NCBI RefSeq assembly: GCF_014200495.1
Contig: NZ_JACHBY010000016.1
Location: forward strand, 1-54,663
Direction of reading: 5' to 3'
Source: Mucilaginibacter geliditolerans
Lineage (GTDB): Bacteria > Bacteroidota > Bacteroidia > Sphingobacteriales > Sphingobacteriaceae
DNA length: 54,663 bases
Positions 1 through 54,663 of this stretch are shown here, one piece after another. Below the pieces are notes generated by a model. That model saw nothing but the letters and a program-made list of their open reading frames with translations. It was not told the DNA's origin and did no database searches. Both the position numbers and the translations under genes were made by a program. Position 1 is the stretch's first letter. Every line of letters begins with the position of its first letter.

Positions 1-318
1 TTTGAGGATGGCGCCATACCAACAGTAAATCATCCCATATTTAAAACTTCTACCAAGCTTTTTATGAAGGATGCCTGCGCGATTACCGTAAGCGGATCAG
101 CCAAAGCTGAGCTATGGTCGGGCAAATCAATTATTATGGCAAGTGCCGCTTATGGCAAAGGAGTAGTACTGGCCGTGGGTGATCCATGGTTGTATAACGA
201 GTACGTGAACGGACGTTTGCCGGCCGGATTTACCAACGATAAAGGAGCTGATGACCTGGTTGTATGGCTATTAAGCAAGACTGCGGATAAAAACCGGCCA
301 TCATCCGGAGGGAAGTGA
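1..318 (+). CDS. C-terminal part of GH105/GH88-type unsaturated rhamnogalacturonyl hydrolase (5' cut by window)
   Basis: The reading frame is open from base 1 to a TGA at 316-318, so the gene begins upstream of the window and the internal ATG at 64 is not its start. About 105 residues remain. They contain a GKGVVLAVGDPWLYNEY stretch followed by a short helix with DDLVVWLL. This is the tail I associate with Bacteroidota YesR/YteR-like hydrolases that carry a C-terminal DUF4350-like domain. The catalytic (alpha/alpha)6 barrel lies outside the window. Such enzymes remove the 4,5-unsaturated uronic acid left by pectate or rhamnogalacturonan lyases. The neighbouring altronate dehydratase fits that role. 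The family call comes from the tail alone. Confidence 0.6.
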   Translation, partial: FEDGAIPTVNHPIFKTSTKLFMKDACAITVSGSAKAELWSGKSIIMASAAYGKGVVLAVGDPWLYNEYVNGRLPAGFTNDKGADDLVVWLLSKTADKNRPSSGGK

Positions 319-443
319 TACGAAGCAGGCATCATCCTGCACCTGCCTGTGATTTGCTACCTGGTTATCTTTCTTTTTGCATACCGGTTCTATAAAATAA
401 AATACTGACGAAGCTAAAGGTTAGTTTTCTGCTACCGTCAGCC

Positions 444-479
444 GCCTATTTGCGATGCCCTCGGGCATCGCAAATAGGC
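444..479. terminator. Perfect 17-bp inverted repeat between convergent genes
   Basis: Two 17-base arms (444-460 and 463-479) are exact reverse complements separated by only TC. The element lies between the end of the GH105-type gene (318) and the end of the AraC gene (571), so it is well placed as a bidirectional terminator. No clear T-run follows on either strand, so a dispersed palindromic repeat is also possible. The rest of the 319-570 gap shows nothing recognisable. Confidence 0.5.
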
Positions 480-570
480 AGTAAAAAGGACTATGATTTT
501 ACTGAATAATGCCCGATAGCGAACCAATAAACAATAACGTTATTGCCTGTAATTACTGGTAAAATAAATA

Positions 571-1464
571 TTACGCCGATTGAAGATGATGCCTGGACTG
601 CATCAAAAATTCCCGTTGGTACTGAGCCGGGCTTTTGCCAGTTATTTGTTTGAAGTGTTTATGAAAGCTGGAGAAATTGTTGAAGCCGCTTTCATAGCAT
701 ATTTGTTTTAAATTAATATCTTCTTCGATAAGTAATTTGCAGGCATTACCAATTCTTATTTCTGTTAAAAATTGAATGTAGGTTTTTCCTGTACGGGATT
801 TAAAAAATCTGCAAAATGAATTTGGGCTAATACTAGCCACCCGTGCAATCTCTTCCAATCTTATCTGCGATTTGAAATTACACATTGAATATTCATAAAT
901 GGCATTTATCCTGTTCGTATCTAATTCTTCAAAATGGTAGTTAAACCCTATTGACGATAATTGATTGATGTGTTTGCTGGCGCCGATAAGACTCAGCGCT
1001 TCCATAAGACGAATAATCTTATATGGCCCCTCTGCCTGAAGAAGATCGTTTAATACTGTTTCAATATTTTCGGCCATTCCATCGCTAATTTGGATGCCGC
1101 GCTTAGCATTATCAAGGGTTGTTTTTATTAATTTATTTTCTGGCAGATTAAGAAAATCATTACCCCAAAAGTTCTCATTAAAATGTATCACGCTCACATC
1201 GGCGGTAGCGTTTACTTCTTTTTCGAAATATATATCATCAAATCGCCAATAATGTGGCAAATATGAACCAACAAGCACCAGGTCTCCCGCCTGGAAACGT
1301 TTTACGGAGTCGCCGATGAATTGCGTGCCCGTGCCTTTTTTAAAGTAAATAAGTTCAACCTCGGGATGATAATGCCAATGGTTATTAATATAGGGCACGG
1401 TATCTCTTCTAATACTAAATGAACTAACAGCAGTATTGGTTACTTTTAATAACTGGGGTTTCAT
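571..1464 (-). CDS. AraC-family transcriptional regulator with N-terminal cupin
   Basis: This 297-residue protein has the usual two-part AraC layout. Residues about 20-90 form a cupin-like sensor (HWHYHPEVELIYF, then GDLVLVGSYLPHYW). The last 100 residues carry two helix-turn-helix motifs (IRLEEIARVASISPNSF and LKQICYESGFNNFSSFHKHF), ending in the GKSPAQYQRE signature. It lies 198 bp downstream of the altronate dehydratase gene on the same strand, separated by a stem-loop. It may therefore sense a sugar acid and control the neighbouring uronate genes (inference). The ATG at 1464 gives a standard length for the family. Confidence 0.88.
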   Translation of the reverse strand: MKPQLLKVTNTAVSSFSIRRDTVPYINNHWHYHPEVELIYFKKGTGTQFIGDSVKRFQAGDLVLVGSYLPHYWRFDDIYFEKEVNATADVSVIHFNENFWGNDFLNLPENKLIKTTLDNAKRGIQISDGMAENIETVLNDLLQAEGPYKIIRLMEALSLIGASKHINQLSSIGFNYHFEELDTNRINAIYEYSMCNFKSQIRLEEIARVASISPNSFCRFFKSRTGKTYIQFLTEIRIGNACKLLIEEDINLKQICYESGFNNFSSFHKHFKQITGKSPAQYQREFLMQSRHHLQSA

Positions 1465-1586
1465 AGCAATTACAATTGGTAATCCAACCTACGAAAAAAT
1501 AAACAATATTTACAACTATTTGCTAAAATTAGATCAAAAAATGCCAATTATACTTACAATTGATTGCATTAAAATCTATTTTATCA

Positions 1587-1621
1587 GGTTATTGGGTAAC
1601 AATAAACGTCACCCAATAACC
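1587..1621 (-). terminator. Stem-loop after the altronate dehydratase gene
   Basis: GGTTATTGGGT (1587-1597) pairs exactly with ACCCAATAACC (1611-1621) over a 13-nt loop. It lies 42 bp beyond the uxaA stop codon and before the AraC start. It lacks a strong T-run, so it may attenuate rather than fully terminate transcription between the two genes. Confidence 0.5.
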
Positions 1622-1662
1622 AAATCAAGCATGATTTTTTTAACTTAAAAATATATCTTAAT

Positions 1663-3324
1663 TTATAATGATACACCTCGTTTCCAGGGGATAAAATCAT
1701 CCTGGCCCAGCTGTACCGCTTTGGGCTGTATAACGCCGCTTGCAACCTGTATAATAAAATCCAGGATACGCTCACCTGTTTGTGGTATGCTTTCCTTTCC
1801 GTCTATTATGGTACCGCAATCAATATCAATAATATCAGGCATCCGGTTAAAAAGTTTTGTGTTGGTTGATAATTTTATCACTGGTGATATCGGGTTGCCG
1901 GTTGGTGTACCTAATCCTGTAGTAAATAATACAACATTGGCTCCTGATGCTACTTCGGCGGTGGTGCTTTCCACATCACTGCCGGGGGTACATAAAAGAT
2001 TAAGTCCGTTTTTGGTTACTTTTTGCGGATAGTCAAGAACATCTATTACCGGTGATGAGCCTCCTTTTTTTGCAGCACCTGCTGATTTAATAGCGTCAGT
2101 AATTAAGCCATCCTTTATATTTCCGGGCGAAGGGTTGGCATAAAAACCCGAGCCATCGGCTTCGGCCCGTGCATTATAGGTTTTCATCAGGTGCATAAAT
2201 TTTAAAGCGATGCTTTCGTCTGCGCAACGGTCGCTTATTTCCTGCTCAACGCCGCATAGTTCGGGAAACTCCGCCAGTATTACGCTACCGCCTAGTGATA
2301 CTACCACATCTGCTACATAACCCAAAGCCGGATTAGCCGAAATACCTGAAAACCCATCAGAGCCTCCGCATTCCAACCCTATACAAAGTTTTGATAGAGG
2401 GGCCGGTTTACGCTCATGTTTATTGATCTCTATTAAACCGGCAAATGTTTGTTTTAAAGCAGCTTGCAACAGGTTTTTCTCGGTGCCTAACTTTTGTTGC
2501 TCTAATACTACTAACGGTTTGTTGAACAGGGGATCGCGTTTTTTGATCTCATCCATTAAAATATCAGCCTGTGCATGCTGACAACCTAAACTAAGTACCG
2601 TTGCACCCGCCACGTTTGGATGGGTAATATAGCCGGCAATCAGGCCGCATAAGGCATCCGAATCCGAACGTGTACCACCACAACCCATATCATGGTTCAG
2701 GAATTTAATGCCATCAATATTTGCAAATACCTTTTTTGAAGCTGTTTCTGTTGCTGATGATTGGAGATCGGCACTTAAGATTTCTTCTACCGACTTGCCT
2801 GCCTGGTATAGGCTGAGCAAGCCATCCACTTCGGCCTCATAACTTTTCGGCTTTTTAAAGCCCAGTTTAGCAGTTAGCGCTTCTTTCAAAACCTCAATAT
2901 TCCTGTTTTCACAAAAAACTAATGGAATAACAATCCAGTAATTAGCTGTACCAACCGCCCCATCGGCGCGGTGATAACCCATAAAGGTTTTATCTGTAAA
3001 ATTAGAAACATCAGGTTTTTGCCAATCTGTTTTACGCTGACCAAGTTTAAATTCGCCAGCCGCATGATGTATATTGTTAACTGTAATAGCGCTGCCGCGG
3101 GATATTACTTCATTCGCTTTTCCTACCAGCACACCATACATATATATATCACTCCCGACAGAAAGTGTTTCCATTGTGAACTTGTGTTTGGCCAAAACGG
3201 GGGTGGCCAGATTAAACACCTGCCCATTGAAATTAATAACTGTCCCTTCTGCCAGATCCTGCAATGCCACCAGGACATTATCGCTCTCATGAATTCTTAA
3301 ATATTTTTTTGTGGAATTTTCCAT
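1663..3324 (-). CDS. uxaA: Altronate dehydratase (UxaA family)
   Basis: This 553-residue protein matches full-length altronate hydrolase/dehydratase, which converts D-altronate to 2-keto-3-deoxygluconate in galacturonate catabolism. Residues 1 to about 90 resemble the SAF domain. From about residue 115 the catalytic part begins with the family's GYHRADGAVGTANYW, followed by HDMGCGGTRSDSDA, GLECGGSDGFSG and a C-terminal GLGTPTGNPISPVIK. The conserved Cys/His/Asp residues of the metal-dependent family look intact. A GATTGTACAATC palindrome lies 46 bp upstream. The related tagaturonate reductase and isomerase genes are not in this window. Confidence 0.92.
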   Translation of the reverse strand: MENSTKKYLRIHESDNVLVALQDLAEGTVINFNGQVFNLATPVLAKHKFTMETLSVGSDIYMYGVLVGKANEVISRGSAITVNNIHHAAGEFKLGQRKTDWQKPDVSNFTDKTFMGYHRADGAVGTANYWIVIPLVFCENRNIEVLKEALTAKLGFKKPKSYEAEVDGLLSLYQAGKSVEEILSADLQSSATETASKKVFANIDGIKFLNHDMGCGGTRSDSDALCGLIAGYITHPNVAGATVLSLGCQHAQADILMDEIKKRDPLFNKPLVVLEQQKLGTEKNLLQAALKQTFAGLIEINKHERKPAPLSKLCIGLECGGSDGFSGISANPALGYVADVVVSLGGSVILAEFPELCGVEQEISDRCADESIALKFMHLMKTYNARAEADGSGFYANPSPGNIKDGLITDAIKSAGAAKKGGSSPVIDVLDYPQKVTKNGLNLLCTPGSDVESTTAEVASGANVVLFTTGLGTPTGNPISPVIKLSTNTKLFNRMPDIIDIDCGTIIDGKESIPQTGERILDFIIQVASGVIQPKAVQLGQDDFIPWKRGVSL

Positions 3325-3369
3325 TGAGTAATTATCAATTAGCTTTTATTACTAGTCTCTGTAATGTTA

Positions 3370-3381
3370 GATTGTACAATC
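3370..3381. promoter_or_regulatory. 12-bp palindromic putative operator upstream of uxaA
   Basis: GATTGTACAATC is a perfect palindrome 46 bp upstream of the uxaA start codon. Its TTGTACAA core resembles GntR- or LacI-type operators. No regulator of those families is in the window, so its partner is unknown. Nothing else was recognised between 3325 and 3739. Confidence 0.35.
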
Positions 3382-3739
3382 CATCGGTTCTAAAATGGAG
3401 CAAGTAAAGAAAGTATATTTTTATATCTTGCAATGATACTTTATTGGCCAACTAATGAGCGATATTAACCTATATGGGTTGTCAATATATTGTTAATGGG
3501 GAATGTTTAAGGGTTGATCAGGTGCGAATGTACGAGCCAACCAAATCTGATCCGAAATTAAAGGCATCTCAGGACACGATGCTCATAACGCGTTTGGAGT
3601 AAATGAAACTCTCTGTTAAGATCAATAATTACCCCGCTTATTTTAAGATTTGTTTTCTTTTTTTCAGAACCTCTAATTAGATTGACTTGAAATAATCTGT
3701 TTGTCTTTTGTAGAGTGGTCAAAAAAACATTTTAAACAG

Positions 3740-3765
3740 AAAAGGCGCATTTTCATGCGCCTTTT
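3740..3765 (-). terminator. Intrinsic terminator just outside the left tRNA-Lys fragment
   Basis: AAAAGGCGCA (3740-3749) and TGCGCCTTTT (3756-3765) form a 10-bp stem with a 6-nt loop. Read on the minus strand it ends in TTTT. It lies 31 bp beyond the tRNA-Lys 3' fragment at 3797-3819. This is what would be expected if it were the original terminator of the tRNA gene before the island entered. Confidence 0.75.
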
Positions 3766-3796
3766 GACTCTAAACTTTAGAAGACTTTTATCTTCC

Positions 3797-3819
3797 AGTG
3801 ATCCCGCTGGGATTCGAAC
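3797..3819 (-). other. Left attachment-site scar: 3' end of tRNA-Lys
   Basis: All 23 bases match 50515-50537 exactly and cover the discriminator base, the acceptor 3' strand and most of the T-arm (core GGGATTCGAAC). Identity stops abruptly on both sides. No D-arm or anticodon arm precedes it, so it is not a tRNA gene. The open reading frame crossing it (3701-3928) is not a protein gene. Confidence 0.75.
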
Positions 3820-3868
3820 ATTGTCCGAAAATCAGCGTTTAAATAGTATCTGGAATGGCTTTGCTTTT

Positions 3869-3921
3869 CTACTCACCGAATTACTCACCATTTGTATGTG
3901 CGTTTTAGCTGCAATTGCTAT
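3869..3921. other. Arm-type repeats inside the left island end
   Basis: CTACTCACCG at 3869-3878, followed by a second TACTCACC, is repeated at the right end as CTACTCACCG plus AACTCAC (50393-50412). Next comes a 21-base stretch (3901-3921, starting CGTTTTAGCTGC) that recurs exactly at 8405-8425. Repeats of this kind near tRNA junctions are candidate integrase arm-binding sites. The 3930-4059 stretch shows no gene. Confidence 0.45.
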
Positions 3922-4059
3922 AGTATAAATATACCTGTTTTAAGTGAGGTTTCAAAATGTTTATGCTGGCTTTTTTACAAGACCAAGTGTAAACTAAAAA
4001 GCGGACAAGACCAAGTGGTAAATTCAAGTTTTGACTGATAGACTTTTAATGTACGGCAT

Positions 4060-4611
4060 TTAGAATTTAAAAGCTACTCCAATGTTTAGAAATGAAAGAC
4101 TTTGGTAACCTAATTCGGCATAGATGGCGGTGCTGGGTTTAAAGTAATATTTGCCCCCGGCAAAAAGGCCAAAACCAAGGCCACTTGCAGTACTGCCCAA
4201 AGAGCCCACATTATCACTTACACTTATTGCAACATAGCCAAGGCTAGCCCCACCATAAAGGTCAAATTTAGGGTCAATGTTAAGTGCCTGATTAAAATGA
4301 TAGGAGCCCCTGGCACCTATATAAATAGCATGCTCTTTAAAGCTGTAAGCATCATTAAAGCCATCATCAAACTTTGAACTTGCATACGATAGCTGACCAC
4401 CGATACTGATTGCATCTGTTATTCCTTTTTCATAACTTATTGATGGATTAATTGGCAGTGATGCCTTATAACCAGAGCCGAAAAAAGGACTGCCTATACC
4501 AACACCAATGTTAAGGAGGTTATCGCCATCGTTAAACGAAGATTTGGTTTGGGCCATCCCTGCGAATGTGGTAAGAATAAATAATGCGATCAGGAATAAT
4601 TGTTTTTTCAC
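4060..4611 (-). CDS. Outer-membrane beta-barrel protein
   Basis: This 183-residue protein has a Sec signal peptide (MKKQLFLIALFILTTFAGMAQ). The rest alternates short amphipathic strands rich in Gly, Tyr and Phe and ends in an aromatic residue (NIGVAFKF), as outer-membrane barrels do. The length suggests about eight strands, like OmpW or OmpA-type small porins. It lies 30 bp downstream of a lipoprotein gene and is probably co-transcribed with it. Both face away from a sensor kinase/response regulator pair. I cannot assign a ligand. Confidence 0.75.
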   Translation of the reverse strand: MKKQLFLIALFILTTFAGMAQTKSSFNDGDNLLNIGVGIGSPFFGSGYKASLPINPSISYEKGITDAISIGGQLSYASSKFDDGFNDAYSFKEHAIYIGARGSYHFNQALNIDPKFDLYGGASLGYVAISVSDNVGSLGSTASGLGFGLFAGGKYYFKPSTAIYAELGYQSLSFLNIGVAFKF

Positions 4612-4641
4612 TTTGTTTGTAGATTTAAGTTTAAAATTTCT

Positions 4642-5049
4642 TTAAAAAGTATAGCTCGTCGGTATTGAAATCCCAAGTCCCGACCCTGTATTGGTTTTCT
4701 TAATTACCCCGTCAACATATATATTCACCGTTATCGTTGATGAGGCACCAGTTCCTGCACCCTCAGCTGCAAAAATTACACTTTCCTGTGATGCGGGGAC
4801 AGTTATTTCGGGACTTGTATAGGTAGTGGCATTAAGCCCATTTAGGCTCGTTTGGTCACCCTGGGCGTCAGTATAACTAACTCCATCAATGACTGCTCCA
4901 TTTGTCGCCGTGGCTTTATAGATAATTTTATGACTGGTGCTGCCCGATGGTTTGTTGTCACTACTTTTGCTGCACGATACCAGTAAGGTTGCAGCCATAA
5001 ATAATGTAAAAATGCTTAGCGTAATGCTTTTTAAGGTAATTGTTTTCAT
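4642..5049 (-). CDS. Small secreted lipoprotein of unknown function
   Basis: The 135-residue product starts with a hydrophobic signal and a clear lipobox (LLVSC, Cys at about residue 26) followed by SKSSDNKPSG, so it should be a lipid-anchored envelope protein. The mature part is rich in Ser, Thr and Gly, with an Ig- or lipocalin-like beta pattern (TVNIYVDGVIKKTNTG). It is the first gene of a probable two-gene operon with the barrel protein downstream, and it has a good Bacteroidota promoter about 32 bp upstream. It resembles the many small Sphingobacteriaceae lipoproteins without a known role. Confidence 0.75.
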   Translation of the reverse strand: MKTITLKSITLSIFTLFMAATLLVSCSKSSDNKPSGSTSHKIIYKATATNGAVIDGVSYTDAQGDQTSLNGLNATTYTSPEITVPASQESVIFAAEGAGTGASSTITVNIYVDGVIKKTNTGSGLGISIPTSYTF

Positions 5050-5080
5050 AGTGTTTATTTAGTCGTCAACATTGATTTCA

Positions 5081-5111
5081 CAAAGTAACTGAACCAAAAA
5101 AGCGCAAACAA
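5081..5111 (-). promoter_or_regulatory. Bacteroidota-type promoter for the lipoprotein/barrel operon
   Basis: Read on the minus strand, TTG (5109-5111) is followed after exactly 20 bases by TTACTTTG (5081-5088). This is close to the TTTG-N19/20-TAnnTTTG consensus. The lipoprotein start codon is about 32 bp further on. Confidence 0.5.
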
Positions 5112-5203
5112 TCGCACTTAACTACTGTTTATTTCTAATGGTTTTCAGGTATTTTTAGCAGTGGGGACCGCGTATCTGGAATAGTTCCATATACTTGTGA
5201 AGT

Positions 5204-7195
5204 ATGGCTCGTTTCTATTTTATATTTTTTTTTCTGATAAACTGTTCGTTATGGTGTAAGGGGCAGAAGTCTGTAAATGAACATGGATTTACAGATAGTC
5301 TTGAGACTGTTTTGCGACAGACAAACTCCGACAGCATAAGGGCGAGAACCAATTTTGCTTTATCAGAATTCTGGGCAGCAAAAGACAGTATCAAAGCATG
5401 GAAATACCTCAATAAAGGCAGGCAATTCAGTGAAAAAAACAGCTATTTACGGGCCCTCTATTATTACTATAATGCCCGGCTGCTCGTTCAAACCAATTGG
5501 GATAAAAGCGAAAAGATTTATATGAAAGCAGATACGCTGTTAAACAGTTTTCAAACAAACGATGCTTATCTTTTCAAAGCTAAAGTATGGTATGAATATG
5601 GAACAGTAAGGCAGAGAAAAGATGATTATAAGGCATTTGCCAACATTTTATTAAACAAGGTTATTCCACTAGCGCTAAAAGCCAATAATAATGTATATGT
5701 TGGCAAAGCCTATTTGGCCTTAGGTATTGTTTTTAAAAATGCCGGTCAATTCGATAAGGCCGAAGTCTATTGTTTAAAGGGTATACAGATTTTAAAAAGT
5801 ACACAGGCATCTTCGGGCGAGTTAATATCAGCCTATCATACCATTGCCGAAAATTATATTTTATCAGGTAAAAGCCCCAAAGCCAGAGCTGCTTTGGATA
5901 GTGCATCGCGTTTACTTACCGAGTATCCTAACTCAGTATATTTACTGAACCATTACGCGGCAGAGGGTATGTTTTTTACCGTGAGCTCCCAATTTAAAAA
6001 AGCGTTGGAAAGCCTGGACAAAGGAGTGGCTCTTGCCAAAAAACTTGGCCTGCGTTATGAAGAACAGCGTCTGCAGTTACAAAGATTTTATGCTTTATAT
6101 AATGACAAAAGTTATGCTGCGGCAAAAATTGTACTGATATACCTGATGAAGCAAAGGGAAATGATGAAGATGGCCACCAACAGGCTTCAGTTATACTACG
6201 GGATGGCCGTGGCAGATCAGGGGATGAAAGACATGATAGGAGCATTTGACTGGCTGAAGCGCTATAGTGAATTAAGTGATAGTGTATCACAAAGCAAGTT
6301 TAAAGACGATATTAATGCCATGGAGATAAAATACCGAAATGCAGAAAATCAAAAAAAAATAGCCATTCTTGAAACAGAGAAACAAAAGGCCACGCTTTCA
6401 GCTAAAAATAGTCGGCTAAATATCTTGCTTTTAGGTACGGCAAGTATCTGTCTATTAATTGTTGCTGCTGCTTCAATATTTTATTACCGCAGTAATAAAA
6501 AGTTGTTTATGCAGAAAGAGATCAACCATCACCAACAGTTAAAGGACCTGGAACAACAGCAAAAACTTACTGTTACCAAAGCCATCCTGACAGGGGAAGA
6601 AAAAGAACGAACCAGAATGGCCCGGGATTTACATGATGGATTAGGGGGTATGTTGGCAGGAGTGAAAATAAACTTGTCGGGTTGGATGGCCAGTCATGAT
6701 GCTAAAAAGCAGGATGCGGAATTGCATCAGATAATTGGCCAGCTTGATCATTCAGTAAGTGAACTCAGGCATATTGCACGTAACATGATGCCCGAAACCT
6801 TACTTCAGTTTGGGTTAGAAACCGCCCTTAAAGATTTATGCGAATCATTGATGACTAAAGATATTCATATAGATTTTCAGACGTTTGGCATTGAAAAAAA
6901 CCTATCGATATCGGCTCAAATAGCCATTTACCGGATTATACAGGAAATTATGGCTAATGCTATTCGCCATGCTCAGGCCACTAGTATTGTATTGCAGTGC
7001 AGCCAGAATAATACTGTTTTTTTTATAACAGCGGAAGATAATGGGGTTGGGTTCGATACAGGAACATCAAACAAAATGACGGGAATGGGATTGAACAATA
7101 TTAAAAATCGGGTAGATTATTTAAATGGAAAGCTGGATATTACATCAGTAATTAACGAAGGTACCACCATAAACATCGAACTAAATGTTGCATGA
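5204..7195 (+). CDS. TPR-containing sensor histidine kinase (NarL/HisKA_3 type)
   Basis: The 663-residue protein has a signal peptide (to about residue 20) and a periplasmic region of tetratricopeptide-like repeats (about 50-330, such as GKAYLALGIVFKNAGQFDKAEVYCLKG). A coiled segment, one membrane helix (about 403-426) and a cytoplasmic kinase follow. The phospho-acceptor is His477 in RMARDLHDGLGGML, typical of HisKA_3. The ATPase has its N-box near AIRHA, then EDNGVGFD and GMGLNNIKNRV. The last 11 bp overlap the response regulator gene, so the two form a translationally coupled pair. It is divergent from the lipoprotein/barrel operon, a likely target. Confidence 0.92.
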   Translation: MARFYFIFFFLINCSLWCKGQKSVNEHGFTDSLETVLRQTNSDSIRARTNFALSEFWAAKDSIKAWKYLNKGRQFSEKNSYLRALYYYYNARLLVQTNWDKSEKIYMKADTLLNSFQTNDAYLFKAKVWYEYGTVRQRKDDYKAFANILLNKVIPLALKANNNVYVGKAYLALGIVFKNAGQFDKAEVYCLKGIQILKSTQASSGELISAYHTIAENYILSGKSPKARAALDSASRLLTEYPNSVYLLNHYAAEGMFFTVSSQFKKALESLDKGVALAKKLGLRYEEQRLQLQRFYALYNDKSYAAAKIVLIYLMKQREMMKMATNRLQLYYGMAVADQGMKDMIGAFDWLKRYSELSDSVSQSKFKDDINAMEIKYRNAENQKKIAILETEKQKATLSAKNSRLNILLLGTASICLLIVAAASIFYYRSNKKLFMQKEINHHQQLKDLEQQQKLTVTKAILTGEEKERTRMARDLHDGLGGMLAGVKINLSGWMASHDAKKQDAELHQIIGQLDHSVSELRHIARNMMPETLLQFGLETALKDLCESLMTKDIHIDFQTFGIEKNLSISAQIAIYRIIQEIMANAIRHAQATSIVLQCSQNNTVFFITAEDNGVGFDTGTSNKMTGMGLNNIKNRVDYLNGKLDITSVINEGTTINIELNVA

Positions 7196-7829
7196 CCAAA
7201 GTAAGGTAACACTCGTAATAGTAGATGACCATCCCATTGTTATCCAGGGTTTAAAAACATTACTGGCAGATGAAACGCGGATTGAGATTACCGGCAGCTT
7301 TACCAATGGATCTGCTATTATTCCCTTTTTACGGGAGCATCAGGTAGATGTAGTTTTATTAGACATTATGCTTCCTGATATGAATGGGGTGGAGTTGTGC
7401 AGGGAAATAAAGATAATTTCTCCCCGTACTTGCGTATTAGCGCTAAGCAATCATACTGAACGAAGCCTAATCATGCAAATTTTACAGAACGGTGCCGGAG
7501 GCTATCTTCTAAAGAATGCGTCTATAGAGGAGTTAATATCATGTATTAACAAAGCCTTAAACGGTGAAGTTGCCTTTAGCAAAGAAGTAGAAGACATTAT
7601 TATGCGCCCTTCACTGAACGACCTCAAAGGAAGGCCTCAATTGACGAAAAGAGAAAAGCAAATATTACAACTCATTGCTGAAGGCAAAACAACGGCTATA
7701 ATGGCCGAAGAGCTTTTTATAAGCCCTTTTACCGTAGAAACCCACCGCAGAAATCTAATACAAAAATTTGAAGTAAACAATGCAGCTGAATTGATTAAGA
7801 TAGCCATACAACAGCAATTATTAACATAA
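7185..7829 (+). CDS. NarL/FixJ-family response regulator
   Basis: The protein has 214 residues. The receiver domain occupies about 9-125, with the acidic pair D14/D15, phospho-acceptor Asp60 in VVLLDIMLPDM and a conserved Lys in GYLLKNAS. The C-terminal LuxR-type helix-turn-helix (about 150-210) shows LTKREKQILQLIAEGKT and SPFTVETHRRNLIQKF. It is encoded directly after, and overlapping, the HisKA_3 kinase, which should phosphorylate it. The 154-bp gap in front of the kinase, shared with the lipoprotein operon, is a plausible binding region (inference). Confidence 0.93.
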   Translation: MLHDQSKVTLVIVDDHPIVIQGLKTLLADETRIEITGSFTNGSAIIPFLREHQVDVVLLDIMLPDMNGVELCREIKIISPRTCVLALSNHTERSLIMQILQNGAGGYLLKNASIEELISCINKALNGEVAFSKEVEDIIMRPSLNDLKGRPQLTKREKQILQLIAEGKTTAIMAEELFISPFTVETHRRNLIQKFEVNNAAELIKIAIQQQLLT

Positions 7830-7947
7830 ATTGCGGATGATATTATTTATAAGGGACGGCTTATTTTACTGGAGAAATAACCATGTGAAATGGCCTCCAC
7901 CTACTCCAAAATGGTGATATAAGGTCAGTCATCTCATTCCCGTCTTT

Positions 7948-7992
7948 TAATAACAAGGCCTTGCCTACGGTGTTGACAAGGCTTTGTTATTA
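7948..7992. terminator. Long stem-loop between the response regulator and the histone-like pseudogene
   Basis: TAATAACAAGGCCTTG (7948-7963) pairs with 7977-7992 over 16 positions with one G-T wobble, around a 13-nt loop. It lies between convergent genes and ends in TTATTA-type runs on both strands, so it can serve as a terminator in both directions. Confidence 0.65.
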
Positions 7993-8001
7993 AACTGTGA
8001 A

Positions 8002-8177
8002 TTATTTTGTATTTTTCTGTTTTGTTACCTCTTTACGTATGTCGGTAGCTTATACTTTAGCCTGCTGCAACGCATTCCTTAAACGGGTACCGGCTACCTT
8101 ATTGCCTTTGGAAAAAAAGCTTCCGCTTCTTTTTCGGTGTCTGTGATCAATCGTTTTAATCCCTGGAACTTTTCCAT
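8002..8177 (-). pseudogene. Broken histone H1-like (Hc1-type) DNA-binding protein gene
   Basis: From the ATG at 8177 the minus strand reads MEKFQGLKRLITDTEKEAEAFF and then hits a stop. After a one-base shift inside the T-run it continues SKGNKVAGTRLRNALQQAKV, then an in-frame stop, then ATDIRKEVTKQKNTK and a final TAA. The reconstructed protein of about 57 residues matches the small lysine-rich histone H1-like proteins common in Bacteroidota (pattern KFxxLKxLxxxxExxAxxFxxKGNxxAGTRLRxALQ). One frameshift plus one nonsense change make it a pseudogene. It has its own promoter motif and terminator, so decay is recent enough to read through. Confidence 0.75.
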
Positions 8178-8227
8178 GGCTTTTAGATTTTAAGCTTATA
8201 GATATTGTTAATTGCTATATAAGCGTG

Positions 8228-8235
8228 CAAAAATA
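8228..8235 (-). promoter_or_regulatory. -7 element of the histone-like pseudogene
   Basis: On the minus strand this reads TATTTTTG, an exact TAnnTTTG, about 50 bp upstream of the pseudogene start at 8177. A clear -33 TTTG is not evident. Confidence 0.4.
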
Positions 8236-8302
8236 ATATTTTAGCTTATATGAACATTCATCAGAATCTCCTATGTTTAGTGCCGAAATCACCTTGCTAT
8301 AC

Positions 8303-8425
8303 CGGTGCGTAGGGGAATTGAACCTATTGGCTAACTGTCATATTTTTAGCACCTTACAAGCGTCAGCTTTCCGGACTCCACGAATAGCTCACTGTGCTTG
8401 AATACGTTTTAGCTGCAATTGCTAT
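8303..8425. other. Second, degenerate copy of the island-end signature
   Basis: A T-arm-like string (GGGGAATTGAACC, around 8313-8326) is followed about 80 bp later by 21 bases (8405-8425) identical to 3901-3921. Just before that, 8374-8392 resembles the left arm repeats (ACTCC.CGAAT.GCTCAC). The order and spacing mirror the left island end at 3797-3921. It may mark the end of an older or nested insertion. The core does not match tRNA-Lys exactly. Confidence 0.4.
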
Positions 8426-8673
8426 GATATAAATGTAACGATTTTTAAGTATTTTTCAAAATATTTATTTGACAGGATATTATAAGGATAAACGTCAAAC
8501 TAGGCAATTAGAAGTAGATGAGATATCGGCATTGAAAATGCAATAGTTTAGGCCCCGCTGTAAACAATTTAAAATATCTCTCCCCATTGTGAGTTGCGTG
8601 AATTTGAATCTACTTGCCTCATTATTCATTTAATTGAACGTATTTAAATTAAAAAATAAGTATTATTACTATT

Positions 8674-8922
8674 ATGAAGGACGTTCTCATTATAACTGAT
8701 GTTGAATTTTGGATAGGCGGAGCGGGACATAGAGTGCGTATAAATGAAATTATCCTATTTTTAACAAAATCATGTACTCTAACCGTGGCATATATCGGTC
8801 ACGCGGAGGCAACAGTAATTGCTGACCTAAAAAAATATTTTGGAATTTCATTCTGTTCGCTGAGTATCGTTCAAAATGGCGACATTAAGGAATATGGGAT
8901 CAGCCAATTGAGCATATTCTAA
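8674..8922 (+). pseudogene. N-terminal stub of a glycosyltransferase-like protein
   Basis: The 82-residue frame begins MKDVLIITDVEFW.GGAGHRVRINEI and LTVAYIGHAEA, the style of the first beta-strand and helix of GT-B glycosyltransferases that act on surface polysaccharides. It stops far short of the usual 350-400 residues, and no continuation is seen in any frame downstream. The last 25 codons overlap a coding-like frame on the opposite strand, so the true fragment may end near 8850. The DNA here is markedly more AT-rich than the neighbouring loci. Confidence 0.45.
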
Positions 8923-9498
8923 TACATCTTCAACAATTTTCAAACTATTTATTGTAGGGGTTCTCAAGCCAAAATCTAACAAGCTGAACTCTATCTTATC
9001 ACTTTTTAATAGCTTATTTACAATCATTTTTAGATAGTTGAAGTCAATTGGCTAGTTTCGATAAATTACTTTTGATTTTAATGATTTTGATATCGCGATC
9101 TTTCATATCTTCTTCAGATTTATCTAAATCTAAAATTGATTTTTTAATGTCACAATTGTGTTTTTTGGCGTACCTTAAAATTTTAATCCAATTAGATCCG
9201 GACTCATTTTTTTCATCAATTACCTCGACCATGTTTTCATTTTAAAAACATACCATAAACCCTCGGCATTTGTTAGGAAATCAATATTTTCTGATAATAG
9301 TAATCGATTTTTTTGGGAGAGGGTAATTGGTTTAATGTTGGTTTTTATGACCGCTTTATTAAAAATCGATTTCTCTGTTGCATTTGTATTAGTCAAAGCG
9401 ACTTGATTCAGCCCTAAATTTCCCCAATCAAGTTTGGGCATATAATCATTCTCTTTAATTCTTTTAGATAAAATACCCATATTGACAAGAAATCTCAA
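8848..9498 (-). pseudogene. Fragmented unidentified gene (three frames)
   Basis: Three coding-like minus-strand pieces follow one another in different frames: 9498 to 9220 (starts MRFLVNMGILSKRIKEND), 9232 to 9044 (starts MVEVIDEKNESGSNWIK) and 9051 to 8848 (contains LLKSDKIEFSLLDFGLRTP). They abut or overlap by a few bases, which suggests one ancestral gene broken by frameshifts, though separate small genes cannot be excluded. I do not recognise the family. Codons are AT-rich and Lys/Asn/Ile-heavy, unlike the flanking PUL and regulator genes. Confidence 0.35.
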
Positions 9499-9664
9499 CT
9501 CGTCAATACCTCGATAGTTTGGATAAGAAATAAAAAAAGACTGAGCTTAAATTATTGGTTTGCCATCGTGTATTGGTCCTTGCTTGTTTTTTCCTATGGC
9601 GATTTCTTCCATGTACAGCCTCATCCTCCACATCTTTTTTGATGTTTATATGGGTAGGGCTAAT

Positions 9665-10072
9665 TTAGTTGTCAAAGGACTGGTCTATGGTGTCGGGAGA
9701 TAAATGAATACCTCGTGCTAATTCTACGTCTGGCTGATCTTCTGCAAGGCCGGCGCCTGAGTGCATGACTTCTTCTTCCTGATTGCCGTATTTCCATCTG
9801 CACCCGCTCGGCCAGGTTACCGTTCTTCTGCGCATTGGCATACCCAATTGTGTCTTTAAGTTGCATGTCAGACTCAAATAATTTGCTTCGTTCTTGCTGT
9901 TGCGATTAGCCGCTTTTTGAGCGGCGTTTGCTTTTGCTACGGCGGTTTGGACCGCATTGCTTTTTACTTCTGTGGCTGCGCCGTTCTTGGTAGCTGTGCC
10001 ATTTTCATTGTGGAATTCCATTTTAAATGGGTTTAAAGAGTTAAAGAATTTGTTAATTTTTCCCTCCTTCAC
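9665..10072 (-). pseudogene. Unidentified gene, probably frameshifted
   Basis: The frame encodes 135 residues. Residues 1-60 (MEFHNENGTATKNG, then AVAKANAAQKAANRNSK) are Ala/Asn/Lys-rich and look coding. The middle reads better one frame over (QERSKLFESDMQLKDTIGYA then NGNLAERVQMEIRQ), and the end (EEEVMHSGAGLAEDQPDVELARG) returns to the first frame. Two compensating shifts would give a continuous protein of similar length. No family recognised. Between 9499 and 9664 there is only a 25-codon minus-strand frame (MRLYMEEIAIGKNKQG), possibly another fragment. Confidence 0.35.
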
Positions 10073-10139
10073 CCCTTTCCCCTGAAAGCTTTTTTTTTAA
10101 AGCTATAGCTGAAACACCATTTATTAAAAGATTATATGT

Positions 10140-10400
10140 GGGGAAAGGCAAGGGCAGGACTTCCGGATGGGCGGACAGCATTTCCGGGTTAAGCGGAGCG
10201 TACTGTGAAATTCGGGCAGCGGGCGGGCATACGGCAGGCCTACGCTTGCACCCGGCGAGGAAACCGGGTGAGGAATGCAGCGAAGAGAAATGACGAACCG
10301 GGCTTAGGCACAAGGCCGCATTGGGGGGTGGCGCGGCATCCTGCGGAGCAATTATTGGGGTTGGCCATAAGGTGCAGGCTGGAAGGGATAAGAGGGTAAA
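10140..10400. other. GC-rich structured segment without a gene
   Basis: About 260 bp are strikingly GC- and purine-rich compared with the AT-rich DNA on both sides. A perfect hairpin CACCCGG/CCGGGTG (10249-10255 and 10264-10270) lies inside. Short frames cross it on both strands but look like by-products of composition. It could be a non-coding RNA, a remnant of a plasmid or ICE transfer region, or foreign DNA. No relaxase or tra gene is nearby. The stretch 10400-10710 shows nothing recognisable. Confidence 0.3.
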
Positions 10401-10711
10401 ATTTTGCTGTCATAATATGACAAACTTCAGCCTACATTTTCAAAACGCAGCATTATCCCTGGGACATTTTTCTTCTTTTCCCTTCACTGAAAAAAGTTGC
10501 CACCATTCACTACCCGTGGCAGTCCTAACTTTCAGAAAATCGAATCATTAAGGGAGTTTGTTCCGCTATTCCATTGACTTTAAGACCAATCATGACTATC
10601 ATTTCTCCAATAAGGGATCGAAAAAAGTTTTTATTACTTGCTTCTGGTAGGTGTCCTTTAATGAAAGAACTCCCGCATGTTGTAAAGTCGTTCTTGTAAA
10701 TCTAAATGCTA

Positions 10712-10741
10712 TTTGGTATTGTAAAATAAATGTTACTTTTA
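10712..10741 (+). promoter_or_regulatory. Possible promoter of the PUL 1 sigma factor gene
   Basis: TTTG at 10712-10715 is followed after 18 bases by TACTTTTA (10734-10741), near the Bacteroidota TTTG/TAnnTTTG pattern but with TA instead of TG at the end. The sigma factor ATG is about 60 bp downstream. Confidence 0.35.
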
Positions 10742-10799
10742 CTTCTATAACCAGTTATAGAGCACTTTAAGCTTTATCTACTTTTAACCTGATTAAGAG

Positions 10800-11408
10800 A
10801 TGAAAAAAAGTTTACATGAAGATTATTCTTTGTGGAAATGCTTTATCCACGGTGATGATGATGCATTTGCGTCTATCTATTCGGGGTACATTGATGTTTT
10901 GTATGCATACGGTAAAAGGCACCTTGATGATGAGGATCTTATTCAGGATTGCATACAGGACATGTTCATCGACCTTTGCCAATACAGGGCTAGACTCTCT
11001 CCGGATGTTAATATTAAGTTTTATCTGTTTAGTGTGCTAAAACACCGGATAAACCGCTGCCAAAAAAACATTAAGGTAATTGAGCAGGAAAGCTCATCAT
11101 ATGATTATCAAAGTTCAGGGACTTTTAACTTATGCTTCAGTGCAGAAGAGTCGCTGATACGGGCTGAAGAAACCACCGAATGCCTCAAACCGCTGATCCA
11201 GGAAATGAACCTGTTACCCTCCAGGCAAAAAGAGGTACTTTACCTCAGATTTAACGCCGAACTGGAATATGAGGAAATTGCAGCATTGATGAAAATATCT
11301 GTTTCTTCCTGCCGTACAATGCTATTCCGCGCCGTTAAACAATTGCGGAAAAGGTTAGAAAATTCCCCGGCAAAAAACCTCCTTATGCTGCTGCACATAA
11401 TAATTTGA
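10800..11408 (+). CDS. ECF RNA polymerase sigma factor (FecI-like)
   Basis: The 202-residue protein has sigma-70 region 2 at about 20-90 (DDDAFASIYSGYIDVLYAYGKRHL, then DLIQDCIQDMFIDL) and region 4 at about 135-190 (LLPSRQKEVLYLRFNAELEYEEIAALMKIS). It stands 64 bp upstream of a FecR-type anti-sigma gene, followed by a SusC with an STN signalling domain. That is the standard trans-envelope sigma/anti-sigma arrangement: substrate binding at SusC should release this sigma factor to transcribe the PUL. The ATG at 10800 is the only start that keeps the N-terminal helix. Confidence 0.92.
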   Translation: MKKSLHEDYSLWKCFIHGDDDAFASIYSGYIDVLYAYGKRHLDDEDLIQDCIQDMFIDLCQYRARLSPDVNIKFYLFSVLKHRINRCQKNIKVIEQESSSYDYQSSGTFNLCFSAEESLIRAEETTECLKPLIQEMNLLPSRQKEVLYLRFNAELEYEEIAALMKISVSSCRTMLFRAVKQLRKRLENSPAKNLLMLLHIII

Positions 11409-11472
11409 TTTTTTTTTAATACTTCGTCTATATTCTACTTTTTTTTTACTCTGTATATAAAAGGGCGTTATT

Positions 11473-12642
11473 ATGGATGAAGGCAAAAAAATAAAAGCAG
11501 AAGATATTTTAAGTTCTACTGATCATTTGAAAGACGACTCATCCGCTTCATATGAACAGAAGCAATTAGCTAAAAATATCAAAAATATCATTTCGGCAAC
11601 TGGAAATGAAACCTTGGGCCCGGAAAGAAAAGAAAGGATATGGAATCATATTCTCACTCATTCACCACATTCCGAACCTTCCAAACAAAACACAAAGGCC
11701 CTTAATTTGCGCCGCTGGGCCGCTGTTGCTGCATCTGTTTTATTAATCGTTTCCATAGGCTTGTATCTACGCGGACATTATTCAACCATCACCGGTCGGC
11801 AGTTAGCAAACCGTCTGGTCAAGCCCTATAAAAATGATGTGCTGCCTGGCGGGAACAAAGCCGTGTTGACTTTGGCCAATGGTTCCAGGATCATATTAGA
11901 CAGTGCCAAAAACGGATTATTGACCAGCCAGGGCGAAACGAAAATTAGTAAAACGTCCAAAGGACAGATCGCATATCACCAGAACTTAGCCTCATCCGCA
12001 CCTGCACAAATGAACAGTATCAAAACACCCCGTGGTGGTCAATATGAAATCATTTTGCCCGACGGCACTAAAGCCTGGCTTAATGCTGCATCTTCCCTGC
12101 ATTTTCCTACAGCATTTACTGGTAACGAAAGACATGTGCAGATGACCGGTGAGGTTTACTTCGAGGTTGCAAAAAATAAACACATACCTTTCAAAGTGAA
12201 TGTTAATGGTACTGTAGTAGAGGTATTAGGAACTCATTTTGACATTAAAGCTTATGATGACGAGAAAGAAATGAAAACTACTCTTTTGGAGGGATCTGTT
12301 AAGGTCAGCAAAAATGCGACCCTTGTATTCCTGGTGCCAGGGCAACAGGCTTTGGTCAATAATACGTCCGGTGAGATCAATGTACAACAAGCGAATATAG
12401 ATGCTGTAATGGGCTGGCAAAAAGGCATATTCATTTTTAAAGGAGAAAATATCCAAAGCATCATGAGGGACGTTTCCCGATGGTATGATGTGGATATTGC
12501 CTATGAAGGTGATTTTACCAACCAGGTTTTCTCAGGGAGGATATCCCGTTTTAAAAATATTTCCGACGTATTGAACTTATTGGAATTAACAGAGGACGTC
12601 CACTTTAAAATTGAAGAAAGGAGGGTCTCCGTTATGCCTTAG
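11473..12642 (+). CDS. FecR-family anti-sigma factor
   Basis: The 389-residue protein has a cytoplasmic N-terminus (about 1-75) that should hold the sigma factor and one membrane helix (about 77-98, WAAVAASVLLIVSIGLYLRG). The periplasmic FecR domain follows (about 180-275: TPRGGQYEIILPDGTKAWLN, then VQMTGEVYFEVAKN and FKVNVNGTVVEVLGTHFDIKAY). A C-terminal DUF4974-like domain (about 315-385, MRDVSRWYDVDIAYEG) is expected to contact the STN domain of SusC. It sits between the sigma factor and SusC genes on the same strand. Confidence 0.93.
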   Translation: MDEGKKIKAEDILSSTDHLKDDSSASYEQKQLAKNIKNIISATGNETLGPERKERIWNHILTHSPHSEPSKQNTKALNLRRWAAVAASVLLIVSIGLYLRGHYSTITGRQLANRLVKPYKNDVLPGGNKAVLTLANGSRIILDSAKNGLLTSQGETKISKTSKGQIAYHQNLASSAPAQMNSIKTPRGGQYEIILPDGTKAWLNAASSLHFPTAFTGNERHVQMTGEVYFEVAKNKHIPFKVNVNGTVVEVLGTHFDIKAYDDEKEMKTTLLEGSVKVSKNATLVFLVPGQQALVNNTSGEINVQQANIDAVMGWQKGIFIFKGENIQSIMRDVSRWYDVDIAYEGDFTNQVFSGRISRFKNISDVLNLLELTEDVHFKIEERRVSVMP

Positions 12643-12677
12643 AATTATACTTAAAGTTTGGTGACCAAAAAAGAAAA

Positions 12678-12706
12678 AACCAGGAGCGATTGAGACGCCC
12701 CCGGTT
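12678..12706 (+). terminator. Imperfect GC-rich hairpin between anti-sigma and SusC genes
   Basis: AACCAGGAGCG (12678-12688) pairs with CGCCCCCGGTT (12696-12706) except at two positions. There is no T-run. Such hairpins in the FecR-SusC gap may separate low-level regulator transcription from the strongly induced PUL message. That role is inference. Confidence 0.35.
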
Positions 12707-12777
12707 CGTGTCCGAGGCATCAAATTCACTATCAGCTTGCAACCAATATAAATTATTCACCTAAAACATTCAAAGAT

Positions 12778-15700
12778 ATGAAAATTAATGCTCCGTTAGG
12801 AAGCATGCATAAGACCTGCATTTCAAAAATCTTTTTGGTAATGAAATTAACGCTTTTCTTTTTAATAGCAGTCTTATTACATGTTCATGCCAGTACTTAT
12901 GGCCAAAAAATCAATTTAAAGCTCAGCAATGCCCCCTTAGAAAAAGTATTTGACGAAATTACTATTCAAACAGGATATAATTTCTTATACAACGATAATC
13001 TTTTAAAAAAAACCCATCCTATCAACCTTACTTTTAACAATGCCCCCTTAAATGAGGTATTGGACAAATGTATGGCGGATCAACCAATCGCCTATACCAT
13101 CAGTCAGAATACCATCGTGATCAAGAGGCGCACGGATATCAAAAAGACGGTCGCACTGATCGATATATCCGGAAGGGTGGTTGATAAACAAGGACGGCCC
13201 TTAGCAGGCGTGTCGGTGAAATTAAAAGGAACCTCGCAAGGAGGTGGTACCGATCCGAACGGCAATTTTACAATCAAGGCCATTGACCGGAACAGCGTGC
13301 TTGTGTTTTCTTTTATCGGTTTCATTTCACAAGAAGTGATGATCGGCGACAAAACTGTAATCAATATTACTATGCTGGAGGAACCCAAATCATTGAGCGA
13401 AGTAGTTGTGATCGGCTATGGTACGCAATCCAGGGCGACCATTACATCCGCCATTTCTACCGTGGATGGCAAAAATATTGGTAATCAGCCAGTAGGAACG
13501 CCCCAGGAAGCATTGGCGGGCCTGGCTCCGGGGGTGCAGGTGCAGAGCGACCAGGGGGCCAAACCAGGTGCTTCCCCTACCGTACGCGTCCGTGGTGTTA
13601 CCTCATTAAGTTCTTCCACCGATCCCTTATATGTAGTAGATGGTTATCCACTCGAGTCTTCCGCTGATTTCACACTGATCAATCCGGGGGATATTGCATC
13701 CATTGATATATTAAAAGATGCTGCTGCTGCTTCGATTTACGGCTCAAGAGCGGCCAATGGCGTCATCATTGTAACGACCAAGCGCGGAAAGACCGGAAAA
13801 ACGGTGTTTTCATTTTCTACTTATACCGGTCTTCAGAAAGTAACCGGTCTGATTTCTGTACTTGACCGTGACCAGTTCATTTCTTATGCGAAAGATGTCG
13901 CCCGGATCAGGAATCAAACCTATCCTACTAATTTTGATGCCAGCCCTGGTAGTTTACCCGATGTGAACTGGCAGGAACAACTCTTTAGAACGGCGCCGAT
14001 AACAGACGTGGAGTTCAACGCTTCAGGCGGAAATGAAAAAGTCAGGTTCAATGCTTCTGCCGGCTATTTCAACCAGGAAGGCGTAATGATCGGTACGTCC
14101 TATAACCGCACTACGATCAGGATGAATTTAGATGCCGATATTGTTAAAAATGTAAAATTAGGTTTCTCTGTATCACCATCGTACTCGGAGCAATATCGTG
14201 AACCTGCTTCCGGGCAGTTCAATGGGTCCAACGGTGCTGATCAGTTGGTGGGTGTACCAGGCCTTATAGGGAATTACACGCTCTACAGCCCGTTAAATCA
14301 GGCTTTGACCATGCCCCCTGTGGTGCCGGTTTACCGGGCCAATGGCGATTTTGCTGAGGTTACGGACGCGAATTTGCAATATACGCTGCCTAATTCTACG
14401 GCCTTTTACTTTCCGACCAGTTACCTGAACCCATTGAATATCGTCAGTCAGGCCATCAACCGTGACCGGGCTTTTCGGACAATCAGCAATGCCTTTTTAA
14501 CCTATACCCCTGTCGACGGTTTAACGCTGAAAACCTATTTGGGTGGCACCCTCGAAAACGAATTGGTACATGCTTATATACCTGCTACTATGGCTTCTGC
14601 ACAAGCACCAAACGCCTCATTCTCAAATCCTTCTCTTGCCGGTATTTATGCTTCTGATAATGCGCGTAATAGTTTTGACTGGGTTTGGGAAAACACCGCA
14701 ACGTACGACCGCACCATCGGCGACCATCATTTTAATCTCCTGGGCTTATTTTCTGCACAGAAGTATAATTCGCAGACCAATTATACAGCAGGCGTGCCCG
14801 GAACATTTGTGACCACTGCTGTACAAAGTCCCTTAGCTTCGCCCAATACGCTGGGTACCGAAACCTTCGATGCCAGTGATTTTGTATCATATGCGGCCAG
14901 GCTTACTTACGATTTCAAAAAGAGATATTTGTTTACGGCTGCCGTAAGAGAGGATGGGTCGTCGCGGTTTGGCCCCAATAACCGCTACGCTGTTTTTCCG
15001 TCTTTTTCGGCTGGTTGGCGCCTGAGTGAGGAGCAGTTCGCTAAACCCATCTTAAAGGACTTGGACATCAGTGAGCTTAAACTTCGCGGAAGCTTTGGTA
15101 AAACCGGGAATGCCGATATTGGAAGCTTTACCTATCTTAATTCCATTGCGTTTAACCACAATTATGCTTCAGGGAGTACGCGACTTTTTGGCACACAGCA
15201 AACCGGGTTTGCCAACCCGGACCTGACCTGGGAAAAGAATACAGAAACGGATTTGGGTATCGATTTGGGCCTGCTTGATAATAGAATTTATTTTACCGCT
15301 GATTATTTCGACCGTACCACTGACGGCATGCTGCTTAACAAGGCATTGCCGTTAATTGTTGGCTACGCAACCTCTTACCAGGCAAATTTAGGCAGCTTGC
15401 AAAACAAGGGCTTAGACTTTGGAGCAAATACCAATTTTTCAATCGGTGCGGTGCATTGGACAGTGAATGCTAACCTGTCCACCTACCGCACTAAAGTACT
15501 TAGTCTGGGTGGGCCATCTTCTTTGCCCGCTGTGCCTGCTGTTTTCGGCTGGAACAATGCTTACCAGGTTAAAGTTGGACAACCCCTTGGGGTTATGTAC
15601 GGCTATACCGTAGAGGGCGTATTTAAAAACGCAACCGATTTGGCAGATCACGCGCAGGTTACAGGAGGCAATCACATAGGCGACTGGATAATCAAGGACC

Positions 15701-16269
15701 AGAACGGTGATGGAAAGATCGATGCTAACGATATTACGCCATTAGGGCATGGCCTGCCTGATTTCACCTATGGCCTGACCAATAGTTTTCAATATAAGAG
15801 TTTTGATTTAAGTATTCTGATACAGGGTGTCCAGGGTGTAAATACAATAAATGGTAATTTAAGACAGCTTTACGGCGGCAACGGTAACCTGAATACAACT
15901 ACCAAATACTATCAAAACTATTTTGACCCTGCCCAACCTAATCGTAACGTAGAGTTTCCACTGCCTGGTAACAGCAGCAGTATTAGCACCGCAAATGCAC
16001 TTACCAATGTGGATGTAGAAAATGGTTCTTATTTGCGGGTACGGAATATTACTTTAGGCTACCGTTTTAGCGATGCGTTTGCGAAAAAAATATCGCTTAA
16101 AACGCTTCGGCTTTACGCCACGGCCCAAAATCCCTTCCTGATCACCAAATACAGCGGCTACAACCCCGAAACCAGTGTGAATGGCGCAGACCCAACCACA
16201 CCTGGTGTAGACCAGGGGACTTATCCAATCGCACGGACATTCATTTTCGGAGTAAACGTCGGATTTTAA
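12778..16269 (+). CDS. SusC/RagA-type TonB-dependent receptor with STN domain (PUL 1)
   Basis: This 1163-residue outer-membrane importer starts with a long signal region (to about 43). An STN signalling domain follows (about 45-118, PLEKVFDEITIQTGYNFLY, then LNEVLDKCM). Next come a carboxypeptidase-D-like regulatory domain (about 130-205, GRVVDKQGRPLAGVSV) and the TonB plug (about 215-340, ending YGSRAANGVIIVTTKRG). The rest is the 22-strand barrel with a C-terminal aromatic strand (FIFGVNVGF). The STN domain matches the FecI/FecR pair upstream. SusD follows after 18 bp, so the two are made together. Confidence 0.96.
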   Translation: MKINAPLGSMHKTCISKIFLVMKLTLFFLIAVLLHVHASTYGQKINLKLSNAPLEKVFDEITIQTGYNFLYNDNLLKKTHPINLTFNNAPLNEVLDKCMADQPIAYTISQNTIVIKRRTDIKKTVALIDISGRVVDKQGRPLAGVSVKLKGTSQGGGTDPNGNFTIKAIDRNSVLVFSFIGFISQEVMIGDKTVINITMLEEPKSLSEVVVIGYGTQSRATITSAISTVDGKNIGNQPVGTPQEALAGLAPGVQVQSDQGAKPGASPTVRVRGVTSLSSSTDPLYVVDGYPLESSADFTLINPGDIASIDILKDAAAASIYGSRAANGVIIVTTKRGKTGKTVFSFSTYTGLQKVTGLISVLDRDQFISYAKDVARIRNQTYPTNFDASPGSLPDVNWQEQLFRTAPITDVEFNASGGNEKVRFNASAGYFNQEGVMIGTSYNRTTIRMNLDADIVKNVKLGFSVSPSYSEQYREPASGQFNGSNGADQLVGVPGLIGNYTLYSPLNQALTMPPVVPVYRANGDFAEVTDANLQYTLPNSTAFYFPTSYLNPLNIVSQAINRDRAFRTISNAFLTYTPVDGLTLKTYLGGTLENELVHAYIPATMASAQAPNASFSNPSLAGIYASDNARNSFDWVWENTATYDRTIGDHHFNLLGLFSAQKYNSQTNYTAGVPGTFVTTAVQSPLASPNTLGTETFDASDFVSYAARLTYDFKKRYLFTAAVREDGSSRFGPNNRYAVFPSFSAGWRLSEEQFAKPILKDLDISELKLRGSFGKTGNADIGSFTYLNSIAFNHNYASGSTRLFGTQQTGFANPDLTWEKNTETDLGIDLGLLDNRIYFTADYFDRTTDGMLLNKALPLIVGYATSYQANLGSLQNKGLDFGANTNFSIGAVHWTVNANLSTYRTKVLSLGGPSSLPAVPAVFGWNNAYQVKVGQPLGVMYGYTVEGVFKNATDLADHAQVTGGNHIGDWIIKDQNGDGKIDANDITPLGHGLPDFTYGLTNSFQYKSFDLSILIQGVQGVNTINGNLRQLYGGNGNLNTTTKYYQNYFDPAQPNRNVEFPLPGNSSSISTANALTNVDVENGSYLRVRNITLGYRFSDAFAKKISLKTLRLYATAQNPFLITKYSGYNPETSVNGADPTTPGVDQGTYPIARTFIFGVNVGF

Positions 16270-16287
16270 CAATTAATCAGATTCAAC

Positions 16288-17724
16288 ATGAAAAATATTA
16301 AACTTAAAACGGGGCTGCTGACATTCATGGCATTGCTTTTTTCAGCTTCATCCTGTAAAAAATCGTTTGTTAACCTCACCCCTCAGGGCGTAGTGCCTGT
16401 TTCAAGCTCTTATGCCACCGAAGTAGACATTAAAAGCGCCTTAAACGGCATTTACAGCAGTTTGCGCCCCATTTATAATTCCCAATGGGCATTTTCGGAA
16501 CTGCCATCAGACAATACACAAACTTCCGGTGAAAGTGAGTCACAATGGGGCGAGGAAGACAAGTTTACCTGGACACCCGCTTCGACTAATATCCAGAGTG
16601 CCTGGTCTCGTTTTTATAGCACTATTTCCTATTGCAACTTGTTGCTCGACCATATAGGCCCTGTGCCTATGGCACAAACCGACAAGGATAGTTTTACCGG
16701 TCAGGCCGAATTCGTCAGAGCGCTGATGTATTTTAATCTTGTTCGTATGTTTGGCGGGGTGCCTTTAGTGCTAACAGAAATTACCTCCGAAAGCCAGGCT
16801 AATAGTTATAACAGGGCGGCGGCAAGTGCTGTTTACGTGCAGATAGAAGCTGACCTGATGGATGCCGCATCAAAACTACCGGCATCTTATACCGGTAGTA
16901 ATATCGGCGAGGCCACTTCGGTTGCCGCCAAAGCTTTACTTGGAAAAGTTTACCTGTTTGAAGACAAGTTTCCACAGGCAGAAAGCTTACTGGCAGGAAT
17001 CACCCCATTGGCACCAACTCCACTTATCCCCTACGGCCAGGCATTTGGTGTCGGACACGATAATAATACCGAAATTGTATTTTCAATCCAATACCTCACG
17101 GGCGGATATGGTGAAGGGAACTCCTTCGCTGCGAGCTTTGTGCCGCAGGCCGCTGGTACTACGATCACCGGTGTGAGCGGAGGAAGTTTCAATCTCGGCA
17201 CTCCGGACTTATATAATACTTTTGAGCCGGGCGACCTGCGCAGGGATATATCCATCGGCATATTTAATTCGGGCACATATATCTATTATTATGCCAAAAA
17301 ATTTGTCTATCAGGGGGTACCGGCAGGAAATGAAGGGGATAATGATTGGCCGGTCATACGCTGGGGCGACGTGTTACTGATGTATGCCGAGGCTGCAAAC
17401 GAAGACGGCAATACTGGTAATGCACTCAATGCACTTAATTTGGTAAGAAATAGGGCCGGGCTTGCACCTGACCTCGGACTTAACCAGACCGACGCGCGTA
17501 CGGCTATTCAGCACGAACGCCGTGTAGAACTTTGCTTTGAAGGAGAGCGATGGTTCGACCTAATCCGTTGGAACGAATACACGCAAGTAATGCAAAATTA
17601 TAAAAACACCTACATCCCGCCAAGCGGTGCATTTGCCAATATTGTTCCAACAATAAAGCTGTTTCCAATTCCATCAAGTCAAATTACCTTAAATCCGAAT
17701 TTAGCTCAAAATCCGGGTTATTAA
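16288..17724 (+). CDS. SusD/RagB-type surface glycan-binding lipoprotein (PUL 1)
   Basis: The protein has 478 residues. A lipobox (SASSC, Cys at about 23) anchors it on the outer membrane. The SusD fold is visible from an N-terminal TPR-like part (about 90-170, including AEFVRALMYFNLVRMFGGVPLVL) to the C-terminal signature ALNLVRNRAGL, HERRVELCFEGERWFDLIRW and the closing LNPNLAQNPGY. It should cap the adjacent SusC barrel and bind the incoming oligosaccharide. A strong intrinsic terminator follows 13 bp after the stop codon, so downstream enzymes may be transcribed at a lower level or from separate promoters. Confidence 0.96.
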   Translation: MKNIKLKTGLLTFMALLFSASSCKKSFVNLTPQGVVPVSSSYATEVDIKSALNGIYSSLRPIYNSQWAFSELPSDNTQTSGESESQWGEEDKFTWTPASTNIQSAWSRFYSTISYCNLLLDHIGPVPMAQTDKDSFTGQAEFVRALMYFNLVRMFGGVPLVLTEITSESQANSYNRAAASAVYVQIEADLMDAASKLPASYTGSNIGEATSVAAKALLGKVYLFEDKFPQAESLLAGITPLAPTPLIPYGQAFGVGHDNNTEIVFSIQYLTGGYGEGNSFAASFVPQAAGTTITGVSGGSFNLGTPDLYNTFEPGDLRRDISIGIFNSGTYIYYYAKKFVYQGVPAGNEGDNDWPVIRWGDVLLMYAEAANEDGNTGNALNALNLVRNRAGLAPDLGLNQTDARTAIQHERRVELCFEGERWFDLIRWNEYTQVMQNYKNTYIPPSGAFANIVPTIKLFPIPSSQITLNPNLAQNPGY

Positions 17725-17737
17725 CAGTATCTTATAT

Positions 17738-17771
17738 CCTGCCGGATGATCATTCTCCGGCAGGTTTTATT
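17738..17771 (+). terminator. Intrinsic terminator after PUL 1 susD
   Basis: CCTGCCGGA (17738-17746) and TCCGGCAGG (17756-17764) form a perfect 9-bp GC-rich stem with a 9-nt loop, followed by TTTTATT. It is placed 13 bp beyond the SusD stop. Confidence 0.85.
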
Positions 17772-17921
17772 ACACAAAAATGATCACCTATGCAGCGCGT
17801 CTTATAGGCAATATCTTTATATTACCATTATCAACCTACTCAGCAGTTTTTGGCGCAGGTTGCTTAGCAAGATTTGTTGTTAAAATAAATACTCAACAGA
17901 ACAGTGAACTACATCCAAACC

Positions 17922-19280
17922 ATGAAAAAAATATACTTAGTAACTATATTTATTCTGTCGCACAATGCTTTATTTGCGCAGATACCAGACAGCATTAAAG
18001 TCAATATTTCTATTATCAAGCAACACATTTATGCGGATTATAAAGGGATGTTCAGAAAGCCGGTGGGGCTTTTGCATTATCCTTTCATCGTACCAGGCAG
18101 CGTTTCTTATTCCGATGCCTTGTGGGACTGGGATTCCTGGCTCACTAATGTCGCATTACGGCAGATCCTGGAGGACCAGGGTACAGAAAAGGATAAGAGC
18201 GAGGCCTTGCCCTATGAACAAGGCTGTGTGCTTAATTTTTTGGAATACACTAGTTCGGATGGTTATATGCCTATTCAGATTACCGCTAATGCAGACCCTG
18301 ATAAACTAAGGCCTGCTAATATCTACAAGACGAATATGCACAAACCTGTTATTGCACAGCATGCCGCATTTTTAACCAGGCTGAATCATGGTAATGCGGA
18401 TTGGCTTAAGGAAAAGTTCAGTATAATGCAGGGGTTTATCAATAATTATGAATTCCATCACCGAGACCGGACTACGGGTCTGTACTACTGGCAGGATGAC
18501 CTTGCCATTGGCGTGGACAATGACCCATCTACATTTTTTCGGCCGGCCGGTAGTTCAGCATCCATATACCTGAATTGTTTAATGTACAAAGAATTGAAAG
18601 CGATGGTTTATTTAGCCAATTGTTTAAACCTGAAGGAAATAGCTACCGAATACAATAAAGATGCCGAAGACCTGAAATCCGCTGTCCGCAAAAATTGTTG
18701 GGATGAAAAGGATGGGTTTTATTATTCTGTAGACCTGAATTTAAGACCTATTACAGAAGAGCCCGCTGTGATATTCGGAAATAAATTTATTTTACACAGC
18801 GGTTTTCCACGCAGCTATAGCTGCCTGATACAGCGTCTAGGCGTATGGTCTGGCTTTATGGCTATGTGGGCCGGTATTGCCACCCCTGAGCAGGCAAAAA
18901 GAATGGTGGCTGAAAATTATGCAGATAAAAAAACATTTAACGCTCAATATGGCATACGCAGCTTATCCAGGCTGGAAAAGATGTACAGTGTCCGTGCCAG
19001 TGGTAACCCATCTAACTGGTTGGGGCCAATCTGGGGGATATCCAATTACATGATCTATCGTGGTTTGTTAAATTATGGTTTTAAAACCGAAGCCTGGGAA
19101 ATGGCCTACAAAACGATCATGCTGTTTGGCAAGGACTATGAAAAAAACGGCGCCCTGCACGAATATTATGAACCGGATACCGGTGCACCGATCCTCAATA
19201 AAGGCTTTCAGAACTGGAATTACCTGGTGATGAATATGATCGATTGGGTAAACGGAAAACAGGTTATCGAAGAGTTTTAA
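17922..19280 (+). CDS. Secreted (alpha/alpha)6-barrel glycosidase, GH63/MGH1-like
   Basis: I place the start at the ATG at 17922, which opens a clean signal peptide (MKKIYLVTIFILSHNALFAQ), rather than at the GTG 18 bp upstream. The 452-residue product shows motifs of the clan that includes GH63, GH37 and mannosylglycerate hydrolase-like enzymes: ALWDWDSWLTNVALRQ near the start, YYWQDDLAIGVDNDP in the middle, then NWLGPIWGISNYMIYRGLL and EYYEPDTGAP near the end. Candidate catalytic acids are the Asp in WDWDSW and the Glu in HEYYEP. The precise substrate is not readable. It is the first enzyme gene after SusD. Confidence 0.75.
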   Translation: MKKIYLVTIFILSHNALFAQIPDSIKVNISIIKQHIYADYKGMFRKPVGLLHYPFIVPGSVSYSDALWDWDSWLTNVALRQILEDQGTEKDKSEALPYEQGCVLNFLEYTSSDGYMPIQITANADPDKLRPANIYKTNMHKPVIAQHAAFLTRLNHGNADWLKEKFSIMQGFINNYEFHHRDRTTGLYYWQDDLAIGVDNDPSTFFRPAGSSASIYLNCLMYKELKAMVYLANCLNLKEIATEYNKDAEDLKSAVRKNCWDEKDGFYYSVDLNLRPITEEPAVIFGNKFILHSGFPRSYSCLIQRLGVWSGFMAMWAGIATPEQAKRMVAENYADKKTFNAQYGIRSLSRLEKMYSVRASGNPSNWLGPIWGISNYMIYRGLLNYGFKTEAWEMAYKTIMLFGKDYEKNGALHEYYEPDTGAPILNKGFQNWNYLVMNMIDWVNGKQVIEEF

Positions 19281-19380
19281 AAAATATTAAAATGGCCAAA
19301 AGATCAGTTAATTTTTATGGGGACAGTGTTTTAGTGCACTATGGCAGCACTTATCGCCAAGTTCTAAATTATTACGTTAA

Positions 19381-21897
19381 ATGTTGCAGCTATCTATTAT
19401 GACTAAAAGATCCCCTTTCCTCAAAATTAAAAAACTTGTGCTCTTACTGTTCCTGCCGGGGATGGTGACTTGCTATAGCCAAAATAAACTGAAGCTATGG
19501 TACAAAATACCTGCTAAAGCATGGACAGAGGCCTTACCAGTAGGAAATGGCCGTTTGGGGGCTATGGTTTTTGGCGGTATTAAGCAGGAACTGATCGAAT
19601 TGAATGAAAGTACGCTATGGACAGGAGGACCTGTTCGCACTAATGTAAATCCAAATGCATACGCTAATTTATTATTAGCCCGCGAAGCACTATTCAAAAA
19701 TGAAGATTATTCGGCGGCTTTAAACTATACAAAAAAAATGCAGGGTTATTATAGTGAATCGTACCTTCCATTGGGAGACCTTATCATTAGCCAAAGTTTT
19801 CAGGATACCGCCTCAACCAATTATTACCGTGACCTTGACATAAGAAATGCGATATCTACTACACGTTTTACTGTTGCGGGTATCACATTTAAAAGACAAG
19901 TTATCAGTTCGGCCCCCGATCAGGTTATAGTTATTCATTTCACAGCTAGCAAAACCGGGCAATTAAACTTTAAGCTAAATATAAATAGCTTAATAAAACA
20001 CGAAAATCAGGTAATTTCGGGTAATGAGATCGCAATGAATGGAAGAGCACCATCGCATGTTGAACCGAGTTACATGCCATCTGCCAATCCGGTAACTTAC
20101 AATGATAGTACAGGAAAACGGGGAATGCGATTTGAGCTGTTAGTGAAAGCAATTAACAGGGGTGGGTATGTTCACACTGATACCAGCGGAATCACCGTCC
20201 GGGGTGCTAACGAGGTTACTGTTTTTCTTTCGGCCGCAACCAGTTTTAACGGATTTGATAAAAGCCCCGTTACCCAAGGAAAAGATGAAGATAAAATAGC
20301 AAAAGACTACTTGAGTAAAGCTTTATTAAAAAGCTGGCCGATATTGCTGAACCGGCATTGCACCGATTATCACTATTATTTTAATCGGGTGAATTTTGAC
20401 CTGGCTGCTCCGGCAAATTGTACAAAAAAACCACTTCCTACCGACGAACGCCTGCTTAAATACACAGAGGGCGCTAAAGACCCGGCTTTGGAAACGTTAT
20501 ATTTTCAATATGGCAGGTATTTATTGATTTCCTGCTCTCGTCCTGGGGGTGTTCCTGCAAATTTGCAGGGGATATGGAACAAAGAGATAAGGCCACCATG
20601 GAGCTCAAATTACACAACAAATATTAATGTGCAAATGAATTATTGGCCTGCTGAGGTGTCAAATTTATCTGAAATGCACTTACCATTTATAGATTTTATT
20701 AAAACCGTGGCTGTTACTGGTAAGGCTACAGCTGAGGAATTTTACCATGCAAGAGGTTGGGCAGTTCATCATAATACAGACATATGGGGCTTGTCAAACC
20801 CTGTTGGAGATTTAGGGAACAGTGACCCCAGAACAGCTGACTGGGCCATGGGTTCCCCATGGCTATGCCAACACTTATGGTGGCATTACCAGTTTACGCA
20901 GGACAAAAAATACCTCCGTAAAACTGCTTATCCCTTAATGAAAGAAGCAGCACGATTTTGCATTGATTTGCTGGTCCCTTATAAAGGTTATTTGGTCACG
21001 GCTCCATCAACATCTCCCGAAAATAGTTTTTTTGACGACAATAAAAAACAGGGCAGCGTATCCATCGCGACCACGATGGATATGTCGATCATTTGGGACC
21101 TGTTCACTAACGTTATTAATGCTTCGAATCAATTAGGGGAAGATAAGGCATTTCGCGATACAGTTATTGCCAAGCGAGCATTGCTTTACCCGCTGCATAT
21201 TGGGAAAAAGGGAAATTTACAGGAATGGTACAAAGATTGGGAAGATCCCGATCCTCATCACCGGCATGTATCGCAGCTATTTGGTTTGTCCCCTGGAAAT
21301 GAAATCTCGCCTATACAAACACCTGATCTGGCTATGGCCGCAAAGAAAACATTGGAATTGAGAGGTGACGAAGGTACAGGTTGGAGCCTGGCCTGGAAAA
21401 TCAATCTTTGGGCACGGTTATTAGATGGCAACCATGCATACAAAATGATACGTGATCTTTTACATTTAACCGGTGCAACCGGAACCAATTACGCTAACGG
21501 CGGTGGCTCGTATGCCAACTTATTTGATGCTCACCCACCGTTTCAGATCGATGGAAACTTCGGCGGATTATCCGGGATGTGCGAAATGCTCCTTCAAAGC
21601 CAGGGGGGTGAAATATACATGTTACCAGCGATCCCTGATGAGTGGAGCGAAGGAAAGATTTCAGGCTTAAAAGCCAGGGGGAATTTTGAAGTTACAATGA
21701 ACTGGAAAAACAAAAAATTAGTTAAAGCATCTGTTTTGTCCTGTAGCGGAGGCATTTGTCATATTCGTACTTCTACCCCTATTAGCGTTGCAGGCTTAGT
21801 AGCAATACAGACTAAAACCCCAAATGGCTATGTTACCGCATTTCCAACAAAAAAGAATACAAGATATAATATTATTGGTGAGAATCAGGTGCTATAA
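19381..21897 (+). CDS. GH95 alpha-L-fucosidase / alpha-L-galactosidase
   Basis: The 838-residue secreted enzyme has the GH95 hallmarks. The N-terminal beta-domain begins LWYKIPAKAWTEALPVGNGRLGAMVFGG, then ELNESTLWTGGP. The barrel contains PANLQGIWNKEIRPPWSSNY and TNINVQMNYWPAE, whose paired Asn residues take part in catalysis in this family, and GDEGTGWSLAWK with NLFDAHPPFQIDGNFG near the C-terminus. GH95 members release terminal alpha-1,2-fucose or alpha-L-galactose, both present on pectic and xyloglucan side chains. A second ATG at 19399 would give a shorter signal region. Length is normal, so it is probably functional. Confidence 0.93.
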   Translation: MLQLSIMTKRSPFLKIKKLVLLLFLPGMVTCYSQNKLKLWYKIPAKAWTEALPVGNGRLGAMVFGGIKQELIELNESTLWTGGPVRTNVNPNAYANLLLAREALFKNEDYSAALNYTKKMQGYYSESYLPLGDLIISQSFQDTASTNYYRDLDIRNAISTTRFTVAGITFKRQVISSAPDQVIVIHFTASKTGQLNFKLNINSLIKHENQVISGNEIAMNGRAPSHVEPSYMPSANPVTYNDSTGKRGMRFELLVKAINRGGYVHTDTSGITVRGANEVTVFLSAATSFNGFDKSPVTQGKDEDKIAKDYLSKALLKSWPILLNRHCTDYHYYFNRVNFDLAAPANCTKKPLPTDERLLKYTEGAKDPALETLYFQYGRYLLISCSRPGGVPANLQGIWNKEIRPPWSSNYTTNINVQMNYWPAEVSNLSEMHLPFIDFIKTVAVTGKATAEEFYHARGWAVHHNTDIWGLSNPVGDLGNSDPRTADWAMGSPWLCQHLWWHYQFTQDKKYLRKTAYPLMKEAARFCIDLLVPYKGYLVTAPSTSPENSFFDDNKKQGSVSIATTMDMSIIWDLFTNVINASNQLGEDKAFRDTVIAKRALLYPLHIGKKGNLQEWYKDWEDPDPHHRHVSQLFGLSPGNEISPIQTPDLAMAAKKTLELRGDEGTGWSLAWKINLWARLLDGNHAYKMIRDLLHLTGATGTNYANGGGSYANLFDAHPPFQIDGNFGGLSGMCEMLLQSQGGEIYMLPAIPDEWSEGKISGLKARGNFEVTMNWKNKKLVKASVLSCSGGICHIRTSTPISVAGLVAIQTKTPNGYVTAFPTKKNTRYNIIGENQVL

Positions 21898-22155
21898 AGA
21901 TAAAGAATTGATAAAACGAAGATTGACCAGTGTTGGCAGTAGATTATTGCAAATAGTATTTTTTTAATTTAAGGAATTAATAACACGCGCGAAAAGCTAA
22001 GGTAAATAAGGTTATCCATTGAGGAATAAGATCGACTAGGTAAAGGGATTAAAATGTGAGACTTCCTGAATTGAACTCAATCTTTTACTATTTGCTGCGT
22101 GTAAACGACTTATTTTAGAATATTAACAAATTGTATTTATTGTAAATATAAAGAT

Positions 22156-22584
22156 ATGAAAGTGGGAAAAAATTTGACACTTGCTATATTGAGTATTTTT
22201 ACGTTAGGAGCTCGCTCGCAAGTTCGCGTCTTAAATCTGCGATGTGAGTACAAGAAAGACCCCATGGGGATTGAGACTCCAACACCACATCTCGGCTGGG
22301 AAATAGAATCACCTAAACCCAACCTAAGGCAAACAGCTTGCCGGATATTAGTTGCGGACAATGAATCCAGACTTACGCCAGGAACGGCGAATATTTGGGA
22401 TTCGGGTAAAATAGTAACCAGGGAGTCCGTCCAACTCGAATACAGCGGACCTGAACTCAAGGCGGATAAATACTATTATTGGAAAGTGATCATTTGGGAC
22501 AATTACGGTCATAAATGGTCATCTTCAGCTATCGCCCGCTGGCAGATGGGGCTTTTAAACGACCATGACTGCATATACACATAA
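22156..22584 (+). pseudogene. GH78 alpha-L-rhamnosidase, N-terminal stub
   Basis: The 142 residues are the signal peptide plus the first beta-domain of GH78 enzymes (VRVLNLRCEYKKDPMGIETPTPHLGWEIES, then IWDSGKIVTRES and YYYWKVIIWDNYG, ending ARWQMGLL). Full-length members have about 900 residues with an (alpha/alpha)6 catalytic barrel. All of that is missing, and no later frame resumes it. The intact start suggests a deletion that removed everything after the first domain. In its complete form it would have cut rhamnose from a pectic chain. The 21898-22155 gap in front shows no gene. Confidence 0.8.
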
Positions 22585-23206
22585 AAATGATATTACAAGT
22601 AAAATTTGTCGGAAAATTTTAGTTGATTTTTTCTTTTGCATAATCTTATTGCTAGTGGCAATTGAACCAATTATTCTATAGTTAGGTTTAATAACCATTT
22701 TTAGATTGCCGATCTAAGCAGAACCTATAAAGTTACTTATTTTCTTGATTCAAACTTGGTCAAAGGCTGTAAAAAAACACCAAACTCATTCCGAACAAAA
22801 ACGATGGCTGGATAAAAGAATGCTTTAAAGAAAGAAATGTGCAAATTCAACATCTTAAATTGAATATTTAATATTTATTAAAATAAAGGACTCCATATTT
22901 CCCAGTGATACGACCGTTACCATTTACCGTTATGTATCGTTATGGAAATACCTTCCCTTCAAAAAATAAATAATTTTAGACATGTAAATTATTAAAAAAG
23001 AGTGAGTATCAATTGTCATTTTTTTTGTCTCATGAGCAAAAAATTATACATATGGAGAAATGCAAACGAGTAAACATATGCCCGGCCCAATTCTTCAAGC
23101 GCCCTTTTGCAAATGTTTACAACTATTGCTAAGAGACTTTTTGTGGAAGATAGCTTGAATTAAAAATTATCGTACAATCTTACATCCTAAAACTTCAATA
23201 CTTTTT
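22585..23206. other. 622-bp gap without a recognisable gene
   Basis: The stretch between the GH78 and GH35 stubs is AT-rich and full of stops on both strands. I find no residual GH78 or GH35 sequence, no repeat ends and no transposase fragment in it. It is probably filler left after deletions. Confidence 0.4.
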
Positions 23207-23443
23207 ATGCAAAATTTGAGCGAATATAAAACCAGAAGAATTCCCGGTGGCCGTATTCATTATAATTTGCTTAGCTTGACGATGCTGATTGTTTTCATTT
23301 TAACCATAAATATGAGTGCCGTTTTGCAGAAATTACCCAATTTGGAAAAAAGAGGCCAGGCAGTTCAATTAGTAGTCGATGGTAAACCATTTCTGGTATT
23401 GGGTGGTGAAATGTATAATTTAAGTTCGTCTAACTTGGTCTGA
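23207..23443 (+). pseudogene. GH35-type beta-galactosidase (DUF5597 group), N-terminal stub
   Basis: The 78-residue frame has a membrane-like signal segment (LTMLIVFILTINMSAV) and then LPNLEKRGQAVQLVVDGKPFLVLGGEMYNLSSSNL. This is close to the opening of GH35-like enzymes with a DUF5597 domain (pattern GxxxQLxVDGKPFLxLGGExxNSSSSS). The catalytic barrel, about 450 residues, is absent. The stub ends 12 bp before the next frame opens. This is the second enzyme in a row reduced to its N-terminus. Confidence 0.65.
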
Positions 23444-23499
23444 AGCCTATCAAAATGGCCAAGTTGAAAAATAACCTAATAAAATATATACTGAGAAAA

Positions 23500-25023
23500 A
23501 TGAAAAGAATCGGTGCTCTTACAACCCTAATCTTTACCCTGACTGTTTTTTGTTCTGTATTTCCGCTGGAAAGCGCCAATGCACAAATAAACAGATCTGA
23601 TTTACCGCATCCGGTTGTGCCTGACTATGCGGCCGATCCTTCAGTGGTTTGCTTTGGCAAAACTTATTACTTGTATAGTACCTCTGATATTGGTAAAGGA
23701 TTACAGCAAATGGGGCCACCGGTTGTTTGGAAATCTACCGATATGGTCAACTGGAGTTTCAGCGGCACCCTGATCCACGGAATGCAATGGGATAAGCCCT
23801 ATACCTTTGATGATGCAAAAGGGAACAAGAAGACCGGGTATTTTCGCTATTGGGCGCCCGGAAAGGTATTAAAAAAAGGCAATACTTATTATTTATATGC
23901 AACTATAGTAAAACCCAATGGGGCTGCTGGAACTTACCTGTTGCTTGGAAAAAAACCAGAAGGCCCGTTCCATTTCTGCAACGGGACTGGTGTTTATTTC
24001 AATGAACTAGATAAAGTGAATGAAGAAGCAAAACCCGTAGCCCCAGATATCGACGGCGACCCGTTTGTTAATGACGATGGTAAAGCTTACCTGTTTTGGA
24101 GGAAAAGAAAGGCATCAATTTTGAGCGATGATTGGAAATCATTGACAGGGCCACTGGTAACTATTTCTACAACGAGAGACGGCTACTCTGAAGGTCCGTT
24201 TATGTTTAAGCGTAAGAATATTTATTATTACCTCTACACCTTATCAGGTAATGCAAATTATTTTTATCCTTATATGATAAGTAACACTAGCCCATTGGGG
24301 CCCTTTGTTGCGCCAACTGGCCCTGATGTAATATTGTCTTCCAAGCCAAAGACTGGGATATGGGGCCCTGGCCATGGGAATGTGATTCAGCTTCCGGGTA
24401 CAGATACATGGTATTTCTTTTATCTTGAATATGGCATGGGCGGCACCACACGGCAGGTGTATGCCAATCGGATGGAATTCAATGCGGACGGTACTATTAA
24501 GCCTGTTCAAGTGGACCAAAAGGGTATAGCATCTAATTTTCAGGCTTCCCGAAAAAAAAACATTCTGCCGATTGCATTGACTGCATCAAGCTTTAAAACT
24601 GATACTATGATCAGGGCAACAATTGATACCGCTGTAGCCGACCGGCAGCCGGGAACACGTACAAACCCTACCGATATCATCGCAGTACAAAGAACGGTGA
24701 CATTTCGGCCTGAAAACGCGGCGGATGGTTCTAACGGAACCTATTGGATGGCTGCTTCTGGCGATCAGAACGCCTGGCTCCAGGCAGATCTCGGGGCGAT
24801 AAAAAATGTGCGGACTTGCTCATTATATTTTTTTAAGCCAACGCTGGGTACGGCCTGGAAACTGGAAAAGTCGGACGACGGTAAAATTTGGAAAACGGTA
24901 AAAACGGAGAGTTCGCCGAAGATAATGTCACCCCATGTTGCAACCCGAATTGGCCGGACACGATATTTGAAGATAACCATCCTGTCGGGAGCCCCTGGCT
25001 TATGGGAAATCAAATTGGATTAA
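23500..25023 (+). CDS. GH43-family glycosidase with C-terminal F5/8-type carbohydrate-binding domain
   Basis: I choose the ATG at 23500, which opens a signal peptide (MKRIGALTTLIFTLTVFCSV, ending in ANAQ), over the in-frame ATG at 23455. The five-bladed propeller of GH43 is seen from YAADPSVVCFGKTYYLYST (catalytic base Asp) through DIDGDPFVNDDGKAYLFW to YSEGPFMFKRKNIYYYLY (acid Glu) and GPGHGNVIQ. After about residue 360 a discoidin-like domain follows (ENAADGSNGTYWMAA, then WLQADLGAIKNVRTC and RYLKITIL). Expected activity is arabinofuranosidase, xylosidase or galactosidase. It lies 50 bp before the GH51 gene, probably in the same transcript. Confidence 0.9.
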   Translation: MKRIGALTTLIFTLTVFCSVFPLESANAQINRSDLPHPVVPDYAADPSVVCFGKTYYLYSTSDIGKGLQQMGPPVVWKSTDMVNWSFSGTLIHGMQWDKPYTFDDAKGNKKTGYFRYWAPGKVLKKGNTYYLYATIVKPNGAAGTYLLLGKKPEGPFHFCNGTGVYFNELDKVNEEAKPVAPDIDGDPFVNDDGKAYLFWRKRKASILSDDWKSLTGPLVTISTTRDGYSEGPFMFKRKNIYYYLYTLSGNANYFYPYMISNTSPLGPFVAPTGPDVILSSKPKTGIWGPGHGNVIQLPGTDTWYFFYLEYGMGGTTRQVYANRMEFNADGTIKPVQVDQKGIASNFQASRKKNILPIALTASSFKTDTMIRATIDTAVADRQPGTRTNPTDIIAVQRTVTFRPENAADGSNGTYWMAASGDQNAWLQADLGAIKNVRTCSLYFFKPTLGTAWKLEKSDDGKIWKTVKTESSPKIMSPHVATRIGRTRYLKITILSGAPGLWEIKLD

Positions 25024-25073
25024 ATGAACGATATAAACGATTAAAAAAAGACGTGAATTAAAACAAAAAGCTG

Positions 25074-27056
25074 ATGAATAAAAAAATTATGATTTTGGTT
25101 GCAGCCACGCTGCTGAGTAGTGAATTGCGGGCGCAACAGCCCAAATTAACCCTTGATTTAAGCAAGCCAGAAGTAGATGTTAGTCCGAAATTATATGGAC
25201 TTATGACAGAAGAAATTAACCACTCTTACGATGGAGGTCTGTATGCCGAACTGATCAGAAACAGGGTTTTTAAGGATAATCCCAAAGCACCTGATAACTG
25301 GAGCGTTTTAGAGCAGGGTGGCAACAAAGCCACTATAGAGTTAGATACAAAAGATCCGCTAAACGAGGCTTTACCCGTATGCTTAAAGCTACATGTTGAA
25401 GAACGCGTCGGTCGTGCCGGCATTATAAACGAAGGTTACTGGGGTATACCTGTAAAACCACAAACAAGCTACAAAGCGTCATTTTATGCCAAAGCAACGG
25501 ACGAAGCAATAGGACCTGTGAATGTGAGTATTGAAAGCAACGATGGCACGATAACGTATGCAAGCGCGGTAGTTTCTTTGGATAAGGGCGATTGGAAAAG
25601 ATACGCAGTTACGCTAAGTACCAACGGCAATATTAAACCAACCACCCAGGCACATTTTGTTATCTCGGTAAAAAGTGCAGGCACTTATTGGTTTAACCTG
25701 GTATCCTTGTTTCCGCCAACATTTAACAATACGCCCAATGGGAACCGTAGCGATATTATGCAGCTTATGGCGAATATGAAGCCTACTTTCTTGCGCCTGC
25801 CAGGTGGCAATTACGTGGAAGGTGATATGTTTTCGAATCGTTTTAACTGGAAGAACACTTTAGGGCCTTTAGAAGGCAGACCCGGCCATCCCAGTTGCTG
25901 GAACTACCGCTCGTCTGACGGAATGGGATTGCTTGAATATTTGGAGTGGTGTGAGAACCTTAAAATTGAACCTGTGCTTGCTGTTTTTGCAGGCTACGTA
26001 TTAAAGGGCGATTATTTGCCTGCCGGTCCGCTTTTAAAACCATTTGTTGACGAGTCATTAGAAGAAATCGAATATGTGACAGGCGATGTGCATACCAAGT
26101 GGGGTGCTCAGCGTGCAAAAGATGGCCACCCACAGCCTTTTAAATTGACTTATATCGAGATTGGTAACGAAGATGGCTTTGATAAATCGGGTAGTTATGA
26201 TGGACGTTTTACCCAGTTTTACGATGCCATAAAAGCAAAATATCCGCAATTGCAGATCATATCAACCATTGGCGGTCGCGATCCTCTTGGCAGCCGGTTC
26301 AAGATAAAAGACCGGCGACCAGAGTTGTTTGACGAGCACTATTATCGCAGTGCTTGGGAAATGGAAGCTGATGCCACACATTATGATGATTATGACCGTA
26401 GCGGGCCAAAAATATTTGTAGGTGAATGGGCCACTCGTGAAGGCAGCCCGACACCAAATATGAACGCCGCGCTTGGCGATGCCGCCTGGATGACAGGTAT
26501 GGAACGCAATTCAGACCATGTTGTGATGTCGTGCTATGCCCCATTGTTTGTAAACGTTAATCCCGGTGCCATGCAATGGAGCTCGGATTTGATTGGCTAC
26601 AACGCCATATCCAGCTATGGTTCACCATCATATTATGCCCAGGTAATGTTTAGTAATAACATTGGCAATAAAGTAGTGCCTGTTGTCGGCGAAAATATCC
26701 CGACTCAAACCCGAAATCCTACTAAAAAGGATACATTGGCAGGAGTAATGCCTAAGCCTATCCCAGCTTTATTTTATGTAGCAACACGCGATAACAAGTC
26801 CGGCGTAATTTATTTAAAAGTGGTAAACACCTCCGCTAAAGCACAGCAAGTGGATATGGTGATTGATGGTGCCGTGAAATTAAAACCTGAAGGAATGATG
26901 ACTGTAATGAAAGGCAGCACACCTGAAGATACCAATACTATTAAAGAGCCGGAGAAGATAGTACCTGTAACCACGTCAATAAAAGGGGTAGCCAAATCCT
27001 TTAACAGAATCTTTGATGCATATTCCATTACCATTCTGAAACTAGAGATACATTGA
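25074..27056 (+). CDS. GH51 alpha-L-arabinofuranosidase
   Basis: The 660-residue secreted enzyme opens with a signal peptide (to about 20) and YGLMTEEINHSYDGGLYAELIRNR, a typical GH51 start. A CBM4_9-like beta-sandwich (about 75-200) precedes the barrel with FLRLPGGNYVEGD. The acid/base Glu is in TYIEIGNEDGF and the nucleophile Glu in IFVGEWATREGSP. The C-terminal beta-domain ends VTTSIKGVAKSFNRIFDAYSITILKLEI. It should release arabinofuranose from arabinan or arabinogalactan side chains. It is the last gene of the plus-strand PUL and faces the minus-strand GH2 gene across a shared terminator. Confidence 0.95.
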   Translation: MNKKIMILVAATLLSSELRAQQPKLTLDLSKPEVDVSPKLYGLMTEEINHSYDGGLYAELIRNRVFKDNPKAPDNWSVLEQGGNKATIELDTKDPLNEALPVCLKLHVEERVGRAGIINEGYWGIPVKPQTSYKASFYAKATDEAIGPVNVSIESNDGTITYASAVVSLDKGDWKRYAVTLSTNGNIKPTTQAHFVISVKSAGTYWFNLVSLFPPTFNNTPNGNRSDIMQLMANMKPTFLRLPGGNYVEGDMFSNRFNWKNTLGPLEGRPGHPSCWNYRSSDGMGLLEYLEWCENLKIEPVLAVFAGYVLKGDYLPAGPLLKPFVDESLEEIEYVTGDVHTKWGAQRAKDGHPQPFKLTYIEIGNEDGFDKSGSYDGRFTQFYDAIKAKYPQLQIISTIGGRDPLGSRFKIKDRRPELFDEHYYRSAWEMEADATHYDDYDRSGPKIFVGEWATREGSPTPNMNAALGDAAWMTGMERNSDHVVMSCYAPLFVNVNPGAMQWSSDLIGYNAISSYGSPSYYAQVMFSNNIGNKVVPVVGENIPTQTRNPTKKDTLAGVMPKPIPALFYVATRDNKSGVIYLKVVNTSAKAQQVDMVIDGAVKLKPEGMMTVMKGSTPEDTNTIKEPEKIVPVTTSIKGVAKSFNRIFDAYSITILKLEIH

Positions 27057-27173
27057 ATAAAAATGCATTGATTATCAAAAAACAGATGTAATTTCATTTA
27101 CGGTCAAGAAGTTAAGGCATCTGGTAAAATCCAGGCGATCATTCGACAAGTGGGTTTTAAATTGCTTTAAGAA

Positions 27174-27204
27174 ACCTACGCCACCTGTAATGGACGGCGT
27201 AGGT
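27174..27204. terminator. Shared stem-loop between the two convergent PULs
   Basis: ACCTACGCC (27174-27182) and GGCGTAGGT (27196-27204) form a perfect 9-bp stem between the GH51 stop (27056) and the GH2 stop (27215). T-rich DNA (AAAACTTTATTTT) follows on the plus strand. Confidence 0.65.
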
Positions 27205-27214
27205 ATTCAAAACT

Positions 27215-29968
27215 TTATTTTCCGAAATCAAACCATAAAGTACCGTTTACAGGCGTAGCCGAAGGTGTGTTTTTCTGGCTTTGCGGCCCCATAAGCTTAG
27301 CAGCCTGAAACTTAGTGCCTATGGGAGGTATTGCACTTAAAAAGCCAATATTACCATCGGGGAAAGCAGGTTCTACGTTGTTGTTTTTTAGCGCGTCTTT
27401 CTCGCGCGATGGGCGTAACATTTGAAAGTACATGTTTTTATTGTCGGTATAAACTGTAAACGGCGATTCTTTATTTTCTATCACCACCCAATTCACTTCA
27501 GCATGGTAGCCTTTAAATTCAGGGTAACCCCAGGTTTCGCCTGTTATAGCATCGTTATAATCTTTGTGCCATACGCCAAACTGCTGGCCTTTTAACCTGT
27601 TTTTCCAAACCCTGTACGGTCCGCGGCCTTCCCATTTCATGCCGGTAATTTTATCCTGGGGATAATTAAAGGTGATCCCTATAAAATCGGCATCGCCCTG
27701 CTGGATATACTTGTATTCAAGTTTTGCATCTACGTTTGTAGCAAATGTCCATTTTATGTGGAGCGAACCTGTTGCACCCTGATAGTCGGCCTCAACAATA
27801 CATTGGCCATTGGAAGCAGTGTGTGTAAATTGTTTCAGGTTGCAATTGATGCCTGCCAAGACCGGCCCTCCGGATAACGAAACCTCGGTTTTAGGCGTTA
27901 TTACTTTCTCAATATACCCCGTCTTTTTATCGAAAACGTATTTAAGGTCTGCGCAGTTAACTATAAAATCGTTATTACTTTCGGTTGTTATAATGCGGCT
28001 TGGATGTGTTTTAGCTGGTGCAGATGGTGGTTTTATTGCCCAGCTCCAGGTACATACTTCTTTTTGATCAGGCCCATAAGCCGTTAAATATAAAGCATCA
28101 GCACTGCCCCATGTTGCAGGTAAGTTTAACAGCAAGGTACCTTTAGCACCGGGTGCTATGTTCAGTTTAGTAACAGTACCTGTAAAAATAGTTTTAGATT
28201 GTATGTCTTTATCGGTTGCAGATGGTAACCATAGCAGTTTCCACACAAATTTACACTGGTTTATATTGGTGAAGGAGTAACGGTTCTCAATATCAAGCCT
28301 GCCATTAAAAGTAGAATCAATTGCCTGGTTGCTCACCTGTACTGGCGACCATATGTTTTTGATGGTATAAAAGCTGGCCTCTTTTTCGCGGTGCGGGCCA
28401 ACAATACCATCTGGAGCGTGGTTACCGTCCGTATCATAAGCCCCGTCTTTGTCGGTGCGGATAACAGCTTCATCTAAAAAAGCCCAGATAAAGCCCCCGG
28501 CGCCATGCGGGTGCTTCAACATCAGGTCCCAAAAATCATCTAAGGCCGCGCCTGCACCGCCATCATATAAACCGTGCATAAACTCCGTTGGGAAGAAAAC
28601 ATCCTGCTCTGTAGCCACCGAATTAAGCATATATGCATAATCAGGGTAGTGCTTGGTATTTGTGCCGTTCAATTTAGCCCATGGGTGAATAACAACACGG
28701 TTTTGAGGGTCATATAATGTGTAATCATTATCCAAATGAACATTCCATCCGCCTTCATTACCATTATCCCATATCATAATCGACGGGTGATTCACGTCGC
28801 GGGTAACCATCTCTTCTACCAGTTGATGCCCTACCGTATCATCATAAGCTGCATGCCAGCCCGTTAATTCGTCCAGTACATATAAACCAAGCGAATCACA
28901 TACGTTTAAGAAATCCACATCGGGTGGATAATGCGACATGCGCACCGCATTCATATTCATTTCCTTCATTAGCTTTACATCCATCACCTGAATATCATGG
29001 CTAAGCGTACGGCCCGTCTCGGGCCAAAAACTGTGCCTGTCGGTACCCCTGAACATAATTTTCACCCCATTAACATAGAAGCCGTCGTTTTTACGCAGTT
29101 CAACCGTGCGAAAACCGAATGCCTGTTTAAGGATATGGTACGACGTGTTTTTAACTTTAGGGTTATTGATGGATACCACCACTTGATACCTATTTGGAAA
29201 CTCGCTGCTCCATAGCAAAGGATGATCAAAATTACTTTTCAATTCCTGCTTTTTGGCCGATGGGGTAACTTTAACAGAAAATGGTTTACCTAGGTTCTCC
29301 CCATTTAGTTTTTGTACCTGAGCGATTATATAATCGTCCTTGGTGGTATTCTGAGCATATACATCCATTTTAAACGAACCATCTGCTTTAGCATCAATAG
29401 CAACCCTGTCAATAAATTTCTCAGGAACTATCTCTAAATAGACCGGACGGTAAATACCACCAAAAATCCAAAAATCCCCATTGCGTTCGGCGTGATTAAC
29501 AGAAGCATTTGCGGATGTTTTACTTACCGTAACTTCAAGCAGGTTTTCTACCTCTGATTTGAGCAATCCGGTAATATCATATTTAAACCTATAAAAACCG
29601 CCCTGGTGTATGGGCCCGGCTAACTGGCCGTTAATTTTCACTTCGGCATCAGTCATCACACCTTCAAAAACAATAAAAACCTTTTTACCAACTACTGCTG
29701 GTGAATTAAATTTGTACTTATATAAGCCTTGCTCGTTAGCCTTGGTTTTATCCAAACCATAATTATAACTTCCAAAACCTTGCAGCTCCCAGTTTGATGG
29801 TACCGCAATTTTTGTCCATTTATTGCTATGCTGTCCTTCAGTACAATTAAAATCCCATTGTACAGTGTGGTCTTTATCCGTTCCGGACAGGTATTTAATT
29901 GTAGTTTCCTGAGAAAACGCGGCGCAGGAAATTACAGCAAACAAAATTTGCAGACATATTTTTTTCAT
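27215..29968 (-). CDS. GH2 beta-galactosidase-like glycosidase
   Basis: I start at the ATG at 29968, which opens the signal peptide (MKKICLQILFAVISCAAFSQ), 33 bp inside the longest frame. The 917-residue product has the GH2 jelly-roll (about 20-190, with VPSNWELQGFGSYNYG) and immunoglobulin-like domains. The barrel follows with FRGTDRHSFWPETGR, MSHYPPDVDFLNVCD, acid/base Glu in WDNGNEGGWN and nucleophile Glu in FPTEFMHGLYDGG. A C-terminal beta-galactosidase small-chain-like domain contains MKWEGRGPYRVWKNR. Likely activity is beta-galactosidase or a related exo-enzyme on pectic side chains. It is the last gene of the minus-strand PUL. Confidence 0.92.
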   Translation of the reverse strand: MKKICLQILFAVISCAAFSQETTIKYLSGTDKDHTVQWDFNCTEGQHSNKWTKIAVPSNWELQGFGSYNYGLDKTKANEQGLYKYKFNSPAVVGKKVFIVFEGVMTDAEVKINGQLAGPIHQGGFYRFKYDITGLLKSEVENLLEVTVSKTSANASVNHAERNGDFWIFGGIYRPVYLEIVPEKFIDRVAIDAKADGSFKMDVYAQNTTKDDYIIAQVQKLNGENLGKPFSVKVTPSAKKQELKSNFDHPLLWSSEFPNRYQVVVSINNPKVKNTSYHILKQAFGFRTVELRKNDGFYVNGVKIMFRGTDRHSFWPETGRTLSHDIQVMDVKLMKEMNMNAVRMSHYPPDVDFLNVCDSLGLYVLDELTGWHAAYDDTVGHQLVEEMVTRDVNHPSIMIWDNGNEGGWNVHLDNDYTLYDPQNRVVIHPWAKLNGTNTKHYPDYAYMLNSVATEQDVFFPTEFMHGLYDGGAGAALDDFWDLMLKHPHGAGGFIWAFLDEAVIRTDKDGAYDTDGNHAPDGIVGPHREKEASFYTIKNIWSPVQVSNQAIDSTFNGRLDIENRYSFTNINQCKFVWKLLWLPSATDKDIQSKTIFTGTVTKLNIAPGAKGTLLLNLPATWGSADALYLTAYGPDQKEVCTWSWAIKPPSAPAKTHPSRIITTESNNDFIVNCADLKYVFDKKTGYIEKVITPKTEVSLSGGPVLAGINCNLKQFTHTASNGQCIVEADYQGATGSLHIKWTFATNVDAKLEYKYIQQGDADFIGITFNYPQDKITGMKWEGRGPYRVWKNRLKGQQFGVWHKDYNDAITGETWGYPEFKGYHAEVNWVVIENKESPFTVYTDNKNMYFQMLRPSREKDALKNNNVEPAFPDGNIGFLSAIPPIGTKFQAAKLMGPQSQKNTPSATPVNGTLWFDFGK

Positions 29969-30081
29969 CGTAATGTTTATATTAAGCCATAGCAACAACA
30001 TATCCTTTTTATTACAGCCTGCAATACATTTTTTCGCCCCGAAACGAAAAGCCGGGCCGTAAATAAGGCATCTTTAACCCA

Positions 30082-32508
30082 TTATTTTACAAGTTCAATT
30101 TTCACTATGGCTGGCTGCAAGCCATCGGCTGTAGCGGTCAAATTAACGTTGCCTGTGCTGTAATTTGATTGCAGAATAACCAATGCCTTGCCATTAAAGG
30201 CCTTACGATAGCTAGCCTTAAAAGGATCGTGGCTTGTCGGGTCGCCATTATCAACACCGGCTATGAAAGCATTGCCATTGACTTTAAAACTTACCTTATT
30301 ATCAGCATTGGGCACCAGGTTTCCGTCCTTGTCCAAAATGTTTACTGTAATGAAGGACAGGTCGACGCCGTCGGCCTTAATTTTACTTCTGTCGGCTTTG
30401 ACTTCTATTTTGGCAGGCTCTCCGGCGGTTTTTACTTCGCTTGTCAAAACTACCTTCCCATTTAACCTGGAAACGGCCTTTAGCGTTCCCGGTTCAAAGG
30501 TCACACGCCACATTACATGCAGGTCATCTCCGATTTTCTTTTTAATACCCAGCGACTTTCCATTCAAAAATAATTCAACCTCATCTGCCTGGTTATAATA
30601 GGCCCAAACATCAACAACCTTACCCGGTTGCCAGTTCCAATGCGGCAACAGGTGCAATACTGGTGTTTTAGTCCATTCGCTTTGGTACATATAATATACA
30701 TCCTTTGGAAATCCGGCCAGGTCAATAATGCCGAAATAAGAACTACGCGCAGGCCACGAATAAGGCGTAGGCTCACCAATGTAATCAAACCCCGTCCATA
30801 TAAACATCCCTGAAAGGAAATCATATTTCTTTATAGTTTTCCAGGCTTCCTCGTGAGTTGAGCCCCACCTTGCCGTAACATTGTCATATGCCGAAACTGT
30901 AAAGTCATCATTCATTTTTCCTGTGCTGTTTTTTGAAACAGGCCACTTGCGTATACTATCTGATGGCATATCATAAATCCCGCGGGTTTCTAAAGCCGAA
31001 GTTGTTTCGGTGCCCATAAATTTCTTTCCGGGGTAACGGTCATGGAATTTAGGTAAATCATTGTTGTGATAATTATACCCGATCAAATCAATAGCGCCCG
31101 ATTTAATAATTTGGTTTCGGGTATCCGGGCTGCTGTTTGCAGCTGTGATGGGCCTGGTTAAATCAAGGTTGCGTACGATAGCTGCAAGCTCTTTAGCCAA
31201 CCTGAACCCGCTGGTATCCGACTGTTGCGGAATTTCATTTCCTATGCTCCACATGATGACCGATGGGTGGTTTCGATCGCGCAATACTTGGTCTTCAAGG
31301 TCGCGTTTGTGCCACTGGTCAAAAAATAAATGATAATCATACTCTTCTTTTCCTTTTTGCCAACAATCAAATGCCTCATCCATTACTATAAAGCCCATTT
31401 TATCGGTCAGGGTCAGTAACTCTGGAGCTGGTGGATTGTGCGATGTGCGGATGGCGTTACAACCCATAGCTTTCAAAATTTCAAGCTTTCGCTCTAACGC
31501 GCGGGTATTGAAGGCTGCACCTAATGCGCCCAGGTCGTGATGGTCGCAAACTCCTAATATCTTTAAATGCTTTCCGTTTAAACTAAATCCTTTGTCGGCA
31601 TCAAAATCAAAATAGCGTATGCCAAGTGGGGTTTCAACAATGTCTATCGTTTTGCCGGCCGAAATTACTTTTGTTACAACCTTGTAAAGGTATGGTCTAT
31701 CAACCGACCATAATACCGGGCCGGCAATATTAAAATCCTGGCTTAGTGTGGTTAAAGAATCATGAATGGCTACATTGGCCAACGTATTGGTAGCGGTTAT
31801 CTTTCCGTCAGCATTGATAATGCTACTTATAATACTAATGTGTTGCAAGGTACCAGAATAGTTTTTAATGCTAGTTTTTAAATTTACTCGCGCCGTCTGG
31901 GCATTTACTATAGGTGTGGTAACAAAGGTGCCCCAATGGTCAACAGCCACCTTATTTTTTGTGATCAACCACACATTACGATAAATACCCGAACCAGAGT
32001 ACCAGCGTGAATTTGGCTGACTGGCGTTATCAACTTTTACAGCAATTATATTTGGTTTAGTGCCATAATTTAAAAATGGGGTTATATTATATTGAAAAGA
32101 AATATAACCATTGGGCCTAAAACCGATGTAATGCCCGTTAACCCATACGGTGCTTTTTTGATACACGCCGTCGAAAGCAACGAAAATTAGTTTGCCTTTA
32201 TCTGCAAGTGGCAATGCGAACTTTTTACGATACCAGCCAATGCCACCTGGCAACGCACCTCCATCAGGTTTGGCAGGATTATCTTTATTAAACTCGCCTT
32301 CGATGCTCCAGTCATGCGGCAAATTTAATTTGCGCCATTTGGTATCATCTAAACCAGTATTTTGCCCATCACCTACATCGCCAAGGTTAAATAACCAGTT
32401 TTGGTTGAAACTTTGAACGGCGCCGGATATTTGTTGTGCGGATGCTGGCCTGATAAGCATACACGTGAAGCACAACAATAGTAATTTAGTTTTCATTTTG
32501 GTTTTCAT
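30082..32508 (-). CDS. GH2 beta-galactosidase with DUF4982 domain
   Basis: The 808-residue secreted enzyme has a signal peptide to about residue 24. The GH2 N-terminal domain (LNLPHDWSIEGEF, GGIGWYRKKF) and Ig-like domain follow. The TIM barrel shows LGVCDHHDLGALGAA, IRTSHNPPAPELL, acid/base Glu in WSIGNEIPQQSD and nucleophile Glu in MGTETTSALE. After about residue 600 a DUF4982-like domain (TPVLHLLPHWNW) and a further beta-sandwich (IEVKADRSKIKADG) follow. This is the common Bacteroidota beta-galactosidase layout, different from the other GH2 in this locus. The two are 80-110 bp apart and co-directional. Confidence 0.94.
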   Translation of the reverse strand: MKTKMKTKLLLLCFTCMLIRPASAQQISGAVQSFNQNWLFNLGDVGDGQNTGLDDTKWRKLNLPHDWSIEGEFNKDNPAKPDGGALPGGIGWYRKKFALPLADKGKLIFVAFDGVYQKSTVWVNGHYIGFRPNGYISFQYNITPFLNYGTKPNIIAVKVDNASQPNSRWYSGSGIYRNVWLITKNKVAVDHWGTFVTTPIVNAQTARVNLKTSIKNYSGTLQHISIISSIINADGKITATNTLANVAIHDSLTTLSQDFNIAGPVLWSVDRPYLYKVVTKVISAGKTIDIVETPLGIRYFDFDADKGFSLNGKHLKILGVCDHHDLGALGAAFNTRALERKLEILKAMGCNAIRTSHNPPAPELLTLTDKMGFIVMDEAFDCWQKGKEEYDYHLFFDQWHKRDLEDQVLRDRNHPSVIMWSIGNEIPQQSDTSGFRLAKELAAIVRNLDLTRPITAANSSPDTRNQIIKSGAIDLIGYNYHNNDLPKFHDRYPGKKFMGTETTSALETRGIYDMPSDSIRKWPVSKNSTGKMNDDFTVSAYDNVTARWGSTHEEAWKTIKKYDFLSGMFIWTGFDYIGEPTPYSWPARSSYFGIIDLAGFPKDVYYMYQSEWTKTPVLHLLPHWNWQPGKVVDVWAYYNQADEVELFLNGKSLGIKKKIGDDLHVMWRVTFEPGTLKAVSRLNGKVVLTSEVKTAGEPAKIEVKADRSKIKADGVDLSFITVNILDKDGNLVPNADNKVSFKVNGNAFIAGVDNGDPTSHDPFKASYRKAFNGKALVILQSNYSTGNVNLTATADGLQPAIVKIELVK

Positions 32509-32954
32509 TTTGTTTCAGGATAGTGTTTTTTTATAATTAAAAAGTAAGCATTTGGCCAATCGGATTGTCTTTTTTTATTATTAGTTACCATTTGTCCAAT
32601 ATTTGTCGATTAACGATACCTAGTGTCACCACTGGTTGTTTTATAACTGTTCCAAATACGCCTCCGGCAGATAAGCAATGTGCGTGAAATAGAAACTCGA
32701 GTAATGTCAAAGAAGCAGTACAAAGGAAAGCAGACTTGCTGATACCCGGTCGCCAATTCCTTTCAATCCCACTCGTTTGACCTAAAAAAGAATATCTGCT
32801 CAATGAATTATTAAACGAATTACTTATTGAATGTAATAATCCCCACATTAAAAATAAAGAATTAACAAAAATGAAGGCACAATAGACTTCTTCTTAGCAA
32901 AAACTGCCCTTAGGTTCATAATAGGTTGGTTATGGTTTGTGTGTTATCGCCCGG
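32509..32954. other. 446-bp gap between ROK kinase and GH2 genes
   Basis: No convincing gene. An 87-codon minus-strand frame (32585-32848) has no recognisable family features or signal. A plus-strand stretch around 32705-32850 reads weakly coding but contains stops. It may hold the promoter for the GH2 pair, but no clear TAnnTTTG was found. Confidence 0.35.
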
Positions 32955-33836
32955 CTAGATTTGTACAGGTGGGAACAAACCGGCGGCGCCTATTAACGCC
33001 GCGCTTTCGCTCAATTGTCCAAATTGAATGTTTGTTGCAGGTAACTGCTTTTTTAAATGAGGTAGAAAATGATTTGAGGCTTTTGCAATATTGCCGCAAA
33101 TAACCAATACATCGGGGTTTAACTGTTGTACAGAAGCATATAGAAACCCGCCCATATTTAGGGCAAATTCCTTAAAAATTTGACGTGCGGTATTGTTGGT
33201 AACAGCTAATAATGCCAGCTCTTTTACCCCTTGTACACTTACCCCGCTCAATTCAGTATAGCGCTTTAAAAACCACCGGGTTGATAAATGATCATCGGCA
33301 ATGCTGTTTTTAAAAGGCGAGCTGCCTAAATTCAGGTCCATGCTTACGCCGTTAAGGCATTGTGCCGAACCGAAACCTGTGCCCAAAGTAATCCCCATTA
33401 CATTTTGAAAATCTTTACCTGCACCCGCCAAAACCTCGCCTGCGATGGTAGCCTCGGCATCATTTCTAAACCTTATCAATGCGGGGTCTAACTTTAACAC
33501 ATCAGCCAGATATTGCTTGATATTCATTTCGTATAAGGCTTCATATTTATTTAACCCTTTTATATATGATATACCTTTTTCATAGTCGAACGGCCCCGGC
33601 ATAGCAAGACCCAATGCCGAAACCGGCAATTGTACGCTACTTATTGATAGTTGAAAAGCCCTCTCCCATGCTTTTAATATGTTTGCTGCCGAGCCTTTAC
33701 TGCTTAACTCTATCCTGGTTAGGCTTGCCGGTATAATGGTGCTGGTTTCAATATTACATATAGCCGAAGTTATATGTGAGCCACCGATATCGGCGGTTAA
33801 AACATAGGGGGTTAATAATCCATTTATTTGTATCAT
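32955..33836 (-). CDS. ROK-family sugar kinase lacking the zinc motif
   Basis: This 293-residue cytoplasmic protein has the ASKHA phosphate-binding loop LTADIGGSHITSAICN, a sugar-site Asp in IRFRNDAEAT, GITLGTGFGSAQCLNG and the C-terminal NPDVLVICGNIAKASN adenosine loop. These are ROK kinase features. The CxCGxxGCxE zinc-binding motif of classical ROK glucokinases and NagC is absent, and the region after GTGFG is divergent (DLNLGSSPFKNSIADD). It may phosphorylate a monosaccharide released by this PUL, perhaps galactose or another hexose (inference). It lies between GH28 and the two GH2 genes on the same strand. Confidence 0.82.
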   Translation of the reverse strand: MIQINGLLTPYVLTADIGGSHITSAICNIETSTIIPASLTRIELSSKGSAANILKAWERAFQLSISSVQLPVSALGLAMPGPFDYEKGISYIKGLNKYEALYEMNIKQYLADVLKLDPALIRFRNDAEATIAGEVLAGAGKDFQNVMGITLGTGFGSAQCLNGVSMDLNLGSSPFKNSIADDHLSTRWFLKRYTELSGVSVQGVKELALLAVTNNTARQIFKEFALNMGGFLYASVQQLNPDVLVICGNIAKASNHFLPHLKKQLPATNIQFGQLSESAALIGAAGLFPPVQI

Positions 33837-33879
33837 TTTTTAACAATTTAGCTTAAAAATAAAAACTCGGTTAACTATT

Positions 33880-34073
33880 CTATTTCACTTGTCCAGGTAC
33901 ATGATCTACCCGCCTGAACCCGGTTTGATATTCAATATTTAATACCTGATAGAGGGTATATTTACTGTTGTGCGTGTCAGGATTTCTTTTAAAATTCTTG
34001 TCGCCTGCTGTGTTCAATAAGCCATATGTTCGTCAATATTAATAGCCTGGGCGCTGGCATAAACTACAGGCAA
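33880..34073 (-). pseudogene. 3' remnant of an unidentified gene
   Basis: On the minus strand one frame reads LPVVYASAQAINIDEHMA. After a frameshift another reads LLNTAGDKNFKRNPDTHNSK, then YTLYQVLNIEYQTGFRRVDH and VPGQVK before TAG. This is 46 open codons with a coding-like composition in a supposedly empty gap. It looks like the C-terminus of a lost enzyme. I do not recognise the family. A further 24 codons upstream (MIVMLTVDRKVIMNG, about 34094-34150) may be part of the same debris. Confidence 0.4.
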
Positions 34074-34160
34074 TAAAAAGCTTTGTTATTTATTTTTCAT
34101 CCGCATAAGCAATTACTTTTCCATTCATTATTACTTTTCGATCCACTGTCAACATCACTA

Positions 34161-35660
34161 TCATTTTTGAAGAGGAATGAATTTTACATTCTCCACATTT
34201 TCACCTATAAAAATATTGGACATATCACCTGTTTTATAAAAAACCGGCTTATCAGGCATAGTATCGGTAATCACCGTTCCATTTATGATTAAATTTTCAA
34301 AAGTTATATTTTTAATAAGGCGTTGTTCGTCATACCCGGCTATTACAGACATATTTGCATGAGTTCCTTTATAAGAAACATTTTTAAAGTAAATATTTTC
34401 AACCCCATGCCCCGGTGCAGTATTATACTTATGGTTATACATCACGCGCAGGTTAAATAGCTGCCCCTTCCGGATGTCTTCAATACGGATATTATCAAAA
34501 ACGATATTATTAATCAAATTGGCATCACCTGCATTTAAAGCCATACAACCCTGGTAGTCTAATTGGTTTTCATGCTGATCTAAAATGTCAATATTATTGA
34601 ATCTCATATTGCTAAGTGTATCCGGATGCGGCGGGTCGCCGTGGGTACCCATCAATATTGGGTGCGCAACATCAGCCCAAAGAATTGCATTGGATACGGA
34701 AATATCTTTTGTATTGCCATAAAACTCCCACCTGTGGCCATAAATGGCTATGCAATCATCAGCATTACGCATAAATATATTATTGATGGTTACATCGGTG
34801 CTACAAAAAATGTCAAGGCCATCCGCATTCCCTTCTGAACTGAACGACTTGATATTATTGATCTTTACTTCGTGCGATTGGCCTATAAGAACACCATATT
34901 TATGTGGCAAAATTATCGGGCCGTCTACTTCCACATTTTTCGAAAAGTTAATGGTCAGTTCATCGTTGCGCGACTGGATAGGGCGGCTTTCTTTTGAACT
35001 ACCAGCCGTGAGTGTATTAATCGTACCTTCTGGTGCGCCAAACTGCGTTAAAATTCCATGTCCTAAAATGCGAACGTTTTCAACCTTATTAATTAAGAAT
35101 TGCCCTTGTACAATAGCGCCTCCGGCTATATAAACGGTTTTGTGCGACGGTACTATCAATGTACCTACCTGGTGTATTCCGGGTCCATAATAAATAATAT
35201 TGGTATCGGTTTGTAGTGGCTTGTAGGTTTCAATTGCATTAGCAAATAGTTGCAGGTTATGAAAAATGTCACCATTTATTTCGAGAGATAAATTGCGCGG
35301 TTGCGTTAAATTGAAAGTTAGGGTATTGCCCGATATTTTTGGGGCAATGCCATACGATAACGGTCTGACGCGGATGTTCTTTACTGATTTTTTATTAGCA
35401 GTAACTGCTACCTCTACTTCGCCTTTGAAATCAAAGTAAGCGAATGAAGTATTTTCAATAATACTCACGGTACCCGGAACATTGGCAACATTGGCTAAAT
35501 AAATGGCTACGGGATGCCAGGCTTGCCCCTTTTGCCTGACACTGACCGTGAAATCGGTACTTAGCGTGCTGCCTTTGGGAGCTTTGTAGGTAAGCAGTTG
35601 GGCATCGGTGTAACCCGACATGATTGATAGTATGGAAATAAGGAGGATGAGTTTTTTCAT
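34161..35660 (-). CDS. GH28-type pectinase (right-handed beta-helix)
   Basis: The 499-residue secreted protein has a signal peptide (MKKLILLISILSIMSGYTDA), an N-terminal beta-domain (to about 145) and a parallel beta-helix. The helix shows VRILGHGILTQFG, then NADGLDIFCSTDVTINN and RNADDCIAIYGHR, which align with the catalytic N.D, DD and G.H segments of GH28, and PILMGTHGD. Expected activity is exo- or endo-hydrolysis of (rhamno)galacturonan. Closely related beta-helix families such as GH110 or GH87 cannot be fully excluded. It follows susD after a terminator, so it may be transcribed separately from the SusCD pair. Confidence 0.82.
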   Translation of the reverse strand: MKKLILLISILSIMSGYTDAQLLTYKAPKGSTLSTDFTVSVRQKGQAWHPVAIYLANVANVPGTVSIIENTSFAYFDFKGEVEVAVTANKKSVKNIRVRPLSYGIAPKISGNTLTFNLTQPRNLSLEINGDIFHNLQLFANAIETYKPLQTDTNIIYYGPGIHQVGTLIVPSHKTVYIAGGAIVQGQFLINKVENVRILGHGILTQFGAPEGTINTLTAGSSKESRPIQSRNDELTINFSKNVEVDGPIILPHKYGVLIGQSHEVKINNIKSFSSEGNADGLDIFCSTDVTINNIFMRNADDCIAIYGHRWEFYGNTKDISVSNAILWADVAHPILMGTHGDPPHPDTLSNMRFNNIDILDQHENQLDYQGCMALNAGDANLINNIVFDNIRIEDIRKGQLFNLRVMYNHKYNTAPGHGVENIYFKNVSYKGTHANMSVIAGYDEQRLIKNITFENLIINGTVITDTMPDKPVFYKTGDMSNIFIGENVENVKFIPLQK

Positions 35661-35694
35661 CAGGTATGTAATATTTTTTGCCGTAAAGTTTTTA

Positions 35695-35730
35695 AAAAAT
35701 GTAAGCTGGTAGTTACCGGCTTACATTTTT
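35695..35730 (-). terminator. Intrinsic terminator after PUL 2 susD
   Basis: AAAAATGTAAGC (35695-35706) and GCTTACATTTTT (35719-35730) form a 12-bp stem with a 12-nt loop. Read on the minus strand it ends in TTTTTT. It lies 32 bp after the SusD stop and before GH28, mirroring the terminator after susD in PUL 1. Confidence 0.8.
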
Positions 35731-35761
35731 ACACTAAATAGAAATAAGAAAAGGAACGGGA

Positions 35762-37594
35762 TCAATAACCCGGGTTTTGAACCAACTTATTATTAGCATT
35801 GATCTGATCTTGCGGCAGGGCAAATAAATAGTTTTTTTTGGTCATGGGGGTTGTTGGTGGCGCATATAAATACAATGCCCCGTTAGCAGGATCTACTCCA
35901 TATGAATATATCTTCGGATTATAAACTGCCAGTTTAGTATACGGGTTAATAATGGTCGCTGCCTGCGTAGGGCTTCCATTATATTGTACCACAAATCCTT
36001 CGGCAGGTGCGTTAAGTTCTTTCTCGGCAGTACCCCAACGGAAGAGATCCTGGAAATGGCCGTTACCAAGCTCGCCGTACAATTCCAGGGTCCTTTCCCT
36101 GCGGATCTCTCCCAGCATAGTTAAACTCGGATAAGGGGCGATAAGCGCGTTAGTTAACGGCGCCACTCCGGCGCGGGCACGTATCTTATTGATAGAAAGG
36201 TTAAGATCTGCATCTGAAATAGACCCTCCGCCTAATTCACATTTAGCTTCGGCGTAAATTAGATACACCTCTGATAAACGTATCTGTGGCCAGTTCCATG
36301 ATTCGGTATAGTCGGCACGATTTGGCGCCTCGCTAACCCATTTGCGGTTTAAATAACCACTTGTACTTGGCGTTGATGCCAGGTTGGGGTAATAGGCATT
36401 GATGAATGAAGGCCAGTTAAACAAATTAATATAGTTGGCCAAAGAGTAATTGGCGCCGTTTGATGACCCAAATCCCCAATATTTATTAAGTGGGATTTCC
36501 ACCAGGTTTCTTAAGCGGTAATCCCTGTTTTGAAATTCGTCAGTCAGGTTATTATATCCTTTAAAAACAGGTGATACCGAGGGTGGCAGACCGTCGGTAC
36601 ATAGATACATGTCGATCATTTTTCGTGTAGGAATCAGCCCCCCGCCGGTATGCGTAATATTAGCATTACCTTGCAAAAGTGTATAATCATACACGTTGTA
36701 CATGATGAATTCTTTATTGGCCGTTTTTGTTAAACCTAACGGATTCGATAAGTTATCATCCAGTGTAAACAGGTAGTAAGAGGCTAATGAATCGAGCCCG
36801 TTAAAGGTGAACAATTGGTAATCAGAATAATCCATAACTGTAGCAGCCAAAGAAGCAGCCTGGGTGAGGTAAGCAGACGTATTGTCTACCGTTTTTTGGT
36901 TGGGCGCAAAATCGGTCGCCGTACCCACATATTTTTCGTAAGTAGCCTCAAATAACAAAACCCTTGCCTTAAAAGCCATGGCAGCTTGCTGGCTGATATG
37001 ACCTTTATCTGCAGAAGCAATGTTGGCCTCTAATGGTAACCCTGCAATAGCAACGTCCAGATCACTTAAAATCTGTTTGATAACATCATACCGCGAACTT
37101 CTAGGGCCGTACAACACAGGTGTAGTCAGGCTTACCACGGTGGTAACAATAGGTACTCCTCCATAGCGCTGTAACAGAAAGAAATGCTGCCATGCCCTGA
37201 AAAAATAAGCAGCAGCTACATACTGACTTATACCTGACTGGGCTCCTGTATACTCAGTTGCCTTTTGTATAACCACGTTAGTTGCCCGGATATAAGCGTA
37301 GGTATTGTTCCAGTAAATGTCCGTCTGGCTTAAAACGGTAGGCCATCCATAGCCTCCTCCATTAATATCACTTCCACTGTCTTCAAAGCTGTATATGTTA
37401 CTGCCGTTTACCGGCCTTAACGCAATTACCCCACTATACAAAGCATTGCTGGCAGCTTTGAAATCTGCGGGAGTCTTAAAATAAGTAAGTTCGGTTGGAG
37501 CATCTAAAGGTTTCACATCCAGGTATCTTTTACAGGCTGTGCCGAGAGTAGCTATAAGAGCGACAATAGGCACCAAATAATTTATCTTTTTCAT
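35762..37594 (-). CDS. SusD/RagB-type surface glycan-binding lipoprotein (PUL 2)
   Basis: The start is set at the ATG at 37594, where a lipoprotein signal begins (MKKINYLVPIVALIATLGTAC). The longer frame upstream overlaps susC and has no signal. The 610-residue product shows the SusD landmarks: AAYFFRAWQHFFLLQRYGGVPIV near 130, AMAFKARVLLFEATYEKY, LSEVYLIYAEAKCELGG, INKIRARAGVAPL, IRRERTLELYGELG.GHFQDLFRWG and a final INANNKLVQNPGY. It is 25 bp downstream of SusC and should form the lid of that importer. It is larger than the PUL 1 SusD, suggesting a different ligand. Confidence 0.96.
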   Translation of the reverse strand: MKKINYLVPIVALIATLGTACKRYLDVKPLDAPTELTYFKTPADFKAASNALYSGVIALRPVNGSNIYSFEDSGSDINGGGYGWPTVLSQTDIYWNNTYAYIRATNVVIQKATEYTGAQSGISQYVAAAYFFRAWQHFFLLQRYGGVPIVTTVVSLTTPVLYGPRSSRYDVIKQILSDLDVAIAGLPLEANIASADKGHISQQAAMAFKARVLLFEATYEKYVGTATDFAPNQKTVDNTSAYLTQAASLAATVMDYSDYQLFTFNGLDSLASYYLFTLDDNLSNPLGLTKTANKEFIMYNVYDYTLLQGNANITHTGGGLIPTRKMIDMYLCTDGLPPSVSPVFKGYNNLTDEFQNRDYRLRNLVEIPLNKYWGFGSSNGANYSLANYINLFNWPSFINAYYPNLASTPSTSGYLNRKWVSEAPNRADYTESWNWPQIRLSEVYLIYAEAKCELGGGSISDADLNLSINKIRARAGVAPLTNALIAPYPSLTMLGEIRRERTLELYGELGNGHFQDLFRWGTAEKELNAPAEGFVVQYNGSPTQAATIINPYTKLAVYNPKIYSYGVDPANGALYLYAPPTTPMTKKNYLFALPQDQINANNKLVQNPGY

Positions 37595-37619
37595 ATCTAT
37601 TTTATAGTTAATTATAGTT

Positions 37620-40600
37620 TTAAAACGCAACATCAAGACCAAGTGAAAATGTCCTGAACAAAGGATAGCTACTATCCGCACTTGTTCCCCGTTCAGGATC
37701 AAAACCATCTTTTACAGATGACAGTAAAAACAGATCGCTACCTGAGAAGTAAACCCTTACCCTGCTTAAGTCCAGTTTACCTAACATGTCTTTAGGTAAA
37801 GTATAGCCAAGGATCAATGATTTTACACGGGCGTATCGCTCGTTTTGAACATTTACATCATTGTTGCTCCAGTTCCAACCGTTACGATTATTGTCAAATG
37901 AGAGTCTCGGGTATTCCGCATTAGGGTCTTGAGGCGTCCAGGTTTTACCTATATAAGTAGTATTGACATTTACATAATTCCTGAAAAATGGTCCTTCCGT
38001 GTTTCCGGTACGTAAAATATATTGTCGTAATTGACCTTGTATAAAGGTCGAGAAATCAAACCACTTCCACCGCAACCCAAGATTCATTCCAAAGGTATAA
38101 TGGGGGGCAGTATCGCCGTAATAATACACGTCGCCGCTTCCTTTTTTCCCGTTTCCAGTCGGACTAATGGTGCCATCGCCGTCAAGGTCAACCACTTTCA
38201 AATCACCCGGACGCAGTACACTGTTCCCTGTCATTGCAGATAAATTGCCCCGGTTGCCATATTCCGCGTAATAAGCGTTAACCTCTGCCTGGGTTTGGAA
38301 ATAACCTGCTGTTTTGTAAACAAATAAAGAGTTTAATGGGTAGCCCTGTCTGATCGCCGTAACCCCTGCATTCCAGCTATCTTTTCCGGCGTATGAAGTA
38401 ACCACATTCTGGTTATTACTGATATTAAAGCCAATATTGTAAAATACCTGCCCGGCTTTATCCTTCCAGTTGGTACTAAATTCCCAGCCCCTTACACGAA
38501 GATCGCCACTATTGGTAGTTGGCGCAGTTGCCCCCAATACTGTCGGGTACACCAAACCGATCAGCATGCCTATATTTGTTCGTTGGTAGACGTCTATACT
38601 ACCAGTCAACTTGTTATTTAACACCGTATAATCGAGGCCAATATTTTTATTTTCCATTCGCTCCCATGTCCTCAAATTGGTTGCAATACCCAACGTAGCT
38701 ATTTGCTGCAATGCCGGGGCCGAGCCAAATAAAGCGGTACCCGTTGCGTTAACGGTTGAAATATAATCGTAAGGACCTAAACTTGCTTGTCCGCCGGTCT
38801 GCCCATAGTCAGCCCTGATCTTCAGGTAATTGATAAACCTAACCTGTTTAAGGAAGTTTTCTTGTGAAAGGACCCAGCCGCCGGACAGGTTATAAAAATT
38901 GGCCCACTGGTAAGTCGGGTCAAACCTAGATGAACCGTCTCTGCGCCCCAATGCTTCAAAAATATATTTTTCTTTGTAGTTGTAATTAAAACGGGCAATA
39001 TAAGATACCAACCCAACCTGGTTCTCCGATCCGCTGTTAGTAGCATTAAGGGAGGTGGCCGTATTTAAAGCATACAATCCGTCGTATAATAAATTTGTTC
39101 TGCCTGCTGTAACGGCCTTGGTATCGGTGAATTCCCCTGTATTGGCGGCCATAAATGAAAAATTGTGATAATCGCCTACCGTAGTTTTATAATCAAGCTG
39201 TGCGCCAAAATCTTGGTATAAAACTTTTCCATAGCTTTCGGTTATAGCCTGGGTAGGGTTTTGCGTATTGTCAATTAAGGTATTTAAGTAGTTATAAAGA
39301 TTATAAGAAAGGTTATAAGCAGTGCCCGATGTGGTATTATTGGTATAAGCGGCTGTACCTGTAAACTTTAACCCTTTGATGATATCAATGTTAAGCGCTG
39401 AATTTAACCGTATATAATTATAATCATTTACGATTGTGCCACCCAATTTTGTAGCTGCAACAGGATTACGGTAACCGTAGTCATCATAAAAATTACCCCC
39501 TATGTTATAGGTTGGGAAAATAGGCGCGTCAAAAAAACCTGCGCCAATGCCATTTTTCGGGCTTTGAACATTCCGGTCATCATACGAAATTCCCGTTTGC
39601 AATTTTATTCTTTTGCTGATAATATAGTCATAATTCAGGCGGACGTTATACCGGATCTGCCCGTCAAAAGCGGTTTTCAGTAAAGATTGATCCTTAGAGT
39701 ATCCTAAAGATAAGGCATATGCGCTATTATCAGTTGAACCCCGGACAGCAAGGCTTTGCTGATCCGACCATGACGGAGCATATAGTGCTGACTGCCAATT
39801 GTTATTTGCATAGCCATGGGTTACCCCAGCCGGATCTGTATAGGTAAAAGGTTGATTAAGCGTCATTCGTTCTAATGTTGCGTTTGTCCATTGCGGCAGG
39901 AATTGGACCGGGTTTCCGTTAGCATCAACACGGTCATCGTAAGATGCTTGCAAATAAAGCGATGCCCATTGCCCCATGGTAGCCCATGGGACCTTAACTG
40001 CAGCATCATTGTAGCTAAAATTGGAATTCAAGCTAACCTGGGGTTTTCCGCCCTTTCCGCGTTTTGTAGTGATCAAAATAACACCGTCCTGCGCCCTCGC
40101 GCCGTAAATCGCGGCAGAACCGTCTTTCAATACAGTAACAGATTCGATATCGGCCGGATTGATCTGGCTTAATTCATTTCCGCCTACAGATGGCACGCCA
40201 TCAATAATAACCAACGGCTCGATACCGGAAACGGAAGATTCGCCTCTTAAACGGATACCTAATCCTTCATTGCCCGGTCGGGTTGATGTTTTGGTTATCG
40301 TTAAACCCGGAATTGCACCCTGTAAAGCCATTTCCACGTTGGGCACCGGCCTGTCCTTGAACACTTCCTGCCCCACCGTTGATATGGCACCGGTTAGCAC
40401 TGCCTTTTTTTCTGTACCATAACCAACAACAATAACATCGCTGAGGTCATTATTATTAGGGGAGAGCTTAATTGCCATGGGCTTGCTAAGATCCGGGGTT
40501 ATTGTTGTCGTAACATAACCAACCATTTTAACTTCCAAAACGGCGCCAGTAGGTACCTTTATTCTAAAATTACCGTAAATATCCGTGGCAGTGCCGATGG

Positions 40601-40766
40601 TTGTCCCTCTGACTAATACTGTAACACCGGTTAAAATTTCGTTGGTCTTGCCGTCCGTTACTTTACCGGTCACTTGCCTGGTCTGCGCTAACAGTTTCAA
40701 ACAGGGGCTAAGAAATAAGAAAAGCATAAGCATGATCCTTATGCAACTTTGTAGAATTTTTCTCAT
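37620..40766 (-). CDS. SusC/RagA-type TonB-dependent receptor without STN domain (PUL 2)
   Basis: The 1048-residue outer-membrane importer has a signal peptide (to about 28) followed at once by the carboxypeptidase-D-like domain (RQVTGKVTDGKTNEILTGV). The plug follows (VIVVGYGTEKKAVLTGAIS, then VLKDGSAAIYGARAQDGVILITTKRG) and a full barrel ending TFSLGLDVAF. Unlike the PUL 1 SusC it has no STN domain, so it cannot signal through a FecR partner, and none is encoded here. An ECF sigma gene lies 78 bp upstream. Regulation probably runs through the hybrid two-component sensor further upstream. Confidence 0.96.
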   Translation of the reverse strand: MRKILQSCIRIMLMLFLFLSPCLKLLAQTRQVTGKVTDGKTNEILTGVTVLVRGTTIGTATDIYGNFRIKVPTGAVLEVKMVGYVTTTITPDLSKPMAIKLSPNNNDLSDVIVVGYGTEKKAVLTGAISTVGQEVFKDRPVPNVEMALQGAIPGLTITKTSTRPGNEGLGIRLRGESSVSGIEPLVIIDGVPSVGGNELSQINPADIESVTVLKDGSAAIYGARAQDGVILITTKRGKGGKPQVSLNSNFSYNDAAVKVPWATMGQWASLYLQASYDDRVDANGNPVQFLPQWTNATLERMTLNQPFTYTDPAGVTHGYANNNWQSALYAPSWSDQQSLAVRGSTDNSAYALSLGYSKDQSLLKTAFDGQIRYNVRLNYDYIISKRIKLQTGISYDDRNVQSPKNGIGAGFFDAPIFPTYNIGGNFYDDYGYRNPVAATKLGGTIVNDYNYIRLNSALNIDIIKGLKFTGTAAYTNNTTSGTAYNLSYNLYNYLNTLIDNTQNPTQAITESYGKVLYQDFGAQLDYKTTVGDYHNFSFMAANTGEFTDTKAVTAGRTNLLYDGLYALNTATSLNATNSGSENQVGLVSYIARFNYNYKEKYIFEALGRRDGSSRFDPTYQWANFYNLSGGWVLSQENFLKQVRFINYLKIRADYGQTGGQASLGPYDYISTVNATGTALFGSAPALQQIATLGIATNLRTWERMENKNIGLDYTVLNNKLTGSIDVYQRTNIGMLIGLVYPTVLGATAPTTNSGDLRVRGWEFSTNWKDKAGQVFYNIGFNISNNQNVVTSYAGKDSWNAGVTAIRQGYPLNSLFVYKTAGYFQTQAEVNAYYAEYGNRGNLSAMTGNSVLRPGDLKVVDLDGDGTISPTGNGKKGSGDVYYYGDTAPHYTFGMNLGLRWKWFDFSTFIQGQLRQYILRTGNTEGPFFRNYVNVNTTYIGKTWTPQDPNAEYPRLSFDNNRNGWNWSNNDVNVQNERYARVKSLILGYTLPKDMLGKLDLSRVRVYFSGSDLFLLSSVKDGFDPERGTSADSSYPLFRTFSLGLDVAF

Positions 40767-40844
40767 TGTTTTTTAAATTAGAATTCGATTAATAATTGGG
40801 TGTGTTATAGGTTTGTTTGATATAGGTTTATTGGCATTCTTTGA

Positions 40845-41432
40845 TTAATTAAGGAAGATATCTTCTTCAGATAGTTTAAATGAGAGCCGAAGCAGCTGCA
40901 ATGCCCGGAAAACATGATTGATCACCGATTGATATTGTATACCGGTGATCTGGGCAATTTTCCGGTAATCCATCTCTTCATAATATTTAAGATGAAGGAT
41001 CTCCTTTTGCCTTGCCGGTAATACATTTAATGCCTTAACCATAGTATATTTCAATGCCTGGTCATGTTCTGCATTCAACAGTATATCTTCCGGCGAAAGC
41101 GGTATTTCCGACTCTAGATTTTTTCCCAACCGGTCATTTCGAAATTTCTTCAACCGGAAATAGTTAAATGTAATTGACCGTGCAGTGGTAAAAAAATACG
41201 ATTTTACATGATTGATCGGACCGATATTCACCCGGTTTTGCCATAGTTTGATAAAAAGATCCTGTAAAATATCGTCCGCTACGGCCTCGTCTTTTACCAT
41301 TTTTAAAATATAACTATGCAACACTGGGAATAATATCGCGTGCAATGACCCATATGCCTGGTGGTCACCATTAATGGCCATTGCCCAAAGATCTGAATGA
41401 TTAAATGATGCGTTCAAGTAAGGTTCTTGCAT
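40845..41432 (-). CDS. ECF sigma factor without a neighbouring anti-sigma gene
   Basis: The 195-residue protein has sigma region 2 (AYGSLHAILFPVLHSYILKM, then VADDILQDLFIKLWQNR) and region 4 (LPARQKEILHLKYYEEMDYRKIAQITGIQ). It resembles the FecI-like group in length and motifs. The gene directly precedes susC on the same strand with 78 bp between. No FecR gene lies beside it, and the adjacent SusC lacks an STN domain. It may be expressed under control of the HTCS and amplify PUL transcription, or it may be a leftover from a sigma/anti-sigma ancestor. Both are inferences. Confidence 0.9.
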   Translation of the reverse strand: MQEPYLNASFNHSDLWAMAINGDHQAYGSLHAILFPVLHSYILKMVKDEAVADDILQDLFIKLWQNRVNIGPINHVKSYFFTTARSITFNYFRLKKFRNDRLGKNLESEIPLSPEDILLNAEHDQALKYTMVKALNVLPARQKEILHLKYYEEMDYRKIAQITGIQYQSVINHVFRALQLLRLSFKLSEEDIFLN

Positions 41433-41783
41433 TAATTCGTTTACTTATGTAGTCGTTAATTTATTATGATGGCCTAAATTGATCTTCTCTTTGAGCGATT
41501 TTTCCGCTTAGCTTATTATAGGTTTTCTTTCCCTTTCAAGTATTCAACTAAAACATTTTATAAAAAGAGCTATTCAGCTACTAATCAGAAAATTGCAAAA
41601 GACTTTTAGATTGATTCCCTTTTGCTATTTACCCGAACTAGTGGAACGAATTGGTTCAATACTATAATTGGTGCTGTAAAATTGGAATATAAAAATGAAA
41701 GCAATAGGGGACAATTTGCTCAACCATAGGCGGTGAAAAATGAGCATTTCGATGATTTTAAGTATAATCGAAAAAAGATCTAT
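41433..41783. other. 351-bp gap between HTCS and sigma factor genes
   Basis: No gene or repeat seen. As the region upstream of the sigma-susC-susD transcript it is where an HTCS binding site would be expected, but I could not identify one by eye. Confidence 0.35.
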
Positions 41784-44700
41784 TTATTGCTTATTTTTTT
41801 TCAGGGCCAAATTGCCATTGAGGTTTAAATTGGAAATGAAGGCTTTTCGATATTTTCTGATAAATTCAGAAGGGTTCATCTCAAATAATTTATGAAACTG
41901 TTCTCTGAAATATCTGACATCCTGGATTCCGATCCTGTATGCGACTTCTTTGATTTGCAAATCGGTTGATATCATAAGCTCGGCGGCTTTTCTTAGCCGG
42001 ATATACCTGACGAATTCACTGTTAGAAAGTCCTGATATCGATTTGATCTTACGGAAAAGCTTGGCACGGCTCATGCCTATCTCTTCCGTAAACGTTTTTA
42101 TAGAAAATTGTTCATCATCCAAGTGATCTTCGATAATGGCTATACATCTGGAAAGAAAATCGCTATATTCTGCAGGTATTTTTAAACTATTATTTTTTAA
42201 GGTGATCTCATTGAAAAAATAGTCTTTTAATATCGTACGTCCTTTTAGAAGACTTTTTATCCTGGCGATCAGTAAATCGCTTTCGAACGGTTTGGTAATA
42301 TAATCATCAGCCCCGCATTCAATTCCCTTAAGCTTTATTTCGGGAGAGGAGCTTCCGGTCAGCAAAATGATAGGGATATGGCTGAATGAGGGAGAATCCT
42401 TCATTGTAGAACAGAATTCTACCCCGGTAGTTCCATTCATGATCACATCACATACGATGATATCTGGTTCGTTTTCAAGGATGATCTCTAAACCTTTTTC
42501 AGTATTTCCGGCCTCCGAAATAATAAAGGCATCTCTTAAAAGGTGTTTGATGTAATTTCGCATTTCTGCATCGTCATCTATTATAAGAATAATAGGTCTT
42601 TTATTTACAACCCCATCCAATATTTCTTCAACATGCTTCTTTTCAGATGATTCCCCCCTAAAATTGTCATTATCCCCATCAGTGATGATCTCTTTGATCA
42701 GTGGCAATGTTTTAGAGATGTAATGGTTATTAACAGAATTCACCAGATTCTCATGAGCAAGCGGTAAAATGATTTTAAAAGTCGTTCCCTTATTCTCTAC
42801 GCCCGAGTACGAAATTTCTCCATGATGAAGGTCCACGAATTTCTTAGCAAGAAACAGACCTATACCAAAGCCACTTTTCTCTACCGTTTCAGTTTCATGT
42901 GGTAACCGGTAAAATTTCTCAAACAGTTTCTGTCCGGTGTCTTCGGGTATTCCGCAACCGGTATCAGAAACAAGTATTTCTGCATTTTTAGCTGAAACAG
43001 CTATCGTAACCATTACAGCCCCATTTTTGGGTGTGAATTTTATTGCATTGGAGATCAGATTGAACAAAATTATTTCCAGCTTTTCCCGGTCCGCCCATAT
43101 AGTGATGGCGTTATCCGGCGCAAGGAATTGATAATCTATATCGTTGCTTTTTACCTGGTTGTTAAAACACAGAAAAACTTCATAGCATACTTCCTTTAGA
43201 TTTAGTGGCGCTGGGTTCAATGCCGATACCTCATTTTCTGAGCTCCTGAATAAAAGTAGCTGGTCAACAAGGCTGAGTAATCTTCTCGAATTCCTGTAAA
43301 TCGAACTAATATCGATCAGATCCAGGTTTGCACCATTATTTTGAAGCAGGTATTTTATCGGGTTAACGATCAAGGTCAACGGCGCACGCAATTCATGGGA
43401 TATATTCGTAAAAAAAGCGATTTTCTTTTCATTTACCTCCTCGACAAGTTTTACCTCATAGCGCAGTTCTGTTTGTTTTTGATGATAGAAAATATAGCCA
43501 TAAATAGCTGCAACGACAAAGGCAAGGTATAAAATATAGGCCCACCAGGTTCTATACCAAGGGGGTAAGATGTGTATATTTAAAGCCACCTCTTGTTTAC
43601 TCCACGATCCCCCAGCATTTGTACACTTTACCCTGAAGATATAGTTGCCGGCATCAAGGTGGGTATAGTTTGCAGTGCGAATATTTCCCGAATAGGTCCA
43701 GTTGTGGTCCCAGTTTTCCATCATATAGGCATACCTTATTTTATCAGGAGCGGTATATTCGAGCGCCGCGAAATCGAGAGCAATCACGGCCTGATTATAA
43801 GGCACCTCGATTTTTTTGATCTCATCCGGTGTATATTGCTTCACCAGTGAAGAGTTTTTTTCCAATACAGTATTGTTGACGGCAATTCCGGATAAAACAA
43901 GTTCCGGTTCACCAGTGAGGTCGACAATCTTTTTGGGAAAAAAACGGCTCAATCCGCTGATCCCGCCAAATACAAGTTCACCTGAACTTAGCCGGACGGA
44001 AGAATTATAGTGAAACTGGTTGCTCTGAAGTCCGTCACTCTTGTAGTAATTCTTAAAGATTTTGGCTACGGGGTCAAATTTAGATAACCCATAAAATGTG
44101 CTTAGCCATAAATCTCCCTTATCGTCCTCCTGTATATTCAAAACGGAGTTATTACACAGACCGTTTTCCGTTGAATACCGTGCTGCTATTCTGGAATTAT
44201 CACGGTCAAATAATACAAGTCCACCTCCCTCTGTACCAATCCAGAAACGCTTTTCACGATCTTCATAAATAACCCTTATATAATAACCCAAATCTGAAAA
44301 TTTATGTCGGCGGTTTTTCCTGTCTATTTGTACCAGTTGGGTAAGCATGCCCGCCCAAAGCCGACCCTCATTGTCGGGTTTAAGCGTAAAAATATCGGAA
44401 AGATTGGTGTCAAAAGCTTTAAATTGATCCCTAGTCTTGTCCAGTAAGTATAATGCGCCATTTATACCATTGCCCTTATGAGTTCCTATCCAGATATCAT
44501 CATTTTTATCTTTACAAATTGTAGAGATCGTTTTATTTTCAATAAGCGATAGCGGATTTATACAGCGGTAATGCTGAAAGGAATTGGCCGATCTGTTGAA
44601 TCTGTTTACCCCATTAAAAAAAGTGCCCACCCATATGTTTCCTTCGTTGTCACCTGTGATGGTTGATACAATATTATCGCTAAGCGATCTTGGATTTCCT

Positions 44701-45893
44701 TCTTCATGATCATACGCTCGCAAATTGCTCTGATTTTTGTTCCATACCAATATACCGCCGCCGTCCGTACCTATCCATAGATCATGGTTAATATCTTCAT
44801 ATAACGCGTATATAGGTTTGTTGGGTAAAGAATGCGGGTTAGATGGGTCGTGGGCCATCGTTTTGAATCTGTCTGGCTGAGGGTTAATAATATTAATTCC
44901 CCCGTAGAGTTCACCTACCCATACCCTGGAGTCTTTATCCTGGTAAATGCAATAGGCAGCATCATTGGACAGTGCGCTGGAACCATTTTCTTTTTTAAGA
45001 TAAGTGACTTTCCTGGTGGTAGTATCATATTTGTTAACTCCTGCGCCGTTAATGGCCAGCCATAACAGACCGTTGTGGTCAAAAACCATATCCGCAACCG
45101 TGTTCAAGGAAAGCCCGGTATTTTTATCAAGTATTTTTTCAGTTTTTCCAAAATGCCGGTCGTACCGGAACACACCGTCAGCTGTCCCTATCCATATTTT
45201 TCCATCTTTACTAGGTTCAATGCAAAAGGCATTCCGGATAGCGTCAGTCAGAATTGTCAGCTTACCACGATCTCTATTTAGTAAACAAAGGCCTACTTGC
45301 GGAACGAATACCCAGGTATTGCCTGCTATATCCGATTTGATTGCCTGAACGTCATAATTCCAGATATCGCCTAAAGCCGTCTTTATAGGGATTTGCTTTG
45401 CTACAGCGGCCTTCTGATCCTTAACAAGCAACCCAACACCCAAAGTTCCCAATAGCATGCCACCGCCCAGTTCCGCTTTAACTATTCTTACCCCAACAGT
45501 TATCCTTTTTTTTGGGGTGTTGTTGTGATCCATATAATAGACCGCAGAAAAATTGCCGGAAAGATTATTGTATATACTCGCGCCTTCATGTGTTCCGACC
45601 CACATATTGGATTCCCGGTCTTCTGCGATTGAAAATATATAATTATTGCCCAGTGAACTGGTATCATTGATTTTGTTCCTGAATACCTTAAAACTATAGC
45701 CATCGTACCTATTAAGTCCATCAAAGGTGCCAAACCACAAAAAGCCTTTATGGTCCTGGAAAATACACCTTACAGCATTATTGGACAACCCTTGATCGAT
45801 ACCCACGTAGGAAAGCGACTGGGCAGGAGACCGGGTACAATACAGCAATGTAATGCAGATCATTATAAAAAGATGTGATACTTTCCTTTCCAT
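41784..45893 (-). CDS. Hybrid two-component system sensor/regulator (HTCS)
   Basis: This 1369-residue membrane protein combines all parts of a two-component system. It has a signal peptide (to about 25) and Reg_prop propeller repeats (about 30-690, such as DHKGFLWFGTFDGLNRYDG). A Y_Y_Y domain ending LPPWYRTWWAY precedes one membrane helix (about 785-805). The histidine kinase has His833 in FFTNISHELRAPL, with NAIKFTPKNGAV and DTGCGIPED. The receiver has Asp1149 in IIVCDVIMNG, and a C-terminal AraC helix-turn-helix contains KEVAYRIGIQDVRYFREQF. It should bind an oligosaccharide in the periplasm and switch on the adjacent sigma-SusCD-enzyme genes. Confidence 0.97.
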   Translation of the reverse strand: MERKVSHLFIMICITLLYCTRSPAQSLSYVGIDQGLSNNAVRCIFQDHKGFLWFGTFDGLNRYDGYSFKVFRNKINDTSSLGNNYIFSIAEDRESNMWVGTHEGASIYNNLSGNFSAVYYMDHNNTPKKRITVGVRIVKAELGGGMLLGTLGVGLLVKDQKAAVAKQIPIKTALGDIWNYDVQAIKSDIAGNTWVFVPQVGLCLLNRDRGKLTILTDAIRNAFCIEPSKDGKIWIGTADGVFRYDRHFGKTEKILDKNTGLSLNTVADMVFDHNGLLWLAINGAGVNKYDTTTRKVTYLKKENGSSALSNDAAYCIYQDKDSRVWVGELYGGINIINPQPDRFKTMAHDPSNPHSLPNKPIYALYEDINHDLWIGTDGGGILVWNKNQSNLRAYDHEEGNPRSLSDNIVSTITGDNEGNIWVGTFFNGVNRFNRSANSFQHYRCINPLSLIENKTISTICKDKNDDIWIGTHKGNGINGALYLLDKTRDQFKAFDTNLSDIFTLKPDNEGRLWAGMLTQLVQIDRKNRRHKFSDLGYYIRVIYEDREKRFWIGTEGGGLVLFDRDNSRIAARYSTENGLCNNSVLNIQEDDKGDLWLSTFYGLSKFDPVAKIFKNYYKSDGLQSNQFHYNSSVRLSSGELVFGGISGLSRFFPKKIVDLTGEPELVLSGIAVNNTVLEKNSSLVKQYTPDEIKKIEVPYNQAVIALDFAALEYTAPDKIRYAYMMENWDHNWTYSGNIRTANYTHLDAGNYIFRVKCTNAGGSWSKQEVALNIHILPPWYRTWWAYILYLAFVVAAIYGYIFYHQKQTELRYEVKLVEEVNEKKIAFFTNISHELRAPLTLIVNPIKYLLQNNGANLDLIDISSIYRNSRRLLSLVDQLLLFRSSENEVSALNPAPLNLKEVCYEVFLCFNNQVKSNDIDYQFLAPDNAITIWADREKLEIILFNLISNAIKFTPKNGAVMVTIAVSAKNAEILVSDTGCGIPEDTGQKLFEKFYRLPHETETVEKSGFGIGLFLAKKFVDLHHGEISYSGVENKGTTFKIILPLAHENLVNSVNNHYISKTLPLIKEIITDGDNDNFRGESSEKKHVEEILDGVVNKRPIILIIDDDAEMRNYIKHLLRDAFIISEAGNTEKGLEIILENEPDIIVCDVIMNGTTGVEFCSTMKDSPSFSHIPIILLTGSSSPEIKLKGIECGADDYITKPFESDLLIARIKSLLKGRTILKDYFFNEITLKNNSLKIPAEYSDFLSRCIAIIEDHLDDEQFSIKTFTEEIGMSRAKLFRKIKSISGLSNSEFVRYIRLRKAAELMISTDLQIKEVAYRIGIQDVRYFREQFHKLFEMNPSEFIRKYRKAFISNLNLNGNLALKKNKQ

Positions 45894-45969
45894 AAAATGT
45901 CTGAGGGTGGCAATACTGAAATTGGCAGATAGTCGATTTTATTGATCCCTAGATTATTTCTTTATTGTG

Positions 45970-46002
45970 CTGTCAGGTAAAAATACTGTAATTTTTTGAC
46001 AG
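45970..46002. promoter_or_regulatory. 33-bp imperfect dyad upstream of the HTCS gene
   Basis: CTGTCA at 45970-45975 and TGACAG at 45997-46002 flank an inner AAAAAT/ATTTTT pair, making an extended dyad 77 bp upstream of the HTCS start and 18 bp after the stop of the thioredoxin-like remnant. It could be an operator for the HTCS gene or the terminator of the lost upstream gene. Confidence 0.3.
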
Positions 46003-46019
46003 TGAGCTATCGGTAAAAC

Positions 46020-46148
46020 TTAAAGGCGTCCGGGTTTCTTATACACCATGGCATCCTTCTCTACCACTACACCGTCTTTTATAATCACATATCGGGGGAT
46101 GCTATAGCCTTTTCGTTTTGGGGCAGCCTTTTTTGTGATACAGTGATA
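46020..46148 (-). pseudogene. 3' fragment of a thioredoxin/TlpA-like gene
   Basis: The last 40 or so codons before TAA read QCYHCITKKAAPKRKGYSIPR, then YVIIKDGVVVEKDAMVYKKP and GRL. The SIPRYVIIKDGVVV string is typical of the cis-Pro segment and final strands of TlpA/redoxin thiol oxidoreductases, where xxPRYxLIDKxGxIV is usual. The active-site CxxC domain that should precede it is absent, because the frame runs straight into the next fragment. The assignment rests on this short tail. Confidence 0.4.
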
Positions 46149-46186
46149 ACACTGACCATAGGCTAAACAGAGTTCAAGACTGGAGT

Positions 46187-46426
46187 TTATTCGTAGCTTA
46201 TAGTACCGAAATAGATAAAGCGGGAAACTTTTTTTGCGTACAACTCATATTCTTTTCCATATCTTTTCAAGAGTTGTTTCTCTTCAACAGTAATCGAAAC
46301 GATTGCGCTTGAAACAACTACTAAAACAAGAAAAATCAGCAGAAAGTAAGACTGAAAAAAAATGTTTCTCCAAGAAGAATGAAATAAATGCCTACCTAAC
46401 TGTGGATTGCAAAGCTTAGCATACAT
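46187..46426 (-). pseudogene. 3' fragment of an isoprenylcysteine methyltransferase-like membrane protein
   Basis: The 79-codon frame has one strong membrane helix (YFLLIFLVLVVVSSAIVSI) followed by VEEKQLLKRYGKEYELYAKKVSRFI. The EExxLxxxxGxxYxxYxxxVxRFI pattern is the C-terminal signature of the ICMT/PEMT-like methyltransferases. The N-terminal helices and the SAM-binding segment are missing, so only the end of the gene remains. Confidence 0.55.
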
Positions 46427-46605
46427 TCCATACGTGACTAATTTATTTGGTTCTGCTTTCAGGAAAATTATTTTGTTATTAATCTGGAGATTACGAGATG
46501 GTTAACCAGCAGATTCCGTGCGCGATAGAGTACCTATTAGTGTAGGAGATGAAGTTAAATTGTAATTAGCAATCAATAATCTAACATGGTCAAAGTGTAA
46601 CGGAA

Positions 46606-46836
46606 TTACCTGTACGACATTTTCAGAATAAGCTGGTCAAGGATTCCATATTTTCCAGCATGATAGAGTAAATGCTCGTTGCGCTGAACATAGCCAAGCT
46701 GATTGGTCAGCAATTTTGTATGACCTATTTTAAACTCAGGAATATTTTGGTGATGATGTCCGTAAATCCAATAATCCGGCGTGTTATCCAAAATCAAATC
46801 ATCTAATATCGTTGCAAAAACTTTGCGCTTCTTCAT
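46606..46836 (-). pseudogene. 3' fragment of a calcineurin-like metallophosphoesterase
   Basis: The 76 codons contain PDYWIYGHHHQNIPEFKIGHTKLL and TNQLGYVQRNEH. The GHHHxN motif is the last metal-binding box of the calcineurin-like phosphoesterase fold, and the NQLGY ending is typical of small bacterial members. The earlier metal-binding boxes (DxH, GDxxD, GNH) are absent, so the protein cannot be active. Confidence 0.65.
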
Positions 46837-46892
46837 TATTATAGATAATAACGCTGATAAAACTCGTAGGTACTTTTAAGCGCCTATCCATT

Positions 46893-47057
46893 TCAAAACA
46901 ATTCCTGGTTCAGCCGGTAGCGGTGTATCAACAGCCGGAAATCATCGTGATGATCAATGCGGCAGACAAAACGCTCGCAAAGAGAAAATGTAATGTGTAG
47001 CTCATGGTTTACAACGGGTATATGAAGCGCTTTGGCAAAGGCTTTCAAAAATTTAAA
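46893..47057 (-). pseudogene. Unidentified coding remnant
   Basis: Fifty-odd open codons on the minus strand (FKFLKAFAKALHIPVVNHEL, then HITFSLCERFVCRIDHHDDF) end at TGA 46893-46895. Composition is coding-like and no start codon is present. I do not recognise the family. It fits the run of 3' gene fragments in this stretch. Confidence 0.3.
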
Positions 47058-47169
47058 TTACGGCTGGGTAACGAACGCTATTAAAATTTAAGTGTCTATT
47101 TCATAATAGCAACCAATCTATATTAGTAAAAGAGCTGGGATATAAGCTGCCCAGCTTTTTTACTAACAC

Positions 47170-47772
47170 TTATTTAAATTGTCCAAATGTTGGAATAATG
47201 TCTTCCAAAAGAATTTGAAGAAGTTTTCCGCCATCTTCGCTTTCCCATCTGTCAGTCAATTCGGTAACTAATTGATTGATAACGTTAGTACGTACACCAT
47301 ATTTTTCCCAGGTAGCTCTGGCAACATCATCCGCAATTTCAGTCGGAGAACCTCCTGCGTCAATCACAACCTGTACATCGAATCCTTCCTCAACCATGGA
47401 AATTGATGGATAAACAATACAAACATCGTTTGTAAGTCCAGCCATAATCACGTTTTTGCGCCCATCCGCAGCTTTTAAAACTGCCGCTTTGAAATTCTGG
47501 TCATCCCAGGCATTGGTAATTCCGGTTCTTTTTACCCGGTTAGCGTATTGTTCCGGTAATATTTCCTGTAATTCAGGAAGTGTTTGTCCCTGCATATGAT
47601 CTTCCATACTGGTGGTAAGCACAATAGGCATGTTCAGAGCCTTTCCAATTTTAGCCAATGCTTTTGCGCGGCTGATGATCATTTCCTTTGGCCGGTTGGT
47701 GGCCATGGTAATAGTTCCTACCTGGTGATCGATCAATAAGATGATCGTGTCATCTTTTTTAAAATGTTTCAT
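47170..47772 (-). CDS. Isochorismatase-family cysteine hydrolase (YcaC-like)
   Basis: The 200-residue protein shows the isochorismatase-like triad: Asp in ILLIDHQVGT, a Lys/Arg near RVKRTGITNAW and the nucleophile Cys in MAGLTNDVCIVYPS, followed by the conserved VVIDAGGSPT. YcaC-type members have this length and layout but no firmly known substrate. It is the last gene of a three-gene minus-strand cluster after a cupin protein (82 bp) and a DUF1772 membrane protein. The cluster is divergent from an AraC regulator, which suggests a small inducible detoxification or catabolic operon. Confidence 0.9.
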   Translation of the reverse strand: MKHFKKDDTIILLIDHQVGTITMATNRPKEMIISRAKALAKIGKALNMPIVLTTSMEDHMQGQTLPELQEILPEQYANRVKRTGITNAWDDQNFKAAVLKAADGRKNVIMAGLTNDVCIVYPSISMVEEGFDVQVVIDAGGSPTEIADDVARATWEKYGVRTNVINQLVTELTDRWESEDGGKLLQILLEDIIPTFGQFK

Positions 47773-47854
47773 AGGTTTTTTAAAGTTAATATTGATATTA
47801 TAGTTAAAGTATTCCCTGTAATAATTGTCTATTTAGATATGTTTAGTCACCGGG

Positions 47855-48361
47855 TTATTTTTTATCAAGAAAATTCGGTGGGTAAACTATTTGTCCGTGC
47901 TTTTGCGCGATTGCCTGCAATTTTTTTATGGATTCAGGATCCATTGGCGGCGGGGGAAGAAATTCGCCAGCGGCCACAGGCTCACCTATTTCTTCAAAGA
48001 ACTCTTCCAGCCCAGCAGGGACAACTGTACAAAGCAAATGAGCTAACTTATCGCTTGCATTTTTAAAATAATGCACTACACCGCCTTCTGGTATTACCAC
48101 AAAGGAACCTTTTTTTGCCGTATATGATCCGGCTTCAGAATGGACCTCCACCTCACCATCGATGATATAAAAGGATTCATAGAAATTGGCATGTGAATGT
48201 GGCCCAGGGCCGCTTTGAGGAGGTATCAGCATGTCAATTGTGGAAAAGGCCCCATTAGTTTGCTTGCCTGATACAAGTACACGGTAATTGTCGCCTACTA
48301 CTGATAATATTTCCCCGCCCTTCGGGTCGACCGTTATTGGCGCTGGTTTTAAATTTTCCAT
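47855..48361 (-). CDS. Single-domain cupin protein
   Basis: The 168-residue protein has both cupin motifs: GPGPHSHANFYESFYIIDGEVEV (metal-binding His, His and Glu) and SFVVIPEGGVVHYFKNASD (second motif His). Before this lies a strand-rich segment (VVGDNYRVLVSGKQTNG). Proteins of this shape are dioxygenases, isomerases or sugar/quercetin-binding proteins; the activity is not readable from sequence. It lies 38 bp after the DUF1772 gene and before the isochorismatase-type hydrolase. Confidence 0.87.
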   Translation of the reverse strand: MENLKPAPITVDPKGGEILSVVGDNYRVLVSGKQTNGAFSTIDMLIPPQSGPGPHSHANFYESFYIIDGEVEVHSEAGSYTAKKGSFVVIPEGGVVHYFKNASDKLAHLLCTVVPAGLEEFFEEIGEPVAAGEFLPPPPMDPESIKKLQAIAQKHGQIVYPPNFLDKK

Positions 48362-48399
48362 ATTGATGTTTGTTTTGTATAAAAATTTGTTTTTTTCTA

Positions 48400-48864
48400 C
48401 TAAAATAATTTGAGGTACAGTGCTGTGAAAATTAAAAAACTTAACAGCGAAATAAGTGTTCTAATATCATTGTAAAATTGCCAGCGCTTTCTTATATCTT
48501 TCCAGTTTAAAGGCGCTGATTCTGTTGTCCAGCTTATAATCTTATTGTTCATAGGTACCTCAATCAATACGGTGATCAGTAATGCTGATATAATCAAAAG
48601 AATCGAACATGGATATAAAAGAAATTCTACAAAACCTTTTTGAGGAAATAACCAGGCACTCAGGATCATCAGAATAATACAAGGAATGGAAATTATTCGC
48701 ATGGAAACTCCAAGATTGCGATTAATAATTTGTGCAATGTGGACGAATTCACTTAGCGGAAATTCATGGAAAGAACGGCCAATGGAAAGCCAGGAACCCC
48801 AGAACACGCCTGATAATAAAAATAGAAGACTGAGTGCCGCAAATTGAGTTATATAAAATGCCAT
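48400..48864 (-). CDS. DUF1772 (anthrone oxygenase-like) membrane protein
   Basis: The 154-residue protein has four predicted membrane helices: AALSLLFLLSGVFWGSWLS, IISIPCIILMILSAWLF, FLLYPCSILLIISALLI and TLISLLSFLIFTALYL. The segment VPMNNKIISWTTESAPLNW with RKRWQFYNDIRT before the last helix is characteristic of DUF1772, the family that includes fungal anthrone oxygenases. It is the first gene of the operon, with a 229-bp divergent gap to the AraC gene. Confidence 0.8.
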   Translation of the reverse strand: MAFYITQFAALSLLFLLSGVFWGSWLSIGRSFHEFPLSEFVHIAQIINRNLGVSMRIISIPCIILMILSAWLFPQKGFVEFLLYPCSILLIISALLITVLIEVPMNNKIISWTTESAPLNWKDIRKRWQFYNDIRTLISLLSFLIFTALYLKLF

Positions 48865-49093
48865 TTACTTAAAATTAAAGTAGATCCGTCTTACTTTAAA
48901 AATAGGTCAACTACAAAGGATTGGCAAGACAAAAGAATAGTCGGAAAAATCGTTATATGTGGTTTTTTTTGGAAAATAGTCCATTTGGTCGCAAAATGAT
49001 TATTTTTAAACGAGCACAATTACTCATTTAAAATTTAATAGTAATAAAGGGCCATCAAGTTTGAATCATAAGTTAACAGGACCCAATAGCATT

Positions 49094-50089
49094 ATGCCGA
49101 TCGAATTCGAATTTAAAGTCAGGAAAAATTATCATTTCATAACAGCCTTTGCCAGTCACTTTAACGCAGTTGTAAAAGGTGACAAGGTATATCTTCCCGA
49201 CTGTTTGGGAGATGGATATATTCAGCAAATCTACCTTGACGGTATGGCCCTTTTTATTCATAACTATAAATTAAAACAGGAGCTAATCTTAAAGCGGCAA
49301 CCAACTACTACGAATGAAAGCATTACGATAAAATTTGATCGGTCAAAATATTTATCAAAATACAGTCAGCAGGATTATGACCCATTTTCTGATCAATTAC
49401 CAGAATTTGAAGTTGAGATGGCAACATCTAATTTCTATGCGGAACTAACGATACCTGAAAATAAGCAAATCAATTTCCTCATAATCGGCACTTCAAGAAG
49501 CTACTTAATCGACTTACTTAAATCAGAAAAATCGTATACAATATTGGATTTGGTTAAGACACATCCTTCATTTGTCATCCATGAGCTAATTAGGCCTGAA
49601 ATGGATGGTATGCTAAAGCAGATAATTCAGGTAAATGAGACTACTGAATTACCTATGTTACTTTATAAAACTAAAGCACATGAGTTGATCTATTATCTTT
49701 TTAAAAGCTTATTTAAACGCCCTATCAACGTACCAGTTAATATTAAACGGGAAGACGCCGAGAAAATTTATTTAGTTCGCATTGCCCTGCTCAGAGATTT
49801 TAGTAAATGTCCGCTGCTCCCCGAGCTTGCGGAGATGTCAGGGTTAGGTTTAACTAAACTACAAAAGCTGTTTAGCCAGATATTTGGACAAAGTATTCAT
49901 AATTATTACCAAACTGTGCGAATGATGCAAGCATGCAGCCTGCTTACTCATCTTTCTGTATCTGAGACTGGCCACAAACTGGGCTTTACCAATCTCAGTC
50001 ATTTTACGAGGTTATTTGAAAAACATCATCAAATAAAACCAAAACATTTTAAAAACCGCTTGATTAGCGAATCTAATTACACGGAATAG
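49094..50089 (+). CDS. AraC-family transcriptional regulator
   Basis: I prefer the ATG at 49094 to a TTG 33 bp upstream. The 331-residue product has an N-terminal ligand-binding part without a clear cupin signature (about 1-220) and a typical AraC DNA-binding domain at the end (LPELAEMSGLGLTKLQKLF, then SVSETGHKLGFTNLSHFTRLF and IKPKHFKNR). It is divergent from the DUF1772-cupin-isochorismatase operon, whose expression it likely controls. It is also the last intact gene before the tRNA-Lys end of the island. A TTTGG with a TATTTTTA-like box around 48984-49010 may be its promoter. Confidence 0.88.
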   Translation: MPIEFEFKVRKNYHFITAFASHFNAVVKGDKVYLPDCLGDGYIQQIYLDGMALFIHNYKLKQELILKRQPTTTNESITIKFDRSKYLSKYSQQDYDPFSDQLPEFEVEMATSNFYAELTIPENKQINFLIIGTSRSYLIDLLKSEKSYTILDLVKTHPSFVIHELIRPEMDGMLKQIIQVNETTELPMLLYKTKAHELIYYLFKSLFKRPINVPVNIKREDAEKIYLVRIALLRDFSKCPLLPELAEMSGLGLTKLQKLFSQIFGQSIHNYYQTVRMMQACSLLTHLSVSETGHKLGFTNLSHFTRLFEKHHQIKPKHFKNRLISESNYTE

Positions 50090-50148
50090 TCCTTTTTGAT
50101 TGAGCTCTATGCTGTTTACTTTTATTGTTTTTCCTATAATCGCAAAAT

Positions 50149-50186
50149 CGAAAAGTATAAATTTATAAAACGAAAAGTATAAATTT
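50149..50186. repeat. Two-copy direct repeat beside the integrase remnant
   Basis: CGAAAAGTATAAATTT occurs at 50149-50164 and again at 50171-50186, separated by ATAAAA (22-bp period). It lies in the decayed part of the integrase region. Confidence 0.6.
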
Positions 50187-50206
50187 TGAGCTTTTGTGAA
50201 AACCAG

Positions 50207-50266
50207 GCCCTTGATGTAGTTTTTTTGCTTCTTCATGTAAAAAAGCAGACTGAAATTAGTTTTCAT
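50207..50266 (-). pseudogene. Tyrosine recombinase (integrase), first 20 codons only
   Basis: The minus-strand frame from 50266 begins MKTNFSLLFYMKKQKNYIKG. This matches the highly conserved opening of Bacteroidota tyrosine recombinases with an Arm-DNA-binding domain (MKTNFSLLFYLKKPKNYxxG, then PIYLRITVNG). After this the frame (to 50012) becomes a low-complexity string unlike any integrase and overlaps the AraC gene. The start lies about 250 bp from the tRNA-Lys 3' end and reads away from it, the usual place for an integrase of a tRNA-targeting element. The catalytic domain is gone. Confidence 0.65.
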
Positions 50267-50367
50267 AATAAACTGATTAAAAGGTTAACAAAAGTAGCCT
50301 TACAGTCTAAAAACGTCAAGATGTTCAATTATTGAACTTGTTGTATAACAGATAGTTACACTTGATT

Positions 50368-50412
50368 CGGTGAGTAAACAGCCTTCTTAAAACTACTCAC
50401 CGGATAACTCAC
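50368..50412. other. Arm-type repeats inside the right island end
   Basis: CGGTGAGTA (50368-50376) is the exact reverse complement of TACTCACCG (50394-50402), with 17 bases between. A second ACTCAC follows at 50407-50412. The CTACTCACCG part matches the left end (3869-3878) in the same orientation. Candidate integrase arm-binding sites. Confidence 0.45.
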
Positions 50413-50459
50413 TTTTTTTATGCGAACCGGCGCATATTTTGGGGTCTGTCTAAAAGACA

Positions 50460-50492
50460 AAAAGCCTGCAATCATTTGATTTGCAGGCTTTT
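50460..50492 (-). terminator. Intrinsic terminator of tRNA-Lys, supplied by the island
   Basis: AAAAGCCTGCAA (50460-50471) and TTGCAGGCTTTT (50481-50492) form a 12-bp stem with a 9-nt loop. On the minus strand it ends in TTTT and lies 24 bp past the tRNA 3' end. Its sequence differs from the terminator beyond the left fragment (3740-3765), as expected if the element replaced the original one. Confidence 0.85.
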
Positions 50493-50516
50493 AAACGAAT
50501 TTGATACTCTGATAAG

Positions 50517-50589
50517 TGATCCCGCTGGGATTCGAACCCAGGACCCCAACATTAAAAGTGTTATGCTCTACCAGCTGAGCTACGGAATC
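50517..50589 (-). tRNA. tRNA-Lys (anticodon UUU)
   Basis: The 73-nt cloverleaf on the minus strand has acceptor GATTCCG pairing with CGGGATC (one G-U), discriminator A, D-arm GCTCAGCTGGTAGAGC, anticodon stem TAACA/TGTTG around loop CTTTTAA (anticodon TTT) and T-arm with GGTTCGAATCC. CCA is not encoded. The 3' 21 bases of the gene lie within the 23-bp direct repeat that bounds the island. Confidence 0.96.
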
Positions 50590-50615
50590 ATAATTCGTTT
50601 CCGTTTAAAGTGGTG

Positions 50616-50646
50616 CAAATATAGGAGTATTGGGGCTTGTGTGCAA
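50616..50646 (-). promoter_or_regulatory. tRNA-Lys promoter
   Basis: On the minus strand TTG (50644-50646) is followed after 20 bases by TATATTTG (50616-50623), an exact TAnnTTTG. The tRNA 5' end is 26 bp further on. Confidence 0.75.
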
Positions 50647-50699
50647 GTGTTATTTTAAAATATTTTAAACTAAATAATAAGCGCTTCATTGTCAATTAT

Positions 50700-51710
50700 C
50701 TATGGTGTTAAAATAGCTATTTTGCCCTTACTGCCAGCTAATAAAACAAGATTTCCATGTTTGGCTTTCCTGCAAACGTTAAAGTTGGCTGTGTTTATTT
50801 GTACCCAATTTTTACCGCCATCGGTTGTAATGTTGCTTCCGGCTGTGCCGGTTGAAAGAAAGGTATCGGCATTAATGTATTCTACACATGATTGATAACC
50901 TGATGGTGAATTATGCGTTAATTGCCAGGTAGTTCCATTATTATTAGAGTAACAGGCTGTAGAGTCTGCGTGTTTATCATGCTGATAGTCGCCGCCAACA
51001 ATGAGCAGTTGGTTTTTACTTTTTGCTATTGAAAAAGCCCCTTGACTGCTCTTTCCATGAATAATAGGGATAGATGTTTTACGCCAATCCTTATTTGGAG
51101 CCAGAACAAAAAGATTAGAGGTTGAGCCACCTGTTACAATAAGGATATTATGGTTTATTGTACGTAAACAAGTACCACTGGCTGCGAATGCAGCTTCGTT
51201 GGTTGAAGCAATGGGACTGTCATTGTATTTATTCCAGGTATTCCCGCCGTCTTTGGTTTCGAGTAATAAAAATTTATTCTTTATGGGATCGCCGAGTATG
51301 AAACCATGCCGGGCGTCATTAAAGCCTATCGCATCCAGGAAAAAGGAAGTATCGGTATTGCGATATTTTAGTTGCCAGTTTGCACCGCCATCAATAGTTT
51401 TTAATATTAGTGCAGGTGTGCCGGAACTCATGATCACGGCCTCTTTGTTGGAAAATGCTTCAATGCCCCTAAAGTCGGCCTTTTCAAAGCCTTTTATTTG
51501 TTGCCATTGCCATGTTTTTCCACCATCATTGGTTATGGCGATATATCCGTTACTGCCGCTTATCCAAGCTGTTTTATCATCAATTACGGATAAGCCGCGG
51601 ATGCTTGTTGGTTTGCCTTGTTGCAAAATAACAATACGTTGTGCGATAACGCCATTTATAAAAGTAAAGAATAATAAAAGGGTAGAAACAATAAATGGGC
51701 GGATTTTCAT
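50700..51710 (-). CDS. Secreted Ycf48-like Asp-box repeat protein
   Basis: The 336-residue protein has a signal peptide (to about 23) and a beta-propeller built from Asp-box/BNR repeats: TNDGGKTWQW, TIDGGANWQL, TKDGGNTWNK, SNNNGTTWQL and TTDGGKNWVQ. This pattern matches the photosystem assembly factor Ycf48/sialidase-like propeller, often annotated as oxidoreductase in Bacteroidota, where the role is unknown. It is a single gene on the chromosomal side of the tRNA-Lys junction. It shares no operon with the tRNA genes, which have their own promoters. Confidence 0.82.
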   Translation of the reverse strand: MKIRPFIVSTLLLFFTFINGVIAQRIVILQQGKPTSIRGLSVIDDKTAWISGSNGYIAITNDGGKTWQWQQIKGFEKADFRGIEAFSNKEAVIMSSGTPALILKTIDGGANWQLKYRNTDTSFFLDAIGFNDARHGFILGDPIKNKFLLLETKDGGNTWNKYNDSPIASTNEAAFAASGTCLRTINHNILIVTGGSTSNLFVLAPNKDWRKTSIPIIHGKSSQGAFSIAKSKNQLLIVGGDYQHDKHADSTACYSNNNGTTWQLTHNSPSGYQSCVEYINADTFLSTGTAGSNITTDGGKNWVQINTANFNVCRKAKHGNLVLLAGSKGKIAILTP

Positions 51711-51804
51711 TCGTCAGTTTTATCCGAATTTATTCTTTACCAAGACAAATTGCAAGGCATGAGCGATTTTTATATTTATTTAAGTGCTTTTTAGCTGAAA
51801 AAAG

Positions 51805-51812
51805 TATATTTG
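51805..51812 (+). promoter_or_regulatory. -7 element of the tRNA-Leu promoter
   Basis: TATATTTG is an exact match to TAnnTTTG, 56 bp upstream of tRNA-Leu(CAG). The -33 region is weak. Confidence 0.6.
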
Positions 51813-51867
51813 CAACCCCGTATACTTACAGCCATTAAATTGACAAGTGTATAAGGTGTACTTTAAT

Positions 51868-51951
51868 GCCCGGATGGCGAAATTGGTAAACGTTGCGGTC
51901 TCAGAAGCCGTTGAGAATTGTCTCTTGAGAGTTCGAGTCTCTCTTCGGGCA
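51868..51951 (+). tRNA. tRNA-Leu (anticodon CAG)
   Basis: The 84-nt type II tRNA has acceptor GCCCGGA/TTCGGGC, discriminator A, D-arm with AAATTGGTAAA, anticodon stem GCGGT/GCCGT with loop CTCAGAA (anticodon CAG), a long variable arm and T-arm AGTTCGAGTCT. CCA is not encoded. Confidence 0.93.
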
Positions 51952-51968
51952 CATCCTTTTCTTAAAGT

Positions 51969-52031
51969 AAAAAGTCTTTAGTCTTAAGTTCAAAGTTAAA
52001 TAACCGAGGATAGCAGACTAAAGACTTTTTT
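51969..52031. terminator. Terminator between the two tRNA-Leu genes
   Basis: AAAAAGTCTTTAGTC (51969-51983) pairs perfectly with GACTAAAGACTTTTT (52016-52030), a 15-bp stem with a 32-nt loop ending in a T-run. It would stop transcription after the first tRNA-Leu, although the second has no obvious promoter of its own. Confidence 0.7.
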
Positions 52032-52040
52032 CAATAACAA

Positions 52041-52124
52041 GCCCGGGTGGCGAAATTGGTAGACGCACCATCTTGAGGGGGTGGCATTCGCAAGGATGTA
52101 CGAGTTCGAATCTCGTTCCGGGCA
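52041..52124 (+). tRNA. tRNA-Leu (anticodon GAG)
   Basis: The 84-nt type II tRNA has acceptor GCCCGGG/TCCGGGC, discriminator A, anticodon stem CCATC/GGTGG with loop TTGAGGG (anticodon GAG), a variable arm and T-arm GAGTTCGAATCTC. CCA is not encoded. Its 5' half is very similar to the CAG gene 90 bp upstream, suggesting duplication. Confidence 0.9.
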
Positions 52125-52216
52125 CTTTGAAAATATATAACTTATCTGTGAGAAATTATTTTTCAGTATTTGTATTGATATACTATTCGAATTTTAATCC
52201 TTTATCGGAAGTCTAA

Positions 52217-53293
52217 TCAAATGCTAGATTTCTTAATTCTATTTTGACGATATTTTTCGATAGGATTTGTAACAAGCAAATCAAGAATTATACTGAAAGC
52301 AATGACTACTATTAAGGCTGTAAATCCAACGCTGATAATTTTAGGAAATTTTTTTATAACAACTATCTTATTAATTAGACTTTGGCTAATATAAATTGGA
52401 TATGATAGATTACCCATAATTCTATCAAACTTGCTTTTCTTTGATATTAAGAATGATGCAGGAATCAATGTTGTGACAGCGAGAAATAGTATTATTTGCT
52501 TAATATAACTTTCCGTGAAAAATTGATAGTAAAGTAAGATTATAAAAAGAAAAGTTAAGTGCATAACCATTAGCATGGTTTTATTAAAATTAATTGCGTT
52601 TATTTTTTTATAGAGATTATAAGACAAAACACCCGCCATGAAAAACATTAGTTGGTTCGGAAAAAACATATAATTCCAAGGGGAATTGACGTAACCAAAA
52701 TGAGCTAATAGTAATCTTAGAACTAAACTCAATAATAATATTGTAACAGGGTAGATAACTTTTTTCTTAACTATAAATGGAGCGATTAGGTAAAAAAGTA
52801 ATTCAATTCCAACTGTCCATGCAATAGTATTAAAAGCAAAACTGTAGACATGAGGATCAGTTTTATTGAAATCCGGTGTAAAAAACAATGAACCATTTTT
52901 CTTGATCCCAAAAAAGAAGATGCTGTCTAAGCCAATTATTAATATATTAATAAAAATGAAATAAACAGCAGTTAATATTGGTAATGAAGAAGCAATTGAA
53001 TAAAATGATAATGTCGAGGGATAACCAAGTTTGAACACAAGTATTGACCATAATATTAAAAGAATTAGATTGATCCAATAGATAGGATATATTTTTAAAG
53101 CTCGATTAGTGTAAAATAAAAGATTAGCACCTTTTCCGACATATTTTTCATTCAAAATTAAGGCCATATAAAACCCTGAGATTATGTAAAAAACCTGAAC
53201 CGCTAAGTCTCCAGATAAAGGACTATAACCCAAAATCAATGAAGTATGACAAAGAACTACTGCACAGGCCAAAATGAATCTAATCAATCCCAT
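52217..53293 (-). CDS. Acyltransferase family 3 membrane protein (OafA/YrhL-like)
   Basis: The 358-residue integral membrane protein has about ten hydrophobic helices. It opens MGLIRFILACAVVLCHTSLILG, with the family's conserved R.xxAxxVxxxH arrangement (Arg5 and His16 in helix 1), then GDLAVQVFYIISGFYMALIL and YTNRALKIYPIYWINLI, typical of acyltransferase-3. Such enzymes transfer acetyl groups onto polysaccharides, O-antigen or peptidoglycan. The GC content is low compared with its neighbours, as is common for surface-modification genes gained by transfer. No polysaccharide cluster surrounds it. Confidence 0.88.
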   Translation of the reverse strand: MGLIRFILACAVVLCHTSLILGYSPLSGDLAVQVFYIISGFYMALILNEKYVGKGANLLFYTNRALKIYPIYWINLILLILWSILVFKLGYPSTLSFYSIASSLPILTAVYFIFINILIIGLDSIFFFGIKKNGSLFFTPDFNKTDPHVYSFAFNTIAWTVGIELLFYLIAPFIVKKKVIYPVTILLLSLVLRLLLAHFGYVNSPWNYMFFPNQLMFFMAGVLSYNLYKKINAINFNKTMLMVMHLTFLFIILLYYQFFTESYIKQIILFLAVTTLIPASFLISKKSKFDRIMGNLSYPIYISQSLINKIVVIKKFPKIISVGFTALIVVIAFSIILDLLVTNPIEKYRQNRIKKSSI

Positions 53294-53495
53294 AAATTGT
53301 AATAGAAGTTTAAATTAAGGCTCTAATATAATTTATTATACTAAACTTATTCAATTGGATAAAAAATGAGTTTGGTCTGAATATTAAATGATATGATTAT
53401 ATACCCGTATAATCATGTGAATTGTTTAAGTTTATTAATGAAAATAGTATTATTTTAATTAGCAAATTCAAATCTTGACGCAAGCACTTCAAATA

Positions 53496-53948
53496 TCAGA
53501 CAGTCACCTTGTATTCGTTTTGGTAATACCACTCTAAAAGATAAGCCCCGTCACTCCACGATAATTTTCCGTCCGCTGCAACCTTGGCAATAAGTATAGA
53601 TAAGTTGTGAAAGAAAGCACTTTTAATATCACCCCCCAGTTGTTGTAAAACATTTACTGCGCAGGCAGTTATTTGAGAGGGATCATTTAAATTTCCACAA
53701 TTATCTGCTAACTGAAGTTCGGTTAAAATTCCAGGCAATTTAGCACGAAGCAGGTTTTTTAGCTCATCATCCAGATCGCCGGGAATAATAGCGGTTAATA
53801 TATCCGCTGCCGGTGAGTCGACAAATGATTTAATATTTTCGGTAATGATAACGCCAATATGAATGGCGGTTTTTAATTCGGCAGGTATTCCATCGAACAG
53901 ACTTTTTATTTCTGCCCATATTTTAGATAAGAAGGTTTTTAAACTCAT
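53496..53948 (-). CDS. Unidentified small protein, possibly phage-derived
   Basis: The 150-residue protein has no signal peptide. It begins MSLKTFLSKIWAEIKSLFDG and is mostly helical (ELKNLLRAKLPGILTELQLA), with a closing segment (LIAKVAADGKLSWSDGAYLLEWYY) that recalls a TerB/EF-hand-like helical pair. It follows the 79-residue gene by 10 bp on the same strand, and I associate such pairs with prophage-like loci in this family. No capsid, terminase or portal gene is in the window, so the phage link is tentative. The 202 bp before the acyltransferase gene hold nothing clear. Confidence 0.6.
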   Translation of the reverse strand: MSLKTFLSKIWAEIKSLFDGIPAELKTAIHIGVIITENIKSFVDSPAADILTAIIPGDLDDELKNLLRAKLPGILTELQLADNCGNLNDPSQITACAVNVLQQLGGDIKSAFFHNLSILIAKVAADGKLSWSDGAYLLEWYYQNEYKVTV

Positions 53949-53958
53949 GTTTTATATA

Positions 53959-54198
53959 TTATTTAAATTGTTTGTATTTGATTTCCTGTACTTCCTGTTG
54001 TAAAACACTCACGGAGAATGTGTTGTCGACCGAGCCGTTTACTTGCGGGGAGAGGTCGACGGGTTGCAGGGGGTACATGAAAACGCAGGGAAAGGATGCG
54101 TCGTCGGCGAGTAGGTTGAGCTCGTTTTGGGTGCCGTAGATGAATGTTGGGGCGCTGCTGAGGGTTTGGGTTATGGATTGTATTTGATTGCGGATCAT
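53959..54198 (-). CDS. Small phage-like protein, possibly truncated
   Basis: The 79-residue frame begins MIRNQIQSITQTLSSAPTFI and continues ELNLLADDASFPCVFMYPLQ with PVDLSPQVNGSVDNTFSV. This part looks like the N-terminal half of a phage structural or tail-completion type protein. The last 20 residues (LQQEVQEIKYKQFK) are charged and run to within 10 bp of the next gene, as though a deletion had joined the N-terminus to the following leader. The function is unknown. Confidence 0.45.
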   Translation of the reverse strand: MIRNQIQSITQTLSSAPTFIYGTQNELNLLADDASFPCVFMYPLQPVDLSPQVNGSVDNTFSVSVLQQEVQEIKYKQFK

Positions 54199-54663
54199 AT
54201 TTTTTGTTTATTGGTTCAATGGTTTATTAGTTCATTGGTGGTTGGTTGGTATGGTTGGTTTTGGGCTAGAGGATGGGGCTCGAACCTGTCTGGATGCGTC
54301 ATTGCGAGGAACGAAGCAATCCCCGACCGTACAGAGCTAATTTGTATATTGTAGACTTGTCATGTGCAGCCGCTCATTGCCGCGGAGGCTACTAGTTATT
54401 CACAGTTGTCTGTTTTTTTATAGGTGTTCATGATTGCTATCGCAATTTTGTCTTGATACAAAAGGTAGCAAAACCCGACCGGAGGGAGCTCATGAATACC
54501 TATTAAAAACAAATAATAGATGAATAAATCAAGTCATTAGAAATGCTTCTTTGCCGCACAAGGCCATCGCCCTGCAAATCAGGCAAAACCTGGGCTGCTA
54601 TATTTTTACCCTGCTGTCGCTACGCACTTAGCCTCTGCGCTTCTGTAAAAATCTGCTATGCCC
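54199..54663. other. Repeat-rich intergenic region at the window edge
   Basis: No gene. It contains a T-arm-like string GGGGCTCGAACC (54275-54286), the string CGTCATTGCGAGGAACGAAG (from 54297), which I recognise as a common dispersed repeat in Sphingobacteriaceae genomes, and a nested inverted repeat (54420-54503). The last 130 bp (from about 54530) also look like part of a dispersed non-coding repeat; this is from memory and unverified. Confidence 0.4.
54420..54503. repeat. Nested inverted-repeat element (MITE/REP-like)
   Basis: Three nested pairs share one centre: ATAGGTGTTCATGA (54420-54433) with TCATGAATACCTAT (54490-54503), one mismatch; TTGCTA (54434-54439) with TAGCAA (54466-54471); TTTTGT (54446-54451) with ACAAAA (54458-54463). 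The 84-bp unit could fold as a cruciform or RNA hairpin. No coding frame spans it. Confidence 0.6.

Follow-up and report, generated by a model that had tools for sequence, protein, structure and literature searches.

The 46.7-kb block of plant-sugar-use genes that lies between two copies of a tRNA-Lys 3' end in this Mucilaginibacter geliditolerans genome was most likely brought in by a mobile element that targets tRNA ends. We are confident in reading this island as a decayed IME, similar to a CIME, that has kept its att sites and holds two SusCD loci as cargo. The evidence comprises the repeat itself, arm sites, an integrase stub, a relaxase scrap, a sister element in the same genome, and the geometry of a wider element family. 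The window, i.e., the whole stretch of 54,663 nucleotides that was analysed, makes up the whole of C16, one of the 26 contigs of a 6.5-Mb genome, and contains the following features (cargo genes annotated by Pfam scans of 35 ORFs, and by NCBIfam for some).

3675 to 3796, minus strand: outer left flank, a terminator module that resembles the right end seen in another element class at tRNA-Lys (with an L007-type integrase, labelled after locus L007 of the same genome)
3797 to 3819, no strand assigned: attL core, which repeats 23 bp of the tRNA-Lys 3' end (sequence search)
3871 to 3888, plus strand: left pair of arm-type sites, ACTCACCGAATTACTCAC, at 51 bp from the core
4060 to 7829: beta-barrel protein and small protein without Pfam match (both minus strand), sensor histidine kinase and LuxR-type response regulator (both plus strand; Pfam)
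8366 to 8468, plus strand: another copy of the element's left end, decayed and with mutations in its arm sites (local alignment against shuffles)
9566 to 9887, minus strand: C-terminal remnant of a MobB-family relaxase (DUF5712) with frameshift and stop (tblastn with the L267 relaxase, 2e-34)
10800 to 12642, plus strand: PUL1 ECF sigma factor and FecR-type anti-sigma (Pfam)
12778 to 17724, plus strand: PUL1 SusC and SusD (Pfam; NCBIfam agrees for SusC)
17904 to 27056, plus strand: PUL1 enzymes, namely GH63/MGH1-like, GH95, GH78-type fragment, GH43, and an alpha-L-arabinofuranosidase (which we take to be GH51-type)
22156 to 22584, plus strand: the GH78-type gene, N-terminal domain fragment only
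27215 to 35660, minus strand: PUL2 enzymes, namely GH2, GH2 (GalB-type), ROK protein, and GH28
35762 to 41432, minus strand: PUL2 SusD, SusC, and ECF sigma (Pfam)
41784 to 45893, minus strand: PUL2 hybrid two-component sensor/regulator (Pfam)
46187 to 50089: short ORF scraps, then isochorismatase-like, cupin, and anthrone-oxygenase-like genes (minus strand) and an AraC-type regulator (plus strand)
50207 to 50266, minus strand: integrase stub, remainder of the gene absent (tblastn, 7e-6)
50369 to 50412, no strand assigned: right arm-type sites, GGTGAGT at 50369, ACTCACC at 50395, and ACTCAC at 50407
50460 to 50492, minus strand: the element's own terminator-like hairpin beside the tRNA, common to the sister element and relatives (read by eye)
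50515 to 50537, no strand assigned: attR core within tRNA-Lys (sequence search)
50516 to 50589, minus strand: intact tRNA-Lys(UUU), the insertion target

The 23-bp repeat is exact, and its two copies are the only ones in the window on either strand; a search of the genome with 3797-3990 likewise lists 50515-50537 as the only second copy of the core. By our own estimate, an exact pair of 23-mers would arise by chance in 54.7 kb with a probability of about 2e-5. The 3' end of tRNA-Lys(UUU) forms the right copy, and the island, counted between the starts of the two cores, measures 46,718 bp, with a G+C content of 0.407 that is not distinct from the surrounding DNA. A previous sequence-only reading of this DNA had proposed this direct repeat, a terminator outside its left copy, and a replacement terminator at the intact tRNA, and all three stand: the first of these hairpins has a T-rich side and arms at 3731-3750 and 3755-3774, and the second was read by eye at about 50460-50492. 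Arm-type sites (ACTCACC/GGTGAGT) are present at both ends of the island.

The same genome harbors a sister element at tRNA-Ser(UGA) (left end at C1:303336-303404) that carries the same arms and terminator as the island and whose repeat is the end of tRNA-Ser. Its integrase is an uninterrupted frame of 439 aa with Arm-DNA-bind, SAM-like, and catalytic domains, with relatives of 96% to 98% identity in four other genomes, and no SusC or SusD match was obtained in the sister element, ten ORFs of which were also scanned with Pfam. A genome search with the island's left end matched, besides itself, the inner copy (8405-8468) and C1:303336-303404, and the right end of the island (50216-50492) shares 74% DNA identity with that of the sister element. 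The integrase stub shares 18 of 20 residues with the N terminus of the sister integrase, after which homology stops. The integrase start facing away from the tRNA that had been reported earlier is thus real, but it does not belong to a working integrase, as only about 20 codons remain.

Both elements belong to a family that is widespread in the genus. Of the 30 loci closest to the sister integrase, one of them the sister itself, 18 were called at tRNA-Ser, 9 at tmRNA, and 3 have no RNA gene called, and inspection by eye found the order of RNA 3' end, terminator, two opposed arm sites, and integrase start in 29 of the 30 contexts (a count that leaves out L179, for which the wrong ORF was shown, and that includes some contexts with variant arms or terminators). 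The arm pair ACTCACCGAATTACTCAC (18 bp, at most 1 mismatch) occurs in 74 of 149 genus genomes, our own included, and its reversed control in none. When 19 candidate elements of relatives, picked partly by integrase matches, were compared with the sister and the window, an RNA-gene repeat was found 50 to 60 bp before the left arm pair in 17 of them as well as in the sister and in the window (51 bp). This shared left-end geometry bears out the earlier proposal of a tRNA-targeting integrative element with PUL cargo. The automatic test of this geometry failed for G094, which has a tRNA-Arg core at roughly the right distance when viewed by eye, and for G120, which does not fit and for which neither an RNA gene nor an integrase match was found; elements other than these two range from 2.9 to 56 kb. 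One long integrase frame is present in 17 of the 19 (G022 being one of the two exceptions), 4 carry a MobB-type relaxase together with BfmA, and G094 carries BfmA alone. At its right end the window shows the terminator, the arms, and the MKTNFSLLFY-type integrase start of the family, and it differs in a trait that does not define membership, its tRNA-Lys target, from the usual tRNA-Ser, tRNA-Arg, and tmRNA. Since none of the 30 sister-like loci was called at tRNA-Lys and the family's terminator (at most 3 errors) was not detected within 160 nt of tRNA-Lys in any of 60 relatives, the window is the single case of this target for the family.

The mobility functions of the island have decayed. Its relaxase remnant covers residues 210-316 of 316, i.e., the last third, of the relaxase of L267 (families PF18976 and NF041495), and the DNA of this stretch has counterparts of 77% to 81% identity in ten other genomes, with the genes viewed in L267 alone. 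No transfer families were found among the 35 window ORFs scanned with Pfam, and PF00589 has 8 matches in the genome and none in contig C16. The traits that define a CIME in the account of PMC5704250 are thus found as attL and attR retained in the form of the 23-bp cores and of arm sites at both ends, the integration gene lost down to its short stub, and the transfer genes lost down to a relaxase scrap. By the same token, the island lacks the own integrase of a functional IME as well as an own relaxase or other mobilization function, of which a remnant is left. Because this remnant resembles the relaxase of family elements and the att sites are kept, the island corresponds to a dead mobilizable element, that is, a CIME. 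The element is dead in cis, a point that the sequence-only reading had not seen.

The cargo comprises two sets of adjacent SusC and SusD genes with degradative enzymes and a regulator. As claimed before, these PULs have opposite orientations and different control genes (ECF sigma/FecR for PUL1 versus a hybrid two-component regulator plus ECF sigma for PUL2), but they are not both complete, because the GH78-type gene of PUL1 is truncated. One GH2 of PUL2 scores above the NCBIfam cut-off for GalB, and the NCBIfam matches of the GH28 lie below cut-off. The GH28, GH2, GH43, GH51-type, and GH95 genes are compatible with pectin, and judging from these gene families, the substrate of both SusCD loci is probably pectin side chains. 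Of the galacturonate locus proposed for the flank, uxaA is supported and the GH105-type gene is not, as Pfam gave nothing for the partial ORF at 1-318 at E 0.01. Similarly, a GH35-like fragment considered at 23159-23440 has no Pfam match.

The left side of the island appears to have a more complicated history than the single clean insertion into the chromosome that had been proposed. The stretch 3675-3811 is 89% identical to a sequence in G104 (contig C301) that adjoins another tRNA-Lys fragment, and 3682-3819 is 77% identical to a module in G110 that lies directly beside an intact tRNA-Lys and is followed by an L007-type integrase. From these matches, 3675-3796 is probably the relic end of an earlier element and not pristine chromosome. 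Further inside, the second left end at 8366-8468 aligns with a local score of 75 compared to a maximum of 37 in 300 shuffles; no matching right end accompanies it, as nothing above shuffles was obtained when a right-end module was sought at 7700-8400. The relaxase scrap, which is located inside this inner left end, may be older in origin than the outer borders. A candidate inner tRNA fragment at 8304-8324 was rejected because it has no second copy in the genome (at most 3 mismatches) and its core alignment is weak, with 11 of 1000 shuffles reaching the score. The foreign element end at 3675-3796 and the inner decayed left end together indicate more than one insertion, i.e., accretion at tRNA-Lys, and speak against a single event.

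We therefore consider it unlikely that one PUL island inserted cleanly into an otherwise unaltered chromosome and that 3740-3765 is the original terminator of tRNA-Lys. The relatives offer this alternative some support: 65 were inspected near tRNA-Lys, 60 showed the gene, and in 8 of these 60 a 3740-type terminator adjoins the intact tRNA, as a weaker form of the earlier prediction had it. Beyond this terminator, 5 of the 8 contexts display GGTGCC/GGCACC repeats as found at element ends, and G110, one of these five, has an integrase there; the three contexts without such repeats leave room for reading 3675-3796 as a chromosomal terminator. The full prediction, a relative in which 1-3796 is joined directly to the sequence after 50537, fails in that no such junction and no empty site were found in 26 genomes. 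None of the matches to 1-3472 listed for these 26 relatives comes closer than about 29 kb to the flank gene of tRNA-Lys; the nearest ones are 29 kb away on the other side (G113) and about 77 kb downstream (G044), and the best among those listed (G147, 89% to 90%) is on a different contig. In G037, the nearest relative by flank gene (87%), the right flank alone matches in the 116 kb examined.

The tRNA-Lys site is a hotspot. Among 47 relatives with longer downstream sequence, 13 carry a long tyrosine-integrase frame that begins at most 353 nt from the tRNA-Lys start, and 12 of these integrases form one cluster. The thirteenth, that of G055 (L144), has its best match among seven integrases of our genome in that of the sister, and the terminator and arms of the family are absent from the end sequence examined at that site. 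Up to 20 kb past tRNA-Lys, these 47 relatives have no widely shared gene, and the largest ORF cluster is the integrase with its 12 loci. Four loci (L114, L118, L121, and L141) share a block at tRNA-Lys that in L141 includes a SusC-like and a SusD protein (Pfam).

Less likely still is that the island remains mobile in trans, with the sister integrase or another one acting on its kept arms and cores. The uninterrupted sister integrase shares the start of the stub, and arm sites are in place at both island ends, but the cores differ (the sister's repeat is the end of tRNA-Ser), none of the loci closest to the sister integrase was called at tRNA-Lys, and the scraps of mobility genes suggest long decay. 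We give hardly any credence to the idea that the repeat is a chance leftover tRNA fragment and the PULs are long-standing chromosomal loci: although, at the scale of single genes, members of the PUL families are common in the genus (mostly at 65% to 75% DNA identity), the island ends contradict this idea with their arm sites, terminator, integrase stub, and family geometry, and blastn of the island against 116 kb at tRNA-Lys of G037 gave no island match.

Horizontal gain of the PULs fits a comparison of either PUL with the 149 genomes (our own among them): of the matches listed, none above 1 kb exceeded 75% identity and those shorter than 200 bp reached 78%, in a search that scored two candidates per genome and could miss a co-linear copy. 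Clear SusC and SusD were found in 2 of the 21 elements compared, the window and G022, by a phmmer census with few queries that may miss others; two further weak SusC matches (40 and 24 bits) were left uncounted. The element of G022 spans 39.6 kb at tRNA-Arg and carries a xyloglucan-type PUL with SusC, SusD, a xyloglucan-binding surface protein, two GH5, GH97, GH2, a hybrid regulator, and a partial fucosidase, and its integrase is split into two frames, for which a sequencing error is also possible. Both SusC/SusD-bearing elements have broken integrases, which is a lead only, as the elements were partly picked by integrase. That PULs of the genus were spread by a family of tRNA/tmRNA-targeting mobilizable elements, locked in place by integrase loss, and shuttled in trans by related integrases is a speculative extension that we doubt.

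For the island as a decayed CIME-like IME, we propose that an ancestral element of the genus-wide family carried an integrase binding the ACTCACC/GGTGAGT arms and probably also a MobB relaxase. This element would have recombined into the tRNA-Lys 3' end, restoring the tRNA and supplying its own terminator; with it would have come two SusCD loci whose substrates are probably pectin side chains. Later deletion of integrase and relaxase may then have fixed the cargo in place. The island would thus be one case in which the vehicle is dead and the catabolic cargo is retained, resembling a fossil of how blocks of sugar-use genes are acquired. Its searchable end signature (a tRNA/tmRNA 3' repeat, 50 to 60 bp, and ACTCACCGAATTACTCAC) offers a way to find jointly acquired gene blocks, PULs among them, and a tally of cargo and decay over one defined family of elements would put the gain of PULs in blocks to the test.

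PULs on mobile elements and IMEs that target tRNAs are already known, and what is new are the element family, its signature, and the dead copy; in the open-access literature (subscription papers were outside the scope) no paper pairing "polysaccharide utilization locus" with "cis-mobilizable" was found. The CIMEs described in PMC5704250 are like the island in that attL and attR are kept, integration and transfer genes are lost, and accretion occurs at one tRNA, while the island differs by its cargo of two SusCD loci and in that any mobilization of it is hypothetical. Among the tyrosine-integrase IMEs of Bacteroidetes presented in PMC5704250, NBU1, NBU2, and Tn6031 insert at 3' ends of tRNA genes (Leu, Ser, and Pro), and NBU1 and NBU2 are listed there with a MobP relaxase. 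Going by these descriptions, the island family resembles them in tRNA 3'-end insertion and differs in its targets (tRNA-Ser, tRNA-Arg, tmRNA, and here tRNA-Lys), in having arm sites of its own, and in that this copy is dead. The presence of PULs on mobile elements is noted in PMC13188876, where NBU2 integration at tRNA-Ser is used for moving PULs. A survey of gut MGEs identified 5219 such elements with 47 SusC/SusD loci on them (PMC6907783). As far as that survey describes them, the PUL-bearing elements of gut Bacteroidetes have SusC/SusD on integrative elements just as the island does, whereas the island has two opposed loci and belongs to an element family of another genus.

The genome from which the window comes (G000) carries a sister island on contig C1 (about 303260 to 333000; loci L046, L109, and L047), which spans some 29.7 kb beside tRNA-Ser(UGA) and is a member of the same family of integrative elements with ACTCACC/GGTGAGT arm-type sites and a related tyrosine integrase. 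The integrase of this sister island is uninterrupted, and among the ORFs scanned in its cargo are a sensor kinase, a tricorn-like protease, a beta-lactamase-family protein, an FAD oxidoreductase, two short-chain dehydrogenases, and an AraC regulator; a SusCD pair had no match within it. Another family element, located at tRNA-Arg(CCU) of the relative G022, holds a xyloglucan-type PUL (L286; C1:612000-631900), and the integrase of this element is broken into two frames.

Within the window, a G+C-rich stretch at 10090-10400 adjoins the relaxase scrap, has short similarities in other genomes, and is a candidate that could represent an old transfer-origin region. The contig end (54120-54663) matches several places in contig C232 of the relative G147 (L045), a repeat family that may have caused the assembly break there.

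At the tRNA-Lys(UUU) site, 14 of 60 relatives (e.g., at L034, L039, and L041) have two tRNA-Lys(UUU) genes close together, possibly the legacy of an element that brought its own tRNA copy. In G147, the second-nearest relative, the sequence after tRNA-Lys has a hairpin of a different, CCTGTAAAT type together with a single GGTGAGT (L014), perhaps another decayed end. The ORF immediately past tRNA-Lys in G023 (L114) resembles, judged from its sequence, a serine recombinase, and the site may be used by more than one recombinase type. What looks like a further element using this hotspot lies in G104 (L105; C301), where a tRNA-Lys fragment adjoins a gene set that we take to resemble the PRTRC type.
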